From the NCBI GenBank assembly GCA_947457465.1, contig CANGWB010000002.1, forward strand, positions 62,001 through 126,000: a stretch of DNA of 64,000 nt, read 5' to 3'. The notes below the pieces were generated by a model that was not told the DNA's origin, searched no databases, and saw only the letters and a list, made by a program, of their open reading frames with translations. Within the stretch, counting starts at the first letter, position 1; every line of letters begins with the position of its first letter. This DNA is from Chitinophagaceae bacterium (GTDB taxonomy: Bacteria; Bacteroidota; Bacteroidia; Chitinophagales; Chitinophagaceae). A program made the translations under genes and the position numbers. Below are positions 1 through 64,000 of this stretch, piece after piece.

Positions 1-440
1 TGATCGTGTTCTTCATCCTGCGTAAACTGGCCTGGCCGGCGATCATTCAGGGATTGAAGGACCGCGAGAACAGCATCGCAGATTCATTGGCTTCCGCACA
101 GCGTGTTAAAGAAGAAATGGCACAGCTGAAAGCAGAGAATGAAGAGTTGCTGGCGAAGGCCCGTGAAGAGCGTGCTCTATTGCTGAAAGAAGCGAGAGAG
201 ACGAAGGACCGGATGATCAACGATGCCAAAGAGCAAGCTAAAGAAGAGGCCGGAAAGATCATCGCCGAAGCTCAAGCCGCCATCCAATCCCAAAAAATGG
301 CTGCCCTCACCGAAGTGAAAAATCAAGTTGGCAAACTGGTGATCGAAGTGAGTGAAAAAGTATTGCGCAAGCAGTTGGACAATGCCACCGCACAGGAATC
401 GCATATCCAAGGCCTTGTCAACGACGTGAAATTGAACTGA
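1..440 (+). CDS. atpF: ATP synthase F0 subunit b (5' partial)
   Basis: The b subunit is the peripheral stalk that ties the F1 head to the membrane ring of the proton ATP synthase. The reading frame is already open at base 3 and the gene begins before the window, so the GTG at 6 is not the real start. What is visible is the end of the N-terminal membrane helix (VFFILRKLAWPAII) and then a long charged, heptad-rich coiled coil with the Ala/Glu/Lys pattern of b subunits, about 145 residues in all. It is 25 bases upstream of atpH, in the usual b-delta-alpha order. Only the N-terminal end is missing. Confidence 0.95.
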   Translation, partial: IVFFILRKLAWPAIIQGLKDRENSIADSLASAQRVKEEMAQLKAENEELLAKAREERALLLKEARETKDRMINDAKEQAKEEAGKIIAEAQAAIQSQKMAALTEVKNQVGKLVIEVSEKVLRKQLDNATAQESHIQGLVNDVKLN

Positions 441-465
441 ACGAAACCGAACTAAAGATCTATTC

Positions 466-1029
466 ATGCCCAGTCCACGCATCGCCGCCCGCTACGCCAA
501 ATCACTGATCGACCTGGCCCTGGAGCAAAATCAGCTCGAGACGGTCTATGATGACATGAAATGGCTGCAGGTTGTCTGCAAACAGAACCGCGATTTTGTG
601 AACATGCTGCGTAGCCCCGTGATCAAGGCGGATGCCAAACAAAAGATCATGGCGGCCATCACAGAAAATAGCATTGGTACCCTCACTGCCGCATTCAATA
701 AACTGGTCATCTCCAAGGGTCGGGAAAGTATTCTCCCGGAGATCGCATCCGCCTTCATCGATGCCTACAAGGCACACAAAGGCATTCACACCTTGCAGCT
801 GACCACGGCGGCTCCCATTTCTGATTCTACTCGTCAGGCATTGGTAGAACAAGTGAAAAAGACAGCCGGATTCCAACACGTGGAACTGCAGGAGAAAGTG
901 GATCCAGCGCTGATCGGCGGATTCGTATTGCAGGTGGGCGATAAACTGGTGGATGCCAGCATCGCGTACGACCTGAGGAACATCGCCAAACAATTCGAGA
1001 GCAACGACTTTATTTATAATATTCGATAA
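466..1029 (+). CDS. atpH: ATP synthase F1 subunit delta
   Basis: Delta (the OSCP equivalent) sits on top of the F1 alpha-beta hexamer and holds the b stalk. The 187-aa length is normal. The start SPRIAARYAKSLIDLAL matches the family N-terminus, and the C-terminal block DPALIGGFVLQVGDKLVDAS is the conserved delta signature of glycines and aspartates before the last helix. The ATG at 466 follows atpF by 25 bases and atpA begins 21 bases after its stop, so the three genes are one transcript. Confidence 0.96.
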   Translation: MPSPRIAARYAKSLIDLALEQNQLETVYDDMKWLQVVCKQNRDFVNMLRSPVIKADAKQKIMAAITENSIGTLTAAFNKLVISKGRESILPEIASAFIDAYKAHKGIHTLQLTTAAPISDSTRQALVEQVKKTAGFQHVELQEKVDPALIGGFVLQVGDKLVDASIAYDLRNIAKQFESNDFIYNIR

Positions 1030-1050
1030 CCGATTTAATCAAGCAAGTAT

Positions 1051-2628
1051 ATGTCAGCAATCAAGCCCGATGAGATCTCCGCGATTCTCCGCCAGCAGTT
1101 GAGCAATTTCAACGCCTCGGCGGACCTCGAAGAAGTAGGAACCGTATTGCAGGTGGGTGACGGTATCGCCCGCGTGTACGGTCTCGGCAACGTTCGCTAT
1201 GGTGAACTGGTCGAGTTCGAGAACGGTGTGCGCGCCATCGCCCTGAACCTGGAAGAAGACAATGTGGGTGTGGTATTGATGGGAGAGAGCGGAAACATCA
1301 AAGAAGGTGCCAAAGTAAAACGTACCGGTAAGATCGCTTCGATCAATGTTGGTGAAGGCATGGTTGGCCGCGTAGTGAATACACTCGGACAACCCATCGA
1401 TGGAAAAGGTCCGCTCACCGGCGAACTCTATGAGATGCCACTGGAGCGTAAAGCACCCGGTGTTATTTTCCGTGAGCCGGTAAAAGAACCACTCCAAACA
1501 GGTATCAAGGCGATCGATGCCATGATCCCCATCGGACGCGGACAGCGTGAGCTGGTGATCGGTGACCGTCAGACCGGAAAGACCGCGATCTGTATCGACA
1601 CCATCATCAATCAAAAAGAATTTTACAAAGCCGGCAAACCGGTTTATTGTATCTACGTAGCGATCGGACAAAAAGCATCCACCATCGCCGGTGTGATGAA
1701 GACCCTGCAAGACAATGGCGCGATGGATTACACCATCATCGTAGCTGCTTCTGCATCCGACCCCGCTCCGTTGCAGTTCTATGCACCCTTCGCCGGTGCT
1801 GCGATCGGTGAATTCTTCCGTGATACCGGTCGTCCTGCATTGATCATCTATGATGACCTCTCTAAACAAGCCGTGGCTTACCGTGAGGTATCGCTGTTGC
1901 TTCGTCGTCCGCCCGGTCGTGAGGCCTACCCTGGTGACGTATTCTACCTGCACAGCCGTTTGCTCGAGCGTGCAGCGAAAGTCATCAACGACGACAAGGT
2001 TGTGAAGGACATGAACGACGTACCGGATAGCATCCGTCACCTGCTCAAAGGGGGTGGATCACTCACAGCCCTGCCCATCATCGAAACACAGGCAGGTGAC
2101 GTATCGGCGTATATCCCGACGAACGTGATCTCGATCACAGACGGACAGATCTTCTTGGAGACGAACCTCTTCCTCTCTGGTATCCGTCCCGCGATCAACG
2201 TAGGTATCTCCGTGAGTCGTGTGGGTGGTAACGCACAGATCAAGTCCATGAAAAAAGTAGCCGGTACCCTGAAGCTCGACCAGGCCTTGTATCGTGAGCT
2301 GGAAGCCTTCTCTAAATTCGGAGGTGACCTCGATGCTGCAACCAAGAATGTGATCGATAAAGGTGCCCGTAACGTGGAGGTATTGAAACAAGCGCAATTC
2401 ACGCCGTTTGCCGTAGAAAAGCAGGTGGCGATCATCTACCTCGGAACCAATGGACTGTTGAAAGATGTAGCAGTTCGTCGCGTGAAGGAGTTTGAAGAAC
2501 ATTTCCTGACGGAGATGGAAAATAAACTGCCTGAGGTGATGGCTGAATTCAAAAAAGGAAATCTGCCGGAGGATGGTATCAAGAAGATGGTCGAACTGGC
2601 CAAGGGTTTGATGCCACAGTACAAATGA
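1051..2628 (+). CDS. atpA: ATP synthase F1 subunit alpha
   Basis: Alpha forms the F1 hexamer with beta and holds the non-catalytic nucleotide sites. The 525-aa protein has the Walker A loop GDRQTGKT at residues 171-178 and the alpha/beta family signature [10 protein letters not shown] at about 380-389, followed by the expected helical C-terminal domain. It is the last gene of this block: a strong hairpin terminator starts 24 bases after the stop. In many Bacteroidota atpG follows atpA; here it does not, and gamma, beta and epsilon genes are not in the window. Confidence 0.98.
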
Positions 2629-2651
2629 TCCCTCTACTGAATGACTCATAC

Positions 2652-2679
2652 GAGGCCGCCTTTGGTGGCCTCTTTTTTT
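2652..2679 (+). terminator. Rho-independent terminator of the atp operon
   Basis: Stem GAGGCCGCC (2652-2660), loop TTT, stem GGTGGCCTC (2664-2672) with a single G-T pair, then seven T. It lies between atpA and the ABC transporter gene, so transcription of the ATP synthase genes should end here. Confidence 0.9.
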
Positions 2680-2726
2680 GACAGTTACGCAAAGAACATT
2701 TCAGGGCGCTGATTCGTTATCATTAC

Positions 2727-3662
2727 ATGGAACCTCTGGTCCGCGTTTCCCATCTCTCCAAACGATTCGGCTCATTCGAAGCCGTACGCGATATTTCCTT
2801 CGAAGTAAATCGAGGACAGGTCTACGGTTTTCTCGGTCAGAACGGTGCGGGTAAATCCACCACCTTGCGCATGATGATGACCTTGATCCGTCCCACAGCC
2901 GGTTCCATTGAAGTATTCGGACTGAACCTGGAGCAACACCGCAAAGAGATACTCCGTCAGGTCGGTGCCGTGATCGAAAAACCGGATCATTACGGTTATT
3001 TATCGGCCTATGAAAACTTGCGGATGGCGGCCGTACTCTGTGGGATTCATCCTTCTCGCGAGAAGTTGATGCAACAATTGGATTTCGTGGGACTGGCCGA
3101 TCGGGCTAAAAGTCCGGTTAAAACCTTCTCTCAGGGCATGAAACAACGCCTCGGCATCGCTACTGCATTGGTACACGATCCGGCACTCATCATTTTGGAT
3201 GAACCGACGAACGGACTCGACCCGCAAGGCATTGCCGATATCCGTGACCTCATCCGACGCCTCAGCCGCGATCATCAAAAAACATTGATCGTTTCCTCAC
3301 ATCTCTTATCGGAGATCGAACTCATCGCGGATTCGCTGCTCATCCTTCACAAAGGAGAGAAACGCATCGAGGGGAAAATGAATGAACTCCTGAACCCTGC
3401 CGAAACAATCGTTGAATTGGAATTGGGTAACAAAGCCGCTGCATCGATTCTGTTACAACAAACCGAGTGGATCGGTTCGGTGGACTGGCGAAGTGATCTG
3501 CAATGCTGCGTACGCATGCCCAAGAATCGTATTCCTGAGCTGGTTCGTCTTTTATCCGAGGCCGATATTCCCGTACACGCAGTAGCCAGCAAACACTCGC
3601 TGGAATATTATTTTTTACAACTCACCCAAACCGAAACGCATGTTGGCCCTGCTGTGGATTGA
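2727..3662 (+). CDS. ABC transporter ATP-binding protein (ABC-2 exporter type)
   Basis: This is the cytoplasmic ATPase of a two-gene ABC exporter. It has Walker A GQNGAGKST at residues 37-45, a signature loop SQGMKQ at about 135-140, and Walker B ILDEP with D158/E159, then a C-terminal extension of about 90 residues typical of the multidrug/bacitracin-type ATPases. The permease gene overlaps its 3' end by 23 bases, so the two are translationally coupled. The substrate cannot be read from the sequence. It is not an obvious GldA gliding ATPase; I see no gliding genes beside it. Confidence 0.93.
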   Translation: MEPLVRVSHLSKRFGSFEAVRDISFEVNRGQVYGFLGQNGAGKSTTLRMMMTLIRPTAGSIEVFGLNLEQHRKEILRQVGAVIEKPDHYGYLSAYENLRMAAVLCGIHPSREKLMQQLDFVGLADRAKSPVKTFSQGMKQRLGIATALVHDPALIILDEPTNGLDPQGIADIRDLIRRLSRDHQKTLIVSSHLLSEIELIADSLLILHKGEKRIEGKMNELLNPAETIVELELGNKAAASILLQQTEWIGSVDWRSDLQCCVRMPKNRIPELVRLLSEADIPVHAVASKHSLEYYFLQLTQTETHVGPAVD

Positions 3663-4530
3663 ACTCAATAAGATCTTCCGGAGGCCCCGAACCTACATTG
3701 CTTTCGGTGCCATGGCCGCCATTGTTTGGCTGATCCAATTAGCACTTTATTTCGATGGACAAGCCTATGTCGATCTGCTGCTCAGTAATCTTTCCGGTTC
3801 TTTTGAATTTTCAGATCTTTTCAAGACGCAGTTGTTGAACGGATATCTGATCTGCTTTGTCATACTGAACACCTTACTCATTCAAATGCCTCTGCTGGTG
3901 GCACTCGTGGCCGGTGATTCCATTGCCGGAGAAGCGAGTCAGGGTACGCTGCGTTTTCAACTCACGCGACCGATCTCGCGCGCACAACTGATTTTCGTGA
4001 AGTTTGCTGCCTCTGTTGTTTATGTGCTTTGTCTCTTGTTGTGGTTGGCCCTGCTGGCGCTGTTGGGTAGTGTGTTGTTATTCGGTGTGAATGATCTGGT
4101 CGTACTTCGTTCAACCGGCATCGAGCAGATGCAGATGGATGATGTGTTCTGGCGATACCTGGCGGCCTTCGGATTTGCCGCGATCGCACTGACTACCGTA
4201 GCAGCCCTTTCACTTCTATTGAGCGTGCTATCTGAAAACCCGATCGGTCCCATCATCGCTACGATGAGCGTTGTATTGGTTTTTACGATTCTATCCGAAA
4301 TGAACATTCCGATTTACGATACGACGGTCAAACCCTGGCTATTCACCACACACATGGTGGCCTGGAAAGGATTCTTCTACGTGCAAGCAGATGCAGAGGG
4401 GGCTACGGTCCGAGGCAGTGTAGAGAATCTTCCAGCCGTATTGAGAAGCGCCGGTATTTTATTGGGATACATTGCTTTGTTCTTGTGGACATCGATCTAT
4501 CTCTTCAGACGAAAAGACATCCTTACCTGA
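3640..4530 (+). CDS. ABC-2 type permease subunit
   Basis: This is the membrane partner of the preceding ATPase. The 296-aa protein shows about six hydrophobic segments (roughly residues 18-37, 69-92, 120-148, 173-196, 203-219, 267-288). Between helices two and three is the loop AGDSIAGEASQGTLRFQLT then RPISR, the hallmark of the ABC-2 membrane family. The start overlaps the ATPase gene by 23 bases, and the next gene starts one base after the stop, giving a tight three-gene unit with the LolA-like protein. Confidence 0.9.
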   Translation: MLALLWIELNKIFRRPRTYIAFGAMAAIVWLIQLALYFDGQAYVDLLLSNLSGSFEFSDLFKTQLLNGYLICFVILNTLLIQMPLLVALVAGDSIAGEASQGTLRFQLTRPISRAQLIFVKFAASVVYVLCLLLWLALLALLGSVLLFGVNDLVVLRSTGIEQMQMDDVFWRYLAAFGFAAIALTTVAALSLLLSVLSENPIGPIIATMSVVLVFTILSEMNIPIYDTTVKPWLFTTHMVAWKGFFYVQADAEGATVRGSVENLPAVLRSAGILLGYIALFLWTSIYLFRRKDILT

Positions 4531-4531
4531 C

Positions 4532-5215
4532 ATGAAAAACTTTCTATTGGCTTTCACCTTGTTGATGGGTGTTGTGGCACAGGCACAAACGCCGGAGGAG
4601 CTTGTACGCTCCATTAAATCCAAACTCGACCGGGTCAGTAATTATTCGGCTACCGGTAAGATGAAGACGAACGTGATCTTCCTGAAAGCGCCCATTGCCA
4701 AGGTGCAAGTATATTTCCGAAAACCCGATCAGCTTCGCATTCTGAATGAAAAAGGGATCTCTTTCATCCCGAAGGGATCCATGAATATGGATCTGAGTCA
4801 ACTGTTCATCGATCCGGCCGGATTCGATCTGTTGGATCTGGGAAATGATAAAAAGACCGGATGGCGCATCATCAAGTTATTGCCGCGCGATCCTGTATCG
4901 GATGTGGTGTTGTCGACCATCTATGTGGATGCGGCAGCAGGACTCATTCGTCGCTCGAGTACCACCACGCGTGAGAACGGAACATTTGAATTGGAAATGA
5001 GTTATGGCACGTATGCAGAATACGGTCTTGCCGATAAAGTGATCTTCTCCTTCAACAGTCAGGAATACAAATTACCAAAGGGTATTACGTTCGATTATGA
5101 CGATGGCTCTGGTAAGAAGTCTACTTCTACGGGTAAGCCGACCAAAGGCCGAGTGGAGATCTATTATTCCAACTACCAGATCAACAAGGGCGTTCCGGAT
5201 TCCGTTTTTCGCTGA
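4532..5215 (+). CDS. LolA-like outer-membrane lipoprotein-sorting family protein
   Basis: This is a periplasmic protein of 227 aa. The ATG at 4532 was chosen because it gives a clean signal peptide (MKNFLLAFTLLMGVVAQAQ) one base after the permease stop; an upstream in-frame start at 4472 would lie inside the permease gene. The mature part has the LolA/DUF4292-like run of beta strands (TGKMKTNVIF, VQVYFRKPDQLRIL, GFDLLDLG, RRSSTTTRENGTFELEMSYG). LolA-family proteins bind lipid or lipoprotein acyl chains; coupling to an ABC exporter suggests work on a hydrophobic substrate, which is inference. Its stop is immediately followed by the pdxA stop on the other strand. Confidence 0.82.
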   Translation: MKNFLLAFTLLMGVVAQAQTPEELVRSIKSKLDRVSNYSATGKMKTNVIFLKAPIAKVQVYFRKPDQLRILNEKGISFIPKGSMNMDLSQLFIDPAGFDLLDLGNDKKTGWRIIKLLPRDPVSDVVLSTIYVDAAAGLIRRSSTTTRENGTFELEMSYGTYAEYGLADKVIFSFNSQEYKLPKGITFDYDDGSGKKSTSTGKPTKGRVEIYYSNYQINKGVPDSVFR

Positions 5216-6298
5216 TCAATCTTCGAACGCTTCATCCTTGGCGTGGCGCATCATCGCTCCACTCATTCTCCGCAATGGATTCTTTCTTGCATCCGCATAG
5301 CCAGCGCGCTGGTTGATGATGTCGATGCAAGTGAACAAGGAAGTCATAAAGGAGGTGTGATCGGCTTGGTTTTTTCCGGCGATATCGAATGCCGTTCCAT
5401 GATCGGGTGAGGTGCGAATGGCAGGTAGTCCGGCTGTATAGTTCACACCCTCTCCGCCAGCAATGGTTTTGAAGGGAATCAATCCCTGATCGTGATACAT
5501 GGCCAGGATACAGTCGAAAGCATCGTAGCGTCCGCGAGCAAAAAATCCGTCGGCCGGGTAGGGGCCAACCACCAGTATGTTCTGGTTCTTCGCTTCTTTG
5601 ATGGCAGGTTTGATGATGGTTTCTTCTTCATTGCCGATCAATCCTTCGTCGCCACTGTGCGGATTCAGTCCGAGTACGGCAATGCGTGGTTTGCCGATCC
5701 CAAAGTCCGTTTGCAGACTCTTGTGGATCAGTTGAATTTTCTTGAGAAGTTTTTCTTTTGTGATGTGTTGGGCAACATCTTTTACGGGGATGTGTTCGGT
5801 GAGCAGTGCCACCCGAAGTTGGTCGGAGCACATCATCATCACGACATCCGAAGCCTGAAAAAACTGTTTCAGGTAGGGGGTGTGGCCCGTGTGAGGGAAT
5901 TCGGCCGATTGTACATTCTTTTTGTGAATAGGCGCCGTGATGAGTCCGTCGATCTGCTTTTGTTGTAAGGCGGCTACGGCTGATTGCAGGGAGATCACGG
6001 CATATTTTCCGCCGATTTCATTCAGTTCGCCGGGGGTAATGTTCACATCCTCTTCCCAGCAGGTGAAGACATTCAGCTGTTTGGGATTGAGACGGTCGTA
6101 CTCGCGAACGGTTTGATAATTCAGGTTGGCGTCGGGGATGGTTTTTCGGTAGAAGTTGACGGCCTTGCCAGAAGCATACAGAACAGGTGTGCAATGATCG
6201 AACAGGCGTGCGTCTTGAAAGGTTTTGATGACCAGTTCGAGTCCGATACCATTGAGGTCACCGCAACTGATACCGATCACTGGTTTATGGGGAGTCAT
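5216..6298 (-). CDS. pdxA: 4-hydroxythreonine-4-phosphate dehydrogenase
   Basis: PdxA oxidises 4-phosphohydroxy-L-threonine in the DXP-dependent pathway to pyridoxal phosphate. The 360-aa protein begins KPVIGISCGDLNGIGLELV and carries the metal-site blocks HTGHTPYL, LNPHSGDEG and MYHDQGLIPFK, which supply the histidine ligands. It points towards the LolA-like gene: the stops form TGATCA (5213-5218) with no space between them. An rsmA promoter lies just upstream on the other strand. Confidence 0.96.
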   Translation of the reverse strand: MTPHKPVIGISCGDLNGIGLELVIKTFQDARLFDHCTPVLYASGKAVNFYRKTIPDANLNYQTVREYDRLNPKQLNVFTCWEEDVNITPGELNEIGGKYAVISLQSAVAALQQKQIDGLITAPIHKKNVQSAEFPHTGHTPYLKQFFQASDVVMMMCSDQLRVALLTEHIPVKDVAQHITKEKLLKKIQLIHKSLQTDFGIGKPRIAVLGLNPHSGDEGLIGNEEETIIKPAIKEAKNQNILVVGPYPADGFFARGRYDAFDCILAMYHDQGLIPFKTIAGGEGVNYTAGLPAIRTSPDHGTAFDIAGKNQADHTSFMTSLFTCIDIINQRAGYADARKNPLRRMSGAMMRHAKDEAFED

Positions 6299-6350
6299 GT
6301 GGGTCGATTGATGCCCTAAAATTAACCAAATCCGCCGGGGCGAATCGGGT

Positions 6351-6358
6351 TATTTTTG
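6351..6358 (+). promoter_or_regulatory. -7 promoter element of rsmA
   Basis: TATTTTTG matches the Bacteroidota -7 consensus TAnnTTTG exactly. The GTG start of rsmA follows after only four bases, so the transcript is probably leaderless or nearly so. No clear -33 TTG element is visible. Confidence 0.65.
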
Positions 6359-6362
6359 CAAA

Positions 6363-7115
6363 GTGTACACGCTGAAAAAATCACTCGGACAACATTTTCT
6401 GCAGGACGAGAACATTTGTCGCAAGATCGTTTCTGTTTTGCAGGAGCGTCCGGTGACGCAATTGCTGGAAGTGGGTCCGGGTGGCGGGGCACTGACCAAA
6501 CACCTGCTCGAATGGCCAGGCATCGATTTCAAGGCCGTAGAAATCGATGATGAAAAAGTGGAGTATTTGCTGAAAGCCTATCCGAGCTTGGCCGGCAAGA
6601 TCATTCATAAAAGTTTTCTAGAGATCGAGGCCCCTTTCAGTGGATCCTTTACGGTGGTGGGCAACTTTCCCTATAATATTTCTACGCAGATCCTTTTTCA
6701 TGTGCTGCAATGGCGTGATCAGGTTGAATGTGTAGTGGGTATGTTTCAAAAAGAGGTGGCCGAGCGGGTGGCAGCACCTTCCGGCAACAAAGTGTACGGC
6801 GTGATCAGCGTATTGATCCAAACATTTTTTGAGGTTGAGTATCTGTTTGAAGTGCATGAGCGTTGTTTCAATCCCCCGCCCAAAGTAAAAAGCGGTGTGA
6901 TCCGGTTAGTGCCCCGAACAGCGTTACCGGTTTTCGCATCGGAGAAAAAATTATTTCTGCTGGTGAAGACTGCATTCAACCAGCGACGCAAGATGCTTCG
7001 CAATGCGGTACGCGGATTATTCGATCCGGAAACACTGGCTGATCCGATCTTCGATCTTCGGGCGGAGGCATTGACCGTAGAACAGTTTTCTGCATTAACC
7101 TTTCGTATGCAATGA
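6363..7115 (+). CDS. rsmA: 16S rRNA (adenine(1518)-N6/adenine(1519)-N6)-dimethyltransferase
   Basis: RsmA (KsgA) dimethylates two adjacent adenines near the 3' end of 16S rRNA late in 30S assembly. The 250-aa protein starts TLKKSLGQHFLQDE, the classic KsgA N-terminus, has the SAM loop LLEVGPGGGALT at about residues 35-46 and the catalytic motif NFPYNIS at 101-107. The start is GTG; no ATG fits. The next gene overlaps it by four bases (ATGA). Confidence 0.96.
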   Translation: MYTLKKSLGQHFLQDENICRKIVSVLQERPVTQLLEVGPGGGALTKHLLEWPGIDFKAVEIDDEKVEYLLKAYPSLAGKIIHKSFLEIEAPFSGSFTVVGNFPYNISTQILFHVLQWRDQVECVVGMFQKEVAERVAAPSGNKVYGVISVLIQTFFEVEYLFEVHERCFNPPPKVKSGVIRLVPRTALPVFASEKKLFLLVKTAFNQRRKMLRNAVRGLFDPETLADPIFDLRAEALTVEQFSALTFRMQ

Positions 7116-8050
7116 AACCGATCGTACTCATAACCGGTGAATCGCATCCCATATTGGCCAGCGCGTTGGTACAGATGGGGTATGAAGTGATCGACTCTCC
7201 ACAAATTTCACGGATTGAATTGATGGAGCAGGTGTCATCTGTTGCTGGCTTAGTACTCACGTCACGTCATCATATCGACGCGGACGTTTTTGCCAAAGCG
7301 GAAAAGCTTCAATGGATCGGAAGACTTGGCAGCGGTTTGGATGTGATCGACCTTTTGATCGCACAGAATAAGGGTGTCAGCGTGTATAGTAGTCCGGAAG
7401 GAAATCGACAAGCTGTTGCAGAGCATACACTTGGTTTGTTGATGAATCTGATCCGCAATCAATCGCGTTCCGACAGAGAAGTGCGCCAGGGTATTTGGAA
7501 TCGAAATGAGAACAGGGGCTATGAACTGAGCGGCTTGACCATGGGCATCATCGGTTACGGAAATACAGGAGAAGCTGTCAGCCGAGCGTTGACCAGCTTG
7601 GGCATGCGAGTATTGGCCTACGATAAATATCGTTTCGGGTATGGAGGGGAGTGGGCCGTGGAAACCGATATGGAAACCATTCGCAAGGAAGCGGATGTGG
7701 TGAGTTTGCATTTGCCATTGACGGCGGAGACTATCGGGTTGGTAGACAATGCCTGGTTGGAGGCATTCACAAAATCAGTATGGCTGATCAATACGTCGAG
7801 AGGGGCGATCACGCCGCTGGAGCCATTGATTCGGCAGCTGGAAAGTGGGCGGTTACGCGGATTGGCACTGGATGTGTTGCCCAAGGAGCCGTTGAAGAAT
7901 TACAGTGCCGAAGAGCAGCAGGCGCTGAATAAGCTCTGTGCCTTCGAACAGGTGGTATTGACCCCTCACATCGCCGGCTATACGCAGGAGTCGCCCGAGC
8001 GGATGGCAAGGGTGCTGCTGGATAAACTGGGCGCTGGTCTCGGTGGCTGA
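7112..8050 (+). CDS. D-2-hydroxyacid dehydrogenase (SerA-like, NAD-dependent)
   Basis: This is a member of the D-isomer-specific 2-hydroxyacid dehydrogenase family, 312 aa. The Rossmann loop GxGxxG is at G148, G150 and G153, and the catalytic triad is R230 (NTSRG), E259 (PKEPL) and H286 (TPHIAGY). It lacks the C-terminal ACT domain of long SerA enzymes, so it could be 3-phosphoglycerate, glycerate or another 2-keto-acid dehydrogenase; the substrate is not decidable by eye. It overlaps rsmA by four bases. Confidence 0.88.
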   Translation: MKPIVLITGESHPILASALVQMGYEVIDSPQISRIELMEQVSSVAGLVLTSRHHIDADVFAKAEKLQWIGRLGSGLDVIDLLIAQNKGVSVYSSPEGNRQAVAEHTLGLLMNLIRNQSRSDREVRQGIWNRNENRGYELSGLTMGIIGYGNTGEAVSRALTSLGMRVLAYDKYRFGYGGEWAVETDMETIRKEADVVSLHLPLTAETIGLVDNAWLEAFTKSVWLINTSRGAITPLEPLIRQLESGRLRGLALDVLPKEPLKNYSAEEQQALNKLCAFEQVVLTPHIAGYTQESPERMARVLLDKLGAGLGG

Positions 8051-8129
8051 TATTTCATTTTTTACTATTTTTATATCGCAACGCTTCAGTCCATCTGGGG
8101 CGTTGTTATTTTTTTCCCTAAACGAACCG

Positions 8130-8603
8130 ATGATGAGTTTCCAATATGTAACAAAAGAGACGCTGGAGTTGATGCGCGCCGAGTTGCAGCGCATGAAGGG
8201 CGTGGATCGTCCTGCCGCCAGCCGCGCCATTGCTGAGGCCCGGGAAAAGGGTGACTTGAAAGAGAACGCCGAGTACGATGCGGCCAAAGAGGCGCAAGGG
8301 ATTTTGGAAGCGAAGATCGCGGCCTTGGAAGGAGCCATCGCGACTACCCGTATTGTAGATGAGTCTACCATCGATACCAGCAAAGTGTCTATTCTGACGA
8401 AAGTGACTGTCACCAACTTGAAAATGAACAAACAGGTAACCTATAAGATCGTCAGCGAAAAAGAAGCCGATCTCAAAGCCGGTAAGATCTCGATCTCATC
8501 GCCCATCGGAAAAGGATTGATGGGCAAGAAAGTAGGAGAGACTGCGGAGATACAAGCCCCTGCCGGAACCCTGCAATTTCGTATCGAGAACATCACTGCC
8601 TAA
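8130..8603 (+). CDS. greA: Transcription elongation factor GreA
   Basis: GreA enters the secondary channel of RNA polymerase and stimulates cleavage of backtracked RNA. The protein has the N-terminal coiled coil (ETLELMRAELQRMKG ... GDLKENAEYDAAKE, with the acidic tip) and the C-terminal FKBP-like domain ending SPIGKGLMGKKVGE. I start at the first of two adjacent ATG codons (8130 or 8133), giving 157 or 156 aa, the normal size. An in-frame GTG at 8043 would add about 29 residues overlapping the upstream gene and does not look like GreA. A TATTTTTA element (8066-8073) lies upstream. Confidence 0.95.
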   Translation: MMSFQYVTKETLELMRAELQRMKGVDRPAASRAIAEAREKGDLKENAEYDAAKEAQGILEAKIAALEGAIATTRIVDESTIDTSKVSILTKVTVTNLKMNKQVTYKIVSEKEADLKAGKISISSPIGKGLMGKKVGETAEIQAPAGTLQFRIENITA

Positions 8604-8612
8604 TCAAGTAAC

Positions 8613-9014
8613 ATGACGCTCTTCTCGAAGATCATTACCGGCGAGATCCCCTCGTACAAGATCGCAGAGGACGAGCGCTTCTTTGCTTTTCTGGATATTT
8701 TTCCCCTACGGGAAGGACATGTTCTCATCGTTCCTAAAACAGAGACCGATAAGTTCTTCGATCTATCTGCTGAATATCTTTCGGCGATGCTGCTTTTTGC
8801 AAAACCTATTGCAACCGCGATCGAGATTGCCTTTCCTTGCAATCGCTGTGGCATGAGTGTGATCGGATTGGAAGTACCGCATGCACACCTGCATTTAGTC
8901 CCCATTGATTCCGCCGATGATCTGAATTTTACACGTCCGAAATTGAAGATGAGTCCGGATGAATTCAAGCAGGTTCAATCAAAAATTCTCGCTGCCCTGT
9001 CCTTGACTAATTGA
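8613..9014 (+). CDS. HIT family hydrolase
   Basis: This is a histidine-triad nucleotide-binding protein of 133 aa. The triad HAHLH is at residues 90-94, in VPHAHLHLVPI, and the N-terminus (FSKIITGEIPSYKIAED) is typical of HinT/PKCI-like proteins that hydrolyse AMP-lysine or related phosphoramidates. It starts nine bases after the greA stop, so it is probably cotranscribed with greA. Confidence 0.93.
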   Translation: MTLFSKIITGEIPSYKIAEDERFFAFLDIFPLREGHVLIVPKTETDKFFDLSAEYLSAMLLFAKPIATAIEIAFPCNRCGMSVIGLEVPHAHLHLVPIDSADDLNFTRPKLKMSPDEFKQVQSKILAALSLTN

Positions 9015-9019
9015 GAATC

Positions 9020-9619
9020 CTATTTACGGATCCGTTCGGCGTTCTTACTGATGAATGCCGCCCATTGATCTCTTTGTCCTTTTGTTGTCGTTGATTTTTT
9101 CTTGCCGACAGGAACAGGTGGTTTCCAGCCGCTGCCGGATTGAAGATGATGGCAGAAGGCGACAGCCAGTGCGTCGGTGGCATCGTAATGATCGGGTGAC
9201 TCTTCTATCTTGAAGATCGTTTGTAGCATACGCGCTACCTGTTCTTTGGTGGCGTTTCCATTACCGGTGACGGATTGCTTTACTTTTTTGGGTGCGTATT
9301 CGGTAACGGGCAAACCATATTGCAGAGCAGCAGCCATCGCTACACCTTGTGCTCTTCCGAGCTTGAGCATGCTTTGTACGTTCTTACCGAAGAATGGCGC
9401 TTCGATCGCGAACTCGGTTGGTTTGTATTGGCGGACGAGTCCGCTGATCGTAACATGAATGATCTGCAATCGCTTGATCCCGTCTTTGGCCTTCCCTGGC
9501 TTTAGTACACCCAGGTCGACCAGACTTACTTTTTGTCCCTGTACGCGTATGATCCCATACCCCATGACCACCGTGCCGGGATCGATCCCTAAAATGATCT
9601 GAGTGGTTGGGGTGCTCAT
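9020..9619 (-). CDS. ruvC: Crossover junction endodeoxyribonuclease RuvC
   Basis: RuvC cuts Holliday junctions moved by RuvAB. The ATG at 9619 gives a 199-aa protein (MSTPTTQIILGIDPGT); an upstream start at 9667 would overlap the divergent gene and add unrelated residues. The acidic active site is visible as D13 (GIDPGT), E73 (AIEAPF), and D146/D149 (YDATDAL). It is slightly longer than the E. coli enzyme because of a basic C-terminal tail (KKKSTTTKGQ). The divergent neighbour begins 19 bases from its start codon. RuvB is encoded separately at 34831; ruvA is not in the window. Confidence 0.95.
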   Translation of the reverse strand: MSTPTTQIILGIDPGTVVMGYGIIRVQGQKVSLVDLGVLKPGKAKDGIKRLQIIHVTISGLVRQYKPTEFAIEAPFFGKNVQSMLKLGRAQGVAMAAALQYGLPVTEYAPKKVKQSVTGNGNATKEQVARMLQTIFKIEESPDHYDATDALAVAFCHHLQSGSGWKPPVPVGKKKSTTTKGQRDQWAAFISKNAERIRK

Positions 9620-9622
9620 GGT

Positions 9623-9630
9623 TATTTTTA
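9623..9630 (+). promoter_or_regulatory. Putative -7 element of the flippase-like gene
   Basis: TATTTTTA differs from TAnnTTTG only in its last base and is eight bases before the ATG at 9639. It lies in the 19-base gap between ruvC and the divergent gene. Confidence 0.45.
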
Positions 9631-9638
9631 CAAGATTA

Positions 9639-10628
9639 ATGAAGGACACTCGAACCATCAAATCCATACTGACTTATGCATTGGCGCCGTTACTGCTGAT
9701 CATCTTGTCGGTATCTGTATATCGGGAGATAAGCTCACAAACGGATCTGCCGGCTGCTTGGGAACAGATCAAAGGGTCCTTGTTCAGTCCACGTATCGGT
9801 TGGCTACTGGCTGCAGTGGTAGGAACGTTTTTAAACTGGGGACTCGAAGCGTTGAAATGGCAGCGGCTGATGCGGCAGACGGAGCAGATTAGATTCATGC
9901 AAGCATTCAAAGGGGTGTTGACCGGTGTCTCCTTCACCTTGTTCACACCGAATCGGATCGGAGAGTACTTGGGTCGGATCTGGCATTTATCGCCTGCCAG
10001 TCGGGGTGCAGCTGTTTCCTTAAGTGTTGCAGGGGGCATTGCACAACTCCTTGTAACGGTTTTGGGGGGAATGATCGCCTATGAATTTCTATGGCGTGGC
10101 GGTTTTTCCATACCCATCTTACCGGATCGAGCTTTCGCTTTTTTCCCTTTTCAATGGCTGGGGTGGTCGGTCGTGATCTTATTATTCGTGATCTATTTCA
10201 ATCTGGGAGAGGCCGGTAGTTTTTTATCAAGAGTCCGTTGGCTTCAGAAAATCAAAAACTGGATGATGGCGCTGGTTCATTTATCGAGACGTGAATCAGC
10301 CACTATTTTAGGTTTGTCCCTGCTGCGCTATTCGATATTTCTGCTACAGTATTATGCCTTGTTCCAATTCTTCGGCGTTTCACTTACGGTTTCAATATCG
10401 TTTATCACGGTTGCCTTCGTTTTTCTTTCGATGGCCTTGATCCCTGCTATGGCGCTGGCCGATCTGGGCATAAGAGGGCAACTTTCTTTGTGGATCGTGG
10501 GTGCGTTCAATGCAAATCTATTGGGCATCGTTATGGCAACTACAACGATCTGGTTCATCAATCTGATCTTACCGGCGGTAGTTGGGGCTGCTTTTCTATC
10601 GAAAAGAAAGTTAAAAGGTGAAGGATGA
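9639..10628 (+). CDS. Lysylphosphatidylglycerol synthase TM-region family membrane protein
   Basis: This is an integral membrane protein of 329 aa with about eight hydrophobic helices. It has family landmarks of the UPF0104/AglD-like group: WLLAAVVGTFLNWGLEALKW, GVLTGVSFTLFTPNRIGEYLGR, and a C-terminal ADLGIRGQ block. These proteins are membrane flippase-like domains; the aminoacyl-transfer domain of MprF is absent, so the role is unknown. The ATG at 9639 avoids overlap with ruvC; the longer frame starts at 9603. The last residues (KLKGEG) and the stop are written by the left arm of a heptad palindrome. Confidence 0.78.
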   Translation: MKDTRTIKSILTYALAPLLLIILSVSVYREISSQTDLPAAWEQIKGSLFSPRIGWLLAAVVGTFLNWGLEALKWQRLMRQTEQIRFMQAFKGVLTGVSFTLFTPNRIGEYLGRIWHLSPASRGAAVSLSVAGGIAQLLVTVLGGMIAYEFLWRGGFSIPILPDRAFAFFPFQWLGWSVVILLFVIYFNLGEAGSFLSRVRWLQKIKNWMMALVHLSRRESATILGLSLLRYSIFLLQYYALFQFFGVSLTVSISFITVAFVFLSMALIPAMALADLGIRGQLSLWIVGAFNANLLGIVMATTTIWFINLILPAVVGAAFLSKRKLKGEG

Positions 10629-10664
10629 AAAGTGAATTTCACCCTTCACCTTTCACCCTTCAAC
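10610..10664. repeat. Heptad palindrome R1 (27-nt arms)
   Basis: The left arm (10610-10636) is GTTAAAA GGTGAAG GATGAAA AGTGAA and the right arm (10638-10664) is TTCACCC TTCACCT TTCACCC TTCAAC. Each arm is 27 nt and only one base separates them. Twenty-one of 27 positions are complementary, and all differences are transitions. The left arm contains the TGA of the flippase-like gene, and the right arm ends three bases before the MBL gene stop on the other strand. Candidate 3'-end hairpin or bidirectional terminator. Confidence 0.85.
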
Positions 10665-10667
10665 TCA

Positions 10668-11528
10668 CTATAGTTCTCGTACTGAAACGAAATCCTTCAC
10701 TCTCACGCCCTTCTCCGTTCGCTCCAGTGTCGCGCATTCATGCAACGCATCGTGCTCGAAGAATAGGATATAGTCTTTTTCTGCTGCTTCATTCAAAAAC
10801 ATTTTCTTTTCCTGCAGTGTGGTGAGCGGAAACATATCATAGGCCATCACCCAGGGAAGTGGCAGATGCGCGGCGAAGGGAAGCAGGTCGGCACAGAAGA
10901 CGATCGTGTGTCCATTGTATTCAATTTGGGGCAGCATCATCTTATCGGTATGACCGTTAACGAAACGGACAGCGATATTCGGAAACAGGTCGCTTTTACC
11001 AAGATGACCATGATGCGTTTCTGTCACCTCAATGAATTTCAGCTGACCGGATTCCTGGATCGGAAGAATATTCTCTTTCAGGAAGGAGGCTTTTTCGCGT
11101 TCATTTGGATTGACAGCCCAATCCCAATGATCGGCATTGCTCCAGTACGTCGCATTCGGAAAACTTGGACGAAATCCCTCTCCTTGTCTTTCGATCGCTC
11201 CACCACAATGATCGAAATGCAAATGGGTCAGGAGCACATCAGTAATATCACTGGTTGAAAATCCGTGTTGTTTGAGAGAAGCCTTGAGCGTATCGGCTCC
11301 GTTCAGATCGTAGTGGCTGAAAAATTTTGGGTCTTGTTTGTCGCCGATACCGGTGTCGATCAGGATCAAACGGTTGCCGTCTTCGATCAACAGACAACGC
11401 ATCGACATTTGGATGCGGTTATTCGCATCGGCCTCATGTTGTTTGTTCCAAAGTGTTTTGGGTACCACACCGAACATGGCGCCGCCATCCAATTTGAAAT
11501 ATCCTGTTTCGATACTATGCAGTTGCAT
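10668..11528 (-). CDS. MBL-fold metallo-hydrolase (lactonase-like)
   Basis: This is a metallo-beta-lactamase-fold enzyme of 286 aa. It has the zinc motif THLHFDH (H102, H104, D106, H107), followed by further likely ligands in ETHHGH and GHTDKMM. The layout (N-terminal GYFKLDGGAMFGVVPK, then the metal motif, then DLLPFAAHLPLPW) resembles the AttM/AhlB-like and methyl-parathion-hydrolase-like branches. The substrate cannot be named. Its start overlaps the end of the upstream MFS gene by 14 bases, so the two are coupled. Confidence 0.85.
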   Translation of the reverse strand: MQLHSIETGYFKLDGGAMFGVVPKTLWNKQHEADANNRIQMSMRCLLIEDGNRLILIDTGIGDKQDPKFFSHYDLNGADTLKASLKQHGFSTSDITDVLLTHLHFDHCGGAIERQGEGFRPSFPNATYWSNADHWDWAVNPNEREKASFLKENILPIQESGQLKFIEVTETHHGHLGKSDLFPNIAVRFVNGHTDKMMLPQIEYNGHTIVFCADLLPFAAHLPLPWVMAYDMFPLTTLQEKKMFLNEAAEKDYILFFEHDALHECATLERTEKGVRVKDFVSVREL

Positions 11529-12834
11529 TTGTTTCTTCTTTTATACGATCGGTATAAGCGAGTAAGAAAAATCCGATCACAAAAAATACCATCAATACCA
11601 GCACGGAATTACGTTGAGAGCCGGTCAGCTCGGTAATGTAACCGAATCCGAACATCCCGATCACGGTCGCAACCTTTTCCGTTACGTCATAAAAACTAAA
11701 ATACGAGGCCGTATCCTTCGTAACCGGCATCAGTTTTGAATAGGTGGAGCGGCTGATGGACTGTATACCACCCATCATGAATCCGACCAGCGAAGCCAAT
11801 CCATAAAACTCATAGATACCGCCCACGGGTAAAATATAGCCGATGTAGCAGCCCACGCACCAAAGCGCAACGAGGATCATGAGTGTTTTGATGTTGCCGA
11901 TGCGAGAGGAGATCCAGGAGATCGTGTAAGCGCCCGGTATGGCGATCAATTGGATCAGCAATATGGCAGCGATCAGATTGGTGGTGGGGATCTCCAGTTC
12001 ACTTTTTCCGTAAATGGTGGCTACGAGAAAAACCGTTTGTACGCCCATGTTGTAACAAAAGAAGGAGGCCAGGAAACGGCGGAGTTTGTGTTGGTCTTTC
12101 AGTTGATGCCATACTTTCTTCAATTCATGATATCCTTTTGAGAGGATGTGATGCTGAAGATCTCCTGTGCCGGCTGGGGTGGAGGGTGGCAGACGATTCA
12201 GTGCGATACTTCCGAAGCCGAACCACCAAATACCGACCATCAGAAAACAGATCCGGTACTGGATCGTGGTATCGTCGTTGCCGCCGAGTATTCCTGGATT
12301 GAATACAAACACGAAGCAAATGATTTGCAGCAATACGGATCCGATGTAACCGTAGGTGAATCCCCGCGCACTGACCCGGTCACGGTCTTCGGGTGCTGCG
12401 ATCTCGGGCAAATAGGAATTATAATACACCCAACTAGCCCAGAAACCCACACAGGCGAGGATCATGCAGATAAGTCCCAGTCCGAGTTTATCCCGTTCGA
12501 ACAGGAACATGCCGCTGCAGCCCAGACTTCCCAACGTCATGAAGAATCGCATGAAGCTGTGTTTGTTGCCTTTGTAATCTGCAATAGCGGAGAGTAGGGG
12601 TGAGAGAAAGGCAACGATGATCAGTGCCAGTGCGATGGTATAATTATACAGCGCAGAGTTTTCAAAGGTTCTTCCGAGAAAAGTCACTTGTGTTTTGGAA
12701 ACGCTACGGTCATCGACCGCAATCGCTTCAAAATAGGCTGGGAATATGGTGGACGTGATCACCAGATTATAAGAAGAATTGGCCCAGTCGTAGAGGGCCC
12801 AGCCGTTGATGACCCGGCGGGAGGCAGTTGGCAT
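11515..12834 (-). CDS. MFS transporter, UMF1 family
   Basis: This is a major-facilitator membrane protein of 439 aa with about 12 hydrophobic helices. The N-terminus NGWALYDWANSSYNLVI is the signature of the UMF1 subfamily (vacuolar effluxer-like in fungi). A large polar loop lies mid-protein (about residues 215-250). The substrate is unknown. It follows uppP on the same strand by 31 bases; a TATTTTTA element in that gap (12848-12855) could give it its own promoter. Confidence 0.87.
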   Translation of the reverse strand: MPTASRRVINGWALYDWANSSYNLVITSTIFPAYFEAIAVDDRSVSKTQVTFLGRTFENSALYNYTIALALIIVAFLSPLLSAIADYKGNKHSFMRFFMTLGSLGCSGMFLFERDKLGLGLICMILACVGFWASWVYYNSYLPEIAAPEDRDRVSARGFTYGYIGSVLLQIICFVFVFNPGILGGNDDTTIQYRICFLMVGIWWFGFGSIALNRLPPSTPAGTGDLQHHILSKGYHELKKVWHQLKDQHKLRRFLASFFCYNMGVQTVFLVATIYGKSELEIPTTNLIAAILLIQLIAIPGAYTISWISSRIGNIKTLMILVALWCVGCYIGYILPVGGIYEFYGLASLVGFMMGGIQSISRSTYSKLMPVTKDTASYFSFYDVTEKVATVIGMFGFGYITELTGSQRNSVLVLMVFFVIGFFLLAYTDRIKEETNATA

Positions 12835-12847
12835 GGCAAGGTTTTTC

Positions 12848-12855
12848 TAAAAATA
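12848..12855 (-). promoter_or_regulatory. Putative -7 element upstream of the MFS gene
   Basis: On the minus strand this reads TATTTTTA, one base off the TAnnTTTG consensus, 13 bases before the ATG at 12834 and inside the short uppP-MFS gap. Confidence 0.4.
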
Positions 12856-12865
12856 CGGAATGAAA

Positions 12866-13663
12866 CTATCCGATGAATCCGGTGGCCAGTCCGATCAGCA
12901 AGAGACTGCCCGCAACGATCCGGTAGTATCCGAAAAACCGAAAGCCTTTTCGTTGCAGGAATCCGATGAACAGCGTGATGGTTAGAATGGCAACGATAAA
13001 GGCGACGATATTACCCAGTAAAAAAAGCTGTACATGTTCGGTCTGTAATTGATCGTATCCTTTCAGGAATTTATACCCGGTAGCCGCTACCATGGTAGGT
13101 ACTGCCATGAAAAAAGAGAATTCAGCAGCCAGGGCTCGTGTTAGTTTTTGCTGCATACCGCCGATGATCGTGGCCGCGCTTCGGCTGACGCCGGGTATCA
13201 GGGCCAGGCATTGCCAGCATCCGATCCAGAGGGCCTGTGTGAATTGGATTTGCTTTTCATCCTCAATATGTGTCTCCTTGAATACACCATCGATGAATAG
13301 CAGTACGAACCCGCCTAAGATCAAGGTCACTCCGACGGTCCATGCATTTTCCAGCATCACATCGATCCATTCAGCTAAAAAGAAACCGCTGATCAAGGCA
13401 GGGGCTACGGCAAGGATCAACTTTCCGTAGAATGAAACGGCATCATTCCCGTTTCGAAGCGGTAAAAAGAAACGTTTCCAGTATAGAATGACAACTGCAG
13501 CGATGGCACCCAGCTGAATGCCTACAGTAAAGAGTTTAGTGAAATCGTTATCGGGAACACCCAGCAATTTGCCGGCGATGATCATGTGTCCGGTCGAAGA
13601 GATGGGAAGGAATTCCGTGATACCCTCTACGATAGCGATGATGACGGCTTCCAGCCAGGTCAT
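12866..13663 (-). CDS. uppP: Undecaprenyl-diphosphatase
   Basis: UppP (BacA) dephosphorylates undecaprenyl pyrophosphate in the membrane so that the lipid carrier for peptidoglycan and other glycans can be reused. The 265-aa hydrophobic protein has the two catalytic blocks: EGITEFLPISSTGH at about residues 13-26 and PGVSRSAATI at about 157-166 with the essential Arg161. It lies four bases after DUF3098 in the ftsX operon. Confidence 0.97.
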   Translation of the reverse strand: MTWLEAVIIAIVEGITEFLPISSTGHMIIAGKLLGVPDNDFTKLFTVGIQLGAIAAVVILYWKRFFLPLRNGNDAVSFYGKLILAVAPALISGFFLAEWIDVMLENAWTVGVTLILGGFVLLFIDGVFKETHIEDEKQIQFTQALWIGCWQCLALIPGVSRSAATIIGGMQQKLTRALAAEFSFFMAVPTMVAATGYKFLKGYDQLQTEHVQLFLLGNIVAFIVAILTITLFIGFLQRKGFRFFGYYRIVAGSLLLIGLATGFIG

Positions 13664-13667
13664 ATGA

Positions 13668-13901
13668 TTAAGCCTGCTTGGGTTTGCGGAAAATAGCGAA
13701 GACCTCCACTACTAGACCGGCAAGGATCAGGATCGGCGCCACGGTGATACGAATCGGACTGTACAAGGCTTCTTTATTGAAAACTGCCGGATCTGTATTG
13801 CTTTTACCTCCCGACATCAAGAACATACCCAATGCGATCAGTACAAGACCGGCGAGCATCCAGATGTAGTTTTCTTTGTAGAAGAGTTTGGGGGAAGACA
13901 T
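13668..13901 (-). CDS. DUF3098 family small membrane protein
   Basis: This is a 77-aa protein with two membrane helices (YIWMLAGLVLIALGMFLMSG and VAPILILAGLVVEVFAIF), separated by a short polar loop containing FNKEALYSPIRIT. The size, the topology and the place between ftsX and uppP match the DUF3098 family, which is confined to Bacteroidota. Its function is unknown; conserved linkage to a cell-division gene and a lipid-carrier gene suggests an envelope role, which is inference. A heptad palindrome sits between it and ftsX. Confidence 0.85.
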   Translation of the reverse strand: MSSPKLFYKENYIWMLAGLVLIALGMFLMSGGKSNTDPAVFNKEALYSPIRITVAPILILAGLVVEVFAIFRKPKQA

Positions 13902-13909
13902 GGTAGAAG

Positions 13910-13992
13910 GTTGAAAGGTGAAAGATGAAGGATGAATTTATGTTGAAGGTTGTAGGTTGAAAGTTTTCACCGTTCACCCTTCATCCTTCAAC
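13910..13992. repeat. Heptad palindrome R2 (27-nt arms, 29-nt loop)
   Basis: The left arm (13910-13936) is GTTGAAA GGTGAAA GATGAAG GATGAA; the right arm (13966-13992) is TTCACCG TTCACCC TTCATCC TTCAAC. Each is 27 nt, and 21 of 27 positions are complementary. The loop holds a further partial run of the same units. The outer base of the right arm is also the last base of the ftsX TAG stop on the minus strand, so the repeat begins exactly at the stop. Confidence 0.87.
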
Positions 13993-14864
13993 TAATATAG
14001 GTCGTCTAATTTCATTTTTAAATACTTGATCACGCTTCGATGCGTACTGAACAAGGTGATGCCGATGCCGAGGAGTACGAGTCCGCCATACAGCATCGTC
14101 AAACTCTGCCAGTCACGGATCGTGCGCAGCTCAGGCAACAAGCGTTCAAAGAGCAGAATCACGCCCTGTACGAGCACGATCGCAATCCCACCGCTGATGC
14201 CACCGTTGATGATCGCTCGCTGATCCATCGGTTTGGCAATGAACCAACGGGTGGCTCCCACCATTTGCATGGTTTTGATGAGAAAGCGATTGCTGAACAT
14301 CGCCAGACGGATCGTATTATCGATCAAAATGATCACTACCGTTGCCAGCAGGATCGCGATCGCTAAGAGGATCAAGCTGATCCGTTGAATATTCTTGTTC
14401 AAATTATCTACCAGCGCTTGAGGATAGGAAACATTACTGATGTAGGTCTGTTTTTTCAGATCCGCTTGAATGATCAAAAGGGAATCGGCATTCATATAAG
14501 CCGGCTTCACTTTGAAATTGATGCTGTTCGGGAGCGGATTGGCATCCAATATCCCTTCCCAGGATTTGTTTCCATCTCCTAGAAAGATCTGTTTGGCTTT
14601 TTCCTTGTTGATGAATTCAAGCTCACGTACATAGGGTTGTGCGCCGATGTATGCCATCAGCGTTAAACTATCCTTTTTATTCAGATCCCCCCGGAGTTCG
14701 GCTCGAACCTCCACGCTCTCTTTGAAATAATCGCCCAGCTTATTGGCATTTATCACCAACCAGCCAACCACACCCAGCAGCATTAGCACGAGTGTGACGC
14801 CCAAAATGGACATGAAATAAGAGGGTTTGCCTCGTTTGATGGAAAGGTTGGAAGATCGATTCAT
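13992..14864 (-). CDS. ftsX: Cell-division ABC permease FtsX
   Basis: FtsX, with the ATPase FtsE, controls peptidoglycan hydrolases at the division site. The 290-aa protein shows the FtsX plan: a short basic N-terminus, one membrane helix (about residues 18-40), a periplasmic domain to about residue 165, and three C-terminal helices of the FtsX/MacB permease fold. The first helix is VTLVLMLLGVVGWLVI, and the C-terminal stretch includes MVGATRWFIAKPM. FtsE is not adjacent, as is common in Bacteroidota. A perfect -7 element lies 22 bases upstream. Confidence 0.93.
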   Translation of the reverse strand: MNRSSNLSIKRGKPSYFMSILGVTLVLMLLGVVGWLVINANKLGDYFKESVEVRAELRGDLNKKDSLTLMAYIGAQPYVRELEFINKEKAKQIFLGDGNKSWEGILDANPLPNSINFKVKPAYMNADSLLIIQADLKKQTYISNVSYPQALVDNLNKNIQRISLILLAIAILLATVVIILIDNTIRLAMFSNRFLIKTMQMVGATRWFIAKPMDQRAIINGGISGGIAIVLVQGVILLFERLLPELRTIRDWQSLTMLYGGLVLLGIGITLFSTHRSVIKYLKMKLDDLY

Positions 14865-14886
14865 TTTTGGCTCGATGGGATGATTA

Positions 14887-14894
14887 CAAAAATA
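14887..14894 (-). promoter_or_regulatory. -7 promoter element of the ftsX operon
   Basis: On the minus strand this reads TATTTTTG, an exact TAnnTTTG match, 22 bases upstream of the ftsX ATG. It is the likely start of the ftsX-DUF3098-uppP(-MFS-MBL) transcript. Confidence 0.65.
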
Positions 14895-14915
14895 ACAGAA
14901 TCGGGGTACAATGTG

Positions 14916-14923
14916 TACTTTTG
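14916..14923 (+). promoter_or_regulatory. -7 promoter element of leuS
   Basis: TACTTTTG matches TAnnTTTG exactly and lies 51 bases before the leuS ATG at 14975. It is back to back with the ftsX promoter. Confidence 0.6.
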
Positions 14924-14974
14924 ACCCTCTTTTACAACGCCAAGGGAAGTCATATATTGCCCGGATCCTCCATC

Positions 14975-17764
14975 ATGGAATACAACTTCAACCAGATCGA
15001 AAAAAAATGGCGCTCCGCGTGGGAGCAAGCACAGGTTTATCGCGTTTCAAACGATTCGAGTCGCCCGAAATGCTATGTGCTCGACATGTTCCCTTATCCA
15101 AGTGGTGCCGGCCTTCATGTGGGGCATCCCCTCGGTTATATCGCATCGGATATTTACAGTCGTTTCAAGCGGCTGAAAGGGTTTAATGTGCTGCACCCGA
15201 TGGGATTCGACAGCTTTGGCTTGCCGGCGGAGCAATATGCACTCGATACCGGACAGCATCCGGCTGTTACCACACAGAAAAATATTTCGACTTTCCGTGC
15301 GCAGCTCGACAACATCGGATTCAGTTATGATTGGTCCCGCGAGGTGCGAACCAGCGACCCATCCTATTACAAGTGGACCCAGTGGATCTTTCTTGAGCTA
15401 TTCGATTCTTGGTATAATCGACAGACCCAACGGGCCGAACGCATCGAAACCCTGAACCGGCTTTTTTCCCAACAGGGTTCTGCTGCCCCCGGTGTTCGCC
15501 CTACTGCATTTGTTTTCACCGCTGAACAATGGAATACTTTTTCGGAAAAGGAAAGGCTTGAGGTACTGATGGAACATCGGTTGGCCTATTGCGGATACGG
15601 TGAAGTGAATTGGTGTGAAGCACTCGGCACGGTGCTGGCGAATGATGAAGTTGTCAATGGTGTGAGTGAACGAGGCGGTCACCCCGTGGTGAAAAAGAAA
15701 TTGCGTCAATGGTATTTGCGCATCACGGAATATGCCGATCGCTTGCTCGACGGATTGCAAACAGTTGAGTTCAGTGATGCGATGAAGGAAATGCAATCCA
15801 ACTGGATCGGTCGCTCCTCCGGCGCAGAAGTCACTTTTCAAGTCTCTCAACCCTCATCCCTCAACCCTCAACCCGCACTCACCGTCTACACCACGCGCCC
15901 CGATACTATTTTCGGGGTTGACTTCTTGGTGCTGGCGCCCGAGCATGAAGTGGTCCCGTCACTGATCCATCCCGAACAGAAAGAGAAGGTGGAACAGTAC
16001 CTCACTTGGGTGAAAAGTCGGAGTGAGCGAGAGCGGATGGCTGAGAAGCAGATCAGCGGCGTTTTTACGGGTAGTTATGCCATTCATCCGTTCTCTAAAA
16101 AGCTCATTCCGATCTGGGTGGCTGAATATGTACTGGCCGGATATGGAACAGGTGCCATCATGGGCGTTCCTTGCGGCGACGAGCGCGATCATAAGTTCGC
16201 CAAACATTTTGAACTCCCCATCACAAACATACTTGGTGTTGGTTACAATGGAGAGGAGGCGAATCCGGATAAGAGTCTCACGCTTGAAAATTCCGATTTC
16301 CTAAATGGAATGAAAATGTCGGATGCTATCGAAGCGGCGATACAACGGATCGAGCAGGATGGTATCGGAAAACGACAAGTGAATTATAAGATTCGCGATG
16401 CAGCATTCAGTCGCCAACGTTATTGGGGTGAACCTTTTCCCATTCTTTGGAAAGAAGGCGTGGCCCATCCGATGGATTCCACTGAATTGCCGTTGGAGCT
16501 TCCGCATGTAGACAGTTATAAGCCTGGACCGGATGCACAAGGTCCGCTGGCCAACATCACCGATTGGATGCAGGTGGGCGATGCGCAACGCGAGACCAAC
16601 ACCATGCCCGGTTATGCGGGATCCTCTTGGTATTTCCTGCGGTTCATGGATCCGAATAATGATAGTGCCTTTTGCGATAGTACCATTTCTGACTATTGGA
16701 ATCAGGTCGATCTCTATGTGGGCGGTACGGAGCATGCGGTTGGACATTTGCTTTACAGTCGTATGTGGACCAAGATCCTGTTCGATCTGGGACACATTTC
16801 CTTTGACGAACCGTTCAAGCGGCTGCTCAATCAGGGAATGATACAAGGAAGCAGTCGGTTTGTCTATCGGGTGCGTGGTACTCATAAATATGTTTCAGCC
16901 GGATTGAAATCCAACTATGAAGTAGATCCATTACACGTTGATGTGAATCTGGTCGACGGATTCGAGCTCAACACCGAAGCCTTCCGCCAATGGCGTCCGG
17001 AATACGCGCAAGCTGAATTTGAGTTGGAGGATGGTAAATACATCTGCGGCGCGGAGGTGGAGAAAATGTCCAAGTCTAAGTTCAATACGGTCAACCCCGA
17101 TGATCTGGTGGCTAAATACGGAGCGGATACGTTTCGTATGTATGAGATGTTCTTAGGTCCGGTCGAACTCAGCAAGCCATGGGATACCAAAGGAATCGAA
17201 GGGGTTCATCGGTTTTTGAAAAAATGCTGGCGTCTTTTTTACAATACAGATAATGGATGGCAAGTCAACGAGGATAAAGCAACGGCTGAGGAGTTGAAGG
17301 TGCTGCATCAAACCATCCGAAAAATTGAGAACGACACGGAGCGATTCAGTTTCAATACTGCGGTGAGTCAATTCATGATCGCCGTGAATGAACTGACCGA
17401 TCTGAATTGTCACAAGAAAGAGATTCTTTTGCCCTTGTTGGTGTTATTGCAACCATACGCACCTCATTTCACGGAAGAGTTGTATTCCACGTTGGAGCCA
17501 GGAAAAGCATTGCCTGCCGGGAAGGGACTGATGGGTGAATCATATCCTGTCTTTGATGAGCGTTTTGTGAAGGAATCAACTAAGAAATATCCGGTTGCGA
17601 TAAACGGAAAGACCCGACAGGAGTTGGAGTTGTCACTGGATGCGACCGCCGAGCAAGTAGACGAGCTGGTTCGACAGGATGCAGTTGTACTCAAATGGAT
17701 GGAAGGACGTCCGATCAAAAAGGTGATCTACGTGCCCGGTAAAATGATCAACGTGGTGGGATAG
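14975..17764 (+). CDS. leuS: Leucyl-tRNA synthetase
   Basis: LeuRS charges tRNA-Leu. The ATG at 14975 (MEYNFNQIEKKWR) gives 929 aa, the usual size; a frame from 14867 adds an unrelated N-terminus. It has the HIGH motif HVGH at residues 48-51 and KMSKS at 697-701. The CP1 editing domain contains the threonine-rich motif TTRPDT at 306-311. Just before it, residues about 290-302 (VSQPSSLNPQPAL) are encoded by a run of 7-nt repeats of the same type found between genes here. There is also a Bacteroidota-type insert of about 60 residues before KMSKS. Confidence 0.97.
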   Translation: MEYNFNQIEKKWRSAWEQAQVYRVSNDSSRPKCYVLDMFPYPSGAGLHVGHPLGYIASDIYSRFKRLKGFNVLHPMGFDSFGLPAEQYALDTGQHPAVTTQKNISTFRAQLDNIGFSYDWSREVRTSDPSYYKWTQWIFLELFDSWYNRQTQRAERIETLNRLFSQQGSAAPGVRPTAFVFTAEQWNTFSEKERLEVLMEHRLAYCGYGEVNWCEALGTVLANDEVVNGVSERGGHPVVKKKLRQWYLRITEYADRLLDGLQTVEFSDAMKEMQSNWIGRSSGAEVTFQVSQPSSLNPQPALTVYTTRPDTIFGVDFLVLAPEHEVVPSLIHPEQKEKVEQYLTWVKSRSERERMAEKQISGVFTGSYAIHPFSKKLIPIWVAEYVLAGYGTGAIMGVPCGDERDHKFAKHFELPITNILGVGYNGEEANPDKSLTLENSDFLNGMKMSDAIEAAIQRIEQDGIGKRQVNYKIRDAAFSRQRYWGEPFPILWKEGVAHPMDSTELPLELPHVDSYKPGPDAQGPLANITDWMQVGDAQRETNTMPGYAGSSWYFLRFMDPNNDSAFCDSTISDYWNQVDLYVGGTEHAVGHLLYSRMWTKILFDLGHISFDEPFKRLLNQGMIQGSSRFVYRVRGTHKYVSAGLKSNYEVDPLHVDVNLVDGFELNTEAFRQWRPEYAQAEFELEDGKYICGAEVEKMSKSKFNTVNPDDLVAKYGADTFRMYEMFLGPVELSKPWDTKGIEGVHRFLKKCWRLFYNTDNGWQVNEDKATAEELKVLHQTIRKIENDTERFSFNTAVSQFMIAVNELTDLNCHKKEILLPLLVLLQPYAPHFTEELYSTLEPGKALPAGKGLMGESYPVFDERFVKESTKKYPVAINGKTRQELELSLDATAEQVDELVRQDAVVLKWMEGRPIKKVIYVPGKMINVVG
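15844..15871 (+). repeat. In-frame heptad array inside leuS
   Basis: Four 7-nt units CTCTCAA CCCTCAT CCCTCAA CCCTCAA stand in the coding sequence of the LeuRS editing domain. The same units occur outside genes at 56605-56646. Because 7 is not a multiple of 3, the codons shift phase from unit to unit, giving a Ser/Gln/Pro/Leu/Asn-rich loop. Confidence 0.85.
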
Positions 17765-17783
17765 CCTCTGCCCGGATTTTCAT

Positions 17784-17791
17784 TAATTTTA
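17784..17791 (+). promoter_or_regulatory. Putative -7 element of the M36 peptidase gene
   Basis: TAATTTTA, one base from TAnnTTTG, 42 bases before the ATG and 20 bases after the leuS stop. It would let the peptidase gene be expressed separately from leuS. Confidence 0.4.
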
Positions 17792-17833
17792 TCGCAGCAC
17801 CTCAAATCGTTTTCACCTCTGAATCCCTTTTAC

Positions 17834-20800
17834 ATGCGTCATTTATTTTTTCTGTTGGCCACAATGGTCATCACCGTATCTGCATTTGCTCAACCCAATG
17901 ATGCCGACATCAGTACGGCCAAGGCGCTGATCCGCTCACAAGCAACTGCGATCGGTCTTTCTGAAAAAGAGCAGGCCGAGATCAAAATCTCATCTGCCTA
18001 CAAAACAATGGATGGAATACAGATGGTCTATGCCCAGCAAAGTTTCAAGGGTATTCCGGTATACAATCAATTACAGGTACTTGCTTTTCGTGACGGAAAA
18101 TTAGTATCCAATATGGGCGCCCGTCGTACGGATCTGGAATCCGTATTGTCAACTGCTCGCACACAACCCCTGGTAACCGCGATCGATGCTGTCAGAAATG
18201 CATTACGGATATTCAAGGCAGAGCCTAAGGAGTTGGTGATCCCCGTGGATATCTCCAGCGATGCGCAGGTGTTTCGCTTTGGAACAGTGGGCGTTAATTC
18301 AGAGCCGGTAAAAGCGGAGTTGCTCTGGTTTCCAATGGAAAACAAGAAGAATGACATTCGATTGGTTTGGCAGGTCTTTATCACGCCTTACACATCCGAT
18401 CAATATTGGTTGATTCGTATCGATGCCCAAACCGGGGAAGAGATCAGTCGTCAATCGCTCACCATCACCTGTTCCCTGGACAAAGAGCCGCATGATGCGA
18501 TCAAGCATGCAACCTATCATGCCCGCCAGGCTGCAATTGCGAAGCGCAGAGCGAACAAGGCAAGCCTCAATTACGTACAACTTCAAAAAGAAAATAAAAG
18601 AGATTGGCGATTCAGTCCGCGTTTGATCGGCAATGCAACGTATCGCGTGATCAAATACCCGGCGGAGAGTCCGAATCATATCGGTGGTACGCCCAGTTTA
18701 CATACTAATCCTTGGGAAATGACGCCTGGCAATGCCACCTCTCTGAAATGGCATAGTTCTACCTCGACTGATTTCGATATCACGCGGGGGAACAATGTGT
18801 ATGCGCAGGAGGATCGGGATAATAACAACACCACGTTCGGAGCGGCAGGTACTTCTACAACGGCACTGCCGAATCTGACCTTTGATTTCACGTATGATTT
18901 CACCAAGGCGCCTACCGATCCCACATCCGATAATCAGAAGTTTGCTATCACTAATCTGTTTTACTGGAATAACATCATTCATGATCTGGCATATGTATAT
19001 GGATTTGATGAAGTATCCGGAAATTTCCAATTTGATAATCAAGGACGTGGTGGGGCGGCGAATGATTTTGTGATCGCGGATGCGCAAGATGCGAGTGGAA
19101 CCAACAATGCGAATTTTTCTACGCCGCCTGATGGTTCCCGCCCTCGTATGCAGATGTTTATTTGGACACCCGCTAACCCGGATCGCGATTCGGACATGGA
19201 CAACGGGATCATTGTGCATGAGTATGGTCATGGTATCAGTAACCGAATGACTGGCGGTCCAGCCAATACTTCTTGTCTGACAAATAGCGAACAGGCGGGC
19301 GAAGGATGGAGTGATTATTTTGGTTTGATGTCGACTACCGATTGGGCGACTGCCTCACTCACCTCAGGTTCGTCCCCTCGTGGCGTTGGAACCTATGTTA
19401 TCAATCAGCCTACATCGGGTACAGGCATTCGTCGTTTTCCGTATTCGACGAACATGAACATCTATCCGTTAACGTATGCCAACTTGCCGGGTTCAGCTGT
19501 TCCACACGGGGTGGGGGAGATCTGGTGTAATATGTTGTGGGAGATGACTTGGGCCATCATTCAAAAAGATCAAGCCATCAGCACAAATATGTTTTCGCCT
19601 GGTCCGACCAGCTCCATGGTGGGCAATGCAGCCGCGATGAAACTCGTGATGGAAGGGATGCGCTTGCAGGTTTGTAATCCGGGATTCGTCGATTCGCGCA
19701 ATGCTATCCTGAAAGCTGATACCCTGTTGTTCAACGCCCGTTATAGTTGTGTTATCTGGCAGGCTTTTGCTAAGCGCGGATTGGGTCGCAATGCTTCGCA
19801 AGGATCTAATGCAAGCATCACGGATGGTGTGGCTGATTTTAGTGTCGATGCCAGTTCATTTGTGGTCAATGAGAATTTCACTACCGCACCCGAAGGTCAA
19901 AACGTTACGTATACAAACAGAGTGATCGCAGGTAACTGTGGTCCGCTTAATAACTACACCCTGACCGATACACTGCCCACTAATGTAACCTATGTCAGTG
20001 GCGGATCTTACAACGCAACGAATCGGGTGGTGAGTTTCACGGGTATCAATATGGCGGCCGGGCAACAACAAACCTTTCCATTCACGGTAACGATCAATCC
20101 GGGTAGTTATTTTGCTCCGATCACGGCGCTCAATGACGCGGTGTTGAATACAACGATTCCACCGAGTTGGACGATCAATCCGACAACCGGCAATGCCTGG
20201 ACGATCTCCAATACCCAAAGCAGTTCCACGCCGAACGCTTATTTCATGGCGAACCCGGCCACTACATCCGATTCGCGTCTGGAGTTAACAAACTCCATTA
20301 CCCTGAATCCCAATACAGTTTCTAATTACACAACATTAAGTTTCAAGCATCGCTTCAATACGGAAGATGGATGGGATGGGGGTGTAGTGGAGGTGAGTAC
20401 GAATGGTGGCATCACGTGGAGCGATCTGGGATCTCGAATGATACAGGGTGGGTACAATAGCAGTATGGGTACCGGAAGTAATAATCCAATTGGAGGCCGA
20501 GCGGCATTCAGTGGTAATAACAACAACTTCCAGCAGACGATTGTGAACCTCAGTGAATATGCCGGTCAAACCATCAAGTTCAGGTTCCGTTTCGGTTCTG
20601 ATGACAACACGGCTCCTACGGGTGGCGGATGGTGGGTGGATGACATTGTGATCTATTCCGAACCGGCTGTTCGTATCCGTTCGAATCTCATCAACGGATC
20701 CGGTGTACGTACTTTTTTTGCAGATACGATCACGCGCATCACATTGGGATGTACGCCTGCTTCCATTACAACACAGCCTTCCAATGCCGGAAGTTGCGTA

Positions 20801-22435
20801 GGCGGAACGGCCACGTTCACGATCGCTGCGCAGGGAACAGCCTTGGTTTACCAATGGCAGATCAATACAGGTGCTGGCTGGAACAACCTCAGTAATGATG
20901 CTACTTACAATGGAGCGACTACGGCTACCCTGACGGTTTCGAATGTGAATGCCGGTATGGCTGGACATCAATTCCGTTGCGTGCTATCTAACACCTGTAC
21001 TGTATCACTATTATCCAATTCCGGATCACTTTCCATCGGCACGGCTTCTTCGATTACTAGTCAGCCTCAACCGGTAACGGGTTGTGATGGCGGAACGGCA
21101 TCGTTTGTTTTAGGAGCAACTGGTTCAGGAAATATTTATCAGTGGCAGTTGAATACAACCAGTGGATGGGTCAACATCACCAATGGTGGGGTTTACAGTG
21201 GCGCTACTACGGCCACGCTGACGCTGAGCAACATCACGATTCCACTGAGCGGATATGAATTCCGTTGTCTGTTGTCGAATGCGGGTTGTCCGTCGGTCAC
21301 CGCTTCTAGTTCAACGGTTCTGACGGTGCAGGCGTTGCCAACCATAACAGGACAACCTGTCTCCCGTACGATCTGTGTTGGCTCCGGAACCAGTTATTCG
21401 GTAACGGCTCAGGGAACTGCCCTGACCTACCAATGGCAGTTGAATACGCCCACGGGTTGGGTGTCGCTTTCGAATGGCGGTGCCTATGCGGGTGTGACAA
21501 CTCCCAACTTGATCATTTCAAATGCTACCCTGTTGATGAATAATGGACAATACAGATGTGTGGTGAACGGGGTTTGTCCGCCTGCACTGCTCTCCAATGC
21601 GGCTACACTCACTGTTCACGCACCGGCTACGGTGAGTGCTTTCCCAACCGACCAGGAAGTTTGTTCTGGTTCGGCGGTGACCTTTACTGTGAGTGGAACC
21701 AGTGTGCCAACCATTAATTATCAATGGCAAGTAAGTACGAATGGAGGTGCAAGCTGGACAGATATTTCTGGCGCTAACGGGGCCACGTATACAATCAGCA
21801 GTGTGCCCATGTCGGCAACGGGTAATCGATATCGTTGTTTGTTGTCGAATGCTACTTGTCCGGCGCAAGCAGCCTCAAATGTTGCGGTGCTGACGGTTCG
21901 CCAGCAACCTTCTGTTTTCTTGACAGCTGCGCCGCTGACCGGATTATTGCCCGGTCAGCAGACGGTTTTGACGACTACGCCTTCGGCTCCAACGGGTGGT
22001 ACCTACAGTTATACTTGGTCGCTGAACGGGTCGGCGTTGACGGTTTCTGGCAATACACTGACTGTGAATGTGACGCAGGTGGGCATTTATCAGACCGCGG
22101 TTCGGGAGTCTTGGCCCAGCGGTTTGGTTTGCTCGGCGAATTCTTCGATAGTGAATATTGTAGCCCTCGCCAGTGAGCGGTTGTTCATGTATCCTTCGCC
22201 GAATGACGGGCGGTTTACGGTGTCTTATTACAATTCCGGTGGGGCCAGTGGTCAGCGTTGGATCCGGGTGTATAATGGATTGGGGTCCTTGGTTTATGAT
22301 CGGACCTTCCCCATTGCCGGAACGTATACGCTGATCCCGATCGACTTGCAGCGCATGGCTCGCGGGATCTATTATGTGGTTGTAGGGGATGGCAGCGGCA
22401 AGCGTTTGACAGAGGGCAAAGTACACGTCAGATGA
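17834..22435 (+). CDS. Secreted M36 (fungalysin-like) metallopeptidase with T9SS sorting domain
   Basis: This is a large secreted zinc protease of 1533 aa. In order: a signal peptide (residues 1-19, ending AFAQ); an FTP-type propeptide to about 200; the M36 catalytic domain with HEYGH at 462-466 and the third zinc ligand Glu490 in GEGWSDY; a DUF11-like domain (about 676-770); a MAM/jelly-roll-like domain ending GGGWWVDDIVIYSE (about 775-955); four Ig-like repeats with the core YQWQ (about 974-1365) plus one divergent Ig-like domain; and a type A T9SS C-terminal domain from about 1450 (MYPSPNDGRFTV). The product should cross the outer membrane by T9SS and stay on the surface or be released. 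The substrate is unknown. Confidence 0.92.
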   Translation: MRHLFFLLATMVITVSAFAQPNDADISTAKALIRSQATAIGLSEKEQAEIKISSAYKTMDGIQMVYAQQSFKGIPVYNQLQVLAFRDGKLVSNMGARRTDLESVLSTARTQPLVTAIDAVRNALRIFKAEPKELVIPVDISSDAQVFRFGTVGVNSEPVKAELLWFPMENKKNDIRLVWQVFITPYTSDQYWLIRIDAQTGEEISRQSLTITCSLDKEPHDAIKHATYHARQAAIAKRRANKASLNYVQLQKENKRDWRFSPRLIGNATYRVIKYPAESPNHIGGTPSLHTNPWEMTPGNATSLKWHSSTSTDFDITRGNNVYAQEDRDNNNTTFGAAGTSTTALPNLTFDFTYDFTKAPTDPTSDNQKFAITNLFYWNNIIHDLAYVYGFDEVSGNFQFDNQGRGGAANDFVIADAQDASGTNNANFSTPPDGSRPRMQMFIWTPANPDRDSDMDNGIIVHEYGHGISNRMTGGPANTSCLTNSEQAGEGWSDYFGLMSTTDWATASLTSGSSPRGVGTYVINQPTSGTGIRRFPYSTNMNIYPLTYANLPGSAVPHGVGEIWCNMLWEMTWAIIQKDQAISTNMFSPGPTSSMVGNAAAMKLVMEGMRLQVCNPGFVDSRNAILKADTLLFNARYSCVIWQAFAKRGLGRNASQGSNASITDGVADFSVDASSFVVNENFTTAPEGQNVTYTNRVIAGNCGPLNNYTLTDTLPTNVTYVSGGSYNATNRVVSFTGINMAAGQQQTFPFTVTINPGSYFAPITALNDAVLNTTIPPSWTINPTTGNAWTISNTQSSSTPNAYFMANPATTSDSRLELTNSITLNPNTVSNYTTLSFKHRFNTEDGWDGGVVEVSTNGGITWSDLGSRMIQGGYNSSMGTGSNNPIGGRAAFSGNNNNFQQTIVNLSEYAGQTIKFRFRFGSDDNTAPTGGGWWVDDIVIYSEPAVRIRSNLINGSGVRTFFADTITRITLGCTPASITTQPSNAGSCVGGTATFTIAAQGTALVYQWQINTGAGWNNLSNDATYNGATTATLTVSNVNAGMAGHQFRCVLSNTCTVSLLSNSGSLSIGTASSITSQPQPVTGCDGGTASFVLGATGSGNIYQWQLNTTSGWVNITNGGVYSGATTATLTLSNITIPLSGYEFRCLLSNAGCPSVTASSSTVLTVQALPTITGQPVSRTICVGSGTSYSVTAQGTALTYQWQLNTPTGWVSLSNGGAYAGVTTPNLIISNATLLMNNGQYRCVVNGVCPPALLSNAATLTVHAPATVSAFPTDQEVCSGSAVTFTVSGTSVPTINYQWQVSTNGGASWTDISGANGATYTISSVPMSATGNRYRCLLSNATCPAQAASNVAVLTVRQQPSVFLTAAPLTGLLPGQQTVLTTTPSAPTGGTYSYTWSLNGSALTVSGNTLTVNVTQVGIYQTAVRESWPSGLVCSANSSIVNIVALASERLFMYPSPNDGRFTVSYYNSGGASGQRWIRVYNGLGSLVYDRTFPIAGTYTLIPIDLQRMARGIYYVVVGDGSGKRLTEGKVHVR

Positions 22436-22469
22436 TTCAATATATAATTGATTAACAATAGTTTGAACT

Positions 22470-22503
22470 AAAATCCCGTTCCCGAACAGGGGCGGGATTT
22501 TTT
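22470..22503 (+). terminator. Terminator of the M36 peptidase gene
   Basis: AAAATCCCG (22470-22478) pairs with CGGGATTTT (22493-22501), with additional C-G pairs towards the loop, and runs into a T tract. It lies 35 bases after the stop. Confidence 0.85.
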
Positions 22504-22540
22504 ATGACCAAAACCCTCAGTTAAGAACCCCGATTCCAAA

Positions 22541-22567
22541 CTCCCTCAACAATCTCAACTCCCTCAA
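22541..22567 (+). repeat. Nonamer array upstream of the giant gene
   Basis: Three 9-nt units CTCCCTCAA CAATCTCAA CTCCCTCAA. On the other strand they read GTTGAGNNN, the same core as the arrays in copA and in the copA-tsaE gap. No second arm is present. Confidence 0.65.
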
Positions 22568-22570
22568 CCT

Positions 22571-22597
22571 GATTTTTTGTGCATCGTACAAAAAATC
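22571..22597. repeat. Perfect A/T-rich hairpin upstream of the giant gene
   Basis: GATTTTTTGTGC (22571-22582) and GTACAAAAAATC (22586-22597) form a 12-pair stem with one G-T pair and the three-base loop ATC. A second small hairpin ACCCC-AAA-GGGGT follows at 22616-22628. Both lie between the terminator of the M36 gene and the ATG at 22656; either could affect expression of the giant gene. Confidence 0.6.
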
Positions 22598-22655
22598 AAT
22601 ATCTTGTCCCCCAATACCCCAAAGGGGTGTTAAAACATTACCCAAACTCTGTTTT

Positions 22656-25600
22656 ATGAGGAAATTTTACTTCCTGTTGATCGCCACTCTTTTTTCGTTA
22701 GTCACGTTTTCTCAGAGCTCGGCGAATTACACGTTTTCATTAGCTACGAATGGCTCAATGGTATTAGATCGAAATGGTGGTGCTACTGATATGTTAAGCG
22801 GCACAACCACTTTGTTGGGCCCGGGCAATGATGATGTGGCTTCGAGTATTTTCAATATTGGTTTTGACTTTCAATTCATGGGAGTTAACTACTCTCAGTT
22901 TTCGGCCAGTTCAAACGGTTTTTTACGCCTGGGGTCTACCGCTGTGGCAACAACTGCTTCAAGCCAGACCGGTACAGCTACTGGTCCAATTATCACTGCA
23001 TTCGGTGGAGACCAGGCAACTGTAACTAATGTTGCAGCAAACAGTAAGGTTCACTATAAAGTTTTTGGTTCTGCTCCCAATAGGGTGTTGGTGGTAGAGT
23101 GGGCAAATATGAAGATTAACTTTAATGGAGCAACAACCGCTACAGCAGGTGATGGCACCTACCAGGTCCTTTTGTATGAGACCAGTGGAATCGTGGATTT
23201 GAAGTATGGTGCGATGAGTGTAGCCACTGCTTTTACAACAGGTCCCGTCATTGGTTTTTCTGCAGGTACTACAGCGGGGGCCATCGCTAGTATAACTTCT
23301 TCTTCCAACGGGATTACTACCAATGGTACGGCCTGGATCAACAATACATATACTACTGGAACGATTACTAATCTTCACTCAACCAGTGATGGTAGCAGAA
23401 GAGTTTATTCATTTGTCCCTCCCGTTGCACCAACAGCACCCTCTGGGTTGACTTTTTCCGCTATAGGTACTAGTGGCATGACGCTCAACTGGACAGACAA
23501 CTCTTCCAATGAGGTCGCTTTTGCCATATTTAGATCAACAGACGGAGTGAACTACACCTATGTAAATCAGGTAGCTGCAAATACAACTAGCTCTGCACAA
23601 ACGGGACTTTTAGGCTCTACTACATATTTTTGGAGAGTACATGCCATGAGTGAAGGGGTTCTTTCCGGCCCTGCAAGTGGTTCGCAGATCACTAATTCAT
23701 GTCCTACTATTTCTGCAGGAACTTATTCGGTTGGACCGACCGGTGACTATGCTAGTCTTACTGCCGTTGCAACTGCTTTGGAAAACGGCACCTCGGGCTC
23801 GGTAATATTTGAACTCCAGTCTACATACACTATTGCTCCCGAATCTTTCCCAATTACGTTCGCAGGGAGTGGTTGTTTGCTGACAGGAGGAGTAACTATT
23901 CGTCCGCAGGCATCTGTGTCTAGTATGTTGTCTGTGACCAGCTCCAACTCGACTGCTACTATTGTTTTGAGTGGTATTCAGAACCTGACGATCGATGGTC
24001 GTCCGGGAGGTACCGGTAGCGCCAAGCTACTAACCGTTGCAAATACCAGCTTGACTGGTACTGCTGTACGTTATGTTAATGATGCAATTTCAACTACCCT
24101 CCGATATGTTGTTTTGACCGGCGTAAATAGTGCTGCCGCCGGTGCGGTGGTTACTTTTGCCGGTACCACGGGTGCAATCGGAAATGATAATAATACGATT
24201 GATAATTGCGATATCCGTGACGGAGCCACAACGCCCACCATTGGTGTATACTCACTTGGGCAATCTGCTACCATTACGAATGATAACAATACTATATCTA
24301 ACTGTAATATTTTCAATTATTTTCAATCCGGGAATGCTACATCGGGTATTAATATAAATTCTTTTAACAGTAACTGGACTGTTACTGGCAATAGTTTCTA
24401 TCAAACTGCAACTAGAACCTCCACAGTAAGCAATCAGCATTCTGGCATTTTCATAAGCAATTCTGGCAGCGGTTATGTGATAACCGGGAACTTCATAGGA
24501 GGTGGTGCGCCTTCATGTGGTGGATCCGCTTGGCAGTTGTTAGGAGCGTTTACAAACCGTTTTGTGGGCATTTCAGTAAGTGCCGCTGCCACTGCCACTA
24601 CCAGCATTCAGGGTAACACCATCGCCAATATCACCACAAACACAAACTCCAGCGCATCAACCGCAAATGGAAACTTCAGTGCCATTTGGGTATCGGGCGG
24701 TAATGCTAATATCGGAACTGTTACTGGTAACACGATCGGTTCTACTACCGGTACTGGAAGCATCAACGTAACGCTTCAATCAAATTCTGGCGGCACCTCC
24801 AACCTAATCGCTTATTCTGGATCGGGTGTTGCTGACATCCGGAATAACACAATTGGGGCTGTTACCCTCACAGGTGCTACCGCAACCATTGGACTTGGAT
24901 TCAATGGAATTTTTGTTTCGGGCGGAACACCGACTATTATCGGTAACGCTGTTGGAAGTCTCGTCACATCTAATAGCATAAATTCGGTTACCGCTTTCAC
25001 TGGAACCTCTACCGGTCATCAAACGGTAACAGGTATAAATGTCACTACAGGCGTAACCACTGCTACCACGATCAGCAACAATACAGTTTCCAACCTAAAT
25101 CAGAGTGGTACGTCTACCGTCCCCACAATTCGTGGTATTGTTTATTCCGGTACCGGTAACGGTGTTATATCCTCAAATACTGTTTTCAATCTCACCGGTG
25201 CAACATCCAACACCTCCCAATCAGGTGGTGTGACCGGCGTTATTGGTATTGTTTACACTGGTAGCTCTGCCAACGCGGAAGTTTCCTTGAATACGGTTTA
25301 TAATATCAGTGCTACCAATTCCGGAGCGGTTTCAACTGTTGCCGCTGGTATAGGATACTCGAACCCAACCTCAGGTTCAGTATTTCGTAACAGCATCTAT
25401 GATATTCGAAACGCTTCAACTGGTACGACTGCCACTGCTCCGCCGATGGCTGTCGGTATATTACTTCGTGCTTTTACCGCGGCAACCATTTCCAATAATA
25501 TGATTTCGCTTGGGAATGCACAACCCACAAATACGCAATTCGTGGGTATACTAAATAGCTTCTCCACATTAACAGCACGGATTTACTATAACTCCGTCAA

Positions 25601-28600
25601 CATACAAGGAACTGCAGCCTCCGGAGCATTGCCTTCGTTTGGTTTCCTTCGTGGCGATAATAGTACAACCGCAGTAACGACCTCTCTTGAAATTTTAAAT
25701 AATATCTTCACCAACACGCGAACTGGCGGTACGGGCAAGCATTACGCCATCGGGAATAACTTCGGCGCCACCGCTACTGCCACCGGTTGGGGAGCAAATG
25801 CCTCCAATTTCAACGTTTTAAATGCGGCAGCAGCAAATGTGGGCTATTGGACTACCGATCAAACGCTTTCTGGTTGGAGAACAGCTTCAGCCAGCGATGC
25901 ATCCTCGATTTCTGGCATTACTGTCAACTATCTCAATGCTGCAACAGGAGATCTTCATCTTAATATGGGTACTACTCCCACACAACTTGAGTCGGGTGGT
26001 ACTGTAATCGCTGGCCTAACTATTGACTATGACAACCAAACTCGCCCTGGCCCTGCAGGCTCCATAAACGGAGGAGGTCTTTCGCCGGACTTAGGAGCAG
26101 ATGAATTTGATGGTGTCGTACTTGATCTGACTCCGCCTTCAATTTCTTTCACTCCGGTATCTGCTGTATGTAATACTGCTGCTCAAACCATAACTGCTAC
26201 CATTACGGATGCAGCAAGTGGTGTGCCCACGTCTGGTACTGGGCTTCCTGTTCTTTATTGGAGGGTCAACGCTGGTCCTTGGCAATCGGCCACCGGAACG
26301 TTTGTCTCGGGCAACAACTATTCCTTTACGTTTGGCTCCGGCACTGCACTGGGTGATGTGGTTTCCTATTACTTAGCGGCTCAGGATAATGCTCCAACAC
26401 CCAATATCAGTGTGTCTCCGTCAACTGGAGCCTCTGGATTTACATCGAATCCGCCGGCTGCCTCTATACCCCCCACGGCGCCACTATCTTATGGTATAAC
26501 GCCGCTTAATGGAGTCTATACGGTTGGTAGCGGGGGTAACTTTGCCACATTGACGGCGGCAGTCAGCGCATACAACGCTAATTGTTTAACAGGACCGGTA
26601 ACATTCCTATTGACCGATGCGACTCCGTACAGTGCATCCGAAACATTCCCCATAACAATTAATGTTAATCCCACAGCTACTGCAACCAATACGCTTACTA
26701 TTAAGCCGGCCACTGGGGTAACTACAAGCATCATTGGTTCCGTTTCCTCAGGTGGTCTCTTCCGTATTTTGGGTAGTAATATTATTTTCGATGGATCGAA
26801 TGCTTCATCAAATAGCCGAAATTTAAGCATACAAAATACAAGCACTACCGGCCCACGAGTTTTCTTAGTCGGATCAGAAACGGCGACCCCGATTACTAAT
26901 GTCACATTGAAGAATATGTTTTTGCTAAACGGTAGCAAAGCATCAACATCTGCGCTTGCTATTCAAGTGTCTAATTCAATTGGAGCTGCAGGTAACTTCA
27001 ATAATATCCTGATCGAAAACAATTCTTTCGAAACGAGCTACGTCGGTATTTTCATGCTTGCTAATGTTTCAGCCGGAAATGGATCAGGTGTAGTCGTTCG
27101 AAACAATGGTCTGAACGTAACAGGACCAACAGCCCTTAACAATACTGGTATCTATCTTCAAGGTTTGGATGGAGCCATTGTTGAAGGAAATCAAATCGGA
27201 AATTTTGATGGTACTGTTAATGAGGTAGATTATGGTATTTGGCTTGCAACCGGAACGGCCAACACCACCATACGACAAAACACGGTCTCCAACCTTGTTT
27301 ATTCCGCAGCTTCCTCGAGTTCAATCTATGGAATAAGAGAGTCTTCCGGATTAATATCTTCAGGTAACATCATAACAGGCAACACAGTTTCTGAAATCAC
27401 TGCATCCAACGGTACTGGCACTGTGTTTGGTATTGATGCATCCGGGGGAGGAACACTGATTTCTCAGAACATAGTTTCTGGGATAAAACATAATAGTATT
27501 TCAACTTATGGATCCTATGGTATTAACATAAGCGGTGGAAATGGATCCCGGATTATCAACAACTTTGTAAGAGATATCAATCATGACATGACGGGCGGTA
27601 GCGCATTTTCTACCACCTTCGGCGTCTTTGGTATCCGAATTGCAACTGGTACTGGCCATCAGGTACAATTCAATACAGTTAACATGTACGGCGTCATGCC
27701 AGGAACGGCCGCCTCTAGCCAGTTATCTGCTGCCTTTGCTTTGGTCAGCACTGCATCTACAGGCTGTGACATTCGGAATAACATTTTCCGAAATGTTATT
27801 ACAGGCGGTACTACTTCAATTGCCCACGTAGCCGCCTACTTGCCTTCCAGTGCTGGTTCAGGTTTGAATCTTACATTCAATAACAACGCCTATTTCTTCG
27901 GTACGGATGCTGCGCGGCAGGGCGTGGGTCAGGCAGGTACCACAGCCGGGACGAACTTTTATGGAACGCTGGTTGCTATTACTGGCTATACATCAACACT
28001 TGGACAGGCAAGTAACGATAATAAGTCGTTTGCTTCATCGGCCTATTCTCCGTTTGTAAGTAATACGGATCTGCATCTAACAAATGCCTTGGGTGATAAC
28101 CTCTGCCTGAATGGTAAGGCCACACCTATCGCTGGTATTACTACTGACATAGATGGTCAAACTCGGAATGCAACCAATCCTGATATCGGCGCCGACGAAT
28201 TCACTGCGAGTGAGCCAACATTCGTTGGTAATAATCAGTCTGCTTGCTTTGGTCAAACAGTTGATCTGACTGCGGCTACTGTTACGAATGGTTCTGCTGC
28301 TGGATTATCATATTCGTACTTCACAGATGCAGCGTGCACAAATGCTGTTGCCACTCCTACGGCAGTAGGAGCCGGTACCTATTACATTCGCGCAAACTCA
28401 GGAGGTTGTTTACTTGAAAATATCCAACCTGTAACTGTCACCATCAATGCGCTGCCTACAGTATCTATTTCAGTTACTGAAACTTCCGGCACTACCGCAA
28501 ACGATGGCACGATCTGTGCCGGTGATGCCGCTACACTAACGGCATCAGGTGCTGCTACTTATGTGTGGAGCACTACAGCCACTACCGCTGCTATCACAGA

Positions 28601-31600
28601 ATCACCTGCAACCACGACCACCTATACGGTTACTGGTACGGATGCCAATGGTTGCCAGAATACCGCCAGCACGACCATCACGGTGAATGCTTTGCCGGTT
28701 GCATCAATTGTTGTTGCTGAAACCTCCGGTACCACCAACAACGATGGTACGATCTGTGCCGGTGACGCCGCTTCTCTAACTGCCTCCGGTGGAAGCAGTT
28801 ACTCTTGGAGCAATGGTGCCACGACAGCGGCCATCACGGTTTCTCCTTCTTCTACTACTACCTACACAGTTACCGTAACAGATGGTAATGGCTGTATCTC
28901 TACAGCTTCAACGACCATCACTGTTAATGCTCTTCCTATCACTTACAACGTAACTGGTGGTGGTGCTTACTGCTCCGGTGGTGTTGGTTCTTTGATCGGT
29001 CTTTCCGGATCGGATTCAGGGGTCAGTTACGAGCTTTATTTTGGCGGTTCAGCCACCGGTAACATTGTGACTGGAACCGGCTCAGCCATCAGCTTCGGTA
29101 CAATCACTACGGCTGGCACCTATACCGTAGTTGCATCCAATGCAACTACCGGTTGTTCTACTAACATGTCCGGTACGGCAAGTGTTAGCATCAATCAGCT
29201 ACCAACTATATCTACATCGCTCACGCAGCCTACAACTTGTGTTTCTAATGACGGAGGGGCGACTCTCACGCTGGGTGGCGCAGCGGGACCCTATACCTTT
29301 AACTGGACCGGCGCAGGCTCTGTACAGGGTCAACAAGATCAAACTACGCTACTCGTTGGAACCTCTTCTGTGGTAGTCACAGCGGCTAATGGCTGTCAGG
29401 CTAGCGCCAGCTTCACGCTGATTGGTCCAGGTGGTTGCACCGTTTGTCCTATCATTGGAGCGGCAACTACAACACCCTCTGCTATTTGTCAGGGTGGATC
29501 TGCAGCCCTTAATGCAACTGGTCTCGCAGACCTAGGAATTTCATATGGTATTGGATTCGTCGTGTCTTCCACACCGCTGGCCAATCCATACACGGGTACA
29601 GTAGTCGCTTCCGTGGCAAACGCTGCATTGACTAATGGCGGCGCCTCTGCAACTACAAGCTACACATTCAACACGCCCGGTACTCAATACGTATATGCGA
29701 TCCTGAGTCCGGCTCCGGCCGATCCGGCTTGCCGTCCATTCATGTCTACGCAGATCAATGTAGTGGCTACACCGGATGTTAACTCAGTATCTAATCAAAC
29801 CGTCTGTTCGGGTGGTGCCACTACAGCTGTAACATTCTCCGGATCAGTTGCAGGAACGGTATTCGACTGGACGAATAACAATACTTCTATCGGTTTGGCG
29901 GCTAGCGGAACCGGTAATATCTCTTCATTCACCGCTACGAACTTTACTAGCGCTCCAGTTACAGCTACTATTACTGTAACTCCCACTAACCCCATTCCCT
30001 CCATTGGTACACAAACCCTGAACTATACGGGTGCGGTACAAACTTGGACGGTACCAGCTGGAGTAACCTCCATCAATATCGAGGCTTATGGTGGAGCTGG
30101 TGCATCCGGATCTGCGGGTGCCAATTCAGCTACAGGCGGAGTAGGAGGTAAGGGGTCTAAAACAACCGGAACACTGGCTGTTACGCCCGGACAAGTTCTT
30201 AATATTTATGTAGGAGGAGCTGCTTCAGGATCCACCGGCGGTTACAATGGTGGTGCCCCAGGTGGTAACGCTGCTGCCGGTGGTGGTGGCGGTGCCACGG
30301 ATATTCGAATTAGCGGAACTACACCTTCTGACCGTGTACTTGTTGCTGGCGGTGGTGGAGGCGGTGGCCGTGGCGGATGTGAATCCGGAACCGTTACCGG
30401 CGGTGCCGGTGGTGACGGAGGTAATGGTGTTAATGGTGCCAACGCACCGACTCCTGGCGGATTTGCCGGTGGTGGATTCGGAGCCATTGGTCAGAACGGT
30501 GGATTAGCCGGTATCGGCTGCGGCGGATTCCTCGGTCAACCTGGTCTTGCCGGAAATCTAAACGGAACCGGTGGAACCGGTGGAAACGGTCAAACCTGTT
30601 GCTGCTTCTCTGCACCCAGCGTACCTGGTGGTGGCGGTGGTGGCGGTGGATACATCGGCGGTGGCGGCGGTGGCGGCGGATCGGCTGGTACTGTCGGCTG
30701 CTCTGGTAACGACAAAGGCGGTGGCGGCGGCGGAGCCGGTGGTTCTTCTTATACTGGCGGGGTCAGCGCAGGTTCTACAACCAATGGCGTGAATACCGGA
30801 AACGGATATGTAGTCATAACATATTCTTTAGGTGCTCTAGGAAACTGTCCCGGCACGCCGAAGACCTTTACGATCACGGTGAACCCGATCCCAACTGTCA
30901 ACACAGTGGAACCGGTAGCTGCTTGCAACGGTGCCACCTTAAGCGTACCGTTCAGCGGATTCGTACCGGGTACGGTCTATAGCTGGACCAACAGCAACAC
31001 CGCTATCGGTTTGGCTGCTAGCGGAACCGGTAACCTGAGCTTCACCGGCATCAACAGTGGAACTACGCCGATCACGGCCAACATCATCGTTACGCCTTCT
31101 TATACCAACAACGGTCAAACTTGTACGGGAACACCTGTGGCCTTCACGATAACGATCAACCCGACACCAACCGTGAACGCGGTTGCCAGTGAAACTTTAT
31201 GTAGCGGCGGCGCAACAACTGCTGTTGCATTCAGCGGCGCTGTGACCGGAACGGTTTATAACTGGACCAACAACACGCCGTCGATCGGACTGGCTGCATC
31301 TGGAACCGGAGATATCGCTTCCTTTACGGCAGTCAACACCGGAACAGCTCCTGTGGTTGCTACGATCACGGTAACCCCTTCGTATACCAGTGGTGGCGCC
31401 ACTTGTACGGGTACTGCAATCACGTATACGATTACGGTAAGCCCCTTGGGTCAGGCGAATGTTGTTAGCAATCAGGTCATTTGCAATGGTTCCAGCACTA
31501 GCCCAATAGTGTTTTCGACGCCAAACACAGGTGGCTACATGAGCTACACCTGGACCAACAGCAACCCAGCCATCGGGTTGGCTGCAACTGGTGGCGGAAA

Positions 31601-34600
31601 CATCGCATCGTTTGTTGGCGTAAACAATGGCACAACACCAGCTATTGCAACCATCACGGTGACACCGACAGCCTCTTCTGCACCAATGCCGGAACTGCTA
31701 TACTATAAGTTTGATGGAACCGGTACATCTGTTCCAAACCATGCAAGCAATCCGCCAGCCGGAACAGCCGCTGGAACTTTGTTGGGATCATTAACGCAAG
31801 GCTCGACTGGACTTTGTGGTGGTGCTTTAATCGGTACAGGCACGCAGTTTGATCGGATGAGCACTGGTTGGGCAACTAACTTTACAGGCTCTTGGACTTT
31901 ATCATTCTGGCTGGGGAATAATCAGTTTGACAACAACCCGTCCTACTTGTTTGGCGATGACGCTGCCGGTGCATTCCGTTGCTTCTACGGCGGTGCTGCT
32001 GGCGGCAATAATGTGCTGTTGCGGGGCGGATCAAGCGAAATTTCAGTTGGAGGAGTAAATCCTGCCTCTACCCTCATCACTTTCGTGTATAATGGAACTA
32101 GCACGGATGTTTATAAGAATGGTCAATTCTACCAGAACTTCCCAGTAACGTTTACGAATGCTGGTTCAGGACCCTTCTTTATTGGAGGTTATAACGGACA
32201 GTCTCAAAACTCCTTCACAGGCAAACTTGATGAATTCCGCCTTTACAATCGAGCGTTGAGTTCAACAGAAGTTGCTGCATTGACTACTTCTTGTTTAAAC
32301 TGCTCTGGTACCCCAAGCACCTTCACGATCACCGTCAACCCGACACCGACCGTTAACGCAGTATCAAACCAAGTGGTATGTAACGGCGCTTCTACTTCCG
32401 CTAGCTTCACAGGTGCGGTAAGTGGTACCGTTTATAACTGGACCAATAGCAATACAGCTATCGGTCTGGCTGCCAGCGGATCCGGAAACATTCCTTCATT
32501 CGCTGCTGTGAATACTGGCACCACGCCGGTAACTGCAACAGTCACGGTTACCCCCACAACACCTGGCTTACTCCAATACACCGTCTACTCTACACACGGC
32601 GGTAATGGAAACACGTCTCAATATCCACCGCACGCCAACAACGCGGCTGATTTTGCAGCGATCTTCAACACCAGCAATACACTGACTACCGTTCACGCTT
32701 CCGGCAGCTCAACACCCGGATTGCTTTTCAACTGGACGGGTGCGGGCCAATTGATCAGCGGTGGCATACCTGTCCCCAACAACGGTGAATTCTTCGGTGT
32801 GGAAATCACCGGAACCTTTGTACCGGTAGAAACCGGTGTCTACAGCTTTGGCGTAGACGGTGATGACGCCGTGGATGTATCCATCAATGGTACCGTAGTA
32901 ACCTCGTTCTATGGAGCCCATGGATTCGGTGGACTGCGTACTGGTGATGTAAGCCTCGTTGCCGGACAGACCTACATACTCCGCGCTCGCCAGCAAGAAT
33001 TCGGCGGCGGTGATGGATTGGATGTTCGTTGGAAGCGTCCTTCTCAATCAACTTATACGATACAGCCCGAGGAGATCCGCGGCTGTACCGGTACGCCAAC
33101 CACGTTTACGATCACTGTTAACCCAACTCCGACCGTGAACGCGGTATCGAACCAAGCCCTCTGTAACGGAGCAGCAACTACGGCTGTCACCTTCAGCGGC
33201 GCGGTAACCGGTACAGTATATACATGGACCAACAACACGCCATCGATCGGTCTGGCAGCCAGCGGAACAGGCAACATCGCTTCGTTCACGGCTACCAACA
33301 CTACCAGCGCACCTGTAACGGCTACGATCACAGTTACACCAAGCTTCCTGAACGGTGGAACACTCTGCACAGGTACACCGCGTACGTTCACCATCACGGT
33401 GAACCCAACACCGACCGCAGTGGCTACTTCTGCCGCACAGACGATCTGCTCGGCAAATGCAATTACGACCATTGCACTGACTGGTACCGTAACCGGAACG
33501 ACCTACAGCTGGACGCGCGATAATACCACATCTGTAACCGGCATCGCCGCCAGCGGAACAGGTAACATCGCAGGTACACTGACCAATACAACCAACGCAC
33601 CAGTGACCGTGACCTTCACGATCACACCAAGCGCCAACGGTTGTACGGGTACACCGATCACGGCTACCGTGCTGGTTAACCCCACACCGAACGCCGTGTC
33701 TACACCGGCTGCACAGACTATCTGCACTGGTAGCGCCATCACCACCATCGCCCTCACCGGCAATGTGGCTGGAACGACCTACAGCTGGACGCGCGACAAT
33801 ACCGCAACCGTTACGGGTATCGCTGCTAGCGGTACAGGTAATATTTCCGGTACGCTGACCAATACAACTACTGCACCGGTGACCGTGACCTTCACGATCA
33901 CACCAAGTGCCAATGGTTGTACAGGCACACCGATCACGGCTACTGTGATTGTGAATCCGATCCCGACAGTTAACCAGCCTGCTAACCAGGTTGTATGTAA
34001 CCGTTCGAACACTACGGCTGTCGCCTACACCGGTGCGGTTACCGGAACAGTATACAGTTGGACCAACAACACACCTTCGATCGGCCTGGCGGCTTCTGGT
34101 AGTGGTAACATCGCTGCCTTCACAGCCGTGAATACGACTCAGACACCGGTTGTGGCGACGATCACGGTTACACCAAGCTTCACCAATGGTGGTGTCACTT
34201 GTACCGGTACACCGCGTACGTTCACCATCACCGTTAACCCGACTCCGATCGTGGTAGCGACCGATCTGTTCAACCAGCGGATCTGTATCAGCGACGGGCC
34301 AGTAGCCCTGAACGCTACACCTGTGGGCGGAAGCTGGTCTGGTATCGGCGTATCCGGATTCAATTTCATCCCGAGCGCAACGGCTGTAGGAAACTTTGTA
34401 CTCACCTACACCTACACCAACCAGTTCGGATGTGCGTCTACGGATACCACGACTGCAAAAGTGTCTGCTTGTGATGAGCGCAACCGTTCACTCGAGGCTG
34501 GCGGAGCGATCCTCTACCCGAATCCGAACGGTGGACAGTTCAACATCCGTGTGAACAGTACCCGCTTCCAGTTCCTCCAAATGCGTATCTATAACGCGCT

Positions 34601-34763
34601 GGGTCAGCTGGTATCTACCAAGCAGTGGAACGGACTGGTATTCGGTCAGATCATGCCGGTTGACATGCGTCATCTCGCGGCAGGTGTCTACACCGTACGT
34701 ATCATCTACGACGGTGGAAACTTGTACGAAGACCGCGGTTACCAGATGCTGATCACGCACTAA
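22656..34763 (+). CDS. Giant multidomain T9SS-exported surface protein (4035 aa)
   Basis: This is a single unbroken frame. In order: a signal peptide (1-20); an N-terminal beta-sandwich (about 24-250); an FnIII domain (about 255-345); two parallel beta-helix-like regions rich in NNTI/GNT turns (about 349-1155 and 1285-1850), each ending in a DLGADEF/DIGADEF motif; Ig/PKD-like repeats (about 1855-2250); then about nine PKD-like repeats with the core IGLAASG (2410 to 3870). Three of these repeats carry guest modules: glycine-rich (about 2446-2729), LamG-like (3006-3215) and PA14-like (3302-3475). It ends with a type A T9SS C-terminal domain (from about 3948, LYPNPNGGQFNI). The domains point to an adhesin or glycan-binding surface protein; no catalytic motif is evident. 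It has its own terminator. Confidence 0.9.
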   Translation: MRKFYFLLIATLFSLVTFSQSSANYTFSLATNGSMVLDRNGGATDMLSGTTTLLGPGNDDVASSIFNIGFDFQFMGVNYSQFSASSNGFLRLGSTAVATTASSQTGTATGPIITAFGGDQATVTNVAANSKVHYKVFGSAPNRVLVVEWANMKINFNGATTATAGDGTYQVLLYETSGIVDLKYGAMSVATAFTTGPVIGFSAGTTAGAIASITSSSNGITTNGTAWINNTYTTGTITNLHSTSDGSRRVYSFVPPVAPTAPSGLTFSAIGTSGMTLNWTDNSSNEVAFAIFRSTDGVNYTYVNQVAANTTSSAQTGLLGSTTYFWRVHAMSEGVLSGPASGSQITNSCPTISAGTYSVGPTGDYASLTAVATALENGTSGSVIFELQSTYTIAPESFPITFAGSGCLLTGGVTIRPQASVSSMLSVTSSNSTATIVLSGIQNLTIDGRPGGTGSAKLLTVANTSLTGTAVRYVNDAISTTLRYVVLTGVNSAAAGAVVTFAGTTGAIGNDNNTIDNCDIRDGATTPTIGVYSLGQSATITNDNNTISNCNIFNYFQSGNATSGININSFNSNWTVTGNSFYQTATRTSTVSNQHSGIFISNSGSGYVITGNFIGGGAPSCGGSAWQLLGAFTNRFVGISVSAAATATTSIQGNTIANITTNTNSSASTANGNFSAIWVSGGNANIGTVTGNTIGSTTGTGSINVTLQSNSGGTSNLIAYSGSGVADIRNNTIGAVTLTGATATIGLGFNGIFVSGGTPTIIGNAVGSLVTSNSINSVTAFTGTSTGHQTVTGINVTTGVTTATTISNNTVSNLNQSGTSTVPTIRGIVYSGTGNGVISSNTVFNLTGATSNTSQSGGVTGVIGIVYTGSSANAEVSLNTVYNISATNSGAVSTVAAGIGYSNPTSGSVFRNSIYDIRNASTGTTATAPPMAVGILLRAFTAATISNNMISLGNAQPTNTQFVGILNSFSTLTARIYYNSVNIQGTAASGALPSFGFLRGDNSTTAVTTSLEILNNIFTNTRTGGTGKHYAIGNNFGATATATGWGANASNFNVLNAAAANVGYWTTDQTLSGWRTASASDASSISGITVNYLNAATGDLHLNMGTTPTQLESGGTVIAGLTIDYDNQTRPGPAGSINGGGLSPDLGADEFDGVVLDLTPPSISFTPVSAVCNTAAQTITATITDAASGVPTSGTGLPVLYWRVNAGPWQSATGTFVSGNNYSFTFGSGTALGDVVSYYLAAQDNAPTPNISVSPSTGASGFTSNPPAASIPPTAPLSYGITPLNGVYTVGSGGNFATLTAAVSAYNANCLTGPVTFLLTDATPYSASETFPITINVNPTATATNTLTIKPATGVTTSIIGSVSSGGLFRILGSNIIFDGSNASSNSRNLSIQNTSTTGPRVFLVGSETATPITNVTLKNMFLLNGSKASTSALAIQVSNSIGAAGNFNNILIENNSFETSYVGIFMLANVSAGNGSGVVVRNNGLNVTGPTALNNTGIYLQGLDGAIVEGNQIGNFDGTVNEVDYGIWLATGTANTTIRQNTVSNLVYSAASSSSIYGIRESSGLISSGNIITGNTVSEITASNGTGTVFGIDASGGGTLISQNIVSGIKHNSISTYGSYGINISGGNGSRIINNFVRDINHDMTGGSAFSTTFGVFGIRIATGTGHQVQFNTVNMYGVMPGTAASSQLSAAFALVSTASTGCDIRNNIFRNVITGGTTSIAHVAAYLPSSAGSGLNLTFNNNAYFFGTDAARQGVGQAGTTAGTNFYGTLVAITGYTSTLGQASNDNKSFASSAYSPFVSNTDLHLTNALGDNLCLNGKATPIAGITTDIDGQTRNATNPDIGADEFTASEPTFVGNNQSACFGQTVDLTAATVTNGSAAGLSYSYFTDAACTNAVATPTAVGAGTYYIRANSGGCLLENIQPVTVTINALPTVSISVTETSGTTANDGTICAGDAATLTASGAATYVWSTTATTAAITESPATTTTYTVTGTDANGCQNTASTTITVNALPVASIVVAETSGTTNNDGTICAGDAASLTASGGSSYSWSNGATTAAITVSPSSTTTYTVTVTDGNGCISTASTTITVNALPITYNVTGGGAYCSGGVGSLIGLSGSDSGVSYELYFGGSATGNIVTGTGSAISFGTITTAGTYTVVASNATTGCSTNMSGTASVSINQLPTISTSLTQPTTCVSNDGGATLTLGGAAGPYTFNWTGAGSVQGQQDQTTLLVGTSSVVVTAANGCQASASFTLIGPGGCTVCPIIGAATTTPSAICQGGSAALNATGLADLGISYGIGFVVSSTPLANPYTGTVVASVANAALTNGGASATTSYTFNTPGTQYVYAILSPAPADPACRPFMSTQINVVATPDVNSVSNQTVCSGGATTAVTFSGSVAGTVFDWTNNNTSIGLAASGTGNISSFTATNFTSAPVTATITVTPTNPIPSIGTQTLNYTGAVQTWTVPAGVTSINIEAYGGAGASGSAGANSATGGVGGKGSKTTGTLAVTPGQVLNIYVGGAASGSTGGYNGGAPGGNAAAGGGGGATDIRISGTTPSDRVLVAGGGGGGGRGGCESGTVTGGAGGDGGNGVNGANAPTPGGFAGGGFGAIGQNGGLAGIGCGGFLGQPGLAGNLNGTGGTGGNGQTCCCFSAPSVPGGGGGGGGYIGGGGGGGGSAGTVGCSGNDKGGGGGGAGGSSYTGGVSAGSTTNGVNTGNGYVVITYSLGALGNCPGTPKTFTITVNPIPTVNTVEPVAACNGATLSVPFSGFVPGTVYSWTNSNTAIGLAASGTGNLSFTGINSGTTPITANIIVTPSYTNNGQTCTGTPVAFTITINPTPTVNAVASETLCSGGATTAVAFSGAVTGTVYNWTNNTPSIGLAASGTGDIASFTAVNTGTAPVVATITVTPSYTSGGATCTGTAITYTITVSPLGQANVVSNQVICNGSSTSPIVFSTPNTGGYMSYTWTNSNPAIGLAATGGGNIASFVGVNNGTTPAIATITVTPTASSAPMPELLYYKFDGTGTSVPNHASNPPAGTAAGTLLGSLTQGSTGLCGGALIGTGTQFDRMSTGWATNFTGSWTLSFWLGNNQFDNNPSYLFGDDAAGAFRCFYGGAAGGNNVLLRGGSSEISVGGVNPASTLITFVYNGTSTDVYKNGQFYQNFPVTFTNAGSGPFFIGGYNGQSQNSFTGKLDEFRLYNRALSSTEVAALTTSCLNCSGTPSTFTITVNPTPTVNAVSNQVVCNGASTSASFTGAVSGTVYNWTNSNTAIGLAASGSGNIPSFAAVNTGTTPVTATVTVTPTTPGLLQYTVYSTHGGNGNTSQYPPHANNAADFAAIFNTSNTLTTVHASGSSTPGLLFNWTGAGQLISGGIPVPNNGEFFGVEITGTFVPVETGVYSFGVDGDDAVDVSINGTVVTSFYGAHGFGGLRTGDVSLVAGQTYILRARQQEFGGGDGLDVRWKRPSQSTYTIQPEEIRGCTGTPTTFTITVNPTPTVNAVSNQALCNGAATTAVTFSGAVTGTVYTWTNNTPSIGLAASGTGNIASFTATNTTSAPVTATITVTPSFLNGGTLCTGTPRTFTITVNPTPTAVATSAAQTICSANAITTIALTGTVTGTTYSWTRDNTTSVTGIAASGTGNIAGTLTNTTNAPVTVTFTITPSANGCTGTPITATVLVNPTPNAVSTPAAQTICTGSAITTIALTGNVAGTTYSWTRDNTATVTGIAASGTGNISGTLTNTTTAPVTVTFTITPSANGCTGTPITATVIVNPIPTVNQPANQVVCNRSNTTAVAYTGAVTGTVYSWTNNTPSIGLAASGSGNIAAFTAVNTTQTPVVATITVTPSFTNGGVTCTGTPRTFTITVNPTPIVVATDLFNQRICISDGPVALNATPVGGSWSGIGVSGFNFIPSATAVGNFVLTYTYTNQFGCASTDTTTAKVSACDERNRSLEAGGAILYPNPNGGQFNIRVNSTRFQFLQMRIYNALGQLVSTKQWNGLVFGQIMPVDMRHLAAGVYTVRIIYDGGNLYEDRGYQMLITH
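29991..30843 (+). other. Guest module 1: glycine-rich domain inside a PKD-like repeat
   Basis: This interrupts a PKD-like repeat between its strand ending ATITVTP and the closing block C-x-GTPxTFTITVNP. It begins with a small beta unit (WTVPAGVTSINIEAYGG), then long Gly tracts with a CCCF patch, and ends GYVVITYS, the pattern of bacterial glycine-rich domains. The DNA is low-complexity GGTGGTGGC. Confidence 0.75.
31673..32300 (+). other. Guest module 2: LamG-like domain inside a PKD-like repeat
   Basis: This module of about 205 residues starts LLYYKFDGTGTSVPNHAS and ends KLDEFRLYNRALSSTEVAAL, the start and end motifs of concanavalin A/LamG-like jelly rolls. It lies at the same host position as modules 1 and 3. 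Confidence 0.8.
32560..33081 (+). other. Guest module 3: PA14-like domain inside a PKD-like repeat
   Basis: This module of about 170 residues has PA14 landmarks: FVPVETGVYSFGVDGDDAV, a shifted SINGT strand, GQTYILRARQQE and LDVRWKRPSQ. PA14 domains bind glycans. The host repeat resumes with GCTGTPTTFTITVNP. Confidence 0.78.
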
Positions 34764-34785
34764 TCGAACCCAAACCAACCTTCAT

Positions 34786-34814
34786 AAGGCACTCCAATCG
34801 GAGTGCCTTTTTTT
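34786..34814 (+). terminator. Terminator of the giant surface-protein gene
   Basis: A perfect ten-pair stem AAGGCACTCC (34786-34795) / GGAGTGCCTT (34800-34809) with loop AATC and a T run to 34814. Confidence 0.93.
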
Positions 34815-34818
34815 GTGC

Positions 34819-34826
34819 TAGCTTTG
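34819..34826 (+). promoter_or_regulatory. -7 promoter element of ruvB
   Basis: TAGCTTTG matches TAnnTTTG exactly and ends four bases before the ruvB ATG. It starts only four bases after the T tract of the upstream terminator. Confidence 0.6.
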
Positions 34827-34830
34827 ATTC

Positions 34831-35862
34831 ATGTCGAACCCGCTTCTGCACGAACAAGGATCACCACTCTCCGCAGCCGAGAAGGAATTTGAAAATCAGA
34901 TCCGCCCCCAACAGATGCAGGAGTTCGCCGGCCAGGAACAAGTCATCGAAAACCTGCGCGTATTTATCAAGGCCGCTAAAATGAGAGGGGAGGCCCTCGA
35001 TCACGTACTTTTCCATGGTCCGCCCGGTCTCGGCAAAACAACCCTCTCTCGCATCGTCGCCAATGAACTCGGGGTATCGATCAAGGAAACATCCGGACCG
35101 GTCATCGAGAAACCGGCAGACCTCGCCGGACTCCTCACTAGTCTCGAACCCAATGATGTTTTATTCATCGATGAGATCCACCGACTTAGTACCGTCGTTG
35201 AAGAATATTTATACGCAGCCATGGAGGATTTTCGGATCGACATCCTCATCGACAGCGGTCCCAATGCCCGCAGCATACAGATCAATCTAAGCCCCTTCAC
35301 CCTTGTTGGTGCCACCACACGCAGCGGATTACTGACAGCCCCCTTGCTTTCCCGATTTGCGATCAAATCAAGACTACAGTACTATACGGCCGCCACGCTT
35401 CATCGGATCATCGGGCGTTCGGCAAGCCTACTGAAAGTTCCTATCGAAGCAGATGCCATCGGAGAGATCGGAAGACGAAGCAGAGGAACGCCGCGCATCG
35501 CTAATGGCTTACTCAGACGCGTTCGTGATTTTGCGCAAGTACTGAACGACGGACAAATAGATATCGGAATCACCCGTCATGCCTTAAATGCCTTGAATGT
35601 TGATGAGCACGGACTCGATGAAATGGATAACCGCATCCTAAGTACGCTCATCGAGAAATTCAAGGGTGGCCCTGTCGGTATCACCACACTCGCAACAGCA
35701 GTAGGAGAGGAGTCTGGCACCTTAGAAGAAGTATATGAGCCATTCTTGATACAAGAGGGCTTTCTGCAGCGCACACCTCGTGGCCGAGAAGCAACCCATA
35801 AGGCTTATGAACACCTAGGAAAAAAACGTCCCGGACCAGCCGGGACGCTATTCGAAGAATAA
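34831..35862 (+). CDS. ruvB: Holliday junction branch-migration ATPase RuvB
   Basis: RuvB is the hexameric motor that drives branch migration of Holliday junctions with RuvA. The 343-aa protein has Walker A GPPGLGKT at residues 63-70, Walker B with D114/E115 (FIDEIH), sensor 1 in VGATTRSG and the C-terminal winged helix ([13 protein letters not shown]). It stands alone between a terminator and a convergent response-regulator gene. Confidence 0.97.
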
Positions 35863-35872
35863 GTCTGTTTGA

Positions 35873-36571
35873 TCAGGATTTCACGACGAGACGGAATCCG
35901 TTTCCGTGAATGTTCACGATCTCCAAATTCGGATCGTCCTTCAAGTACTTGCGCAATTTCGCAATGTATACATCCATGCTTCGTCCATTAAAATAGGTGT
36001 CACTACCCCAGATCTTTTTCAGCGCCTCTTCACGGGGTAGCAGATCATTCAAATGCTCCGCAAGTAAGCGTAATAGATCGTTCTCCTTGGGTGATAACGT
36101 CTGTGTGACACCATTATGGGAAAGCTGACGAAGCTTGGGGTTAAAATGATAGGTCGATAACGTGTATTCGCGGTTCTGCGTCTCCCGATTCTGTTCTTCA
36201 TTACGCTTGAGCATCGCCTGGATCTTGAGCAACAGTACTTCACTATCAAAAGGCTTTGTGATATAATCATCAGCGCCCAGCTTGTATCCTTGGATGACAT
36301 CCTCTTTCATGGTTTTGGCACTGAGGAAGAACAGGGGGATATCCGGATCTACATCACGGATCTCTTCTGCCAGTTTGAAGCCATCCATATTCGGCATCAT
36401 TACGTCAAGCAGACATATATCGAATTTCTCGCGTTGAAAAGCGGCTAGTCCCAAACGGCCATCCCGCTCCAACACAACGTCAAAATCGTTTAGCTCGAGA
36501 TAGTTTTTCAATACACTTCCCAGATTGGTGTCGTCCTCGCAAAGGAGAATACGTGCTTTTGTTGTTTCCAT
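35873..36571 (-). CDS. OmpR/PhoB-family response regulator
   Basis: This is a DNA-binding two-component regulator of 232 aa. The receiver domain has the acidic pocket (CEDD), the phosphoacceptor D56 (LLDVMMPNMDG) and K86 (LSAKT). The C-terminal winged-helix domain carries LSPKENDLLRLLAEH and MDVYIAKLRKYL, typical of the OmpR family. No histidine kinase is adjacent, so its partner is unknown. A TATCTTTA element (36614-36621, minus strand) may be its promoter. Confidence 0.93.
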   Translation of the reverse strand: METTKARILLCEDDTNLGSVLKNYLELNDFDVVLERDGRLGLAAFQREKFDICLLDVMMPNMDGFKLAEEIRDVDPDIPLFFLSAKTMKEDVIQGYKLGADDYITKPFDSEVLLLKIQAMLKRNEEQNRETQNREYTLSTYHFNPKLRQLSHNGVTQTLSPKENDLLRLLAEHLNDLLPREEALKKIWGSDTYFNGRSMDVYIAKLRKYLKDDPNLEIVNIHGNGFRLVVKS

Positions 36572-36613
36572 GTTCGGCCGATTTTGGTTTTCGGGAAGAT
36601 TCCCTGATTCAAA

Positions 36614-36621
36614 TAAAGATA
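36614..36621 (-). promoter_or_regulatory. Putative -7 element of the response-regulator gene
   Basis: On the minus strand TATCTTTA, one base from TAnnTTTG, 42 bases before the ATG. Confidence 0.35.
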
Positions 36622-36664
36622 ATTCAATTGCCTTCCCATCGGATGCGAAGGGAATTTTTTGTTA

Positions 36665-36724
36665 AAACCCTTCGGACTGATCCTGAACAGGTACAAGAAG
36701 CTATGAACCTTTGGTCCGAAGGTT
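36665..36724 (-). terminator. Possible terminator at the recQ 3' end
   Basis: On the minus strand AACCTTCGGAC (36724-36714) can pair with GTCCGAAGGGTT (36676-36665) with one bulged base, then TTTTAAC. The loop is long (37 nt) and the first arm lies in the last codons of recQ, so this is uncertain. Confidence 0.35.
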
Positions 36725-38623
36725 GCCCTCCGCATCGACCACGATTCTTTCCTCCCCGATCAAAAAGTCGATGGCTGCTTTCAATTGGTCAGCCGTAACC
36801 TCCGGGAACTTCTCTTGGATCTCCATCCAATTCATCGGCTCGCCTCGAAGTATTTCCAATACCTGATCGTTCAATGCAAGTCGGTCGATCGCCTTCGATC
36901 GTTTTTTTCGCTCCAGGCAGTTATCACAGATAGCGCAGTCTCTTACCGCAGTATCGCCAAAATAGTTTCCGATCCATTTGCTTCTGCAGATTGAACCCTC
37001 TTTGATAAACTGCAGCATGGCCATCAGTCTTTTTTCTGCTTCCGTCTTTCGGAGTGTATACCGCTTGGCATCCAGCCGGATCTCCGGTGCTGAGGCGCGG
37101 GGTTGCAGCAATTGAATCTGCGGTTTTTCTTTTCTAGGTTGATAGTCGATGAGTCCCATCGCCTGCAATCGATTAAGCAGGATGACGATGAATTCCGTAT
37201 CCCATCTCATGGCTTTTGCCAAAGCCCGTTCAGAAATCCCGGTCGGTTGATCCCGAATGCCACCATATAGTCGTAATAATGTTCTCAGCAATTCGATCTC
37301 TCGCGGAGCTTCGGATTCGTATAAGTCGGATGATTCACGTCCGCCCAATACTTGCACTTGCGGCGGAAAAAATAATTCTTCATTGTACGTGAGCCATTGA
37401 TTCTCTTCCAGCAGCGCGAATGCTTGCTTGAGTCCGTAGGAGGGGTGTTTGAACTTCTTTCGAAAATCCATCAGATCGAAATCAAACCATTCACCTTCAC
37501 CGGCACCAACGGGCATTTGCAAGTAGTTGGCAACCGACTGATATATCTTTCGCACTTCTTCGAGTGTGGGAAATTGCATCCGTCCTTTCTCCTCCAGTTC
37601 GGTGATGGTTCCGGGTTCGGTCAGTAAAATGGCGTAGGCCTTCTTACCGTCTCTGCCAGCTCTTCCGGCTTCCTGGTAGTAATTCTCCATTGAATCCGGC
37701 GCATTCACATGCACGACAAATCGCACATCGGGTTTGTCGATCCCCATGCCAAACGCATTAGTGCAAACCATCACCCTTATGGTTCCGCTCATCCATTCTC
37801 TTTCTCGTTTTCTTCGCTCCTCCAGGGGAAGTCCGGCATGATAGAAGGCTGCCGAAATACCCCATTGTGCGATTTGCTCGGCGGTTTGCTCCACACCCTT
37901 GCGACTTCTTCCATATACGATACCGGTGCCGGCGAGTTTTTCTAGGATCTGTCGAAGCCGCTGTATTTTATCTGGCACCAGGAGAACACTGTAGGAAAGA
38001 TTCGGTCGTTCAAATGAATTTCTGAATAGGTTCCATCTATCTATTTGATCTTCTTCCGAGCTGAGCTTATTACATATATCCTCTTGTATGGCTTGGGTCG
38101 CGGAAGCGGTCAGTGCCAGTATAGGAACATTCGGTAATTGTTCACGCAGTTCGGCGATGCGTAAGTAAGCGGGACGAAAATCATAGCCCCATTGAGAAAT
38201 ACAATGCGCTTCATCTACAGCTATTCCACGTATATCCAGACTGGGTAGATATTCCTGAAACAGCGGTGTCGTCAGGCGTTCCGGTGATACATATAAAAGT
38301 TTGCAATTGCTTTCAGCAGCAACTGTCAATATGTTGATCACGTCGGCCCGACTCATCCCGGTATGTATCGCGTAAGCGGTGATGCCTCGTTTTCTAAGAT
38401 TTTCAACCTGATCACGCATGAGGGCGATCAGGGGAGATATGACCAAAAACAATCCGGGCTGCATCAAGGCGGGCACCTGATAGCAGATCGATTTTCCGCC
38501 ACCGGTCGGCAGGATCGCTAACGTATCTTTCCCTTCGAGAATGGATGCGATGATCTCGGCTTGTCCGGGTCGAAACGTATCATACCCCCAATAGCGTTTG
38601 AGAAGTGTGGCGGGTGTAGACAA
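36701..38623 (-). CDS. recQ: ATP-dependent DNA helicase RecQ
   Basis: RecQ unwinds DNA 3' to 5' in recombination and fork repair. The 640-aa protein has Walker A TGGGKS at residues 40-45, the DEAH box at 137-140, helicase motif VI (QEAGRAGRDG), the zinc-binding domain (CRSKW ... CAICDNC) and a C-terminal extension, but no clear second HRDC domain. The start is TTG at 38623, directly abutting the copA TGA (TGATTG), so translation is probably coupled to copA. No ATG gives the conserved N-terminus YWGYDTFRPGQ. Confidence 0.94.
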   Translation of the reverse strand: MSTPATLLKRYWGYDTFRPGQAEIIASILEGKDTLAILPTGGGKSICYQVPALMQPGLFLVISPLIALMRDQVENLRKRGITAYAIHTGMSRADVINILTVAAESNCKLLYVSPERLTTPLFQEYLPSLDIRGIAVDEAHCISQWGYDFRPAYLRIAELREQLPNVPILALTASATQAIQEDICNKLSSEEDQIDRWNLFRNSFERPNLSYSVLLVPDKIQRLRQILEKLAGTGIVYGRSRKGVEQTAEQIAQWGISAAFYHAGLPLEERRKREREWMSGTIRVMVCTNAFGMGIDKPDVRFVVHVNAPDSMENYYQEAGRAGRDGKKAYAILLTEPGTITELEEKGRMQFPTLEEVRKIYQSVANYLQMPVGAGEGEWFDFDLMDFRKKFKHPSYGLKQAFALLEENQWLTYNEELFFPPQVQVLGGRESSDLYESEAPREIELLRTLLRLYGGIRDQPTGISERALAKAMRWDTEFIVILLNRLQAMGLIDYQPRKEKPQIQLLQPRASAPEIRLDAKRYTLRKTEAEKRLMAMLQFIKEGSICRSKWIGNYFGDTAVRDCAICDNCLERKKRSKAIDRLALNDQVLEILRGEPMNWMEIQEKFPEVTADQLKAAIDFLIGEERIVVDAEGNLRTKGS

Positions 38624-40750
38624 TCAATAAACTTTTTTCACGAAGAGACGCACTGAATTGATCGCGAGTACCACGTCGCTGAGTCCCATGATCAAGGCTC
38701 CCCAGGTAGGTTCCAGGAACCCGAAGGCAGCTACCGGAATGGCAACGATATTATAGGCAAAGGCCCAGAAGAGATTTTGCTGAATGGTGAGGTAGGTGTG
38801 TCTGCCCAGTCCGAGTGCCATCGGCAGATTCTTTAATCCTTTATTCATCAATACTACCTGTGCGGTTTGCATAGCGATCTGGGAAGCGTCGTTCAGTGAA
38901 ATCCCGATGGTGGCTTTTGCCAGTGCGGGGGCATCGTTGATGCCATCACCGACCATGGCTGTTGGCATCTCGGACGACCAGGCGCCGATCCGTTCCAATT
39001 TCTGCTCTGGGGTTTGCTCGGCCAGCACGGTATCGATACCCAGCTCCTTTGCGAGTGTTTCGCATTTGGATTGTCGATCGCCACTCAACAGAACGGTTTG
39101 TATGCCCCGTCCGTGCAAGTGTTCGATAACAGATTTCGCTTCGGGACGTACTTGGTCCTTCACATCGATCCATCCTAATAATTTTCCGGCTCGCAATATG
39201 TACACATTGTGTTCTGATTCGGTGGTGCACTCCATCGCGGCTTTATACGAACCCGCAACATAAGTTCTGCCTTCAGCATCCACCGCCCGCATGCCCAATC
39301 CTTTTACTTCCTCGATCTGCTTCCACTTGATCTCATCGTTTGTTTTCCAGCTCTGCGTGATGCAAGCCGCGATCGGGTGATTGGAATACTTCTCCAATGA
39401 ATACGCGATCTGCTTAAACTCAACCTCCTCAATTCCCTCAACTTTCTCTATACTCTCAACCTTATACCCTGCGATCTCGAATTTCCCGGTTGTCAGGGTT
39501 CCGGTTTTATCGAATACGACCCGGCGAATGCTCTTGAATAATTCCAGGCTGGTGGCGTTGCGAAAGAGGATGCCGTTGCGAGCGGCGCGGCCAAGTCCGA
39601 CTGCGATCGCAGCAGGTGTGGCTAGTCCCATCGCACAAGGACAAGCAATGACGAGTACGGCGATGCTATTCAGTAGGGCAACTGAGAATTCACCTTTGAA
39701 TATCCAGGTTAGTCCGAACGTAAGGGCGGCGATGCCAAGTACAACGGGAATGAAAACGGCACTGATCCGATCGGCCAGTTGCTGAATGGGCGGTTTTTCT
39801 CCTTGGGCCTGGCGTACCAATTGAATAATGCCGGATAATACCGTGTCTTCACCAATAGCGGTGACTTGTGCTTTCACGGTCCCATCGGTGATCAAACTTC
39901 CTCCGATGAGTCCATCTTTTTTCTGCTTCCGTATCGGGGCACTTTCTCCGGTGAGAATGGCTTCGTTCACATGCACCTCTCCCCAGAGGATCTTGCAGTC
40001 GATTGGTACTTGTTCGCCGGATTTGATGAGGATGAGATCGCCAACCCGAAGTGCGGTGTTCTCTACTTCGAATAATTGTTCTTGATGCTGATCATCGAAC
40101 GCGATCATGGTGGCCATCACTTTTTGTGATTTCACCAGTTTATTCAATTCGCGCTGCGTGGATCCAATAGAAGCTTCTTCCAGATAGTTTCCGAGAAATA
40201 CAAGAGTGAGGATCGTTGCTGCGGTTTCGTAGAACAGGTATTTCTCGGGTTGTCCGGTTAGTGAACCATACAAGCTATAGATGAAGGCGGCCGTGGCACC
40301 GATGGTGATCAGTACATTCATGTTGGGCATGCTATTACGCAGGCTCTTCCAAGCACTTCTTCCGAAGTAACCCATGCCCACCACATAGACCGGCAGCGTC
40401 AATGCCAACTGAACCCAATGGTTCATCAGCCAATGCAGGTGCAGCCCGGGGATCATGTGGCTCATCAGCAAGGCCGTGAACGGGAAGCAGAACCAGAAGC
40501 GTTGCAGGTGGGAGCGGAACCAGGGTTTGCGGATCTTCTCGCGTTTATGCTCGACTATCTCATAGCCGAGATCTTGTATGCCGGAGGCCAGGGTGCTCTC
40601 TTTCTCACCCTTGGGATTTTCAAAGCTTACATGTCCGGTCGCAAAATTGACCTTCACGTCCTGCATCCCTTTTTTCTCGAGGTATTTATGGATGTGCAAT
40701 GCACAGGTGTTGCAATCCATTCCCTCAACCCGCCACGCAACTTTTTCCAT
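38624..40750 (-). CDS. copA: Heavy-metal (copper-type) P1B ATPase
   Basis: This is a metal-exporting P-type ATPase of the inner membrane, 708 aa from the ATG at 40750; an earlier in-frame start at 40774 would precede the promoter. It has one N-terminal HMA metal-binding domain (GMDCNTC, C13/C16), the transmembrane CPC motif at 370-372 (Cu+/Ag+ type), the phosphorylation site D414 in DKTGTLT, SNHP, and GDGINDAP. Residues 431-445 (VESIEKVEGIEEVEF), between DKTGT and SNHP, are encoded by five 9-nt repeats. recQ follows without a gap. Confidence 0.94.
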   Translation of the reverse strand: MEKVAWRVEGMDCNTCALHIHKYLEKKGMQDVKVNFATGHVSFENPKGEKESTLASGIQDLGYEIVEHKREKIRKPWFRSHLQRFWFCFPFTALLMSHMIPGLHLHWLMNHWVQLALTLPVYVVGMGYFGRSAWKSLRNSMPNMNVLITIGATAAFIYSLYGSLTGQPEKYLFYETAATILTLVFLGNYLEEASIGSTQRELNKLVKSQKVMATMIAFDDQHQEQLFEVENTALRVGDLILIKSGEQVPIDCKILWGEVHVNEAILTGESAPIRKQKKDGLIGGSLITDGTVKAQVTAIGEDTVLSGIIQLVRQAQGEKPPIQQLADRISAVFIPVVLGIAALTFGLTWIFKGEFSVALLNSIAVLVIACPCAMGLATPAAIAVGLGRAARNGILFRNATSLELFKSIRRVVFDKTGTLTTGKFEIAGYKVESIEKVEGIEEVEFKQIAYSLEKYSNHPIAACITQSWKTNDEIKWKQIEEVKGLGMRAVDAEGRTYVAGSYKAAMECTTESEHNVYILRAGKLLGWIDVKDQVRPEAKSVIEHLHGRGIQTVLLSGDRQSKCETLAKELGIDTVLAEQTPEQKLERIGAWSSEMPTAMVGDGINDAPALAKATIGISLNDASQIAMQTAQVVLMNKGLKNLPMALGLGRHTYLTIQQNLFWAFAYNIVAIPVAAFGFLEPTWGALIMGLSDVVLAINSVRLFVKKVY
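39416..39460 (-). repeat. In-frame nonamer array inside copA
   Basis: On the minus strand five units GTTGAGAGT ATAGAGAAA GTTGAGGGA ATTGAGGAG GTTGAGTTT. Nine bases are three codons, so it encodes VES-IEK-VEG-IEE-VEF in the nucleotide-binding domain region. The core GTTGAG is shared with the arrays at 40788-40851 and 22541-22567. Confidence 0.75.
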
Positions 40751-40754
40751 AGGG

Positions 40755-40762
40755 TAAAGATA
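40755..40762 (-). promoter_or_regulatory. Putative -7 element of copA-recQ
   Basis: On the minus strand TATCTTTA, one base from TAnnTTTG, four bases before the copA ATG at 40750. Confidence 0.45.
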
Positions 40763-40787
40763 CGCAATCGCCAAAGCAGGTTGGATG

Positions 40788-40851
40788 GTTTAGAAAGTTG
40801 AGAAGGTTTAGACTGCTCAACTTTCTAAACTCACTAAACTTTCTCAACTAT
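40788..40851. repeat. Nonamer palindrome between copA and tsaE
   Basis: The left arm (40788-40814) has three 9-nt units GTTTAGAAA GTTGAGAAG GTTTAGACT; the right arm (40816-40851) has four, CTCAACTTT CTAAACTCA CTAAACTTT CTCAACTAT. A perfect 15-bp pairing (40788-40802 with 40816-40830) competes with a 15-of-16 pairing (40796-40811 with 40834-40849). The last unit supplies the first bases of the tsaE -7 element. Confidence 0.8.
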
Positions 40852-40856
40852 ATTCG
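40849..40856 (+). promoter_or_regulatory. -7 promoter element of tsaE
   Basis: TATATTCG is one base from TAnnTTTG and ends four bases before the ATG at 40861. Its first three bases belong to the last nonamer of the palindrome. Confidence 0.5.
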
Positions 40857-40860
40857 CTGC

Positions 40861-41280
40861 ATGACGTTCCTCTTTCATCGCTTGGCTCTGTCAGAAGCAG
40901 CACAGTGGTTGCTGGGACAAATCGGAACCGCCCGGGTAATCTGTTTTCACGGAGATATGGGTGCGGGAAAAACCACGCTCATCGCCTCGATCTGTCATCA
41001 ACTGGACATTGAAGGAACTGCCAGCAGTCCCACCTTCCCCATCATTCATGAATATGGATCAGCAGGCGGATCTCGTTCCGTATATCATATGGATTGGTAT
41101 CGGTTGAACAATGCTGATGAAGCCGAACGGGCCGGGGTCATCGATGCCTTATACAGTGGGTCGTATTGTTTGATCGAATGGCCGCAAAAACTGCCCGAGA
41201 TCATTCCACCTGATGCCATACACGTTTCGATACAGGTGGTGGACGAGGACAAGCGTACGCTTCAGGTGCTCAATAAATAG
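40861..41280 (+). CDS. tsaE: tRNA threonylcarbamoyladenosine biosynthesis ATPase TsaE
   Basis: TsaE is the ATPase that helps TsaB/TsaD make the t6A modification at position 37 of ANN-decoding tRNAs. The ATG at 40861 gives 139 aa with P-loop GDMGAGKTT at about residues 31-39, then SSPTFPIIHEY and the Trp-rich IEWPQKLPEIIP. A longer frame from 40798 would add LNF-LNS-LNF-LNY, which is only the translated nonamer repeat, so I reject it. Alanine dehydrogenase follows 27 bases later. Confidence 0.94.
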   Translation: MTFLFHRLALSEAAQWLLGQIGTARVICFHGDMGAGKTTLIASICHQLDIEGTASSPTFPIIHEYGSAGGSRSVYHMDWYRLNNADEAERAGVIDALYSGSYCLIEWPQKLPEIIPPDAIHVSIQVVDEDKRTLQVLNK

Positions 41281-41288
41281 TATATTTG
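41281..41288 (+). promoter_or_regulatory. -7 promoter element of ald
   Basis: TATATTTG matches TAnnTTTG exactly. It begins one base after the tsaE stop and ends 19 bases before the ald ATG. Confidence 0.6.
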
Positions 41289-41307
41289 GTTTCGCCGTTT
41301 CATTTCT

Positions 41308-42522
41308 ATGAGTCAGCAAAAACCAAAGATCGATCCGGGTATCAGTTTCCAAACCATGGAAGAAACCCTGGAGATTCCGCCCAAGCCGGCAGGGATGACC
41401 CTGGGGATACCCCGGGAAATCGCCTTTCAAGAGAATCGAGTAGCCCTTACACCGGATGCCGTAAACCTGCTGGTCAATAATGGACATAAGGTGGTGGTAG
41501 AACATCATGCCGGAGAAGCCTCCCATTTCAGTGATAAGGATTATGCCGATGCGGGTGCCCGTATCGTCTATGAGCGTTCAGAGGTTTTTCAGGCGCCGGT
41601 CTTGGTAAAGAGTGCACCGATTATCGAAGCTGATCTGCCTTTGTTGCAGCCGCATCAGATAATAATCTCACCCATTCATTTGCCGGGAATGACATCTGTC
41701 ATCCTGGAAAAGATGATGGAAAAGCGGATCACGGCACTTTCTTTCGAACATTTGAAAGACGACAGCGATTCGTATCCCATCGTAAGAAGCATGAGTGAGA
41801 TCGCCGGATCGGCCGTTATGTTGATCGCGGGACAACATCTGGGTTCAGCCAATCATGGCAAGGGTGTTTTGTTAGGTGGTATTTCAGGTATCGCACCAAC
41901 AAAGGTGATCATCATAGGTGCTGGTATCGTCGGAGAATATGCTGCACGGACGGCCTTGGCACTGGGTGCTTCGGTCAAGGTGTTCGACAATGATGTGTAC
42001 AAGCTGAAGCGCTTACAGAATAATATCGGTCACCGGTTGTGGACTTCTGTCATCGAACCGCGATTACTAGCTAAACAATTGAAGACCTGTGAAGTGGCCG
42101 TGGGGGCGCTCAGTTCTGAATCGGGTCGCACGCCGATGGTGGTTACAGAAGAAATGGTCAGCCATATGCGTCCAGGTTCCGTGATCATTGATGTCAGCAT
42201 CGATCGGGGTGGTTGTTTTGAAACCTCTGAGATCACTTCACATGAGAAGCCAATGTTCACGAAGTACGGCGTCATTCATTATTGTGTGCCTAATATTCCA
42301 TCCGGATTTTCACGTACCGCTTCTCAGGCGATCAGTAATGTTCTCACACCATTGCTGATTGAAGCAGGTGCAGATGGTGGGTTTGAAAATCTGATCTGGC
42401 ATAAGATCCACTTACGAAATGGGATCTATTTATTCCGAGGGGCACTTACCAATTTCTATATCAGTCAGCGATTCGATCTCAAGTACACTGATCTGAATTT
42501 GCTCATCGCTTCACAGCGATAA
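41308..42522 (+). CDS. ald: Alanine dehydrogenase
   Basis: This enzyme interconverts L-alanine and pyruvate with NAD(H) and ammonia. The 404-aa protein starts, after a short lead of about 30 residues, with the family signature LGIPREIAFQENRVALTPDAV and has the Rossmann loop IGAGIVGEYAAR and the C-terminal block YCVPNIPSGFSRTASQA. The same fold is found in the transhydrogenase alpha subunit, but the lack of a membrane partner and the single-gene context favour alanine dehydrogenase. Confidence 0.9.
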   Translation: MSQQKPKIDPGISFQTMEETLEIPPKPAGMTLGIPREIAFQENRVALTPDAVNLLVNNGHKVVVEHHAGEASHFSDKDYADAGARIVYERSEVFQAPVLVKSAPIIEADLPLLQPHQIIISPIHLPGMTSVILEKMMEKRITALSFEHLKDDSDSYPIVRSMSEIAGSAVMLIAGQHLGSANHGKGVLLGGISGIAPTKVIIIGAGIVGEYAARTALALGASVKVFDNDVYKLKRLQNNIGHRLWTSVIEPRLLAKQLKTCEVAVGALSSESGRTPMVVTEEMVSHMRPGSVIIDVSIDRGGCFETSEITSHEKPMFTKYGVIHYCVPNIPSGFSRTASQAISNVLTPLLIEAGADGGFENLIWHKIHLRNGIYLFRGALTNFYISQRFDLKYTDLNLLIASQR

Positions 42523-42529
42523 GTTTCTG

Positions 42530-43150
42530 TTACTTGTAGTCTCGGATATCGATCCGTTCCGTGCAGGTGCGGATCTCCTGTTCGTCATTACTGCAGATCA
42601 CCAGTAGTTTGTCAGATGCATATTCTTCGATGAGTCCATGATATAACTCGATACCTTCTGCATCCAGATTCGTGCAGGGCTCATCCAACAATATGGTCGG
42701 CTTGGATGAAAAGAAAGCCTGTCCGAGTTTCACCCGTTGTTTCATGCCGGAAGAAAAATAGCGGATCTGTTTTTCACGGGCAGTTGACAGATCCAGTCTA
42801 TGACAGATGGTATCAGGTGTAAGTCCGGGTAAGTAGGGGTGGAATTTTTCCTGGAATTGCCAGAATTCAAGTAGTGTCATTTCTTCGATCACCTCCAGAT
42901 AGGGGGCAGCGATCGAGATGTGTTTGAACAATTGGTCGTCGGGGATAGACTTACCGAGGGCATCGGTTGCCAGCAGCGTTCCCTCGCTTAGCCAGCTGTA
43001 TCCGGACAATGCTTGTAGCAAGGTACTTTTCCCGGAGCCGTTGGGTCCGACGATCGCATAGCGGTTGCCGTTGGTGAATGTGTAATGGACGTGTCGGAAG
43101 ATCCAATCGTAATTGAATCGTTTTCCGGCATCAGATAGGGAGATCGTCAT
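42530..43150 (-). CDS. Small ABC transporter ATP-binding protein
   Basis: This is an ABC ATPase of 206 aa. The ATG at 43150 (MTISLSDAGKRF) is preferred; the frame also opens at 43192, which would overlap lpxA by 62 bases instead of 20. Walker A is GPNGSGKST at residues 35-43, the signature loop is SSGMKQR and Walker B is LLDEPCTNLD. The size and motifs resemble CcmA-like single-domain ATPases. No permease is adjacent, so substrate and partner are unknown. It overlaps the end of lpxA and is likely cotranscribed with it. Confidence 0.87.
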   Translation of the reverse strand: MTISLSDAGKRFNYDWIFRHVHYTFTNGNRYAIVGPNGSGKSTLLQALSGYSWLSEGTLLATDALGKSIPDDQLFKHISIAAPYLEVIEEMTLLEFWQFQEKFHPYLPGLTPDTICHRLDLSTAREKQIRYFSSGMKQRVKLGQAFFSSKPTILLDEPCTNLDAEGIELYHGLIEEYASDKLLVICSNDEQEIRTCTERIDIRDYK

Positions 43151-43937
43151 CGTTTGCGCCTTTGGTGAAGCGTTTGATGATGCCACGGCCACTCTCCCGA
43201 ATGAAGGTCATGATCTCGTCGCGTTCGTCTGTGGCGGCCATATCCTCTTCAATGTATTCGATGGCCTGGCTGGTATTGAACCCACGGTTGTAAATAATAC
43301 GGTAGATATCGAGGATGTGATTGATCCGCTCTACGCTGAATCCGCGACGCTTGAGTCCGATCGAGTTGACCCCCGCATAGCTAAGCGGCGTGCGGCCGGC
43401 CTTGATGTAGGGAGGGACGTCTTTGCTGACCAGCGATCCGCCACTCACAAAAGAGTGTTGTCCGATTTTGACGAACTGATGAACGGCGCACATACCGCCG
43501 AGGATGGTCCAATCGCCGATGGTCACGTGACCTGCCACCTGGGTGTTATTGCTGGTAATGCAATTGTCACCCACAAAACAATCATGTGCAAAATGGCAAT
43601 AGGCCATGATCAGGCAATTCTTGCCGATCACCGTCTTTTCGCGGTCTTTCGTACCCCGGTTGATGGTAACGAATTCCCGGATGGTGGTACCGTCGCCGAT
43701 AAATACGTTGGAGTACTCGCCCTGAAATTTGAGATCCTGGGGAATCGCAGAAATTACTGCTCCAGGGAAGATCCGACAGTTCTTCCCGATACGGGCCCCT
43801 TCCATGATGGTCACATTTGACCCGATCCAGGTGCCCTCACCGATCTCCACGTCCTGGTGGATCACCGTAAACGGGTCGATCTTCACGTTGGGCGCGAGCT
43901 TAGTGTTGGGGTGGATATAGGTATGGGGATGTATCAT
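43131..43937 (-). CDS. lpxA: Acyl-ACP--UDP-N-acetylglucosamine O-acyltransferase
   Basis: LpxA performs the first step of lipid A synthesis, moving a hydroxyacyl chain from ACP to UDP-GlcNAc. The 268-aa protein is a left-handed beta-helix of hexapeptide repeats (IGEGTW, IGKNCR, IGDGTT) with the catalytic His118 in HFAHDCFVGDN and a helical C-terminus. A perfect -7 element lies ten bases upstream of its ATG. It shows that the organism makes lipid A, as expected of a Bacteroidota member. Confidence 0.96.
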   Translation of the reverse strand: MIHPHTYIHPNTKLAPNVKIDPFTVIHQDVEIGEGTWIGSNVTIMEGARIGKNCRIFPGAVISAIPQDLKFQGEYSNVFIGDGTTIREFVTINRGTKDREKTVIGKNCLIMAYCHFAHDCFVGDNCITSNNTQVAGHVTIGDWTILGGMCAVHQFVKIGQHSFVSGGSLVSKDVPPYIKAGRTPLSYAGVNSIGLKRRGFSVERINHILDIYRIIYNRGFNTSQAIEYIEEDMAATDERDEIMTFIRESGRGIIKRFTKGANDDDLPI

Positions 43938-43947
43938 TTGAAGTCGG

Positions 43948-43955
43948 CAAAAATA
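43948..43955 (-). promoter_or_regulatory. -7 promoter element of lpxA
   Basis: On the minus strand TATTTTTG, an exact TAnnTTTG match, ten bases before the lpxA ATG. Confidence 0.65.
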
Positions 43956-44049
43956 CCATTTTCAGGGGGAAACAGGCCCAGGGGGGCATTGAAAACTGTT
44001 AAATCCGCCGAAAAAAGCTTTTCAAACACTCACTCGGGACTTGATTTGA

Positions 44050-44057
44050 TAATTTCG
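44050..44057 (+). promoter_or_regulatory. Putative -7 element of the AraC-family gene
   Basis: TAATTTCG, one base from TAnnTTTG, three bases before the proposed GTG start at 44061, implying a leaderless mRNA. Confidence 0.5.
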
Positions 44058-44060
44058 CGC

Positions 44061-45020
44061 GTGCTTCAGTCCATTTCCATAGACCCTTCCTATCAGGGAT
44101 TATTGGGTAACCGGCTGCAATTGTTGCAGGAGCGTTCCCAACAGATCCCCGGCTCCATTCATTATTCCATCCGGCGGTATAAGCGGGAAGGGGTGTGGAC
44201 GGAGCCCGATGAGGGGCTCATGGTTTTTCAACTTGACGACAACACAGCGGACCGTTCTACACTGGAGTTGCATTTTCTGCTGACAGGTCAGGTGTATTGC
44301 CGGGAAAAGGACAGGAACTGCGATTTATGCCGGTTGCAGGAGTCAGAAAACTGTATCGAGAAAATTGACTCGGTGGATCTCATCAGCTTTCGGTTTGATG
44401 CCAAACATTTAGGGCAGTGGGTGAAGCCACGGAAGCATGTGCCAGAAGGGACTTCCGGTTCGAAGAACTTGAATTTTTCTACCTCCTTTCGCCGTCCAGT
44501 CCCTTTCAATGAGGAGTTAACCGGCGTACTGCTCAGCATCCTGAACCATTCCTACAGCGACAGCCTGGAGAACATTTTTGTCAACGCACAGGCTCACATG
44601 CTACTGCTTCACACGCTCGAGCTGCTAGACGTTACGGATGATATATCTCATGCGCCTTTCCTTTCACATCCTGGCGAGCGGGATAAGATCGAACAGGCCC
44701 GGGAGTGGTTGATCGAGCATATCGGTGAACCCGTCACCATCAAAGAACTCAGCCGAAAGGTTGCCATGAACGAATGCTATCTCAAAAAAGGCTTTCGCGT
44801 CATGTATGGCACTACCATTTTTGATTTCTATCAAAGCCAGCGGATGGAACATGCCCGCTATCTCCTGTATGAGAAGGGGTTGAGTGTTACAGATGTTTCC
44901 ATGCAATTGGGTTACTCTTCCATTTCGCATTTTTCCACTGCTTTCAAAAAGTACACCGGACTCAAGCCCTGCGACCTGTTATGGCGCCAACCAGAATCCG
45001 TACCTTCACTATCTCAATAA
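44061..45020 (+). CDS. AraC-family transcriptional regulator with a four-cysteine sensor region
   Basis: This is a transcription factor of about 319 aa. The C-terminal 100 residues hold two helix-turn-helix motifs of the AraC type (IKELSRKVAMNECYLKKGF and VSMQLGYSSISHFSTAFKK). The N-terminal domain resembles PchR-like regulators and has four close cysteines, C80, C87, C90 and C98, including a CxxC. I choose GTG 44061, right after a -7 element; the frame stays open to 43857 but that would overlap lpxA. It lies 27 bases before the cytochrome lipoprotein genes and may control them; this is inference. Confidence 0.83.
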   Translation: MLQSISIDPSYQGLLGNRLQLLQERSQQIPGSIHYSIRRYKREGVWTEPDEGLMVFQLDDNTADRSTLELHFLLTGQVYCREKDRNCDLCRLQESENCIEKIDSVDLISFRFDAKHLGQWVKPRKHVPEGTSGSKNLNFSTSFRRPVPFNEELTGVLLSILNHSYSDSLENIFVNAQAHMLLLHTLELLDVTDDISHAPFLSHPGERDKIEQAREWLIEHIGEPVTIKELSRKVAMNECYLKKGFRVMYGTTIFDFYQSQRMEHARYLLYEKGLSVTDVSMQLGYSSISHFSTAFKKYTGLKPCDLLWRQPESVPSLSQ

Positions 45021-45047
45021 AAAGTTCCTTTTTTACGTTATTTTTCT

Positions 45048-45728
45048 ATGCGCAACCTTGTTTCCCTTGCCCTGGGGTTCATCCTCCTGGCCGGTTGGTC
45101 AGCCTGCCAACACCAGCCGCCACAACCCAATGCAGGCCCTACGGTTTCAGAGAACTGCAGCAGTGATACCGTCTACTTTGTGAATGATGTATTGCCCTTG
45201 TTGCAATCGAATTGTGCCATGAGCGGTTGCCACGATAATGGCACGGCGGCCGACGGAGTCCGCATGACCGACTATGCCAATATCATGGATGAAGTCAAGG
45301 CCGGAAATGCCGGCGATAGTAAGCTTTACAAGGTGATCATCCGAACAGATAATAACCGGATGCCACCGCCTCCCCGTCCCGCTTTCACCACCGCACAAAA
45401 AGCATTGGTCCAAAAATGGATCAATCAGGGCGCAAAAAACAATAGCTGTCGGAACCGATGCAACGCATCTGTTTTTACTTACTCGGGAGCGGTCCGACCC
45501 ATGCTGGAAAGCAAATGCATCGGCTGTCACAGCGGTGTGGCCCCTAGTGGCGCAGTGAATCTTTCTGATTATACCAACACACGCATCTGGGCATTGAATG
45601 GAAAACTCTACGGTTCCATCGCGCATCAGAGCGGATTCTCACCGATGCCAAAGAACAGCGCTAAACTTTCTGACTGTGAGATCCAGCAAGTTCAACAGTG
45701 GATCCAGGCAGGAGCCCAAAACAACTGA
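45048..45728 (+). CDS. Di-heme c-type cytochrome-like lipoprotein
   Basis: This is a predicted lipoprotein of 226 aa with a lipobox ending at Cys20 (GWSAC). Two repeats follow, each of the planctomycete-type cytochrome c fold: SNCAMSGCH, an unusual CX4CH heme site, and KCIGCH, a standard CXXCH, each with a downstream Met/Pro-rich motif (MPPPPRPAF; FSPMPKN). It probably carries electrons at the periplasmic face of the outer or inner membrane. The second half is closely similar to the next gene, suggesting duplication. A TATTTTTC element (45039-45046) touches its start codon. Confidence 0.84.
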   Translation: MRNLVSLALGFILLAGWSACQHQPPQPNAGPTVSENCSSDTVYFVNDVLPLLQSNCAMSGCHDNGTAADGVRMTDYANIMDEVKAGNAGDSKLYKVIIRTDNNRMPPPPRPAFTTAQKALVQKWINQGAKNNSCRNRCNASVFTYSGAVRPMLESKCIGCHSGVAPSGAVNLSDYTNTRIWALNGKLYGSIAHQSGFSPMPKNSAKLSDCEIQQVQQWIQAGAQNN

Positions 45729-45729
45729 T

Positions 45730-46107
45730 ATGTCAATCGCACGTGTTTTTCTTTTAATGCTCTTTGTAGTCGTAGGATTCACCGCCTGCTATTACGATAA
45801 AGAAGAATTATTATACGGCGCGCCTGCCCCTTGCACCGATACAACCGGTACTATTTCATACGCGGCAAAAGTGGTTCCCCTACTTCAGTCCAGCTGTTAT
45901 GGTTGTCATAGCGGAGGAAGTCCGTCGGGCGGACAAGCCATGGGAACTCATTCAGCAGATCGCGCCATGGCGCTGAACGGAAAACTGCTGGGCGTGATCT
46001 CACATGCCAACGGTTTTTCACCCATGCCCAAGGGCGGATCAAAGCTCAGTAATTGCAACATCGCTGTTGTTCGCAAATGGATCGAGGCGGGCGCTCCCAA
46101 TAATTAA
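45730..46107 (+). CDS. Mono-heme c-type cytochrome-like lipoprotein
   Basis: This is a small predicted lipoprotein of 125 aa with lipobox Cys20 (VGFTAC) and one heme site SCYGCH, followed by GFSPMPKGGSKLS. It looks like a copy of the second half of the preceding protein (LNGKL, SPMPK, KLS, I..V..WI.AGA.NN are shared). The ATG at 45730, one base after the upstream stop, gives a clean lipoprotein signal; a longer frame from 45598 has none. It is likely a partner in the same electron-transfer chain. Confidence 0.84.
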   Translation: MSIARVFLLMLFVVVGFTACYYDKEELLYGAPAPCTDTTGTISYAAKVVPLLQSSCYGCHSGGSPSGGQAMGTHSADRAMALNGKLLGVISHANGFSPMPKGGSKLSNCNIAVVRKWIEAGAPNN

Positions 46108-46120
46108 ATCTATTTTTTAC

Positions 46121-46576
46121 ATGTTCAAAAATCCTAGGCTCAAGTATTTCCTTTTTGCGGTGCTGATCGTTGCGGCCATCGGCGGTTACTATGCATACAC
46201 TGAATACAATCGTCGCAACCCCTCCATGGCAGACGTAAAAGCCGCCTATCAACTGAACGCATCAGATGTGTTGGCAGCCTTTGAATCCAAACTGGAAGAA
46301 TCAAAGAAAATGTACACCGACCAGGTATTGGAGTTAACTGGTCCCGTCAAAGAGATCGAAAAAGATGAAACCGGATTTTATACAGTCGTTCTCGGGGAAG
46401 CCGGCTCTATGTCCTCGGTACGTTGTGTAGTGGATAGCCTATTCACCGACCGCGCGGCCAAACTTGTCAGCGGCACACCCGCAACCCTGCGTGGCGTATG
46501 TGTGGGATATACGGCAGATGATATGGGGCTCGGAGCGGATCTGCTGCTGAACCGGTGTTATCCGGCCCAACAATAA
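46121..46576 (+). CDS. Membrane-anchored OB-fold (tRNA_anti-like) protein
   Basis: This is a 151-aa protein with an N-terminal membrane anchor (residues 9-26, FLFAVLIVAAIGGYYAYT), then a domain with the beta-strand pattern of the OB-fold family called tRNA_anti-like (VLELTGPVKEIEKDE ... VRCVVDS ... VSGTPATLRGVCVGY). The ATG at 46121 gives the anchor; the longer frame from 46004 does not. Despite the family name, a periplasmic position argues against a tRNA role. It lies between cytochrome and YceI genes in one run. Confidence 0.78.
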   Translation: MFKNPRLKYFLFAVLIVAAIGGYYAYTEYNRRNPSMADVKAAYQLNASDVLAAFESKLEESKKMYTDQVLELTGPVKEIEKDETGFYTVVLGEAGSMSSVRCVVDSLFTDRAAKLVSGTPATLRGVCVGYTADDMGLGADLLLNRCYPAQQ

Positions 46577-46617
46577 AAAATATTCATCACCATTTATCTA
46601 ACGTCAATCCTTTCAAC

Positions 46618-47175
46618 ATGAATAAGTTCATCGTACTGTCTTTACTGCTGATCGGCATCAGCTCATCTGCCGCCGCACAAAAGTATTTTACTAAGAACGG
46701 CAGCATCAGTTTTGATGCAACAGCCCCCGGTTCGCCTGAGAACATAACTGCCGACAATCGTACGGTTCAGTGCGTGATCGATGTAGCAACTGGAAATATG
46801 CAGTTCAAGGCCTCTATGAAAGCATTCACTTTCGAGCGAGCGCTGATGCAGGAGCATTTCAATGAGAATTACGTAGAGAGTGATAAGTTCCCGGATGCCA
46901 AATTTGCGGGCAGCATCTCCAATATGTCTGCTATCGCCATGGATAAAGACGGTACCTATCCTGCAAACGTAAAAGGCAAATTGACCCTCCATGGTGAAAC
47001 CCGTGATGTGGAAACCACCGGAAAGATTACGGTTGCCAAAGGAAAAGTGACTGCTACGGCGAATTTCTCTGTGCTGCTCTCTGATTACAAGGTGAGTGTT
47101 CCATCGCTGGTATCTGATAAAGTATCGAAGACAGCCAAGATCTCTGTGAATTGCGGACTCGAGCCATTAAAATAA
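46618..47175 (+). CDS. YceI-family periplasmic protein
   Basis: This is a 185-aa protein with a signal peptide (ending SSAAAQ) and a YceI-like lipocalin barrel: GSISFDATAP, NMQFKASMKAFTF, MQEHFNENYVESDKFPDAKFA (the family hallmark), then GKLTLHGETRDVE. YceI proteins bind isoprenoid quinones or similar lipids. Its place next to cytochromes fits a redox or quinone-linked role, which is inference. The start at 46618 gives the signal peptide. Confidence 0.9.
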   Translation: MNKFIVLSLLLIGISSSAAAQKYFTKNGSISFDATAPGSPENITADNRTVQCVIDVATGNMQFKASMKAFTFERALMQEHFNENYVESDKFPDAKFAGSISNMSAIAMDKDGTYPANVKGKLTLHGETRDVETTGKITVAKGKVTATANFSVLLSDYKVSVPSLVSDKVSKTAKISVNCGLEPLK

Positions 47176-47180
47176 ACCGG

Positions 47181-48068
47181 ATGCGACAATCAATCAAGAC
47201 CATACTGCTGCTGGCATTAATCTCATACAATACCGTTTTGCAGGCGCAGGACGATCTGTTGGGATTATTGGGAGAGGACAAGCCAAAAAAAGAATACATC
47301 AAGGCGGCTTTTAAGTCCAGTCGGGTCATCAACGCCCATTCGATGGAATTCATCAATCCGGGTACGATGGACTTCCGGATCCTGCACCGTTTTGGGAATA
47401 TCGATCAGGGACTGAAAAATTTCTTCGGACTGGATCAGGCATCTATGCGTATGGGTTTTGATTTCGGACTTCGTCCGAACCTGATGGCGGGCATCGGCAG
47501 AAGCACCTTCAAAAAAGAAGTGGATGCCTTTATCAAGTATGCACCCCTTCGCCAATCGAAAGGTCCGGGTAGCTTCCCTGTCACCGTTGCCTTCGTGGGG
47601 GCCGTGACAGTTGATGGACTTCCTTGGGCCGACCCCACCCGTCAGAATTATTTCACTTCCCGTATGGCCTACTATTTTTCCGCGATCATCGGACGGAAAT
47701 TCAATGATGCCTTCACGTTGCAGGTAACGCCTACCGTGGTTCATAAAAACCTGGTACAACTGCAAACTGATCCGAATGATGTCATCGGTATCGGTGTAGG
47801 CGGTCGACTGAAACTCAATAAGCGGATGGCGTTCACGTGGGATTACACGCATGTACTCGACGGTTTGCCGACGGGTTATTACAATCCGCTTTCGGTTGGA
47901 TTGGATATTGAAACCGGCGGACACGTTTTCCAACTTCATGTATCCAACGCTACCGGTATGAACGAGCGAGCCTTCATAACCGAAACAACCGGTCAATGGG
48001 GAAAGGGTGAGATCCGCATGGGCTTCAACCTCTCTCGTATGTTCCAGCTAAAAAAGAAAAAGGCTTGA
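47181..48068 (+). CDS. DUF5777-family outer-membrane beta-barrel protein
   Basis: This is a 295-aa protein with a signal peptide ending LQAQ and then alternating strands with aromatic ends (NPGTMDFRILHRFG, FDFGLRPNLMAGIGRS, HVFQLHVSNATGMNERAFI), the DUF5777 pattern. It ends in a basic tail after a final strand (MFQLKKKKA). It follows YceI by five bases, and the SET gene overlaps its stop by four bases. The function is unknown; it may act with the YceI and cytochrome proteins. Confidence 0.83.
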   Translation: MRQSIKTILLLALISYNTVLQAQDDLLGLLGEDKPKKEYIKAAFKSSRVINAHSMEFINPGTMDFRILHRFGNIDQGLKNFFGLDQASMRMGFDFGLRPNLMAGIGRSTFKKEVDAFIKYAPLRQSKGPGSFPVTVAFVGAVTVDGLPWADPTRQNYFTSRMAYYFSAIIGRKFNDAFTLQVTPTVVHKNLVQLQTDPNDVIGIGVGGRLKLNKRMAFTWDYTHVLDGLPTGYYNPLSVGLDIETGGHVFQLHVSNATGMNERAFITETTGQWGKGEIRMGFNLSRMFQLKKKKA

Positions 48069-48487
48069 TCCCAACACCCGATTATCGCATCATTTATCCG
48101 CTTCGCATCGCCAAGAGTCGCATTGCCGGTAAAGGAGCCTTTGCGATTCAGATCATTCCGGCCCGAAGAAAGATCGGTGACCTGGGTGGCGTGATCATCA
48201 CCATGCGCGAAGCACGCAAATTGATCCGTAACAAGAAAGTCATCAACCTGGTCGAACTCGACGACGATCTGGCGCTGAATGCCTCTGCCAATCCGAATGA
48301 TATCCGTTTTATAAACCACTCCTGCAACCCAAACACGTATATGCGCGTCCTGAAAGATCGGGTGGAGTTCTACGCGCTTAGGGCCATCCGAAAAGGAGAG
48401 GAGCTGAGTTGTGATTACGGAGAAACGCATCACGAAGGCACCCTTCCTTGTCGCTGCGGAGCGGCCAACTGCAGAGGCTATATTTAA
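48065..48487 (+). CDS. SET-domain protein-lysine methyltransferase-like protein
   Basis: This is a 140-aa protein that is almost only a SET domain: GKGAFAI at the start, the pseudoknot motif RFINHSCNPNTYM, then GEELSCDYGE and a post-SET zinc-type tail PCRCGAANCRGY with three cysteines. SET enzymes methylate lysines using SAM, so a bacterial substrate such as a ribosomal or DNA-binding protein is possible but unknown. The start is TTG at 48065, inside the stop of the DUF5777 gene (TTGA); no ATG gives the full domain. Confidence 0.86.
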   Translation: MIPTPDYRIIYPLRIAKSRIAGKGAFAIQIIPARRKIGDLGGVIITMREARKLIRNKKVINLVELDDDLALNASANPNDIRFINHSCNPNTYMRVLKDRVEFYALRAIRKGEELSCDYGETHHEGTLPCRCGAANCRGYI

Positions 48488-48537
48488 TTGGTTGATGTAT
48501 CTTTACAAACTCTTCAAATACCATAAAACATCGATAT

Positions 48538-49014
48538 ATGAAAAAGCTGATTTTCGCCGCGATCCTTTCCACTACTTGTATCCTTGCCCAAGCACAACCC
48601 CCTGCCGGTGATGCCAATGCGGGAGATAGCTATGGATCGAAGTTCACTGTTACAGAAGTGATGAACATCAATGATGTGGTGAAGAAACTCAAAGGTGGTT
48701 CTGAATTCCAGGAAGTACAGGTTTCTGCCAAAGTGCTGGAGGTCTGCGCCAAAAAAGGATGCTGGTTGAAACTGGAACTGGCAAATGGAGAAACCGCGAC
48801 CGTTAAGATGAAAGATTATGGTTTCTTTTTGCCTGTAGCAGCTGTCGGTAAGAATGTTGTGATCAACGGAACAGTCAACCTGAAAAACGTATCCGTAGCG
48901 GAGCAGAAACACTATGCAGAAGATGCCAAGAAATCACAGGCGGAGATCGACGCTATCAAAGAAGCCAAGCAGGAAGTTCGTGTACTGGCCAGCGGTATCG
49001 TGATCGCCCAGTGA
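48538..49014 (+). CDS. DUF4920-family periplasmic protein
   Basis: This is a 158-aa protein with a signal peptide ending AQAQ. The mature part resembles the OB-fold DUF4920 family: VQVSAKVLEVCAKKGCWLKLEL with a conserved Cys pair, and MKDYGFFLPVAAVGKNVVI. The function is unknown. It lies 50 bases after the SET gene, and a heptad palindrome begins three bases after its stop. Confidence 0.86.
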   Translation: MKKLIFAAILSTTCILAQAQPPAGDANAGDSYGSKFTVTEVMNINDVVKKLKGGSEFQEVQVSAKVLEVCAKKGCWLKLELANGETATVKMKDYGFFLPVAAVGKNVVINGTVNLKNVSVAEQKHYAEDAKKSQAEIDAIKEAKQEVRVLASGIVIAQ

Positions 49015-49017
49015 GGT

Positions 49018-49094
49018 GTTGAGGGATGAGAGGCGAGGGTTGAGATTTTTCTAAACAAATCTCATCTTTCATCCTTCATCTCTCATCCTTCCTC
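49018..49094. repeat. Heptad palindrome R3
   Basis: The left arm (49018-49045) is GTTGAGG GATGAGA GGCGAGG GTTGAGA; the right arm (49060-49094) is TCTCATC TTTCATC CTTCATC TCTCATC CTTCCTC. The arms now differ in unit number (four and five) and pair imperfectly. It lies between DUF4920 and the TonB receptor gene, three bases after the DUF4920 stop. Confidence 0.75.
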
Positions 49095-49137
49095 CATAAG
49101 ATGACAATCCCATGATAATTCTCTCGCGACCGCATTT

Positions 49138-49145
49138 CAATTTTG
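49138..49145 (+). promoter_or_regulatory. Putative -7 element of the TonB receptor gene
   Basis: CAATTTTG differs from TAnnTTTG only in its first base and ends seven bases before the ATG at 49153. Confidence 0.4.
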
Positions 49146-49152
49146 CGGTCCG

Positions 49153-51264
49153 ATGCGATTGGTAGTATTCATTTTATTCCTTCTCCTTTCAAGCACCTCT
49201 TTATTGGCGCAGGCCGATTCACTGCGAAACCTGCAAGAAGTGGTGATCACCGCTACACGCCAGGAAAGACGCCTGGGCAATGTGGCCGTTCCCGTAACCC
49301 TTATTCAGCAGCAGCAGATCCGCCAGGCCGGTTCGCTCCGACTCCGTGATATTCTGCAGGAGCAAAGCGGACTCGTGATGACCAGCGCTTTCGGGGTGGG
49401 GGTGCAGATGCAGGGACTGAATCCGGAGCATACATTGATCTTGGTGGACGGACAGCCGCTGGTCGGAAGAACCTCCGGCGTATTGGATCTGAACCGGATC
49501 GCATTGGCCGGTATCAAGCGCATCGAGATCGTAAAGGGCCCTTCTTCGAGCTTATATGGATCCGAAGCCATGGCCGGTGTCATCAATCTCATTACGGAAG
49601 CTCCGGGCAAAAAAGAAATTTCCGGCTCCATCCGTTACGGAACAGGTAATCCTGACAAAGGATGGGCTTTGCCTTTTGCTTCGAGCGGATTTCAGCAAGT
49701 TGATGCTGATCTGCAGGTAGGATATCAGGTTGGTAAATGGAAGTTCCGCCACAGCAATAATTATCTCTACAACGACGGAATCAGCTTTCGTCCGTTTTCG
49801 ACCGACCGAATTCCCCGTCCGATCAACCGACTGACGCATCAAACCACCCTGCTTCGTCCCATCGGAGAACGAACCGAATTCAAACTACTTCTCCGCGCCA
49901 ATCAGGATAAGATCGAGCAGGAATTCGCGGTACGAAACAATGGACAGATCATTGAATCCTATGGGCGTGAGAAAAACACGGAGTGGAATATTCAGCCTAC
50001 CGTCACGTACCGAGCGAGTCAACGTTTGGCTCTTCATTCAAGAGGGTTCTTCACTCGTTACGTCGGCGATCAGCGATTGTTCTTCGTACAAAAACCGGAT
50101 AGCAGTTATCTCGATCGTTTCGAACAACATCTTTATCGTTTCGAGCAACAACTTGATTGGACCATCGGTCGCTCTGAATGGATTTTCGGTGCCGGTTATC
50201 AGATCGATCAGGCTCGTTCCACCCGATACGATGCATTGGACAATCGCAAACAGAACCGTGTAGCCTACGCATTCGCACAGTGGGAATGGAAGCTCAATGA
50301 AAAGTGGATCTCAGTGGCCGGGATGCGATACGACGATAATCAATTGTTCGCAGCTGCTCTTACGCCGAAATGGTCGCTTCGTTATAAGCCCAATGAGAAA
50401 TGGTCGGTGCAGGCTTCGGTCGGACAAGGATTCAAGGCCCCCGATTTCAGGCAACTCTATTTGAATTTCACCAACAATGCCGCAGGTGGTTATTCAGTCT
50501 ATGGTACACAGGATGCCATTCGCATCATCAACGAGTTGAACCGTCTCGGACAGATCGCGGAGCTGCAACCCGATTTTAGCAAACTAGCTGATCTGACTCC
50601 CGAGTACTCAACCGGAACCAATCTGGGTGTTACCTATCAGCCGAAACAAACGATAACGGTTCGATTCAACGGATTTCGAAATGATATTCGCTCACTCATA
50701 GATGTTCGACAAGTGGCCACCCGCATCGATGGGGCACAGATCTTCAGCTACCTGAATGTAAAGCGTGCCTATACGTATGGATTGGAATCCGAATTCAACT
50801 GGCAATTCCATTCCAAATGGACAATGCAGACCGGTTATCAATGGCTTCGCACGGGGGATAAAGACGAACTCGACCGCATCAAAAAAGGATTGGAGTACAC
50901 ACGGGCCCCTGACGGATCGAGTCGGGTGATGACTCTTCACGAATATGTTGGACTCCCGAATCGCAGTGAACACCAGGCGCAGTTCAAACTGCGTTACCAG
51001 CCGGCCGAACATCGATTTGTGTTTTTGCGGTTGCTCTATCGGAGTCGGTGGACCATCGCCAATAGCAATGGTAACGGCGTGCATGATGTACAGGATGAAT
51101 ATGCAAACGGCTTTCTGCAGATTAACTTATCCGGTGGCATACCGCTGCGAAAAAACATCCAGTTGCAGGCAGGCATTGAAAATCTCCTGAATTACCAAGA
51201 CGTAAACTACCTGCCCAATTTCCCCGGTCGTAACATTTATATGACCCTAAACTTCAAACTCTAA
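49153..51264 (+). CDS. TonB-dependent receptor (HmuR-like)
   Basis: This is an outer-membrane active transporter of 703 aa. After a signal peptide (ending LLAQ) comes the TonB-box-like LQEVVITATR and the plug domain with LRDILQEQSG, QGLNPEHTLILVDGQPL and KGPSSSLYGSEAMAGVINLIT. The 22-strand barrel follows, with the terminal NIYMTLNFKL ending in an aromatic residue. It lacks the carboxypeptidase-like extension of SusC proteins, so it is a classic metal/heme receptor. The next gene encodes a HmuY-like protein, which points to heme as substrate. Confidence 0.93.
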   Translation: MRLVVFILFLLLSSTSLLAQADSLRNLQEVVITATRQERRLGNVAVPVTLIQQQQIRQAGSLRLRDILQEQSGLVMTSAFGVGVQMQGLNPEHTLILVDGQPLVGRTSGVLDLNRIALAGIKRIEIVKGPSSSLYGSEAMAGVINLITEAPGKKEISGSIRYGTGNPDKGWALPFASSGFQQVDADLQVGYQVGKWKFRHSNNYLYNDGISFRPFSTDRIPRPINRLTHQTTLLRPIGERTEFKLLLRANQDKIEQEFAVRNNGQIIESYGREKNTEWNIQPTVTYRASQRLALHSRGFFTRYVGDQRLFFVQKPDSSYLDRFEQHLYRFEQQLDWTIGRSEWIFGAGYQIDQARSTRYDALDNRKQNRVAYAFAQWEWKLNEKWISVAGMRYDDNQLFAAALTPKWSLRYKPNEKWSVQASVGQGFKAPDFRQLYLNFTNNAAGGYSVYGTQDAIRIINELNRLGQIAELQPDFSKLADLTPEYSTGTNLGVTYQPKQTITVRFNGFRNDIRSLIDVRQVATRIDGAQIFSYLNVKRAYTYGLESEFNWQFHSKWTMQTGYQWLRTGDKDELDRIKKGLEYTRAPDGSSRVMTLHEYVGLPNRSEHQAQFKLRYQPAEHRFVFLRLLYRSRWTIANSNGNGVHDVQDEYANGFLQINLSGGIPLRKNIQLQAGIENLLNYQDVNYLPNFPGRNIYMTLNFKL

Positions 51265-51282
51265 ACTCTAAATCATATCCTT

Positions 51283-51921
51283 ATGCGTTTTCAACTCCTC
51301 CTTCTGACTTCTCTAGTTTCTTTCGTTGCTTGTGAGAAAGACAAGCCTACCCCCACGATCGATCAGCGTGCTTATTCCGTGACCACCAGTGGTAATGTAG
51401 TTACGGTTCGAAATCTTCCTGGTGACACGATCATCGGGGTCAGTGCTCAGGGCCAGCCCGTGGGTGCAGGACGGTATACATTCTTCAGCCTGGAATCTGG
51501 TCAATGGATCCCCAATGCTGATTCAAATTCTAACCGTTGGGATCTTGCCTTTGCCGGCACGATTGTACGCGTGAATAATCTGACCAGCGGACCGGGTAGC
51601 GGGGGCGGGTTCGTGTTCAATGGGTCCTTCGAATCACTTACTTCTGTACCGGTTGATTCAACCTTCCGTCTTGATAACCATCCGGTATCTTATGCGATCC
51701 CTCGCGGATCGGGTCGCGCCTGGTATACGTATGATGGTCCCACCAACCTGCTGACCCCCATTCCCGGTCGCACACTGGTGATCCGCACCGCCAATGGGCA
51801 GCGTGCCAAGGTAGAGATCCTCAACTATTACCGTGGTGGCAGTACGCCCTCCACTTCCGCTGCCGACAGCATCAAGATCCGCGATCAGCGCTTCTTTCAT
51901 TTCCGATACTCGAAATTCTAG
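51283..51921 (+). CDS. HmuY-family lipoprotein
   Basis: This is a 212-aa predicted lipoprotein (Cys17, SFVAC). It has the HmuY layout: FSLESGQWIPNADSNSNRWD near the middle, followed by beta-rich strands (VRVNNL, WYTYDGPTN, LVIRTANGQRAKVEIL) and a C-terminal FHFRYSKF. HmuY proteins take heme from host or environmental carriers and pass it to the HmuR-type receptor, here the gene just upstream. The last base of its TAG stop is the first base of a heptad palindrome. Confidence 0.87.
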   Translation: MRFQLLLLTSLVSFVACEKDKPTPTIDQRAYSVTTSGNVVTVRNLPGDTIIGVSAQGQPVGAGRYTFFSLESGQWIPNADSNSNRWDLAFAGTIVRVNNLTSGPGSGGGFVFNGSFESLTSVPVDSTFRLDNHPVSYAIPRGSGRAWYTYDGPTNLLTPIPGRTLVIRTANGQRAKVEILNYYRGGSTPSTSAADSIKIRDQRFFHFRYSKF

Positions 51922-52008
51922 TTGAAAAGTGAGGGGTGAAAGATGAACCGCCTCTAATTATTCATCCTTCATCCTTCATCCTTCATCCTTCATCCTTCAT
52001 CATTCAAC
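51921..52008. repeat. Heptad palindrome R4 with an expanded right arm
   Basis: The left arm (51921-51947) is GTTGAAA AGTGAGG GGTGAAA GATGAA, 27 nt. The right arm (51961-52008) has five identical TTCATCC units, then TTCATCA and TTCAAC, 48 nt. The right arm therefore has seven units where R1 and R2 have four. It fills most of the hmuY-ileS gap. Confidence 0.9.
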
Positions 52009-52019
52009 TCCTAATTGTG

Positions 52020-52027
52020 TATTTTCG
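52020..52027 (+). promoter_or_regulatory. -7 promoter element of ileS
   Basis: TATTTTCG, one base from TAnnTTTG, 18 bases before the ileS ATG and just after palindrome R4. Confidence 0.5.
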
Positions 52028-52045
52028 CGGACTGCAAAAAACACT

Positions 52046-55000
52046 ATGTCCGCCAAATACCGCGAGTTTACCGGATTGAACCTGCCCGCCCTCGAGAGAG
52101 AGGTGTTGGAGCGCTGGAGTAAAGAGAAAACCTTCGAGCAAAGTATTGCACACCGCGAAGGCAAGCCGGCCTTTGTTTTCTATGAAGGTCCGCCTAGTGC
52201 CAATGGCATGCCCGGCATTCACCACGTGATCTCTCGCACCCTGAAAGATCTGGTCTGCCGCTATCAAACCATGCGCGGTTTTCAGGTCAAACGCAAAGGC
52301 GGATGGGATACGCACGGACTGCCCATCGAACTCGGCGTCGAAAAAGAACTCGGCATCACCAAAGAAGATATAGGTGTCAAGATCACGGTTGAAGAATACA
52401 ACCGTAAATGCCGCGAGGCCGTTCTTCGATACAAAGACAAATGGGATCAGATCACTACTCAAATGGGCTATTGGGTCGATCTAAAGCATCCTTACATCAC
52501 CTTCGAGAACGCTTACATTGAAACGCTCTGGTGGTTACTAAGCGAACTATACAAAAAAGGATTACTCTACCAGAGCGTCAGCATTCAACCCTATTCGCCC
52601 GCCGCAGGTACCGGACTCAGTTCACATGAATTGAATCAACCCGGCACCTACAAGGATGTAAAAGACACCTCTGTGGTGGCAATGTTCAATGCGATCCGCA
52701 ACGACCGATCTGAATTTCTCTTCGATAAATCGAACGGTGCGGACTGTTTCTTCCTGGCTTGGACAACCACCCCTTGGACCCTTCCATCCAACTTAGGTCT
52801 CACCGTCGGGGCCGACATCGACTACGTACTTGTCAAGACCATCAATCCCTATACTCATCAACTCATTCACGTGGTGTTGGCTGAGGCCTTGCTCGGAAAG
52901 CATTTCAAAGAGGAAGGAAAAGATGGCGACTTTGATGCCTATACCGAAAAAGACAAGATTGTTCCTTGGACCATTCTGCATCGCTTCAAAGGATCCGATA
53001 TGGAAGGTTGTCGATACGAACAATTGCTTCCCTTCGATGCAAATCGTCCGGAACTGGCAGAAGGCGATCCGTTCCGGGTGCTCACCGATTCATTCGTAAC
53101 CACAGTGGATGGTACGGGTATCGTACACACAGCTCCTGCCTTCGGAGCGGATGACTATAAAGTCGGAAAGCGATACGGCATCGGTATGCTGACTATGGTC
53201 GACCGCGAAGGAAAATTTGTAGATGGACTCGGTGAATTCAGCGGTCGTTACGTCAAGAATTACAAAGACCAACCCGACTATGTCGATGTGAACGTCGACA
53301 TCGCCGTCAAACTGAAAAAAGAAAATCGCGCTTTCAAGGTTGAGAAATACGAACACTCTTATCCGCATTGCTGGCGTACCGATAAACCCATTCTTTATTA
53401 TCCGCTCGATGCCTGGTTCATCCGAACCACTGCGCTGCGCGACCGAATGGTGGCGCTCAATAAAACCATTCGTTGGAAGCCCGCTTCCACCGGAGAAGGT
53501 CGATTCGGGAATTGGTTGGAGAACATGGTGGACTGGAACCTGAGTCGCAGCCGCTACTGGGGAACACCGCTTCCGATCTGGCGTACGGAAGACGGTAGTG
53601 AAACGATCTGCATCGGTACCGTAAATGAACTCAAGCAAAAGATCCGCGAAGCCATTGACGGCGGATTGGAAATGCGTGGACTGAAAAAAGGAATGAGCGG
53701 TCTGGAAGAAGCGATCGATTCACTCGTATCCGATCTGCACAAACCCTATGTCGATGACATTCTCTTGCTCTCCGCGAGTGGTCAGCCCATGAAGCGTGTA
53801 CCTGATTTGATCGATGTGTGGTTCGACAGTGGCGCCATGCCCTATGCGCAATGGGGATTACCCGACGCCAGCTCCAATGCTTATGGTCCGCTTAGCCCCG
53901 AAAACTTTTTCGCTTACCATAAACTAAATGGAAACGATGGCGGTTCGGCTTTTCCGGCCAGCTTCATTGCGGAAGGAGTGGACCAAACGCGCGGCTGGTT
54001 CTATACCCTACATGCGATCGGCAGCTTGCTGTTCGATTCGGTTGCTTATCAAACCGTGGTGAGTAACGGACTCGTGCTGGATAAGAACGGCAACAAGATG
54101 AGTAAGCGTTTGGGCAACGTGGTGGATCCATTTCAGACCATCGACAAATACGGAGCCGATGCGACTCGTTGGTATCTGGTGACTAATGCTTCTCCCTGGG
54201 ATAATCTCAAGTTCGATATCGATGGCATCCAGGAAGTACAACGTAAATTCTTCGGAACACTCTATAATACCTATCAGTTCTTTGCGCTGTATGCGAATCT
54301 GGACGGATTCAAATTTGAAGAGAAGTCGATTCCGCTTTCAGAAAGACCGGAGATCGATCGTTGGATCCTTTCTTCCTTACATACACTTATTAAGGATGTT
54401 CAAGCCGCTATGGAAGAGTACGAGCCGACCCAAGCTGGGCGACTCATCGAGGATTTTGTGGATGAACAACTGAGCAATTGGTACGTGCGTCTTTGCCGAC
54501 GTCGTTTCTGGAAAGGAGAATATGCAACGGATAAGATCTCAGCCTATCAAACGCTGTATGAATGCCTGGAGACACTCACTCGTTTGATGGCACCGATCTC
54601 GCCTTTCTTCAGTGACCTGTTGTTCCGGGAGCTGAATGCCGTTACTAAGCGTCATGCCGTTGACTCTGTACACTTGGCCGATTTCCCTGTCAGCGATACG
54701 GCTTCTATCGATAGCGGACTCGAGGAGCGTATGCGTTGGGCGCAAGATGCCAGCTCATTGGTCTTATCGCTTCGCAAGAAAGTCAAGATCAATGTTCGTC
54801 AGCCCCTACAGAAGATGATGATCCCCGTGCTGGATCCGAACATGAAAAAGCAACTGGAGCGGGTGGCTGATCTGATAAAAGCCGAAGTGAATGTGAAAGA
54901 ACTAGACTATCTAGATCCGAACAATACGTTCATCCGAAAAAAGATCAAACCCAATTTCATCGCATTGGGAAAGAAGCTCGGTCCGAAAATGAAGGCCATG

Positions 55001-55456
55001 TCGGCCGCACTCGCCGCCTTTTCCCAGGAGGATATTGCAGCGCTGGAGCAATACGGATACAAGGACGTGCTGTTGGATGGGGAGATTTTCCAGCTTCAAG
55101 TGGGAGAAGCCGATATTACCAGTGAGGATGTGCCTGGGTGGACGGTGGCAAGCAAGGGCCGGATCACCGTAGCGTTGGACCTGAACCTGACCCCCGAATT
55201 AGTTGCAGAAGGACAGGCCAGGGAATTGGTGAACCGGATCCAGAAGATCCGAAAGGACAGCGGATTTGAGCTGACCGACCGGGTTTCAGTAAGCGTTTTT
55301 GCTCCATCTGGGCTGGCTGAGTCGTTCGGACGCTTTAAGGACTATATTTGCGCGGAAATCCTGGCAGACGACCTGTCTTTTGAAAGCGGGCCACAAGCTC
55401 AGGAAATAGAAATAAACGGTGAAAATCTGACCGTTACGGTCAACAAAAAAGGCTAA
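52046..55456 (+). CDS. ileS: Isoleucyl-tRNA synthetase (IleRS2 type)
   Basis: IleRS charges tRNA-Ile. At 1136 aa it is of the long, eukaryote-like IleRS2 type usual in Bacteroidota. The first class I signature is PGIHH (G57-I58-H59-H60): where most enzymes have HxGH, this one has GxHH. The second signature is KMSKR at 684-688. The editing domain contains the expected TTPWTLPSN and DYKVGKRYG blocks, and a C-terminal domain lacks the zinc finger of bacterial IleRS1. The next gene follows by three bases. Confidence 0.96.
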   Translation: MSAKYREFTGLNLPALEREVLERWSKEKTFEQSIAHREGKPAFVFYEGPPSANGMPGIHHVISRTLKDLVCRYQTMRGFQVKRKGGWDTHGLPIELGVEKELGITKEDIGVKITVEEYNRKCREAVLRYKDKWDQITTQMGYWVDLKHPYITFENAYIETLWWLLSELYKKGLLYQSVSIQPYSPAAGTGLSSHELNQPGTYKDVKDTSVVAMFNAIRNDRSEFLFDKSNGADCFFLAWTTTPWTLPSNLGLTVGADIDYVLVKTINPYTHQLIHVVLAEALLGKHFKEEGKDGDFDAYTEKDKIVPWTILHRFKGSDMEGCRYEQLLPFDANRPELAEGDPFRVLTDSFVTTVDGTGIVHTAPAFGADDYKVGKRYGIGMLTMVDREGKFVDGLGEFSGRYVKNYKDQPDYVDVNVDIAVKLKKENRAFKVEKYEHSYPHCWRTDKPILYYPLDAWFIRTTALRDRMVALNKTIRWKPASTGEGRFGNWLENMVDWNLSRSRYWGTPLPIWRTEDGSETICIGTVNELKQKIREAIDGGLEMRGLKKGMSGLEEAIDSLVSDLHKPYVDDILLLSASGQPMKRVPDLIDVWFDSGAMPYAQWGLPDASSNAYGPLSPENFFAYHKLNGNDGGSAFPASFIAEGVDQTRGWFYTLHAIGSLLFDSVAYQTVVSNGLVLDKNGNKMSKRLGNVVDPFQTIDKYGADATRWYLVTNASPWDNLKFDIDGIQEVQRKFFGTLYNTYQFFALYANLDGFKFEEKSIPLSERPEIDRWILSSLHTLIKDVQAAMEEYEPTQAGRLIEDFVDEQLSNWYVRLCRRRFWKGEYATDKISAYQTLYECLETLTRLMAPISPFFSDLLFRELNAVTKRHAVDSVHLADFPVSDTASIDSGLEERMRWAQDASSLVLSLRKKVKINVRQPLQKMMIPVLDPNMKKQLERVADLIKAEVNVKELDYLDPNNTFIRKKIKPNFIALGKKLGPKMKAMSAALAAFSQEDIAALEQYGYKDVLLDGEIFQLQVGEADITSEDVPGWTVASKGRITVALDLNLTPELVAEGQARELVNRIQKIRKDSGFELTDRVSVSVFAPSGLAESFGRFKDYICAEILADDLSFESGPQAQEIEINGENLTVTVNKKG

Positions 55457-55459
55457 TAT

Positions 55460-56503
55460 ATGGCCATCAAGAAAAAACCCGCACCCAAGAAAGCTGCCAA
55501 GCCCGCTGCTAAAGCGAAGCCAGTTGCTAAAAAACCGGCTCCTAAAGCTAAACCTGCAGCTAAAAAGCCAGTAGCTAAAGCTAAGCCCGTCGCTAAAGCC
55601 AAACCAGTCGCTAAACCAGTAGCCAAGCCTGCTGCAAAAAAGCCTGCTGCCAAACCAGCAGCTAAGCCGGCCGCCAAACCCGCGGCGAAGCCTGTTGCTA
55701 AACCGGTTGCCAAGCCAGTAGTCAAAGCACCTGCTAAACCTGCGGCGAAACCGGTGGCAAAACCTGTAGCTAAAGCGCCTGTTAAGCCTGCGGCCAAACC
55801 GGTTGTGGCAAAACCTGTAGCAAAAGCACCTGCAAAGCCTGCCGCGAAGCCAGTATCGGCCAGCAAGCCTGCTGCACCTGCCAAGCCGGTTGTTGCTGCT
55901 GCGCCTGCACCTAAACCGGCACCTGCTCCTGTACCGCCTGCAAAACCTATAGCTAAGAAGAATGATCCTTCCAGCTTGGTCTCGATCAAGCCGAAGGCAG
56001 CGGTGGCAACCAAAAAAGAACCTCCTCGTCCGGCCAAAGTGGTGATGCCCAAACTCACTACCCGAAGCGCGGTTAAATACGAACCTGATTTCACTCGTTC
56101 TGTACTGGATTCTAAGCCCAGCTTACCGTCCGGACCAACCATGCGTTATTCCGATTCGGATCTGGCTGAATTCCGCGAGATCATCAGTCGTAAACTGGAT
56201 TCTGCCAAGAAGGAACTCGCGTATTTGCAAGGACTCATCACCCGCAAGGATGAAAGTGGTGATTTCGAGGATGCTCGCTACATGACCATGGAAGATGGCA
56301 GCGTAAGCATGGAGCGTGAACAATTGAGTCAGATGGCCAGTCGTCAGATCACCTTCATCGACCACCTCGAGAAGGCACTGATGCGCATCGAGAACAAGAC
56401 CTATGGTGTTTGCCGCGTCACCGGTAAACTCATCGATAAAGCGCGCCTCCGCGCTGTTCCGCACGCCACCCTCAGTATTGAGGCGAAGCAAATGCGGAAG
56501 TAG
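55460..56503 (+). CDS. TraR/DksA-family protein with histone H1-like N-terminal tail
   Basis: This 347-aa protein has two parts. Residues 2 to about 165 are a Lys/Ala/Pro/Val tail built of PAAKP/PVAKP-like repeats, like eukaryotic histone H1 tails. After a linker, residues from about 222 (MRYSDSDLAEF) form a DksA-like coiled coil followed by GVCRVTGKLIDKARLRAVPHAT, the Bacteroidota version of the zinc-finger region with only one of the four cysteines. DksA binds RNA polymerase; the tail could bind DNA or other polyanions. It starts three bases after ileS. Confidence 0.9.
   Translation: MAIKKKPAPKKAAKPAAKAKPVAKKPAPKAKPAAKKPVAKAKPVAKAKPVAKPVAKPAAKKPAAKPAAKPAAKPAAKPVAKPVAKPVVKAPAKPAAKPVAKPVAKAPVKPAAKPVVAKPVAKAPAKPAAKPVSASKPAAPAKPVVAAAPAPKPAPAPVPPAKPIAKKNDPSSLVSIKPKAAVATKKEPPRPAKVVMPKLTTRSAVKYEPDFTRSVLDSKPSLPSGPTMRYSDSDLAEFREIISRKLDSAKKELAYLQGLITRKDESGDFEDARYMTMEDGSVSMEREQLSQMASRQITFIDHLEKALMRIENKTYGVCRVTGKLIDKARLRAVPHATLSIEAKQMRK
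55466..55965 (+). repeat. Low-complexity AAR/GCY/CCN codon repeat region of the dksA-like gene
   Basis: The tail is coded by short degenerate repeats (GCTAAACC, GCCAAGCC and variants). Third bases vary between copies, so the protein repeat is kept under selection while the DNA has diverged. The opposite strand keeps a long open frame only because of this composition. Confidence 0.85.
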
Positions 56504-56509
56504 AATTAT

Positions 56510-56583
56510 GTTGAAAGATGAGGGATGAATGGTGAGAATAGAAAGTGATTAATTTATCGCTCGCTTCTCACCATTCATCCCTC
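56510..56583. repeat. Heptad palindrome R5 with a perfect 19-bp stem
   Basis: The left arm (56510-56538) is GTTGAAA GATGAGG GATGAAT GGTGAGAA. Bases 56520-56538 pair perfectly over 19 bp with 56565-56583 (TTCTCACCATTCATCCCTC), with a 26-nt loop. It begins six bases after the dksA-like stop. Confidence 0.9.
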
Positions 56584-56604
56584 TCTTCTTTTGTGAACAA
56601 CAAA

Positions 56605-56646
56605 CCCTCATCTCTCAACTCTCATCCCTCATCTCTCAACCCTCCA
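56605..56646 (+). repeat. Single-arm heptad array before the PhoD-like gene
   Basis: Six units CCCTCAT CTCTCAA CTCTCAT CCCTCAT CTCTCAA CCCTCCA run up to two bases before the ATG at 56648. They are the same units as in the leuS array. They occupy the place of the ribosome-binding region. Confidence 0.8.
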
Positions 56647-56647
56647 T

Positions 56648-57985
56648 ATGAAGCACTTCGTATTAAGCCTACTCTTCTTCCCGTTGATTGCTTACGCGCA
56701 GCCTCGCGTGATCTCTGGTCCGATGCTGGCAGGTGTGGAACTCCGTGATGTTCGGGTGTGGACGGAAGTCTCTTCCGATGTCAAGTCCGTTTCCATTCGT
56801 TATGGGAAGAGCGGAACCGAACAAAAGAGTGAAGCCCTTTATTACGGAGCGTTGGGAAAACCGTTCAATCCGATCACGGTAACCGTGGGCGGACTCGAGC
56901 CTAACACCGCATACGATTATACCATTTACATCAATGGCAAGAAAACCGATCGCACCGGTTCATTCACGACCAAAGAACTCTGGCAGTGGCGCAAACCTGC
57001 TCCTGATTTTTCATTTCTTGCCGGATCGTGTTCCTATTTCAATGAAGCGTCGTATGATCGTCCCGGTCGTGCATACGGACAAGACAGCAGCATCTTCATT
57101 CCCATGGCCAAGGAAAAATCTGAATTCATGCTTTGGCTCGGCGATGCCTGGTACACCCGTGAAGTAGATTATTTCAGTGAGTGGGGCCTTTGGAACCGGG
57201 CCAGCCGCGATCGATCTCTGGGTGTATTGCAACCTCTTTGGAAAGCCATGCCACATTATGGCATTTGGGATGATCATGATTTCGGTCCCAATAACAGCGG
57301 GAAAAGTTATGAACTGAAAGAAACAAGCCGTCAGGTATTCAATGCCTATTTTCCGAATAAATCCTGCGGTGAAAACGGACAAGGTATCTATACCAAGATC
57401 CAACACAATGATGCTGATTTCTTCCTCACGGATGATCGTTGGTGGAGAAGTGACGATCGTACAAGAGATTCCATCAACGGCGCTCCAAATCCGGATAAAA
57501 GAATGCTCGGTCCGCAGCAAATGGAATGGCTGAAAGATGCACTGCTTGCCAGCAATGCCGTTTTCAAATTCATTGTGATGGGCAGCCAGGCGCTTAATGA
57601 TGTGTCTCCTTACGATAAGTGGACCGACTTTCCCGTTGAGCGACAGGAGTTACTCGATTTCATTCGATTCTATAAGATCAATGGTGTTGTTTTCATGAGT
57701 GGTGATCGTCATCACAGCGAAGTGATCAAGATGACACGTGCGGGTACATATCCACTCTATGATGTAACGGTGAGTCCGCTTACCTCCGGTACGCATGTAT
57801 TCGACGGTCCTGAAAAAAACAATCCACTTCGGGTGTTCGGTCTCGATCAGAGGAATAACTACGGACGGTTCACGATCGCCGGTCCAAAAGGATCACGCAA
57901 ACTCACTGTCGATTTTCTCGGAACAAAAGGAGAGAAGCTGGGTAGCTGGGAGGTTAGCGAAACCGATCTGAAAACGCCTCGCTAA
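56648..57985 (+). CDS. PhoD-like alkaline phosphatase/metallophosphatase
   Basis: This is a secreted or periplasmic phosphoesterase of 445 aa. After a signal peptide (ending AYAQ) there is a PhoD_N-like beta domain (SGPMLAGVELRDVRVWTE), then the catalytic domain with metal-site motifs FLAGSCSYFNE, LWLGDAWYTREVDYF, GIWDDHDFGPN and SGDRHHSEV. PhoD-type enzymes release phosphate from mono- or diesters. Its start follows a heptad array with no room for a Shine-Dalgarno site. The next gene begins three bases after its stop. Confidence 0.88.
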   Translation: MKHFVLSLLFFPLIAYAQPRVISGPMLAGVELRDVRVWTEVSSDVKSVSIRYGKSGTEQKSEALYYGALGKPFNPITVTVGGLEPNTAYDYTIYINGKKTDRTGSFTTKELWQWRKPAPDFSFLAGSCSYFNEASYDRPGRAYGQDSSIFIPMAKEKSEFMLWLGDAWYTREVDYFSEWGLWNRASRDRSLGVLQPLWKAMPHYGIWDDHDFGPNNSGKSYELKETSRQVFNAYFPNKSCGENGQGIYTKIQHNDADFFLTDDRWWRSDDRTRDSINGAPNPDKRMLGPQQMEWLKDALLASNAVFKFIVMGSQALNDVSPYDKWTDFPVERQELLDFIRFYKINGVVFMSGDRHHSEVIKMTRAGTYPLYDVTVSPLTSGTHVFDGPEKNNPLRVFGLDQRNNYGRFTIAGPKGSRKLTVDFLGTKGEKLGSWEVSETDLKTPR

Positions 57986-57988
57986 CAC

Positions 57989-58471
57989 ATGCGCATCTCT
58001 TTCGCCTACGACAAGCGTCAGGTGATGCAGGCCCTGCGCTATCATTTCATCAGCCGGCTAGAAATCCGTCTGCTCATCATTGCCGTGAATGTATTCGCGA
58101 TCGGATCGGTGGTGTTGTATTCACTCAAACAAGTCACTCCGTTCGCCTTCCTGCTCAGCTCCTGCCTGTGGCTGGTACTCATGATCGCCATCTGGTGGTT
58201 TTTACCCTGGATGATATACCGCCAAACAAGAGCCTTTCAGCATCATTTTGAAATGGGATTCAGTTCTATTGGTTTTGAATTGAATCATGAAGGAAAGGGC
58301 AATGCCTGGACCTGGGAATCATTGGAGCGCTGGAAGGAAACGCCCTTCTTTTTTCATCTGTATTTCGATCCGCGTTCTTTCTGGCTAGTACCCAAAGAGG
58401 CCTTGTCGGATGAGGATCGCGTTCAATTGCGTCAATGGCTCAATGAATTTGTGCCGGGGAGATCAAAGTGA
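57989..58471 (+). CDS. YcxB-like small membrane protein
   Basis: This is a 160-aa protein with two adjacent membrane helices (about residues 25-45, LLIIAVNVFAIGSVVLYSL, and 50-72, FAFLLSSCLWLVLMIAIWWFLPW). A soluble C-terminal part follows (GFSSIGFELNHEGKG, FFFHLYFDPRSFWLVPKEAL), the layout of the YcxB-like family. The function is unknown. Its last nine bases overlap the convergent acetyltransferase gene. Confidence 0.72.
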   Translation: MRISFAYDKRQVMQALRYHFISRLEIRLLIIAVNVFAIGSVVLYSLKQVTPFAFLLSSCLWLVLMIAIWWFLPWMIYRQTRAFQHHFEMGFSSIGFELNHEGKGNAWTWESLERWKETPFFFHLYFDPRSFWLVPKEALSDEDRVQLRQWLNEFVPGRSK

Positions 58472-58891
58472 TTTTTCCATCACTACATGCGGGATGGTTA
58501 CTTCGGTGAACTCTGTGCTGGTCACCCGATAGCCCATCTTCTCATAAAAGCCGATGGCATGCTGACGGGCGTGCATGATGAGGTTTCTGTACCCCTGATC
58601 GCGGGCAATGTTTTCCGCAAAACTCATCAAGGCCTTGCCGATCCCTTTGCGTTGTATGTCGTCTGAGACCGCCATCTGCCGTAACCGAACGGTTCGGTCG
58701 TCTTCCCGAACCAGCATGCAACAGCCTAGTAAGCTATCCTCTTCAAAGGCGCCGATGTGCACATGGGGGCGCTCGGTTTCCAACTCCTCGGAATCAAGGG
58801 TCAGGCCCAGCGGGCGACGCAGAATCTGCTCCCGGAGTCGGGTCATTTCCCGGTATTCGGGACTTCCGTGATCGATGATCTTCAGGGCCAT
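58463..58891 (-). CDS. GNAT-family N-acetyltransferase
   Basis: This is an acetyl-CoA-dependent acyltransferase of 142 aa. The ATG at 58891 (MALKIIDHGS) is preferred over 58972, whose extra residues look non-coding. Motif A, LRQMAVSDDIQRKGIGKAL, contains the RKGIG acetyl-CoA loop, and motif B ends AIGFYEKMGY. It is a standalone GNAT domain like ElaA/PhnO-type proteins; the substrate is unknown. Confidence 0.88.
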   Translation of the reverse strand: MALKIIDHGSPEYREMTRLREQILRRPLGLTLDSEELETERPHVHIGAFEEDSLLGCCMLVREDDRTVRLRQMAVSDDIQRKGIGKALMSFAENIARDQGYRNLIMHARQHAIGFYEKMGYRVTSTEFTEVTIPHVVMEKSL

Positions 58892-59049
58892 AGATAAACA
58901 GCAATATTTTGAATATACGATTTTCAGGGGATACGAACCATCGTTCAATGATTTCGGTCGGATATTAAACAATCTGAGTCATTCGTTTTCAATGATTTAT
59001 GTCGTATCGGAAAAATGCCTTCAGAAGATGGCATTTTGAGCAAAAACTA

Positions 59050-59057
59050 TATTTTTG
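59050..59057 (+). promoter_or_regulatory. -7 promoter element of acpP
   Basis: TATTTTTG, an exact TAnnTTTG match, 25 bases before the acpP ATG. The 190-base gap from the acetyltransferase start otherwise shows nothing I recognise. Confidence 0.65.
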
Positions 59058-59082
59058 CAACCTATAAACAAAACCTTAACAC

Positions 59083-59319
59083 ATGTCAGACATCGCATCT
59101 CGAGTCAAAAAGATCATCGTGGACAAACTGGGTGTGGATGAAGCAGAGGTGACCAACGAGGCCTCTTTCACCAACGACCTGGGAGCGGATTCTTTGGATA
59201 CCGTTGAACTCATCATGGAGTTTGAAAAAGAGTTCAACCTTTCCATCCCCGATGAGCAGGCTGAAACCATCACTACGGTGGGACAGGCTATTTCCTATTT
59301 GGAAGAGCATTCCAAATAA
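59083..59319 (+). CDS. acpP: Acyl carrier protein
   Basis: ACP carries growing acyl chains on a phosphopantetheine arm in fatty acid synthesis. The 78-aa acidic protein has the attachment site S37 in [10 protein letters not shown] and the usual four-helix sequence ([13 protein letters not shown] at the start, EEHSK at the end). It has its own promoter and terminator and is followed by fabF. Confidence 0.98.
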
Positions 59320-59370
59320 GTTGACTCCGAGTCGTCAGCCGAACTTCGACGAAACGACCGATACATGATT

Positions 59371-59413
59371 AACCGCCTTCTTGATCGGAATCCCGGCTTG
59401 AGAAGGCGGTTTT
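59371..59413 (+). terminator. Terminator of acpP
   Basis: A perfect 11-pair stem AACCGCCTTCT (59371-59381) / AGAAGGCGGTT (59401-59411) and a short T run. It lies between acpP and fabF and could be an attenuator, since the two genes act together. Confidence 0.85.
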
Positions 59414-59445
59414 CATTAATCCATTCTTCTGATTAACTTTCCTAT

Positions 59446-60696
59446 ATGGAATTGAAACGCATAGTGGTGACCGGCATCGGCGCCCTCACGCCCATTGGCA
59501 ACAACCTCGACGATTATTGGAATAACCTGCTAGCCGGTGTATCCGGGGCGGGACCCATCACTCAATTCGATGCCAGCAAATTCCGCACCCGCTTTGCCTG
59601 CGAGATCAAGAATTTTGATCCCACTCAATACCTCGATAAAAAAGAAGCCCGCAAACTCGATCGTTTCGCCCAATTGGCCCTCGTGGTCAGCGATCAGGCC
59701 ATGGCGGATGCGGGACTCAATAAAGACAACATCAACCCCGACCGTGTAGGCGTGGTGTTCGCCAGTGGTATCGGCGGACTCATCACGTTCCAACACGAAG
59801 TCACTGAATTCGCAAAAGGAGACGGTACCCCTCGCTTCAATCCCTTCTTCATTCCCAAGATGATCTTGGATATCGCCGCCGGACACATCTCCATGCGGCA
59901 CAATCTGCGCGGACCCAACTTCGCCGTGGTCAGCGCCTGCGCCAGCAGCACCCACGCCATCATGGACGCATTCAATCTGCTTCGCCTCGGTAAAGCCGAC
60001 ATCATCCTTACCGGTGGTGCTGAATCCGTGATCAGTGAAGCAGGCGTGGGCGGATTCAATGCGATGAAAGCAATGAGCGAGCGCAACGACGATCCGCAAA
60101 CCGCCAGCCGTCCCTACGATAAAGACCGCGACGGATTCGTAATGGGAGAAGCAGCAGGATGCTTAGTACTTGAAACGTTGGACAATGCCCTCGCTCGTGG
60201 AGCCAAAATCTATTGCGAAGTGGTCGGTGCCGGTGCTACCGCCGATGCCTATCATATCACCGCGCCTCATCCGGAAGGATTAGGTGCTAAGAATGTAATG
60301 ATCGCAGCCCTGGAAGAAGCTGGCATGAAGCCCGATGAAATCGATTACATCAATACGCACGGAACCTCTACGCCTATAGGAGATGGTGCCGAAGTGAAAG
60401 CCATCACCCAGGTATTCGGTGAGCATGCCTACAAATTGAACATCAGTGCTACGAAGTCGATGACCGGTCACTGTTTAGGTGCAGCCGGTGTGATCGAAGC
60501 CATCGCTTGCATCAAGGCCGTGATACACGACATCGTTCCACCCACGATCAACCATTTTACCGATGATCCGGAGTTGGATCCAAAATTGAATTTCACTTTC
60601 AACAAGCCTCAGGCTCGTCCCGTTCGTGCAGCGCTAAGCAACACGTTCGGTTTTGGCGGACATAATGCTTGTGTGATCGTGAAAAAATATGTCTGA
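59446..60696 (+). CDS. fabF: Beta-ketoacyl-ACP synthase II
   Basis: FabF elongates acyl-ACP with malonyl-ACP. The 416-aa protein has the active-site Cys165 in VVSACASSTHAI and the two histidine motifs THGTSTPIGD and MTGHCLGAAG. It begins RIVVTGIGALTPIGN, as expected. The rnc gene overlaps its 3' end by eight bases. Confidence 0.97.
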   Translation: MELKRIVVTGIGALTPIGNNLDDYWNNLLAGVSGAGPITQFDASKFRTRFACEIKNFDPTQYLDKKEARKLDRFAQLALVVSDQAMADAGLNKDNINPDRVGVVFASGIGGLITFQHEVTEFAKGDGTPRFNPFFIPKMILDIAAGHISMRHNLRGPNFAVVSACASSTHAIMDAFNLLRLGKADIILTGGAESVISEAGVGGFNAMKAMSERNDDPQTASRPYDKDRDGFVMGEAAGCLVLETLDNALARGAKIYCEVVGAGATADAYHITAPHPEGLGAKNVMIAALEEAGMKPDEIDYINTHGTSTPIGDGAEVKAITQVFGEHAYKLNISATKSMTGHCLGAAGVIEAIACIKAVIHDIVPPTINHFTDDPELDPKLNFTFNKPQARPVRAALSNTFGFGGHNACVIVKKYV

Positions 60697-61414
60697 TAGT
60701 CCAACCACTTTGCTGCATCGGATCTTCGGTTCAGCCGAAGAGCGGATCTTCCGAAAGAATCTGCGCAATCTGTTGGGTTTTCGTCCCCGTAATTTCTCCG
60801 TTTACGAACTCGCGCTCACACATCGTTCACTGAAAGAACCCATCGATCAGAACAACGAGCGGCTGGAATTTTTAGGGGATGCTATACTGAGTTCCCTGGT
60901 GGCCGAGTATCTCTTCAAACGGTATCCCTACAAGGAAGAAGGGTTTCTAACAGAGATGCGCAGCAAGATGGTGAATCGCAATCAGCTAAATGATATCGCC
61001 CTTCGGATCGGATTGAATAAGATCGCTATTTTCAACCGCAATGATGGGGCCCTGCGCAGCAGTCAGATCTTCGGCAATACGCTGGAAGCATTGGTTGGGG
61101 CGATCTACCTCGATCAAGGCTATGCTTTCACGGATAAATGGGTGTTGCGCAACCTGATTCAGCCGCACCTGTCGATGGATGATCTCGAATTGCTGGATCT
61201 CAATCTCAAGAATAAACTTTACGGCTGGGTGAATCGCCAGGGTAAAACACTGGAGTTCGTTACACTCAATGAAAAACTCGAGCGCGGCCGACGACTTTTC
61301 ACTGTTGCAGCGGTCATCGATGGTGAACGCATCGCCGAAGGGAAAGCCTTCAATAAGAAAGACGCTTCCCAGATCGCGGCACAGGAGGCGATCCGGTTAT
61401 TGGGGATCGAATAA
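60689..61414 (+). CDS. rnc: Ribonuclease III
   Basis: RNase III cleaves double-stranded RNA in rRNA and mRNA processing. The 241-aa protein has the signature ERLEFLGDAIL with E60 and D64, the second acidic site in NTLEALVGAIYLD, and a C-terminal dsRNA-binding domain ending KDASQIAAQEAIRLL. The acpP-fabF-rnc order is common in bacteria. It overlaps fabF by eight bases. Confidence 0.97.
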   Translation: MSDSPTTLLHRIFGSAEERIFRKNLRNLLGFRPRNFSVYELALTHRSLKEPIDQNNERLEFLGDAILSSLVAEYLFKRYPYKEEGFLTEMRSKMVNRNQLNDIALRIGLNKIAIFNRNDGALRSSQIFGNTLEALVGAIYLDQGYAFTDKWVLRNLIQPHLSMDDLELLDLNLKNKLYGWVNRQGKTLEFVTLNEKLERGRRLFTVAAVIDGERIAEGKAFNKKDASQIAAQEAIRLLGIE

Positions 61415-61426
61415 AATTTCAGGCTA

Positions 61427-61816
61427 TTAAGCTGGTTGGATGAGATCCCATTTATTGCCATAGAGATCTTCGAACACGATCACTTTTCCGAATGACTCAG
61501 TAACTGGTCCGCGTACAATACGAATATCTTCTTTTCGAAGACGGATCTCATAGGAATCAATGTCGTCGGTGTACATGAAAAGAAATACACGTCCGCCTGT
61601 CTGATCACCCACTCGGCTCCGTTGATGTTCATCCGCTGCTTTAGCCAGTAACAACTGGCAACTGTTTTTTCCGGGCGATACCACCACCCAGCGCTTTGTT
61701 TCGCTCATCACAGTATCCTCGATCAAGTCAAAGCCTAATTTGTTGACATAAAACTCGATCGCCTCATCATAATCCCGAACCACCAACGCGATCTGAAAAA
61801 GCTTTTGATTGGACAC
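61427..61816 (-). CDS. VOC-family (glyoxalase-like) protein
   Basis: This is a small vicinal-oxygen-chelate protein of 129 aa with two beta-alpha-beta-beta-beta units: FQIALVVRDYDEAIEFYVNKLGF, RWVVVSPG, then VFLFMYTDD, IVFEDLYGNKWDLIQP. The enzyme or binding role is not clear. It follows the methylmalonyl-CoA epimerase gene on the same strand, across the heptad array. Confidence 0.85.
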   Translation of the reverse strand: MSNQKLFQIALVVRDYDEAIEFYVNKLGFDLIEDTVMSETKRWVVVSPGKNSCQLLLAKAADEHQRSRVGDQTGGRVFLFMYTDDIDSYEIRLRKEDIRIVRGPVTESFGKVIVFEDLYGNKWDLIQPA

Positions 61817-61839
61817 GTTTGTACTTTTTGAAAAATTAT

Positions 61840-61895
61840 TTCATCCTTCATCTCTCATCCTTCACCCTTCACCCTTCACCCTTCACCCTCTCTCC
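61840..61895 (+). repeat. Single-arm heptad array between mce and the VOC gene
   Basis: Eight 7-nt units: TTCATCC TTCATCT CTCATCC then four TTCACCC and TCTCTCC. No opposite arm is present. The TGA stop of mce (minus strand, 61883-61885) lies in the last TTCACCC unit, so the repeat writes the last residues and the stop. Confidence 0.88.
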
Positions 61896-62284
61896 TGGCA
61901 CAATTCCACCAACACTCCTCCCGCGGTCTTGGGATGTATAAAACAAACCAACTTATTATCCGCCCCGGTCTTGGGTTCTGCGTTCAGCAATTGAAACCCA
62001 TCGGCTTTCTTTTTCTCCATCTCGGCCCGGATATCCGACACCGCAAAGGCAATATGGTGCAGTCCTTCACCCCGTTTTTCGATGAACTGGGCGATGACTC
62101 CGTCCGGACTCATGGATTCCAGTAGTTCGATCTTCGTCTCCCCCTGTCTGAAAAAGGCTGTTCGAACCTGCTCCGAGGCCACTTCCTCGGTTTTATAGCA
62201 GGGTGTGCCCAACAGTTGTTCGTATTTGGGGATGGCTTCGGTGAGGGAGCGGACCGCGATTCCGATGTGTTCTACCTTCTCCAT
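61883..62284 (-). CDS. mce: Methylmalonyl-CoA epimerase
   Basis: This enzyme converts (S)- and (R)-methylmalonyl-CoA in propionate metabolism. The ATG at 62284 (MEKVEHIGIAV) gives 133 aa of the expected size; the longer frame from 62407 adds unrelated residues. VOC metal ligands are visible at H7, in GLHHIAFAV and at the C-terminal VLVELCQE. Its C-terminus and stop codon run into a heptad repeat array. Confidence 0.93.
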   Translation of the reverse strand: MEKVEHIGIAVRSLTEAIPKYEQLLGTPCYKTEEVASEQVRTAFFRQGETKIELLESMSPDGVIAQFIEKRGEGLHHIAFAVSDIRAEMEKKKADGFQLLNAEPKTGADNKLVCFIHPKTAGGVLVELCQERG

Positions 62285-62372
62285 GACATTCAAATGATTA
62301 GAATTGTCTTTCGATTTAAGAAATTTCACAAATCCCTCCGAAAATACCACAATCCCCTTCAACCTTTTGAGG

Positions 62373-62380
62373 TAAATTTG
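62373..62380 (+). promoter_or_regulatory. -7 promoter element of iscS-iscU
   Basis: TAAATTTG, an exact TAnnTTTG match, 28 bases before the iscS ATG in the divergent gap with mce. Confidence 0.62.
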
Positions 62381-62408
62381 CGTTCTTAAGCCGAACATAA
62401 AAATCATT

Positions 62409-63629
62409 ATGAGCCTGAACCTTCCCGTATACCTCGATCACAATGCCACCACCCCCTGCGATCCGCGGGTCGTGGAGGCTATGATCCCCTATTTTACTCA
62501 GAGTTTTGGAAACGCAGCCAGCCGCAATCACTCTTTCGGATGGCAGGCAGAAAACGCGGTTGACAATGCCCGCGAGCAAGTAGCCAAACTCATCGGTGCT
62601 GATCCCAAAGAAATCATCTTTACTTCCGGTGCCACAGAGGGCGACAACCTCGGCATCAAGGGAGTTTTCGATATGTACGCCTCCAAAGGCAATCACATCA
62701 TCACCTGCAACATCGAGCACAAAGCCGTGATCGATACCTGCAAGCACATCGAGCGTGAGGGTGGGGAAGTGACCTACCTGGATGTGAAGCCGAACGGACT
62801 CATTGATCTGCAAGAGCTGGAAGCGGCCATCAAGCCCACTACCATCCTCATCGCGATCATGTACGCCAACAACGAGATCGGAACCATCATGCCGGTTCGT
62901 GAGATCAGTGCCCTTGCCCGCAAGCATGGTGTCCTTTTCTTCACGGATGGTGTTCAGGCGGTCGGAAAGATCCCCGTGGATGTGAATAAGGATGGCATTG
63001 ACATCATGGCCTTCACCGCACACAAGATGTACGGTCCCAAAGGCGTAGGAGCACTGTATGTACGTCGTAAGAATCCACGTGTGAAAGTGACTGCTCAGAT
63101 CGATGGCGGTGGACATGAGCGTGGTATGCGTAGCGGTACACTCAACGTGCCCGGCATTGTTGGATTCGGAAAGGCTTGTGAGATCTGCATGCAGGAAATG
63201 GAATCAGATACTGCCCGCATCATCAAGCTTCGCGATAAACTCGAGAATGCGCTCCTGAAAGTAGAGGAGTCTTATTTGAATGGTGATAAAGAAGCTCGTT
63301 TGCCCCATGTTACGAATATCTCTTTCAAGTATGTGGAAGGGGAGGGACTGATGATGGGCTTCAACAAGAACATTGCACTCTCTTCCGGTTCTGCTTGTAC
63401 GTCTGCTTCGCTGGAGCCTTCGTATGTGTTGAAGGCGTTGGGACTGGGCGATGACCTGGCTCATAGTTCTTTGCGTTTCGGACTGGGTCGTTATACCACC
63501 GAGGAGCAGATCGACTTTACGATCGAGCAAGTGTCAGGCACTGTGAACAAGCTTCGTGAGATGAGTCCGCTTTGGGAGATGTTCAAAGAGGGCATCGACC
63601 TGAACACCATTGAATGGGCACATCATTAA
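62409..63629 (+). CDS. iscS: Cysteine desulfurase IscS
   Basis: IscS takes sulfur from cysteine for Fe-S clusters and tRNA thiolation, using pyridoxal phosphate. The 406-aa protein starts VYLDHNATTPCDPRVVEAM and has the PLP lysine K206 (FTAHKMYGPKG) and the catalytic loop cysteine C330 (SSGSACTSASLEPSYV). iscU follows 41 bases later, showing an ISC-type system. Confidence 0.97.
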   Translation: MSLNLPVYLDHNATTPCDPRVVEAMIPYFTQSFGNAASRNHSFGWQAENAVDNAREQVAKLIGADPKEIIFTSGATEGDNLGIKGVFDMYASKGNHIITCNIEHKAVIDTCKHIEREGGEVTYLDVKPNGLIDLQELEAAIKPTTILIAIMYANNEIGTIMPVREISALARKHGVLFFTDGVQAVGKIPVDVNKDGIDIMAFTAHKMYGPKGVGALYVRRKNPRVKVTAQIDGGGHERGMRSGTLNVPGIVGFGKACEICMQEMESDTARIIKLRDKLENALLKVEESYLNGDKEARLPHVTNISFKYVEGEGLMMGFNKNIALSSGSACTSASLEPSYVLKALGLGDDLAHSSLRFGLGRYTTEEQIDFTIEQVSGTVNKLREMSPLWEMFKEGIDLNTIEWAHH

Positions 63630-63670
63630 TTGAAAACAGTAATTTTATAAACGAATAATATCCAATTATC

Positions 63671-64000
63671 ATGGCATACAGTGAAAAAGTGATCGACCAC
63701 TACCAGAACCCCAAGAATGTGGGTACGCTGGACAAGTCAAAGAACACCGTAGGAACCGGTCTCGTAGGTGCACCTGAGTGCGGCGACGTGATGCGTTTGC
63801 AGATCGAAGTGGATGAGGCTACCGGCATCATCAAGGACGCCAAGTTCAAGACTTTCGGTTGCGGATCTGCTATCGCCTCCTCTTCTCTGGCTACGGAGTG
63901 GCTGAAGGGTAAATCGGTAGATGATGCGGTTAAGATCGACAACATGACTATCGTAGAGGAGTTGAACCTGCCTCCGGTGAAGATCCACTGTTCTGTACTC
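63671..64000 (+). CDS. iscU: Fe-S cluster scaffold IscU (3' partial)
   Basis: IscU is the scaffold on which [2Fe-2S] clusters are built from IscS sulfur. The ATG at 63671 opens 110 codons to the window edge without a stop. The ligands C37 (GAPECGDVM), C64 (TFGCGSAIASSS) and C107 (PPVKIHCSVL) are all present, with D39 beside the first one. The gene runs past the end of the window. Confidence 0.96.
   Translation, partial: MAYSEKVIDHYQNPKNVGTLDKSKNTVGTGLVGAPECGDVMRLQIEVDEATGIIKDAKFKTFGCGSAIASSSLATEWLKGKSVDDAVKIDNMTIVEELNLPPVKIHCSVL

Follow-up and report, generated by a model that had tools for sequence, protein, structure and literature searches.

Tandem heptamers and palindromes at bacterial gene ends

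The tandem heptanucleotides of the cyanobacterium Calothrix are known under the name STRR. Like the elements described here they are built of short tandem 7-nt units (PMC4692102); they are not known to form stop-codon hairpins in which one word has replaced another. The same source reports an excess of 7-nt units among the tandem repeats of bacteria and describes the heptamers GGGAATC of Xanthomonas and GGGGAYT of Nostoc, which are intergenic, lie near or over stop codons, prefer four units, are under-represented between divergent genes and sometimes occur as inverted pairs (PMC4692102). TAACTGA direct repeats, which carry stop codons in all three frames, are described from Beggiatoaceae, Cyanobacteria and five Bacteroidetes; they represent a single word that in Maribeggiatoa is mostly located just upstream of start codons, in direct orientation with one inverted case (PMC4679880). 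REP/BIME elements are dispersed palindromes that often lie within 15 nt of stop codons and form a hairpin in the message (PMC12306157, PMC3733652). REPs at up to 15 nt from the stop codon stall ribosomes (PMC12306157), and a translational effect is reported only where the REP is near the stop (PMC12306157, PMC3733652).

The window (the whole 64-kb stretch of DNA that was analysed) harbours a dispersed family of heptad palindromes, as the first-pass annotation of the sequence had proposed, and its five palindromes and further arrays were all recovered. Like REP/BIME elements they are extragenic and present in many copies, but their arms are built from units of 7 or 8 nt in tandem, a GTAG/CGTC tag is the exception, five carrier genomes lack a Y1 transposase and the words differ at orthologous sites. 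With the Xanthomonas and Nostoc heptamers they have in common the 7-nt unit, the intergenic location, the proximity to stop codons, the preferred number of four units, the scarcity between divergent genes and the occurrence of inverted pairs, whereas those are quadruplex-forming words and the present elements use many private words in inverted, hairpin-forming arms. The letters TAACTGA recur inside the Pinibacter octad ATAACTGA (compare PMC4679880). As in intrinsic (Rho-independent) terminators there is a hairpin at gene ends, which differs from these by the missing T-run, by the other arm polarity and by abutting the stop codon. No description of such hairpins in Chitinophagaceae was found among the papers listed by the literature searches (mostly outside subscription journals), and no Rfam family matches the window at gathering score.

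Heptad elements of the window

Genes were called with a home-made hexamer caller and their starts are predictions. On these calls each of the five palindromes has a stop codon inside it or 0-6 nt away, in agreement with the adjacency noted before, and a stable RNA hairpin is predicted for all five, with z-scores of -3.1 to -9.8 on both strands relative to mononucleotide shuffles. R1 (10610-10664) lies between the convergent genes 9639-10628(+) and 10668-11528(-); one unit of its 5' arm provides the TGA of the former, and its predicted fold has a z of -5.7 on the plus and -9.7 on the minus strand. R2 (13903-13992) follows the stop of ftsX (13992-14864, minus strand), whose TAG overlaps the first unit; a third array sits between its two arms and its opposite end is 1 nt from the start of the next gene (13668-13901, minus strand). 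R3 (49018-49094) begins 3 nt behind the stop of a DUF4920 gene (48538-49014, plus strand), while R4 (51921-52008) overlaps the TAG of a HmuY-like gene (51283-51921, plus strand), has a right array of seven units and is followed by ileS 37 nt further on. R5 (56510-56583) lies 6 nt behind the stop of a dksA-like gene (55460-56503, plus strand). The 27-nt arm length that had been reported as exact holds for 10610-10636, 13910-13936, 13966-13992 and 51921-51947, while R1 has a 28-nt right arm whose first unit is GTTAAAA.

Two arrays had been described as single-armed. For that at 56605-56646, the outer array of R5, pairing with the outer portion of the arm at 56510 is predicted; R6 (61839-61887) is indeed a one-strand array, with its G-strand on the minus strand and no hairpin in the predicted RNA fold of 61838-61890. 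It contains a G3N1-7 quadruplex motif and, as had been observed, a stop codon, which is that of a glyoxalase gene (61883-62350, minus strand). Three further arrays had been missed. The one at 15845-15872 (minus strand) lies within the ORF 14921-17764(+) with its G-strand antisense, and is one of the two in-gene arrays among the 29 elements in 20 sampled stretches of this genome (G000). The other two are relatives with GTTTAG/CTAAAC words: GTTTAG/GTTGAG inverted repeats at 40788-40849 in the divergent gap 40751-40860, and a CTAAACT heptad array at 51247-51272 at the 3' end of gene 49153-51264(+). Apart from R6 and the in-gene array, no strand is assigned to any of these features.

Three consecutive heptad units are more frequent than expected by chance, occurring at 119 + 139 places in the window's own genome with up to one mismatch (reversed pattern 2 + 7) and at 80 + 94 places without mismatch (reversed pattern 0 + 1). 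Two of the 20 G000 stretches (C2:126001-146000 and C4:1-20000, with 8 of the 29 elements) were chosen at known unit matches, as were most stretches of G007 and G040, the G083 contigs and three further stretches; the G023 stretch was chosen by synteny, and that of G081 blindly but within a word-rich genome. Rates in these sets are therefore not genome averages.

Words and periods across lineages

Hairpins of tandem 7- or 8-nt units are found at some 3' ends in Chitinophagaceae-type relatives, and every genome has its own small set of words, present in tens to hundreds of copies. The heptad that had been put forward is not a single fixed design, as the word is lineage-specific and octads occur too. 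The octad RTAACTGA is present at 230, 648 and 581 places in three genomes and at none in 13 others. Among 644 gaps of 80 named loci, periodicity is seen at lag 7 in 25, at lag 8 in 12 and at lag 14 in 10, and each remaining lag from 3 to 15 scores in 0-2; ftsX ends are periodic at 7 or 8 in 14 of 80 cases. The distribution is patchy, with 2 of 92 gaps across stretches from 18 further members of the genus, and paired arrays were found in none of the genus18, order20, phylum20 or E. coli samples. Reversed words gave counts of 3 + 12 for RTAACTGA in G084, of 17 + 14 in G086 and 5-7 in G079-G081 for GTTTAGN, and of 40 + 87 in G027 and 21 + 11 in G018 for GDTGARR; perhaps these genomes use words that resemble the reversed one.

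At orthologous gene ends the words differ, and place, period, inverted layout and the G-rich 5' arm are kept. Such ends are periodic at 7 or 8 in 8 of 18 cases where G000 has an element and in 0 of 45 where it has none. The earlier readings of a 3'-end hairpin, and of a length and unit number that are shared while the sequence drifts, are both supported, more strongly across species than within the window.

Placement at stop codons and arm polarity

Where genes are in tandem or converge, the gap holds a G-rich array that begins at the stop codon or overlaps it, followed by an inverted copy. For sense 5' arms in tandem gaps the distance from the upstream stop is at most 25 nt in 37 of 40 cases, compared with 13.0 (sd 2.8, maximum 23 in 5000 draws) for random placement in the same gaps, and 34 of the 40 lie within 15 nt. 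Hairpin arrays amount to 0.77 per kb in convergent, 0.46 in tandem and 0.12 in divergent gaps. Arrays of the family number 29 in divergent gaps, which counts against the stop-codon hairpin reading. With regard to stop overlap, TAA ends 3 of 45 element-bearing genes, versus 265 of 592 other genes (G000, G007 and G040). Stops in all frames are found in 37 of 44 arrays in the sense and 7 of 44 in the antisense direction, and less one-sidedly by word cluster (11 of 17 and 6 of 17). An in-phase TGA was counted in 10 of 15 cases, a figure that cannot serve as proof because the all-frame stops make it partly circular. A truncation artefact, in which all-frame stops would end any incoming ORF, was rejected since protein ends mostly match those of relatives: they agree within two residues for 17 of 22 element-bearing and 111 of 122 other genes, with 5 of the 22 bearers differing more.

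The 5' arm is richer in G than in C in 44 of 44 arrays and in 16 of 17 word clusters, although clusters were merged loosely at Hamming distance 2, which makes their counts rough, and may be related by descent, so that polarity counts are not independent. The G-tracts of a quadruplex are not a general property: a G3N1-7 motif is present in 2 of the 29 elements from G000 and in 1 of 115 hairpin arrays. At the ftsX end (81 sites) own arms pair better across lineages than exchanged arms, with 0 of 20000 permutations as good. Within one genome arm-by-arm compensation was not found: 5' arms pair no less well with the 3' arms of other elements, and the sum of own pairs was reached in 7784, 17839 and 4948 of 20000 permutations. 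Placement relative to stops and an excess of complementary arms had been named as the tests of the family; the first is non-random, and the second holds between lineages but not between the elements of a single genome.

Possible roles and origin

The suggestion of a bidirectional terminator is not supported in its classical form, and the classical intrinsic terminator was rejected: no T-run follows the hairpins, T averaging 2.60 of 8 positions over 75 sense 3' edges and 2.57 in the background (at least five T of 8 in 7 of 75, background 12%). Non-standard bidirectional termination, either Rho-assisted or with the U-tract replaced by a weak rY:dR hybrid that the pyrimidine-rich 3' arm would provide, would fit the location at gene ends in convergent and tandem gaps, and the dksA-like gene end carries a G+C-rich hairpin with a T-run in at least 15 of 20 other genomes of the genus (by eye). 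Of 64 heptad ends, either convergent or tandem with a gap of at least 60, one also has a standard terminator where about 8 are expected, which is suggestive only, because an element fills the available space. Compared with a control set, the quadruplex-forming heptad repeats of Xanthomonas are also described as more frequent sites of transcript starts or stops (PMC4692102). Such termination is nevertheless judged improbable. Besides the lack of a T-run, the next start lies no more than 15 nt beyond 11 of 46 tandem 3' arms, and in an E. coli test ribosomes repressed a terminator placed just a few bp after a stop codon (PMC4824070); both points also speak against the classical form. Standard terminators of this data set, moreover, have a median start of 27 nt and lean towards C first (115 versus 84 of 245). 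Mobilisation by a transposase, in the manner of REP/RAYT or MITE palindromes, is far less probable still. Dispersed, lineage-specific inverted repeats sited at 3' ends would suit it, and an 8-nt direct repeat flanks one of the elements; such repeats are nevertheless seen in 1 of 14 two-armed elements (random 1.59), GTAG and CGTC lie at an edge in 3 and 1 of 29 elements, and differing words at orthologous sites are not what simple insertions leave. No PF01797 Y1 (RAYT) transposase was found in G000 (100% complete), G007, G023, G036 (91%) or G040 (72%), nor a reverse transcriptase in these five carriers, and both enzymes were rejected as generators.

The palindromes are best read, with a probability of about 0.46, as a class of stop-codon-anchored, REP-like RNA hairpins of Chitinophagaceae and near kin with tandem 7- or 8-nt arms. 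The architecture is observed, and from it we infer a function in which the message would form a hairpin immediately after the stop codon and, REP-like, block 3' exonucleases or hold the terminating ribosome, so setting the level of the upstream gene's product within operons and at operon ends. Many words put stops in all three frames of the 5' arm, and these would prevent ribosomes that have slipped or read through from unwinding the stem. If fold, place and period alone matter, the letters would be free, and renewal could come about through slippage inside an array and, among copies with the trinucleotide of the stop codon in common, through template switching or gene conversion. A protein-binding element may be an alternative role. 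It is also possible, if somewhat doubtful, that the arrays are neutral or selfish, their words spread by slippage and gene conversion and surviving behind stops where they do least harm, with a hairpin that has no job. Neutral spread is left room by the lack of compensation within a genome; it is also consistent with private words and patchy distribution, with the lack of a detected partner for 92 of the 207 arrays that lie in tandem or convergent gaps, and with fast divergence between G000 and G040, where R1-R4 are 59-88% identical and their flanks 89-97%, and promoters could explain the rarity in divergent gaps. Yet the periodicity of a site outlasts a change of word, the inverted layout with the G-rich arm first recurs in nearly all word clusters, and harm avoidance alone does not account for inverted arms.

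The stop-codon hairpin reading could extend to a letter-free signal, which we consider rather unlikely: in Chitinophagaceae a geometry (a 7- or 8-nt step, inverted, G-rich first, at the stop) would be both inherited and selected, and the word would occasionally be rewritten genome-wide. This would call for a writer that works in steps of 7-8 nt and for a reader responding to shape instead of sequence. If the stop-codon hairpin reading holds, many genes of a bacterial family end in a signal defined by period and fold instead of sequence, which would be invisible to motif searches and Rfam-type models, and it would make testable why 7-nt units abound in bacterial tandem repeats and what stop-codon hairpins do. 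Pinibacter, as cultured carriers with hundreds of copies, would allow direct tests.

Heptad arrays of the window

The heptad arrays that the first-pass annotation had located by eye were borne out, arrays being found at those positions. Five have a two-armed layout, (GNTGARR)n followed by a spacer and the inverse, and on either strand their predicted folds score 3.1 to 9.8 standard deviations lower than mononucleotide-shuffled sequences; by the same comparison 61838-61890 has no fold. The array at 56605-56646 is predicted to pair with the outer part of the 56510 arm. Arrays of a related type, GTTTAG/CTAAAC, are present at 40788-40849 and 51247-51272, and Rfam gave no matches within the window.

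Several other features occur in this stretch. A G3N1-7 quadruplex motif is found in the arrays 15845-15872 and 61839-61887, the sole two of the 29 elements sampled in the window's own genome, G000. An ORF of 4035 aa (22656-34763) contains period-9 and period-3 DNA repeats at 30347-30679, and the dksA-like gene a long run of 18-48-nt tandem repeats (55498-55848). A 703-aa gene, at a guess a TonB-type receptor candidate, and the HmuY-like gene (together 49153-51921) separate the DUF4920 gene from ileS, unlike in the genus genomes G007 (L153) and G023 (L154) where DUF4920 is directly upstream of ileS; both the DUF4920 and HmuY-like gene ends carry a heptad hairpin in G000. A second palindrome, CCTGCCTGCCGGCAGG(CAGG), is located within heptad elements at C2:136560-136624 of G000 (L129) and in the orthologous element of the genus genome G040, and is possibly another dispersed repeat family.

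Placement and polarity

G000 (2.06 Mb, 46 contigs) harbours the three-unit heptad, with at most one mismatch, at 119+139 places and the reversed pattern at 2+7. In 464 kb of it, comprising the window and further stretches of which two were chosen at hits, 29 elements were found, 16 in tandem, 7 in convergent and 4 in divergent gaps and 2 inside genes, the gaps of at least 60 nt numbering 86, 12 and 45, respectively. Hairpin-array density per kb of gap is 0.77 for convergent, 0.46 for tandem and 0.12 for divergent gaps, in sets that include no E. coli hairpin. In tandem gaps 37 of the 40 sense 5' arms begin no more than 25 nt from the stop codon upstream, and 34 no more than 15 nt; random placement in the same gaps yields 13.0 at up to 25 nt (sd 2.8; at most 23 in any of 5000 draws). 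TAA terminates 3/45 genes ending at an element vs 265/592 others, because TGA or TAG is often common to the stop codon and the first unit. Truncation of the genes as the cause of this placement was rejected, since protein ends match those of relatives within two residues in 17/22 bearers and 111/122 other genes.

The G-rich arm comes first in every two-armed pair (13 in G000, 6 in G007, 4 in G040). G exceeds C in the 5' arm of all 44 hairpin arrays and, counted by clusters of repeat words, in 16/17, with purines above one half in 13/17; standard terminators in the same data show the opposite lean (G>C 84, G<C 115, n=245). Stops in all three frames are present in 37/44 hairpin arrays on the sense and 7/44 on the antisense strand, in 11/17 and 6/17 word clusters, and in 106 and 69 of 632 control tails. 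Because neither 7 nor 8 is divisible by three, a single stop in the unit is enough to put one in every frame; stops are nevertheless not required, since certain words, among them AGWCCGRA, lack them altogether.

Private words of each lineage

Among 42 genus genomes, the window's heptad word is found at 174 places in G000, 114 in G007, 113 in G040, 9 in G036 and 1-3 in G004, G023 and G041, and is absent from the other 35. G027 (40+87) and G018 (21+11) abound in the reversed control pattern and may have words of their own resembling it. Arrays of 7 or 8 nt with other words have a wider distribution. Among the 644 gaps analysed in 80 named loci, of which those nearest to the window come from MAGs of Bacteroidota and Chitinophagaceae, self-similarity scores at lag 7 in 25 gaps, lag 8 in 12 and lag 14 in 10, and at each of the remaining lags between 3 and 15 in 0-2; shuffles give one scoring gap per round at every lag, which we take to be one degenerate gap. 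Periodic arrays of this kind occupy 27/105 gaps in 200 kb of G081 and 19/111 in 185 kb of G083, two word-rich relatives with several words per genome. They are rare elsewhere, with 2/92 gaps in 18 other genus stretches, 6/136 in 20 stretches of the order, 2/148 in 20 Bacteroidota stretches and 0/25 in 50 kb of E. coli K-12. One Bacteroidetes MAG (L079, 14940-15030) contains (CTTTTGC)13 as a perfect array, a candidate for strain-level length variation.

RTAACTGA occurs at 230, 648 and 581 places in Pinibacter soli (G079), P. aurantiacus (G080) and Chitinophagaceae bacterium 26-R-25 (G081) and nowhere in 13 others, its reversed control at 3+12 in G084 and otherwise at none. AGWCCGRA is found at 361 places in G083, 51 in G085 and 42 in G078, and GTTTAGN at 39 in G023, 17 in G007 and 11 in G027, each elsewhere at 0-3; the reversed control of GTTTAGN reaches 17+14 in G086. 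Plus precedes minus within 150 nt in 14/14 cases for RTAACTGA and 24/24 for AGWCCGRA among the places listed, judged by eye.

Word replacement and arm pairing

At the ftsX end (13903-13992 in the window) words read by eye in relatives include GTTTAGN, GGAAAGT, AGCGAGA, AGTCCGGA, ATAACTGA, ATAGACC and others. A program detected periodicity at lag 7 or 8 in 14/80 ftsX ends and at lag 12 in one, so most lack the 7/8 periodicity. A unit-blind test found it at 8/18 orthologous ends in G007, G023 and G040 where G000 has an element and 0/45 where it has none (G007 5/8 vs 0/18, P = 0.0009; G023 1/6 vs 0/18, P = 0.25; G040 2/4 vs 0/9, P = 0.08), the G007 and G040 stretches being mostly chosen at hits. 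G000 is closely related to G040, the two ileS genes being 98% identical; in this pair of genomes the elements at 10610-10664, 13903-13992, 49018-49094 and 51921-52008 are 59-88% identical but their flanks 89-97%, with element lengths of 63/83, 90/88, 81/84 and 93/64; those at 56510-56583 and 61839-61887 have no match in the G040 stretches compared.

Across 81 ftsX ends the 5' half pairs better on average with its own 3' half (mean 23.3) than with those of other ends (17.5), a value reached by 0/20000 permutations, and the own half is the row maximum in 11/81. For the eight strongest ftsX hairpins, best identity between 5' arms has a median of just 38%. Within a genome, arms belonging to the same element show no pairing advantage over exchanged ones, as 7784 (G000, 13 pairs), 17839 (G007, 6) and 4948 (G040, 4) of 20000 permutations each reach the own sum, which indicates that pairing there stems from shared words and not from compensatory change between individual arms. 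This outcome counts against selection acting on pairing. A partner was detected for 115/207 arrays in tandem and convergent gaps; the partnered arrays were confined to the named loci and to G081, G083, G000, G007, G023 and G040.

Possible function and origin

No T-run follows the hairpins, 75 sense 3' edges having a mean of 2.60 T in 8 against a background of 2.57. In tandem gaps 11/46 3' arms end at most 15 nt before the next start, and the outer end of the ftsX hairpin is 1 nt from it. TAnnTT[TC]G is a promoter motif; it precedes the start in 6 of the 31 tandem cases with at least 20 nt between arm and start (shuffles of these: mean 0.9, maximum 4). Some hairpins thus seem to be internal to transcription units, and others to lie between two units. 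By visual inspection, the end of the dksA-like gene has a G+C-rich hairpin plus T-run in at least 15 of the 20 other genus genomes shown, so some kind of gene-end hairpin is usual there. In E. coli, according to a passage in PMC4824070, the ribosome represses a terminator placed a few bp behind the stop codon, whereas REPs located no more than 15 nt from a stop codon stall ribosomes according to a passage in PMC12306157 on Liang et al. 2015. The position of the hairpins fits a REP-like role better than that of a standard terminator.

Neither a Y1 transposase nor a reverse transcriptase was found in G000, G007, G023, G036 or G040, and target duplications are not above chance. We infer that the arrays may arise by slippage combined with either template switching or conversion where the stop trinucleotide is shared. 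Heptads near stop codons that favour four units are already known from Xanthomonas and Nostoc, where transcripts start or stop at them, as described in part of PMC4692102; TAACTGA heptads of various bacteria, some Bacteroidetes among them, are mentioned in PMC4679880, and bacterial satellites derived from heptamers in a section of PMC6749651. Among the literature search results listed, none describes stop-codon hairpins built from private 7/8-nt words with word replacement.
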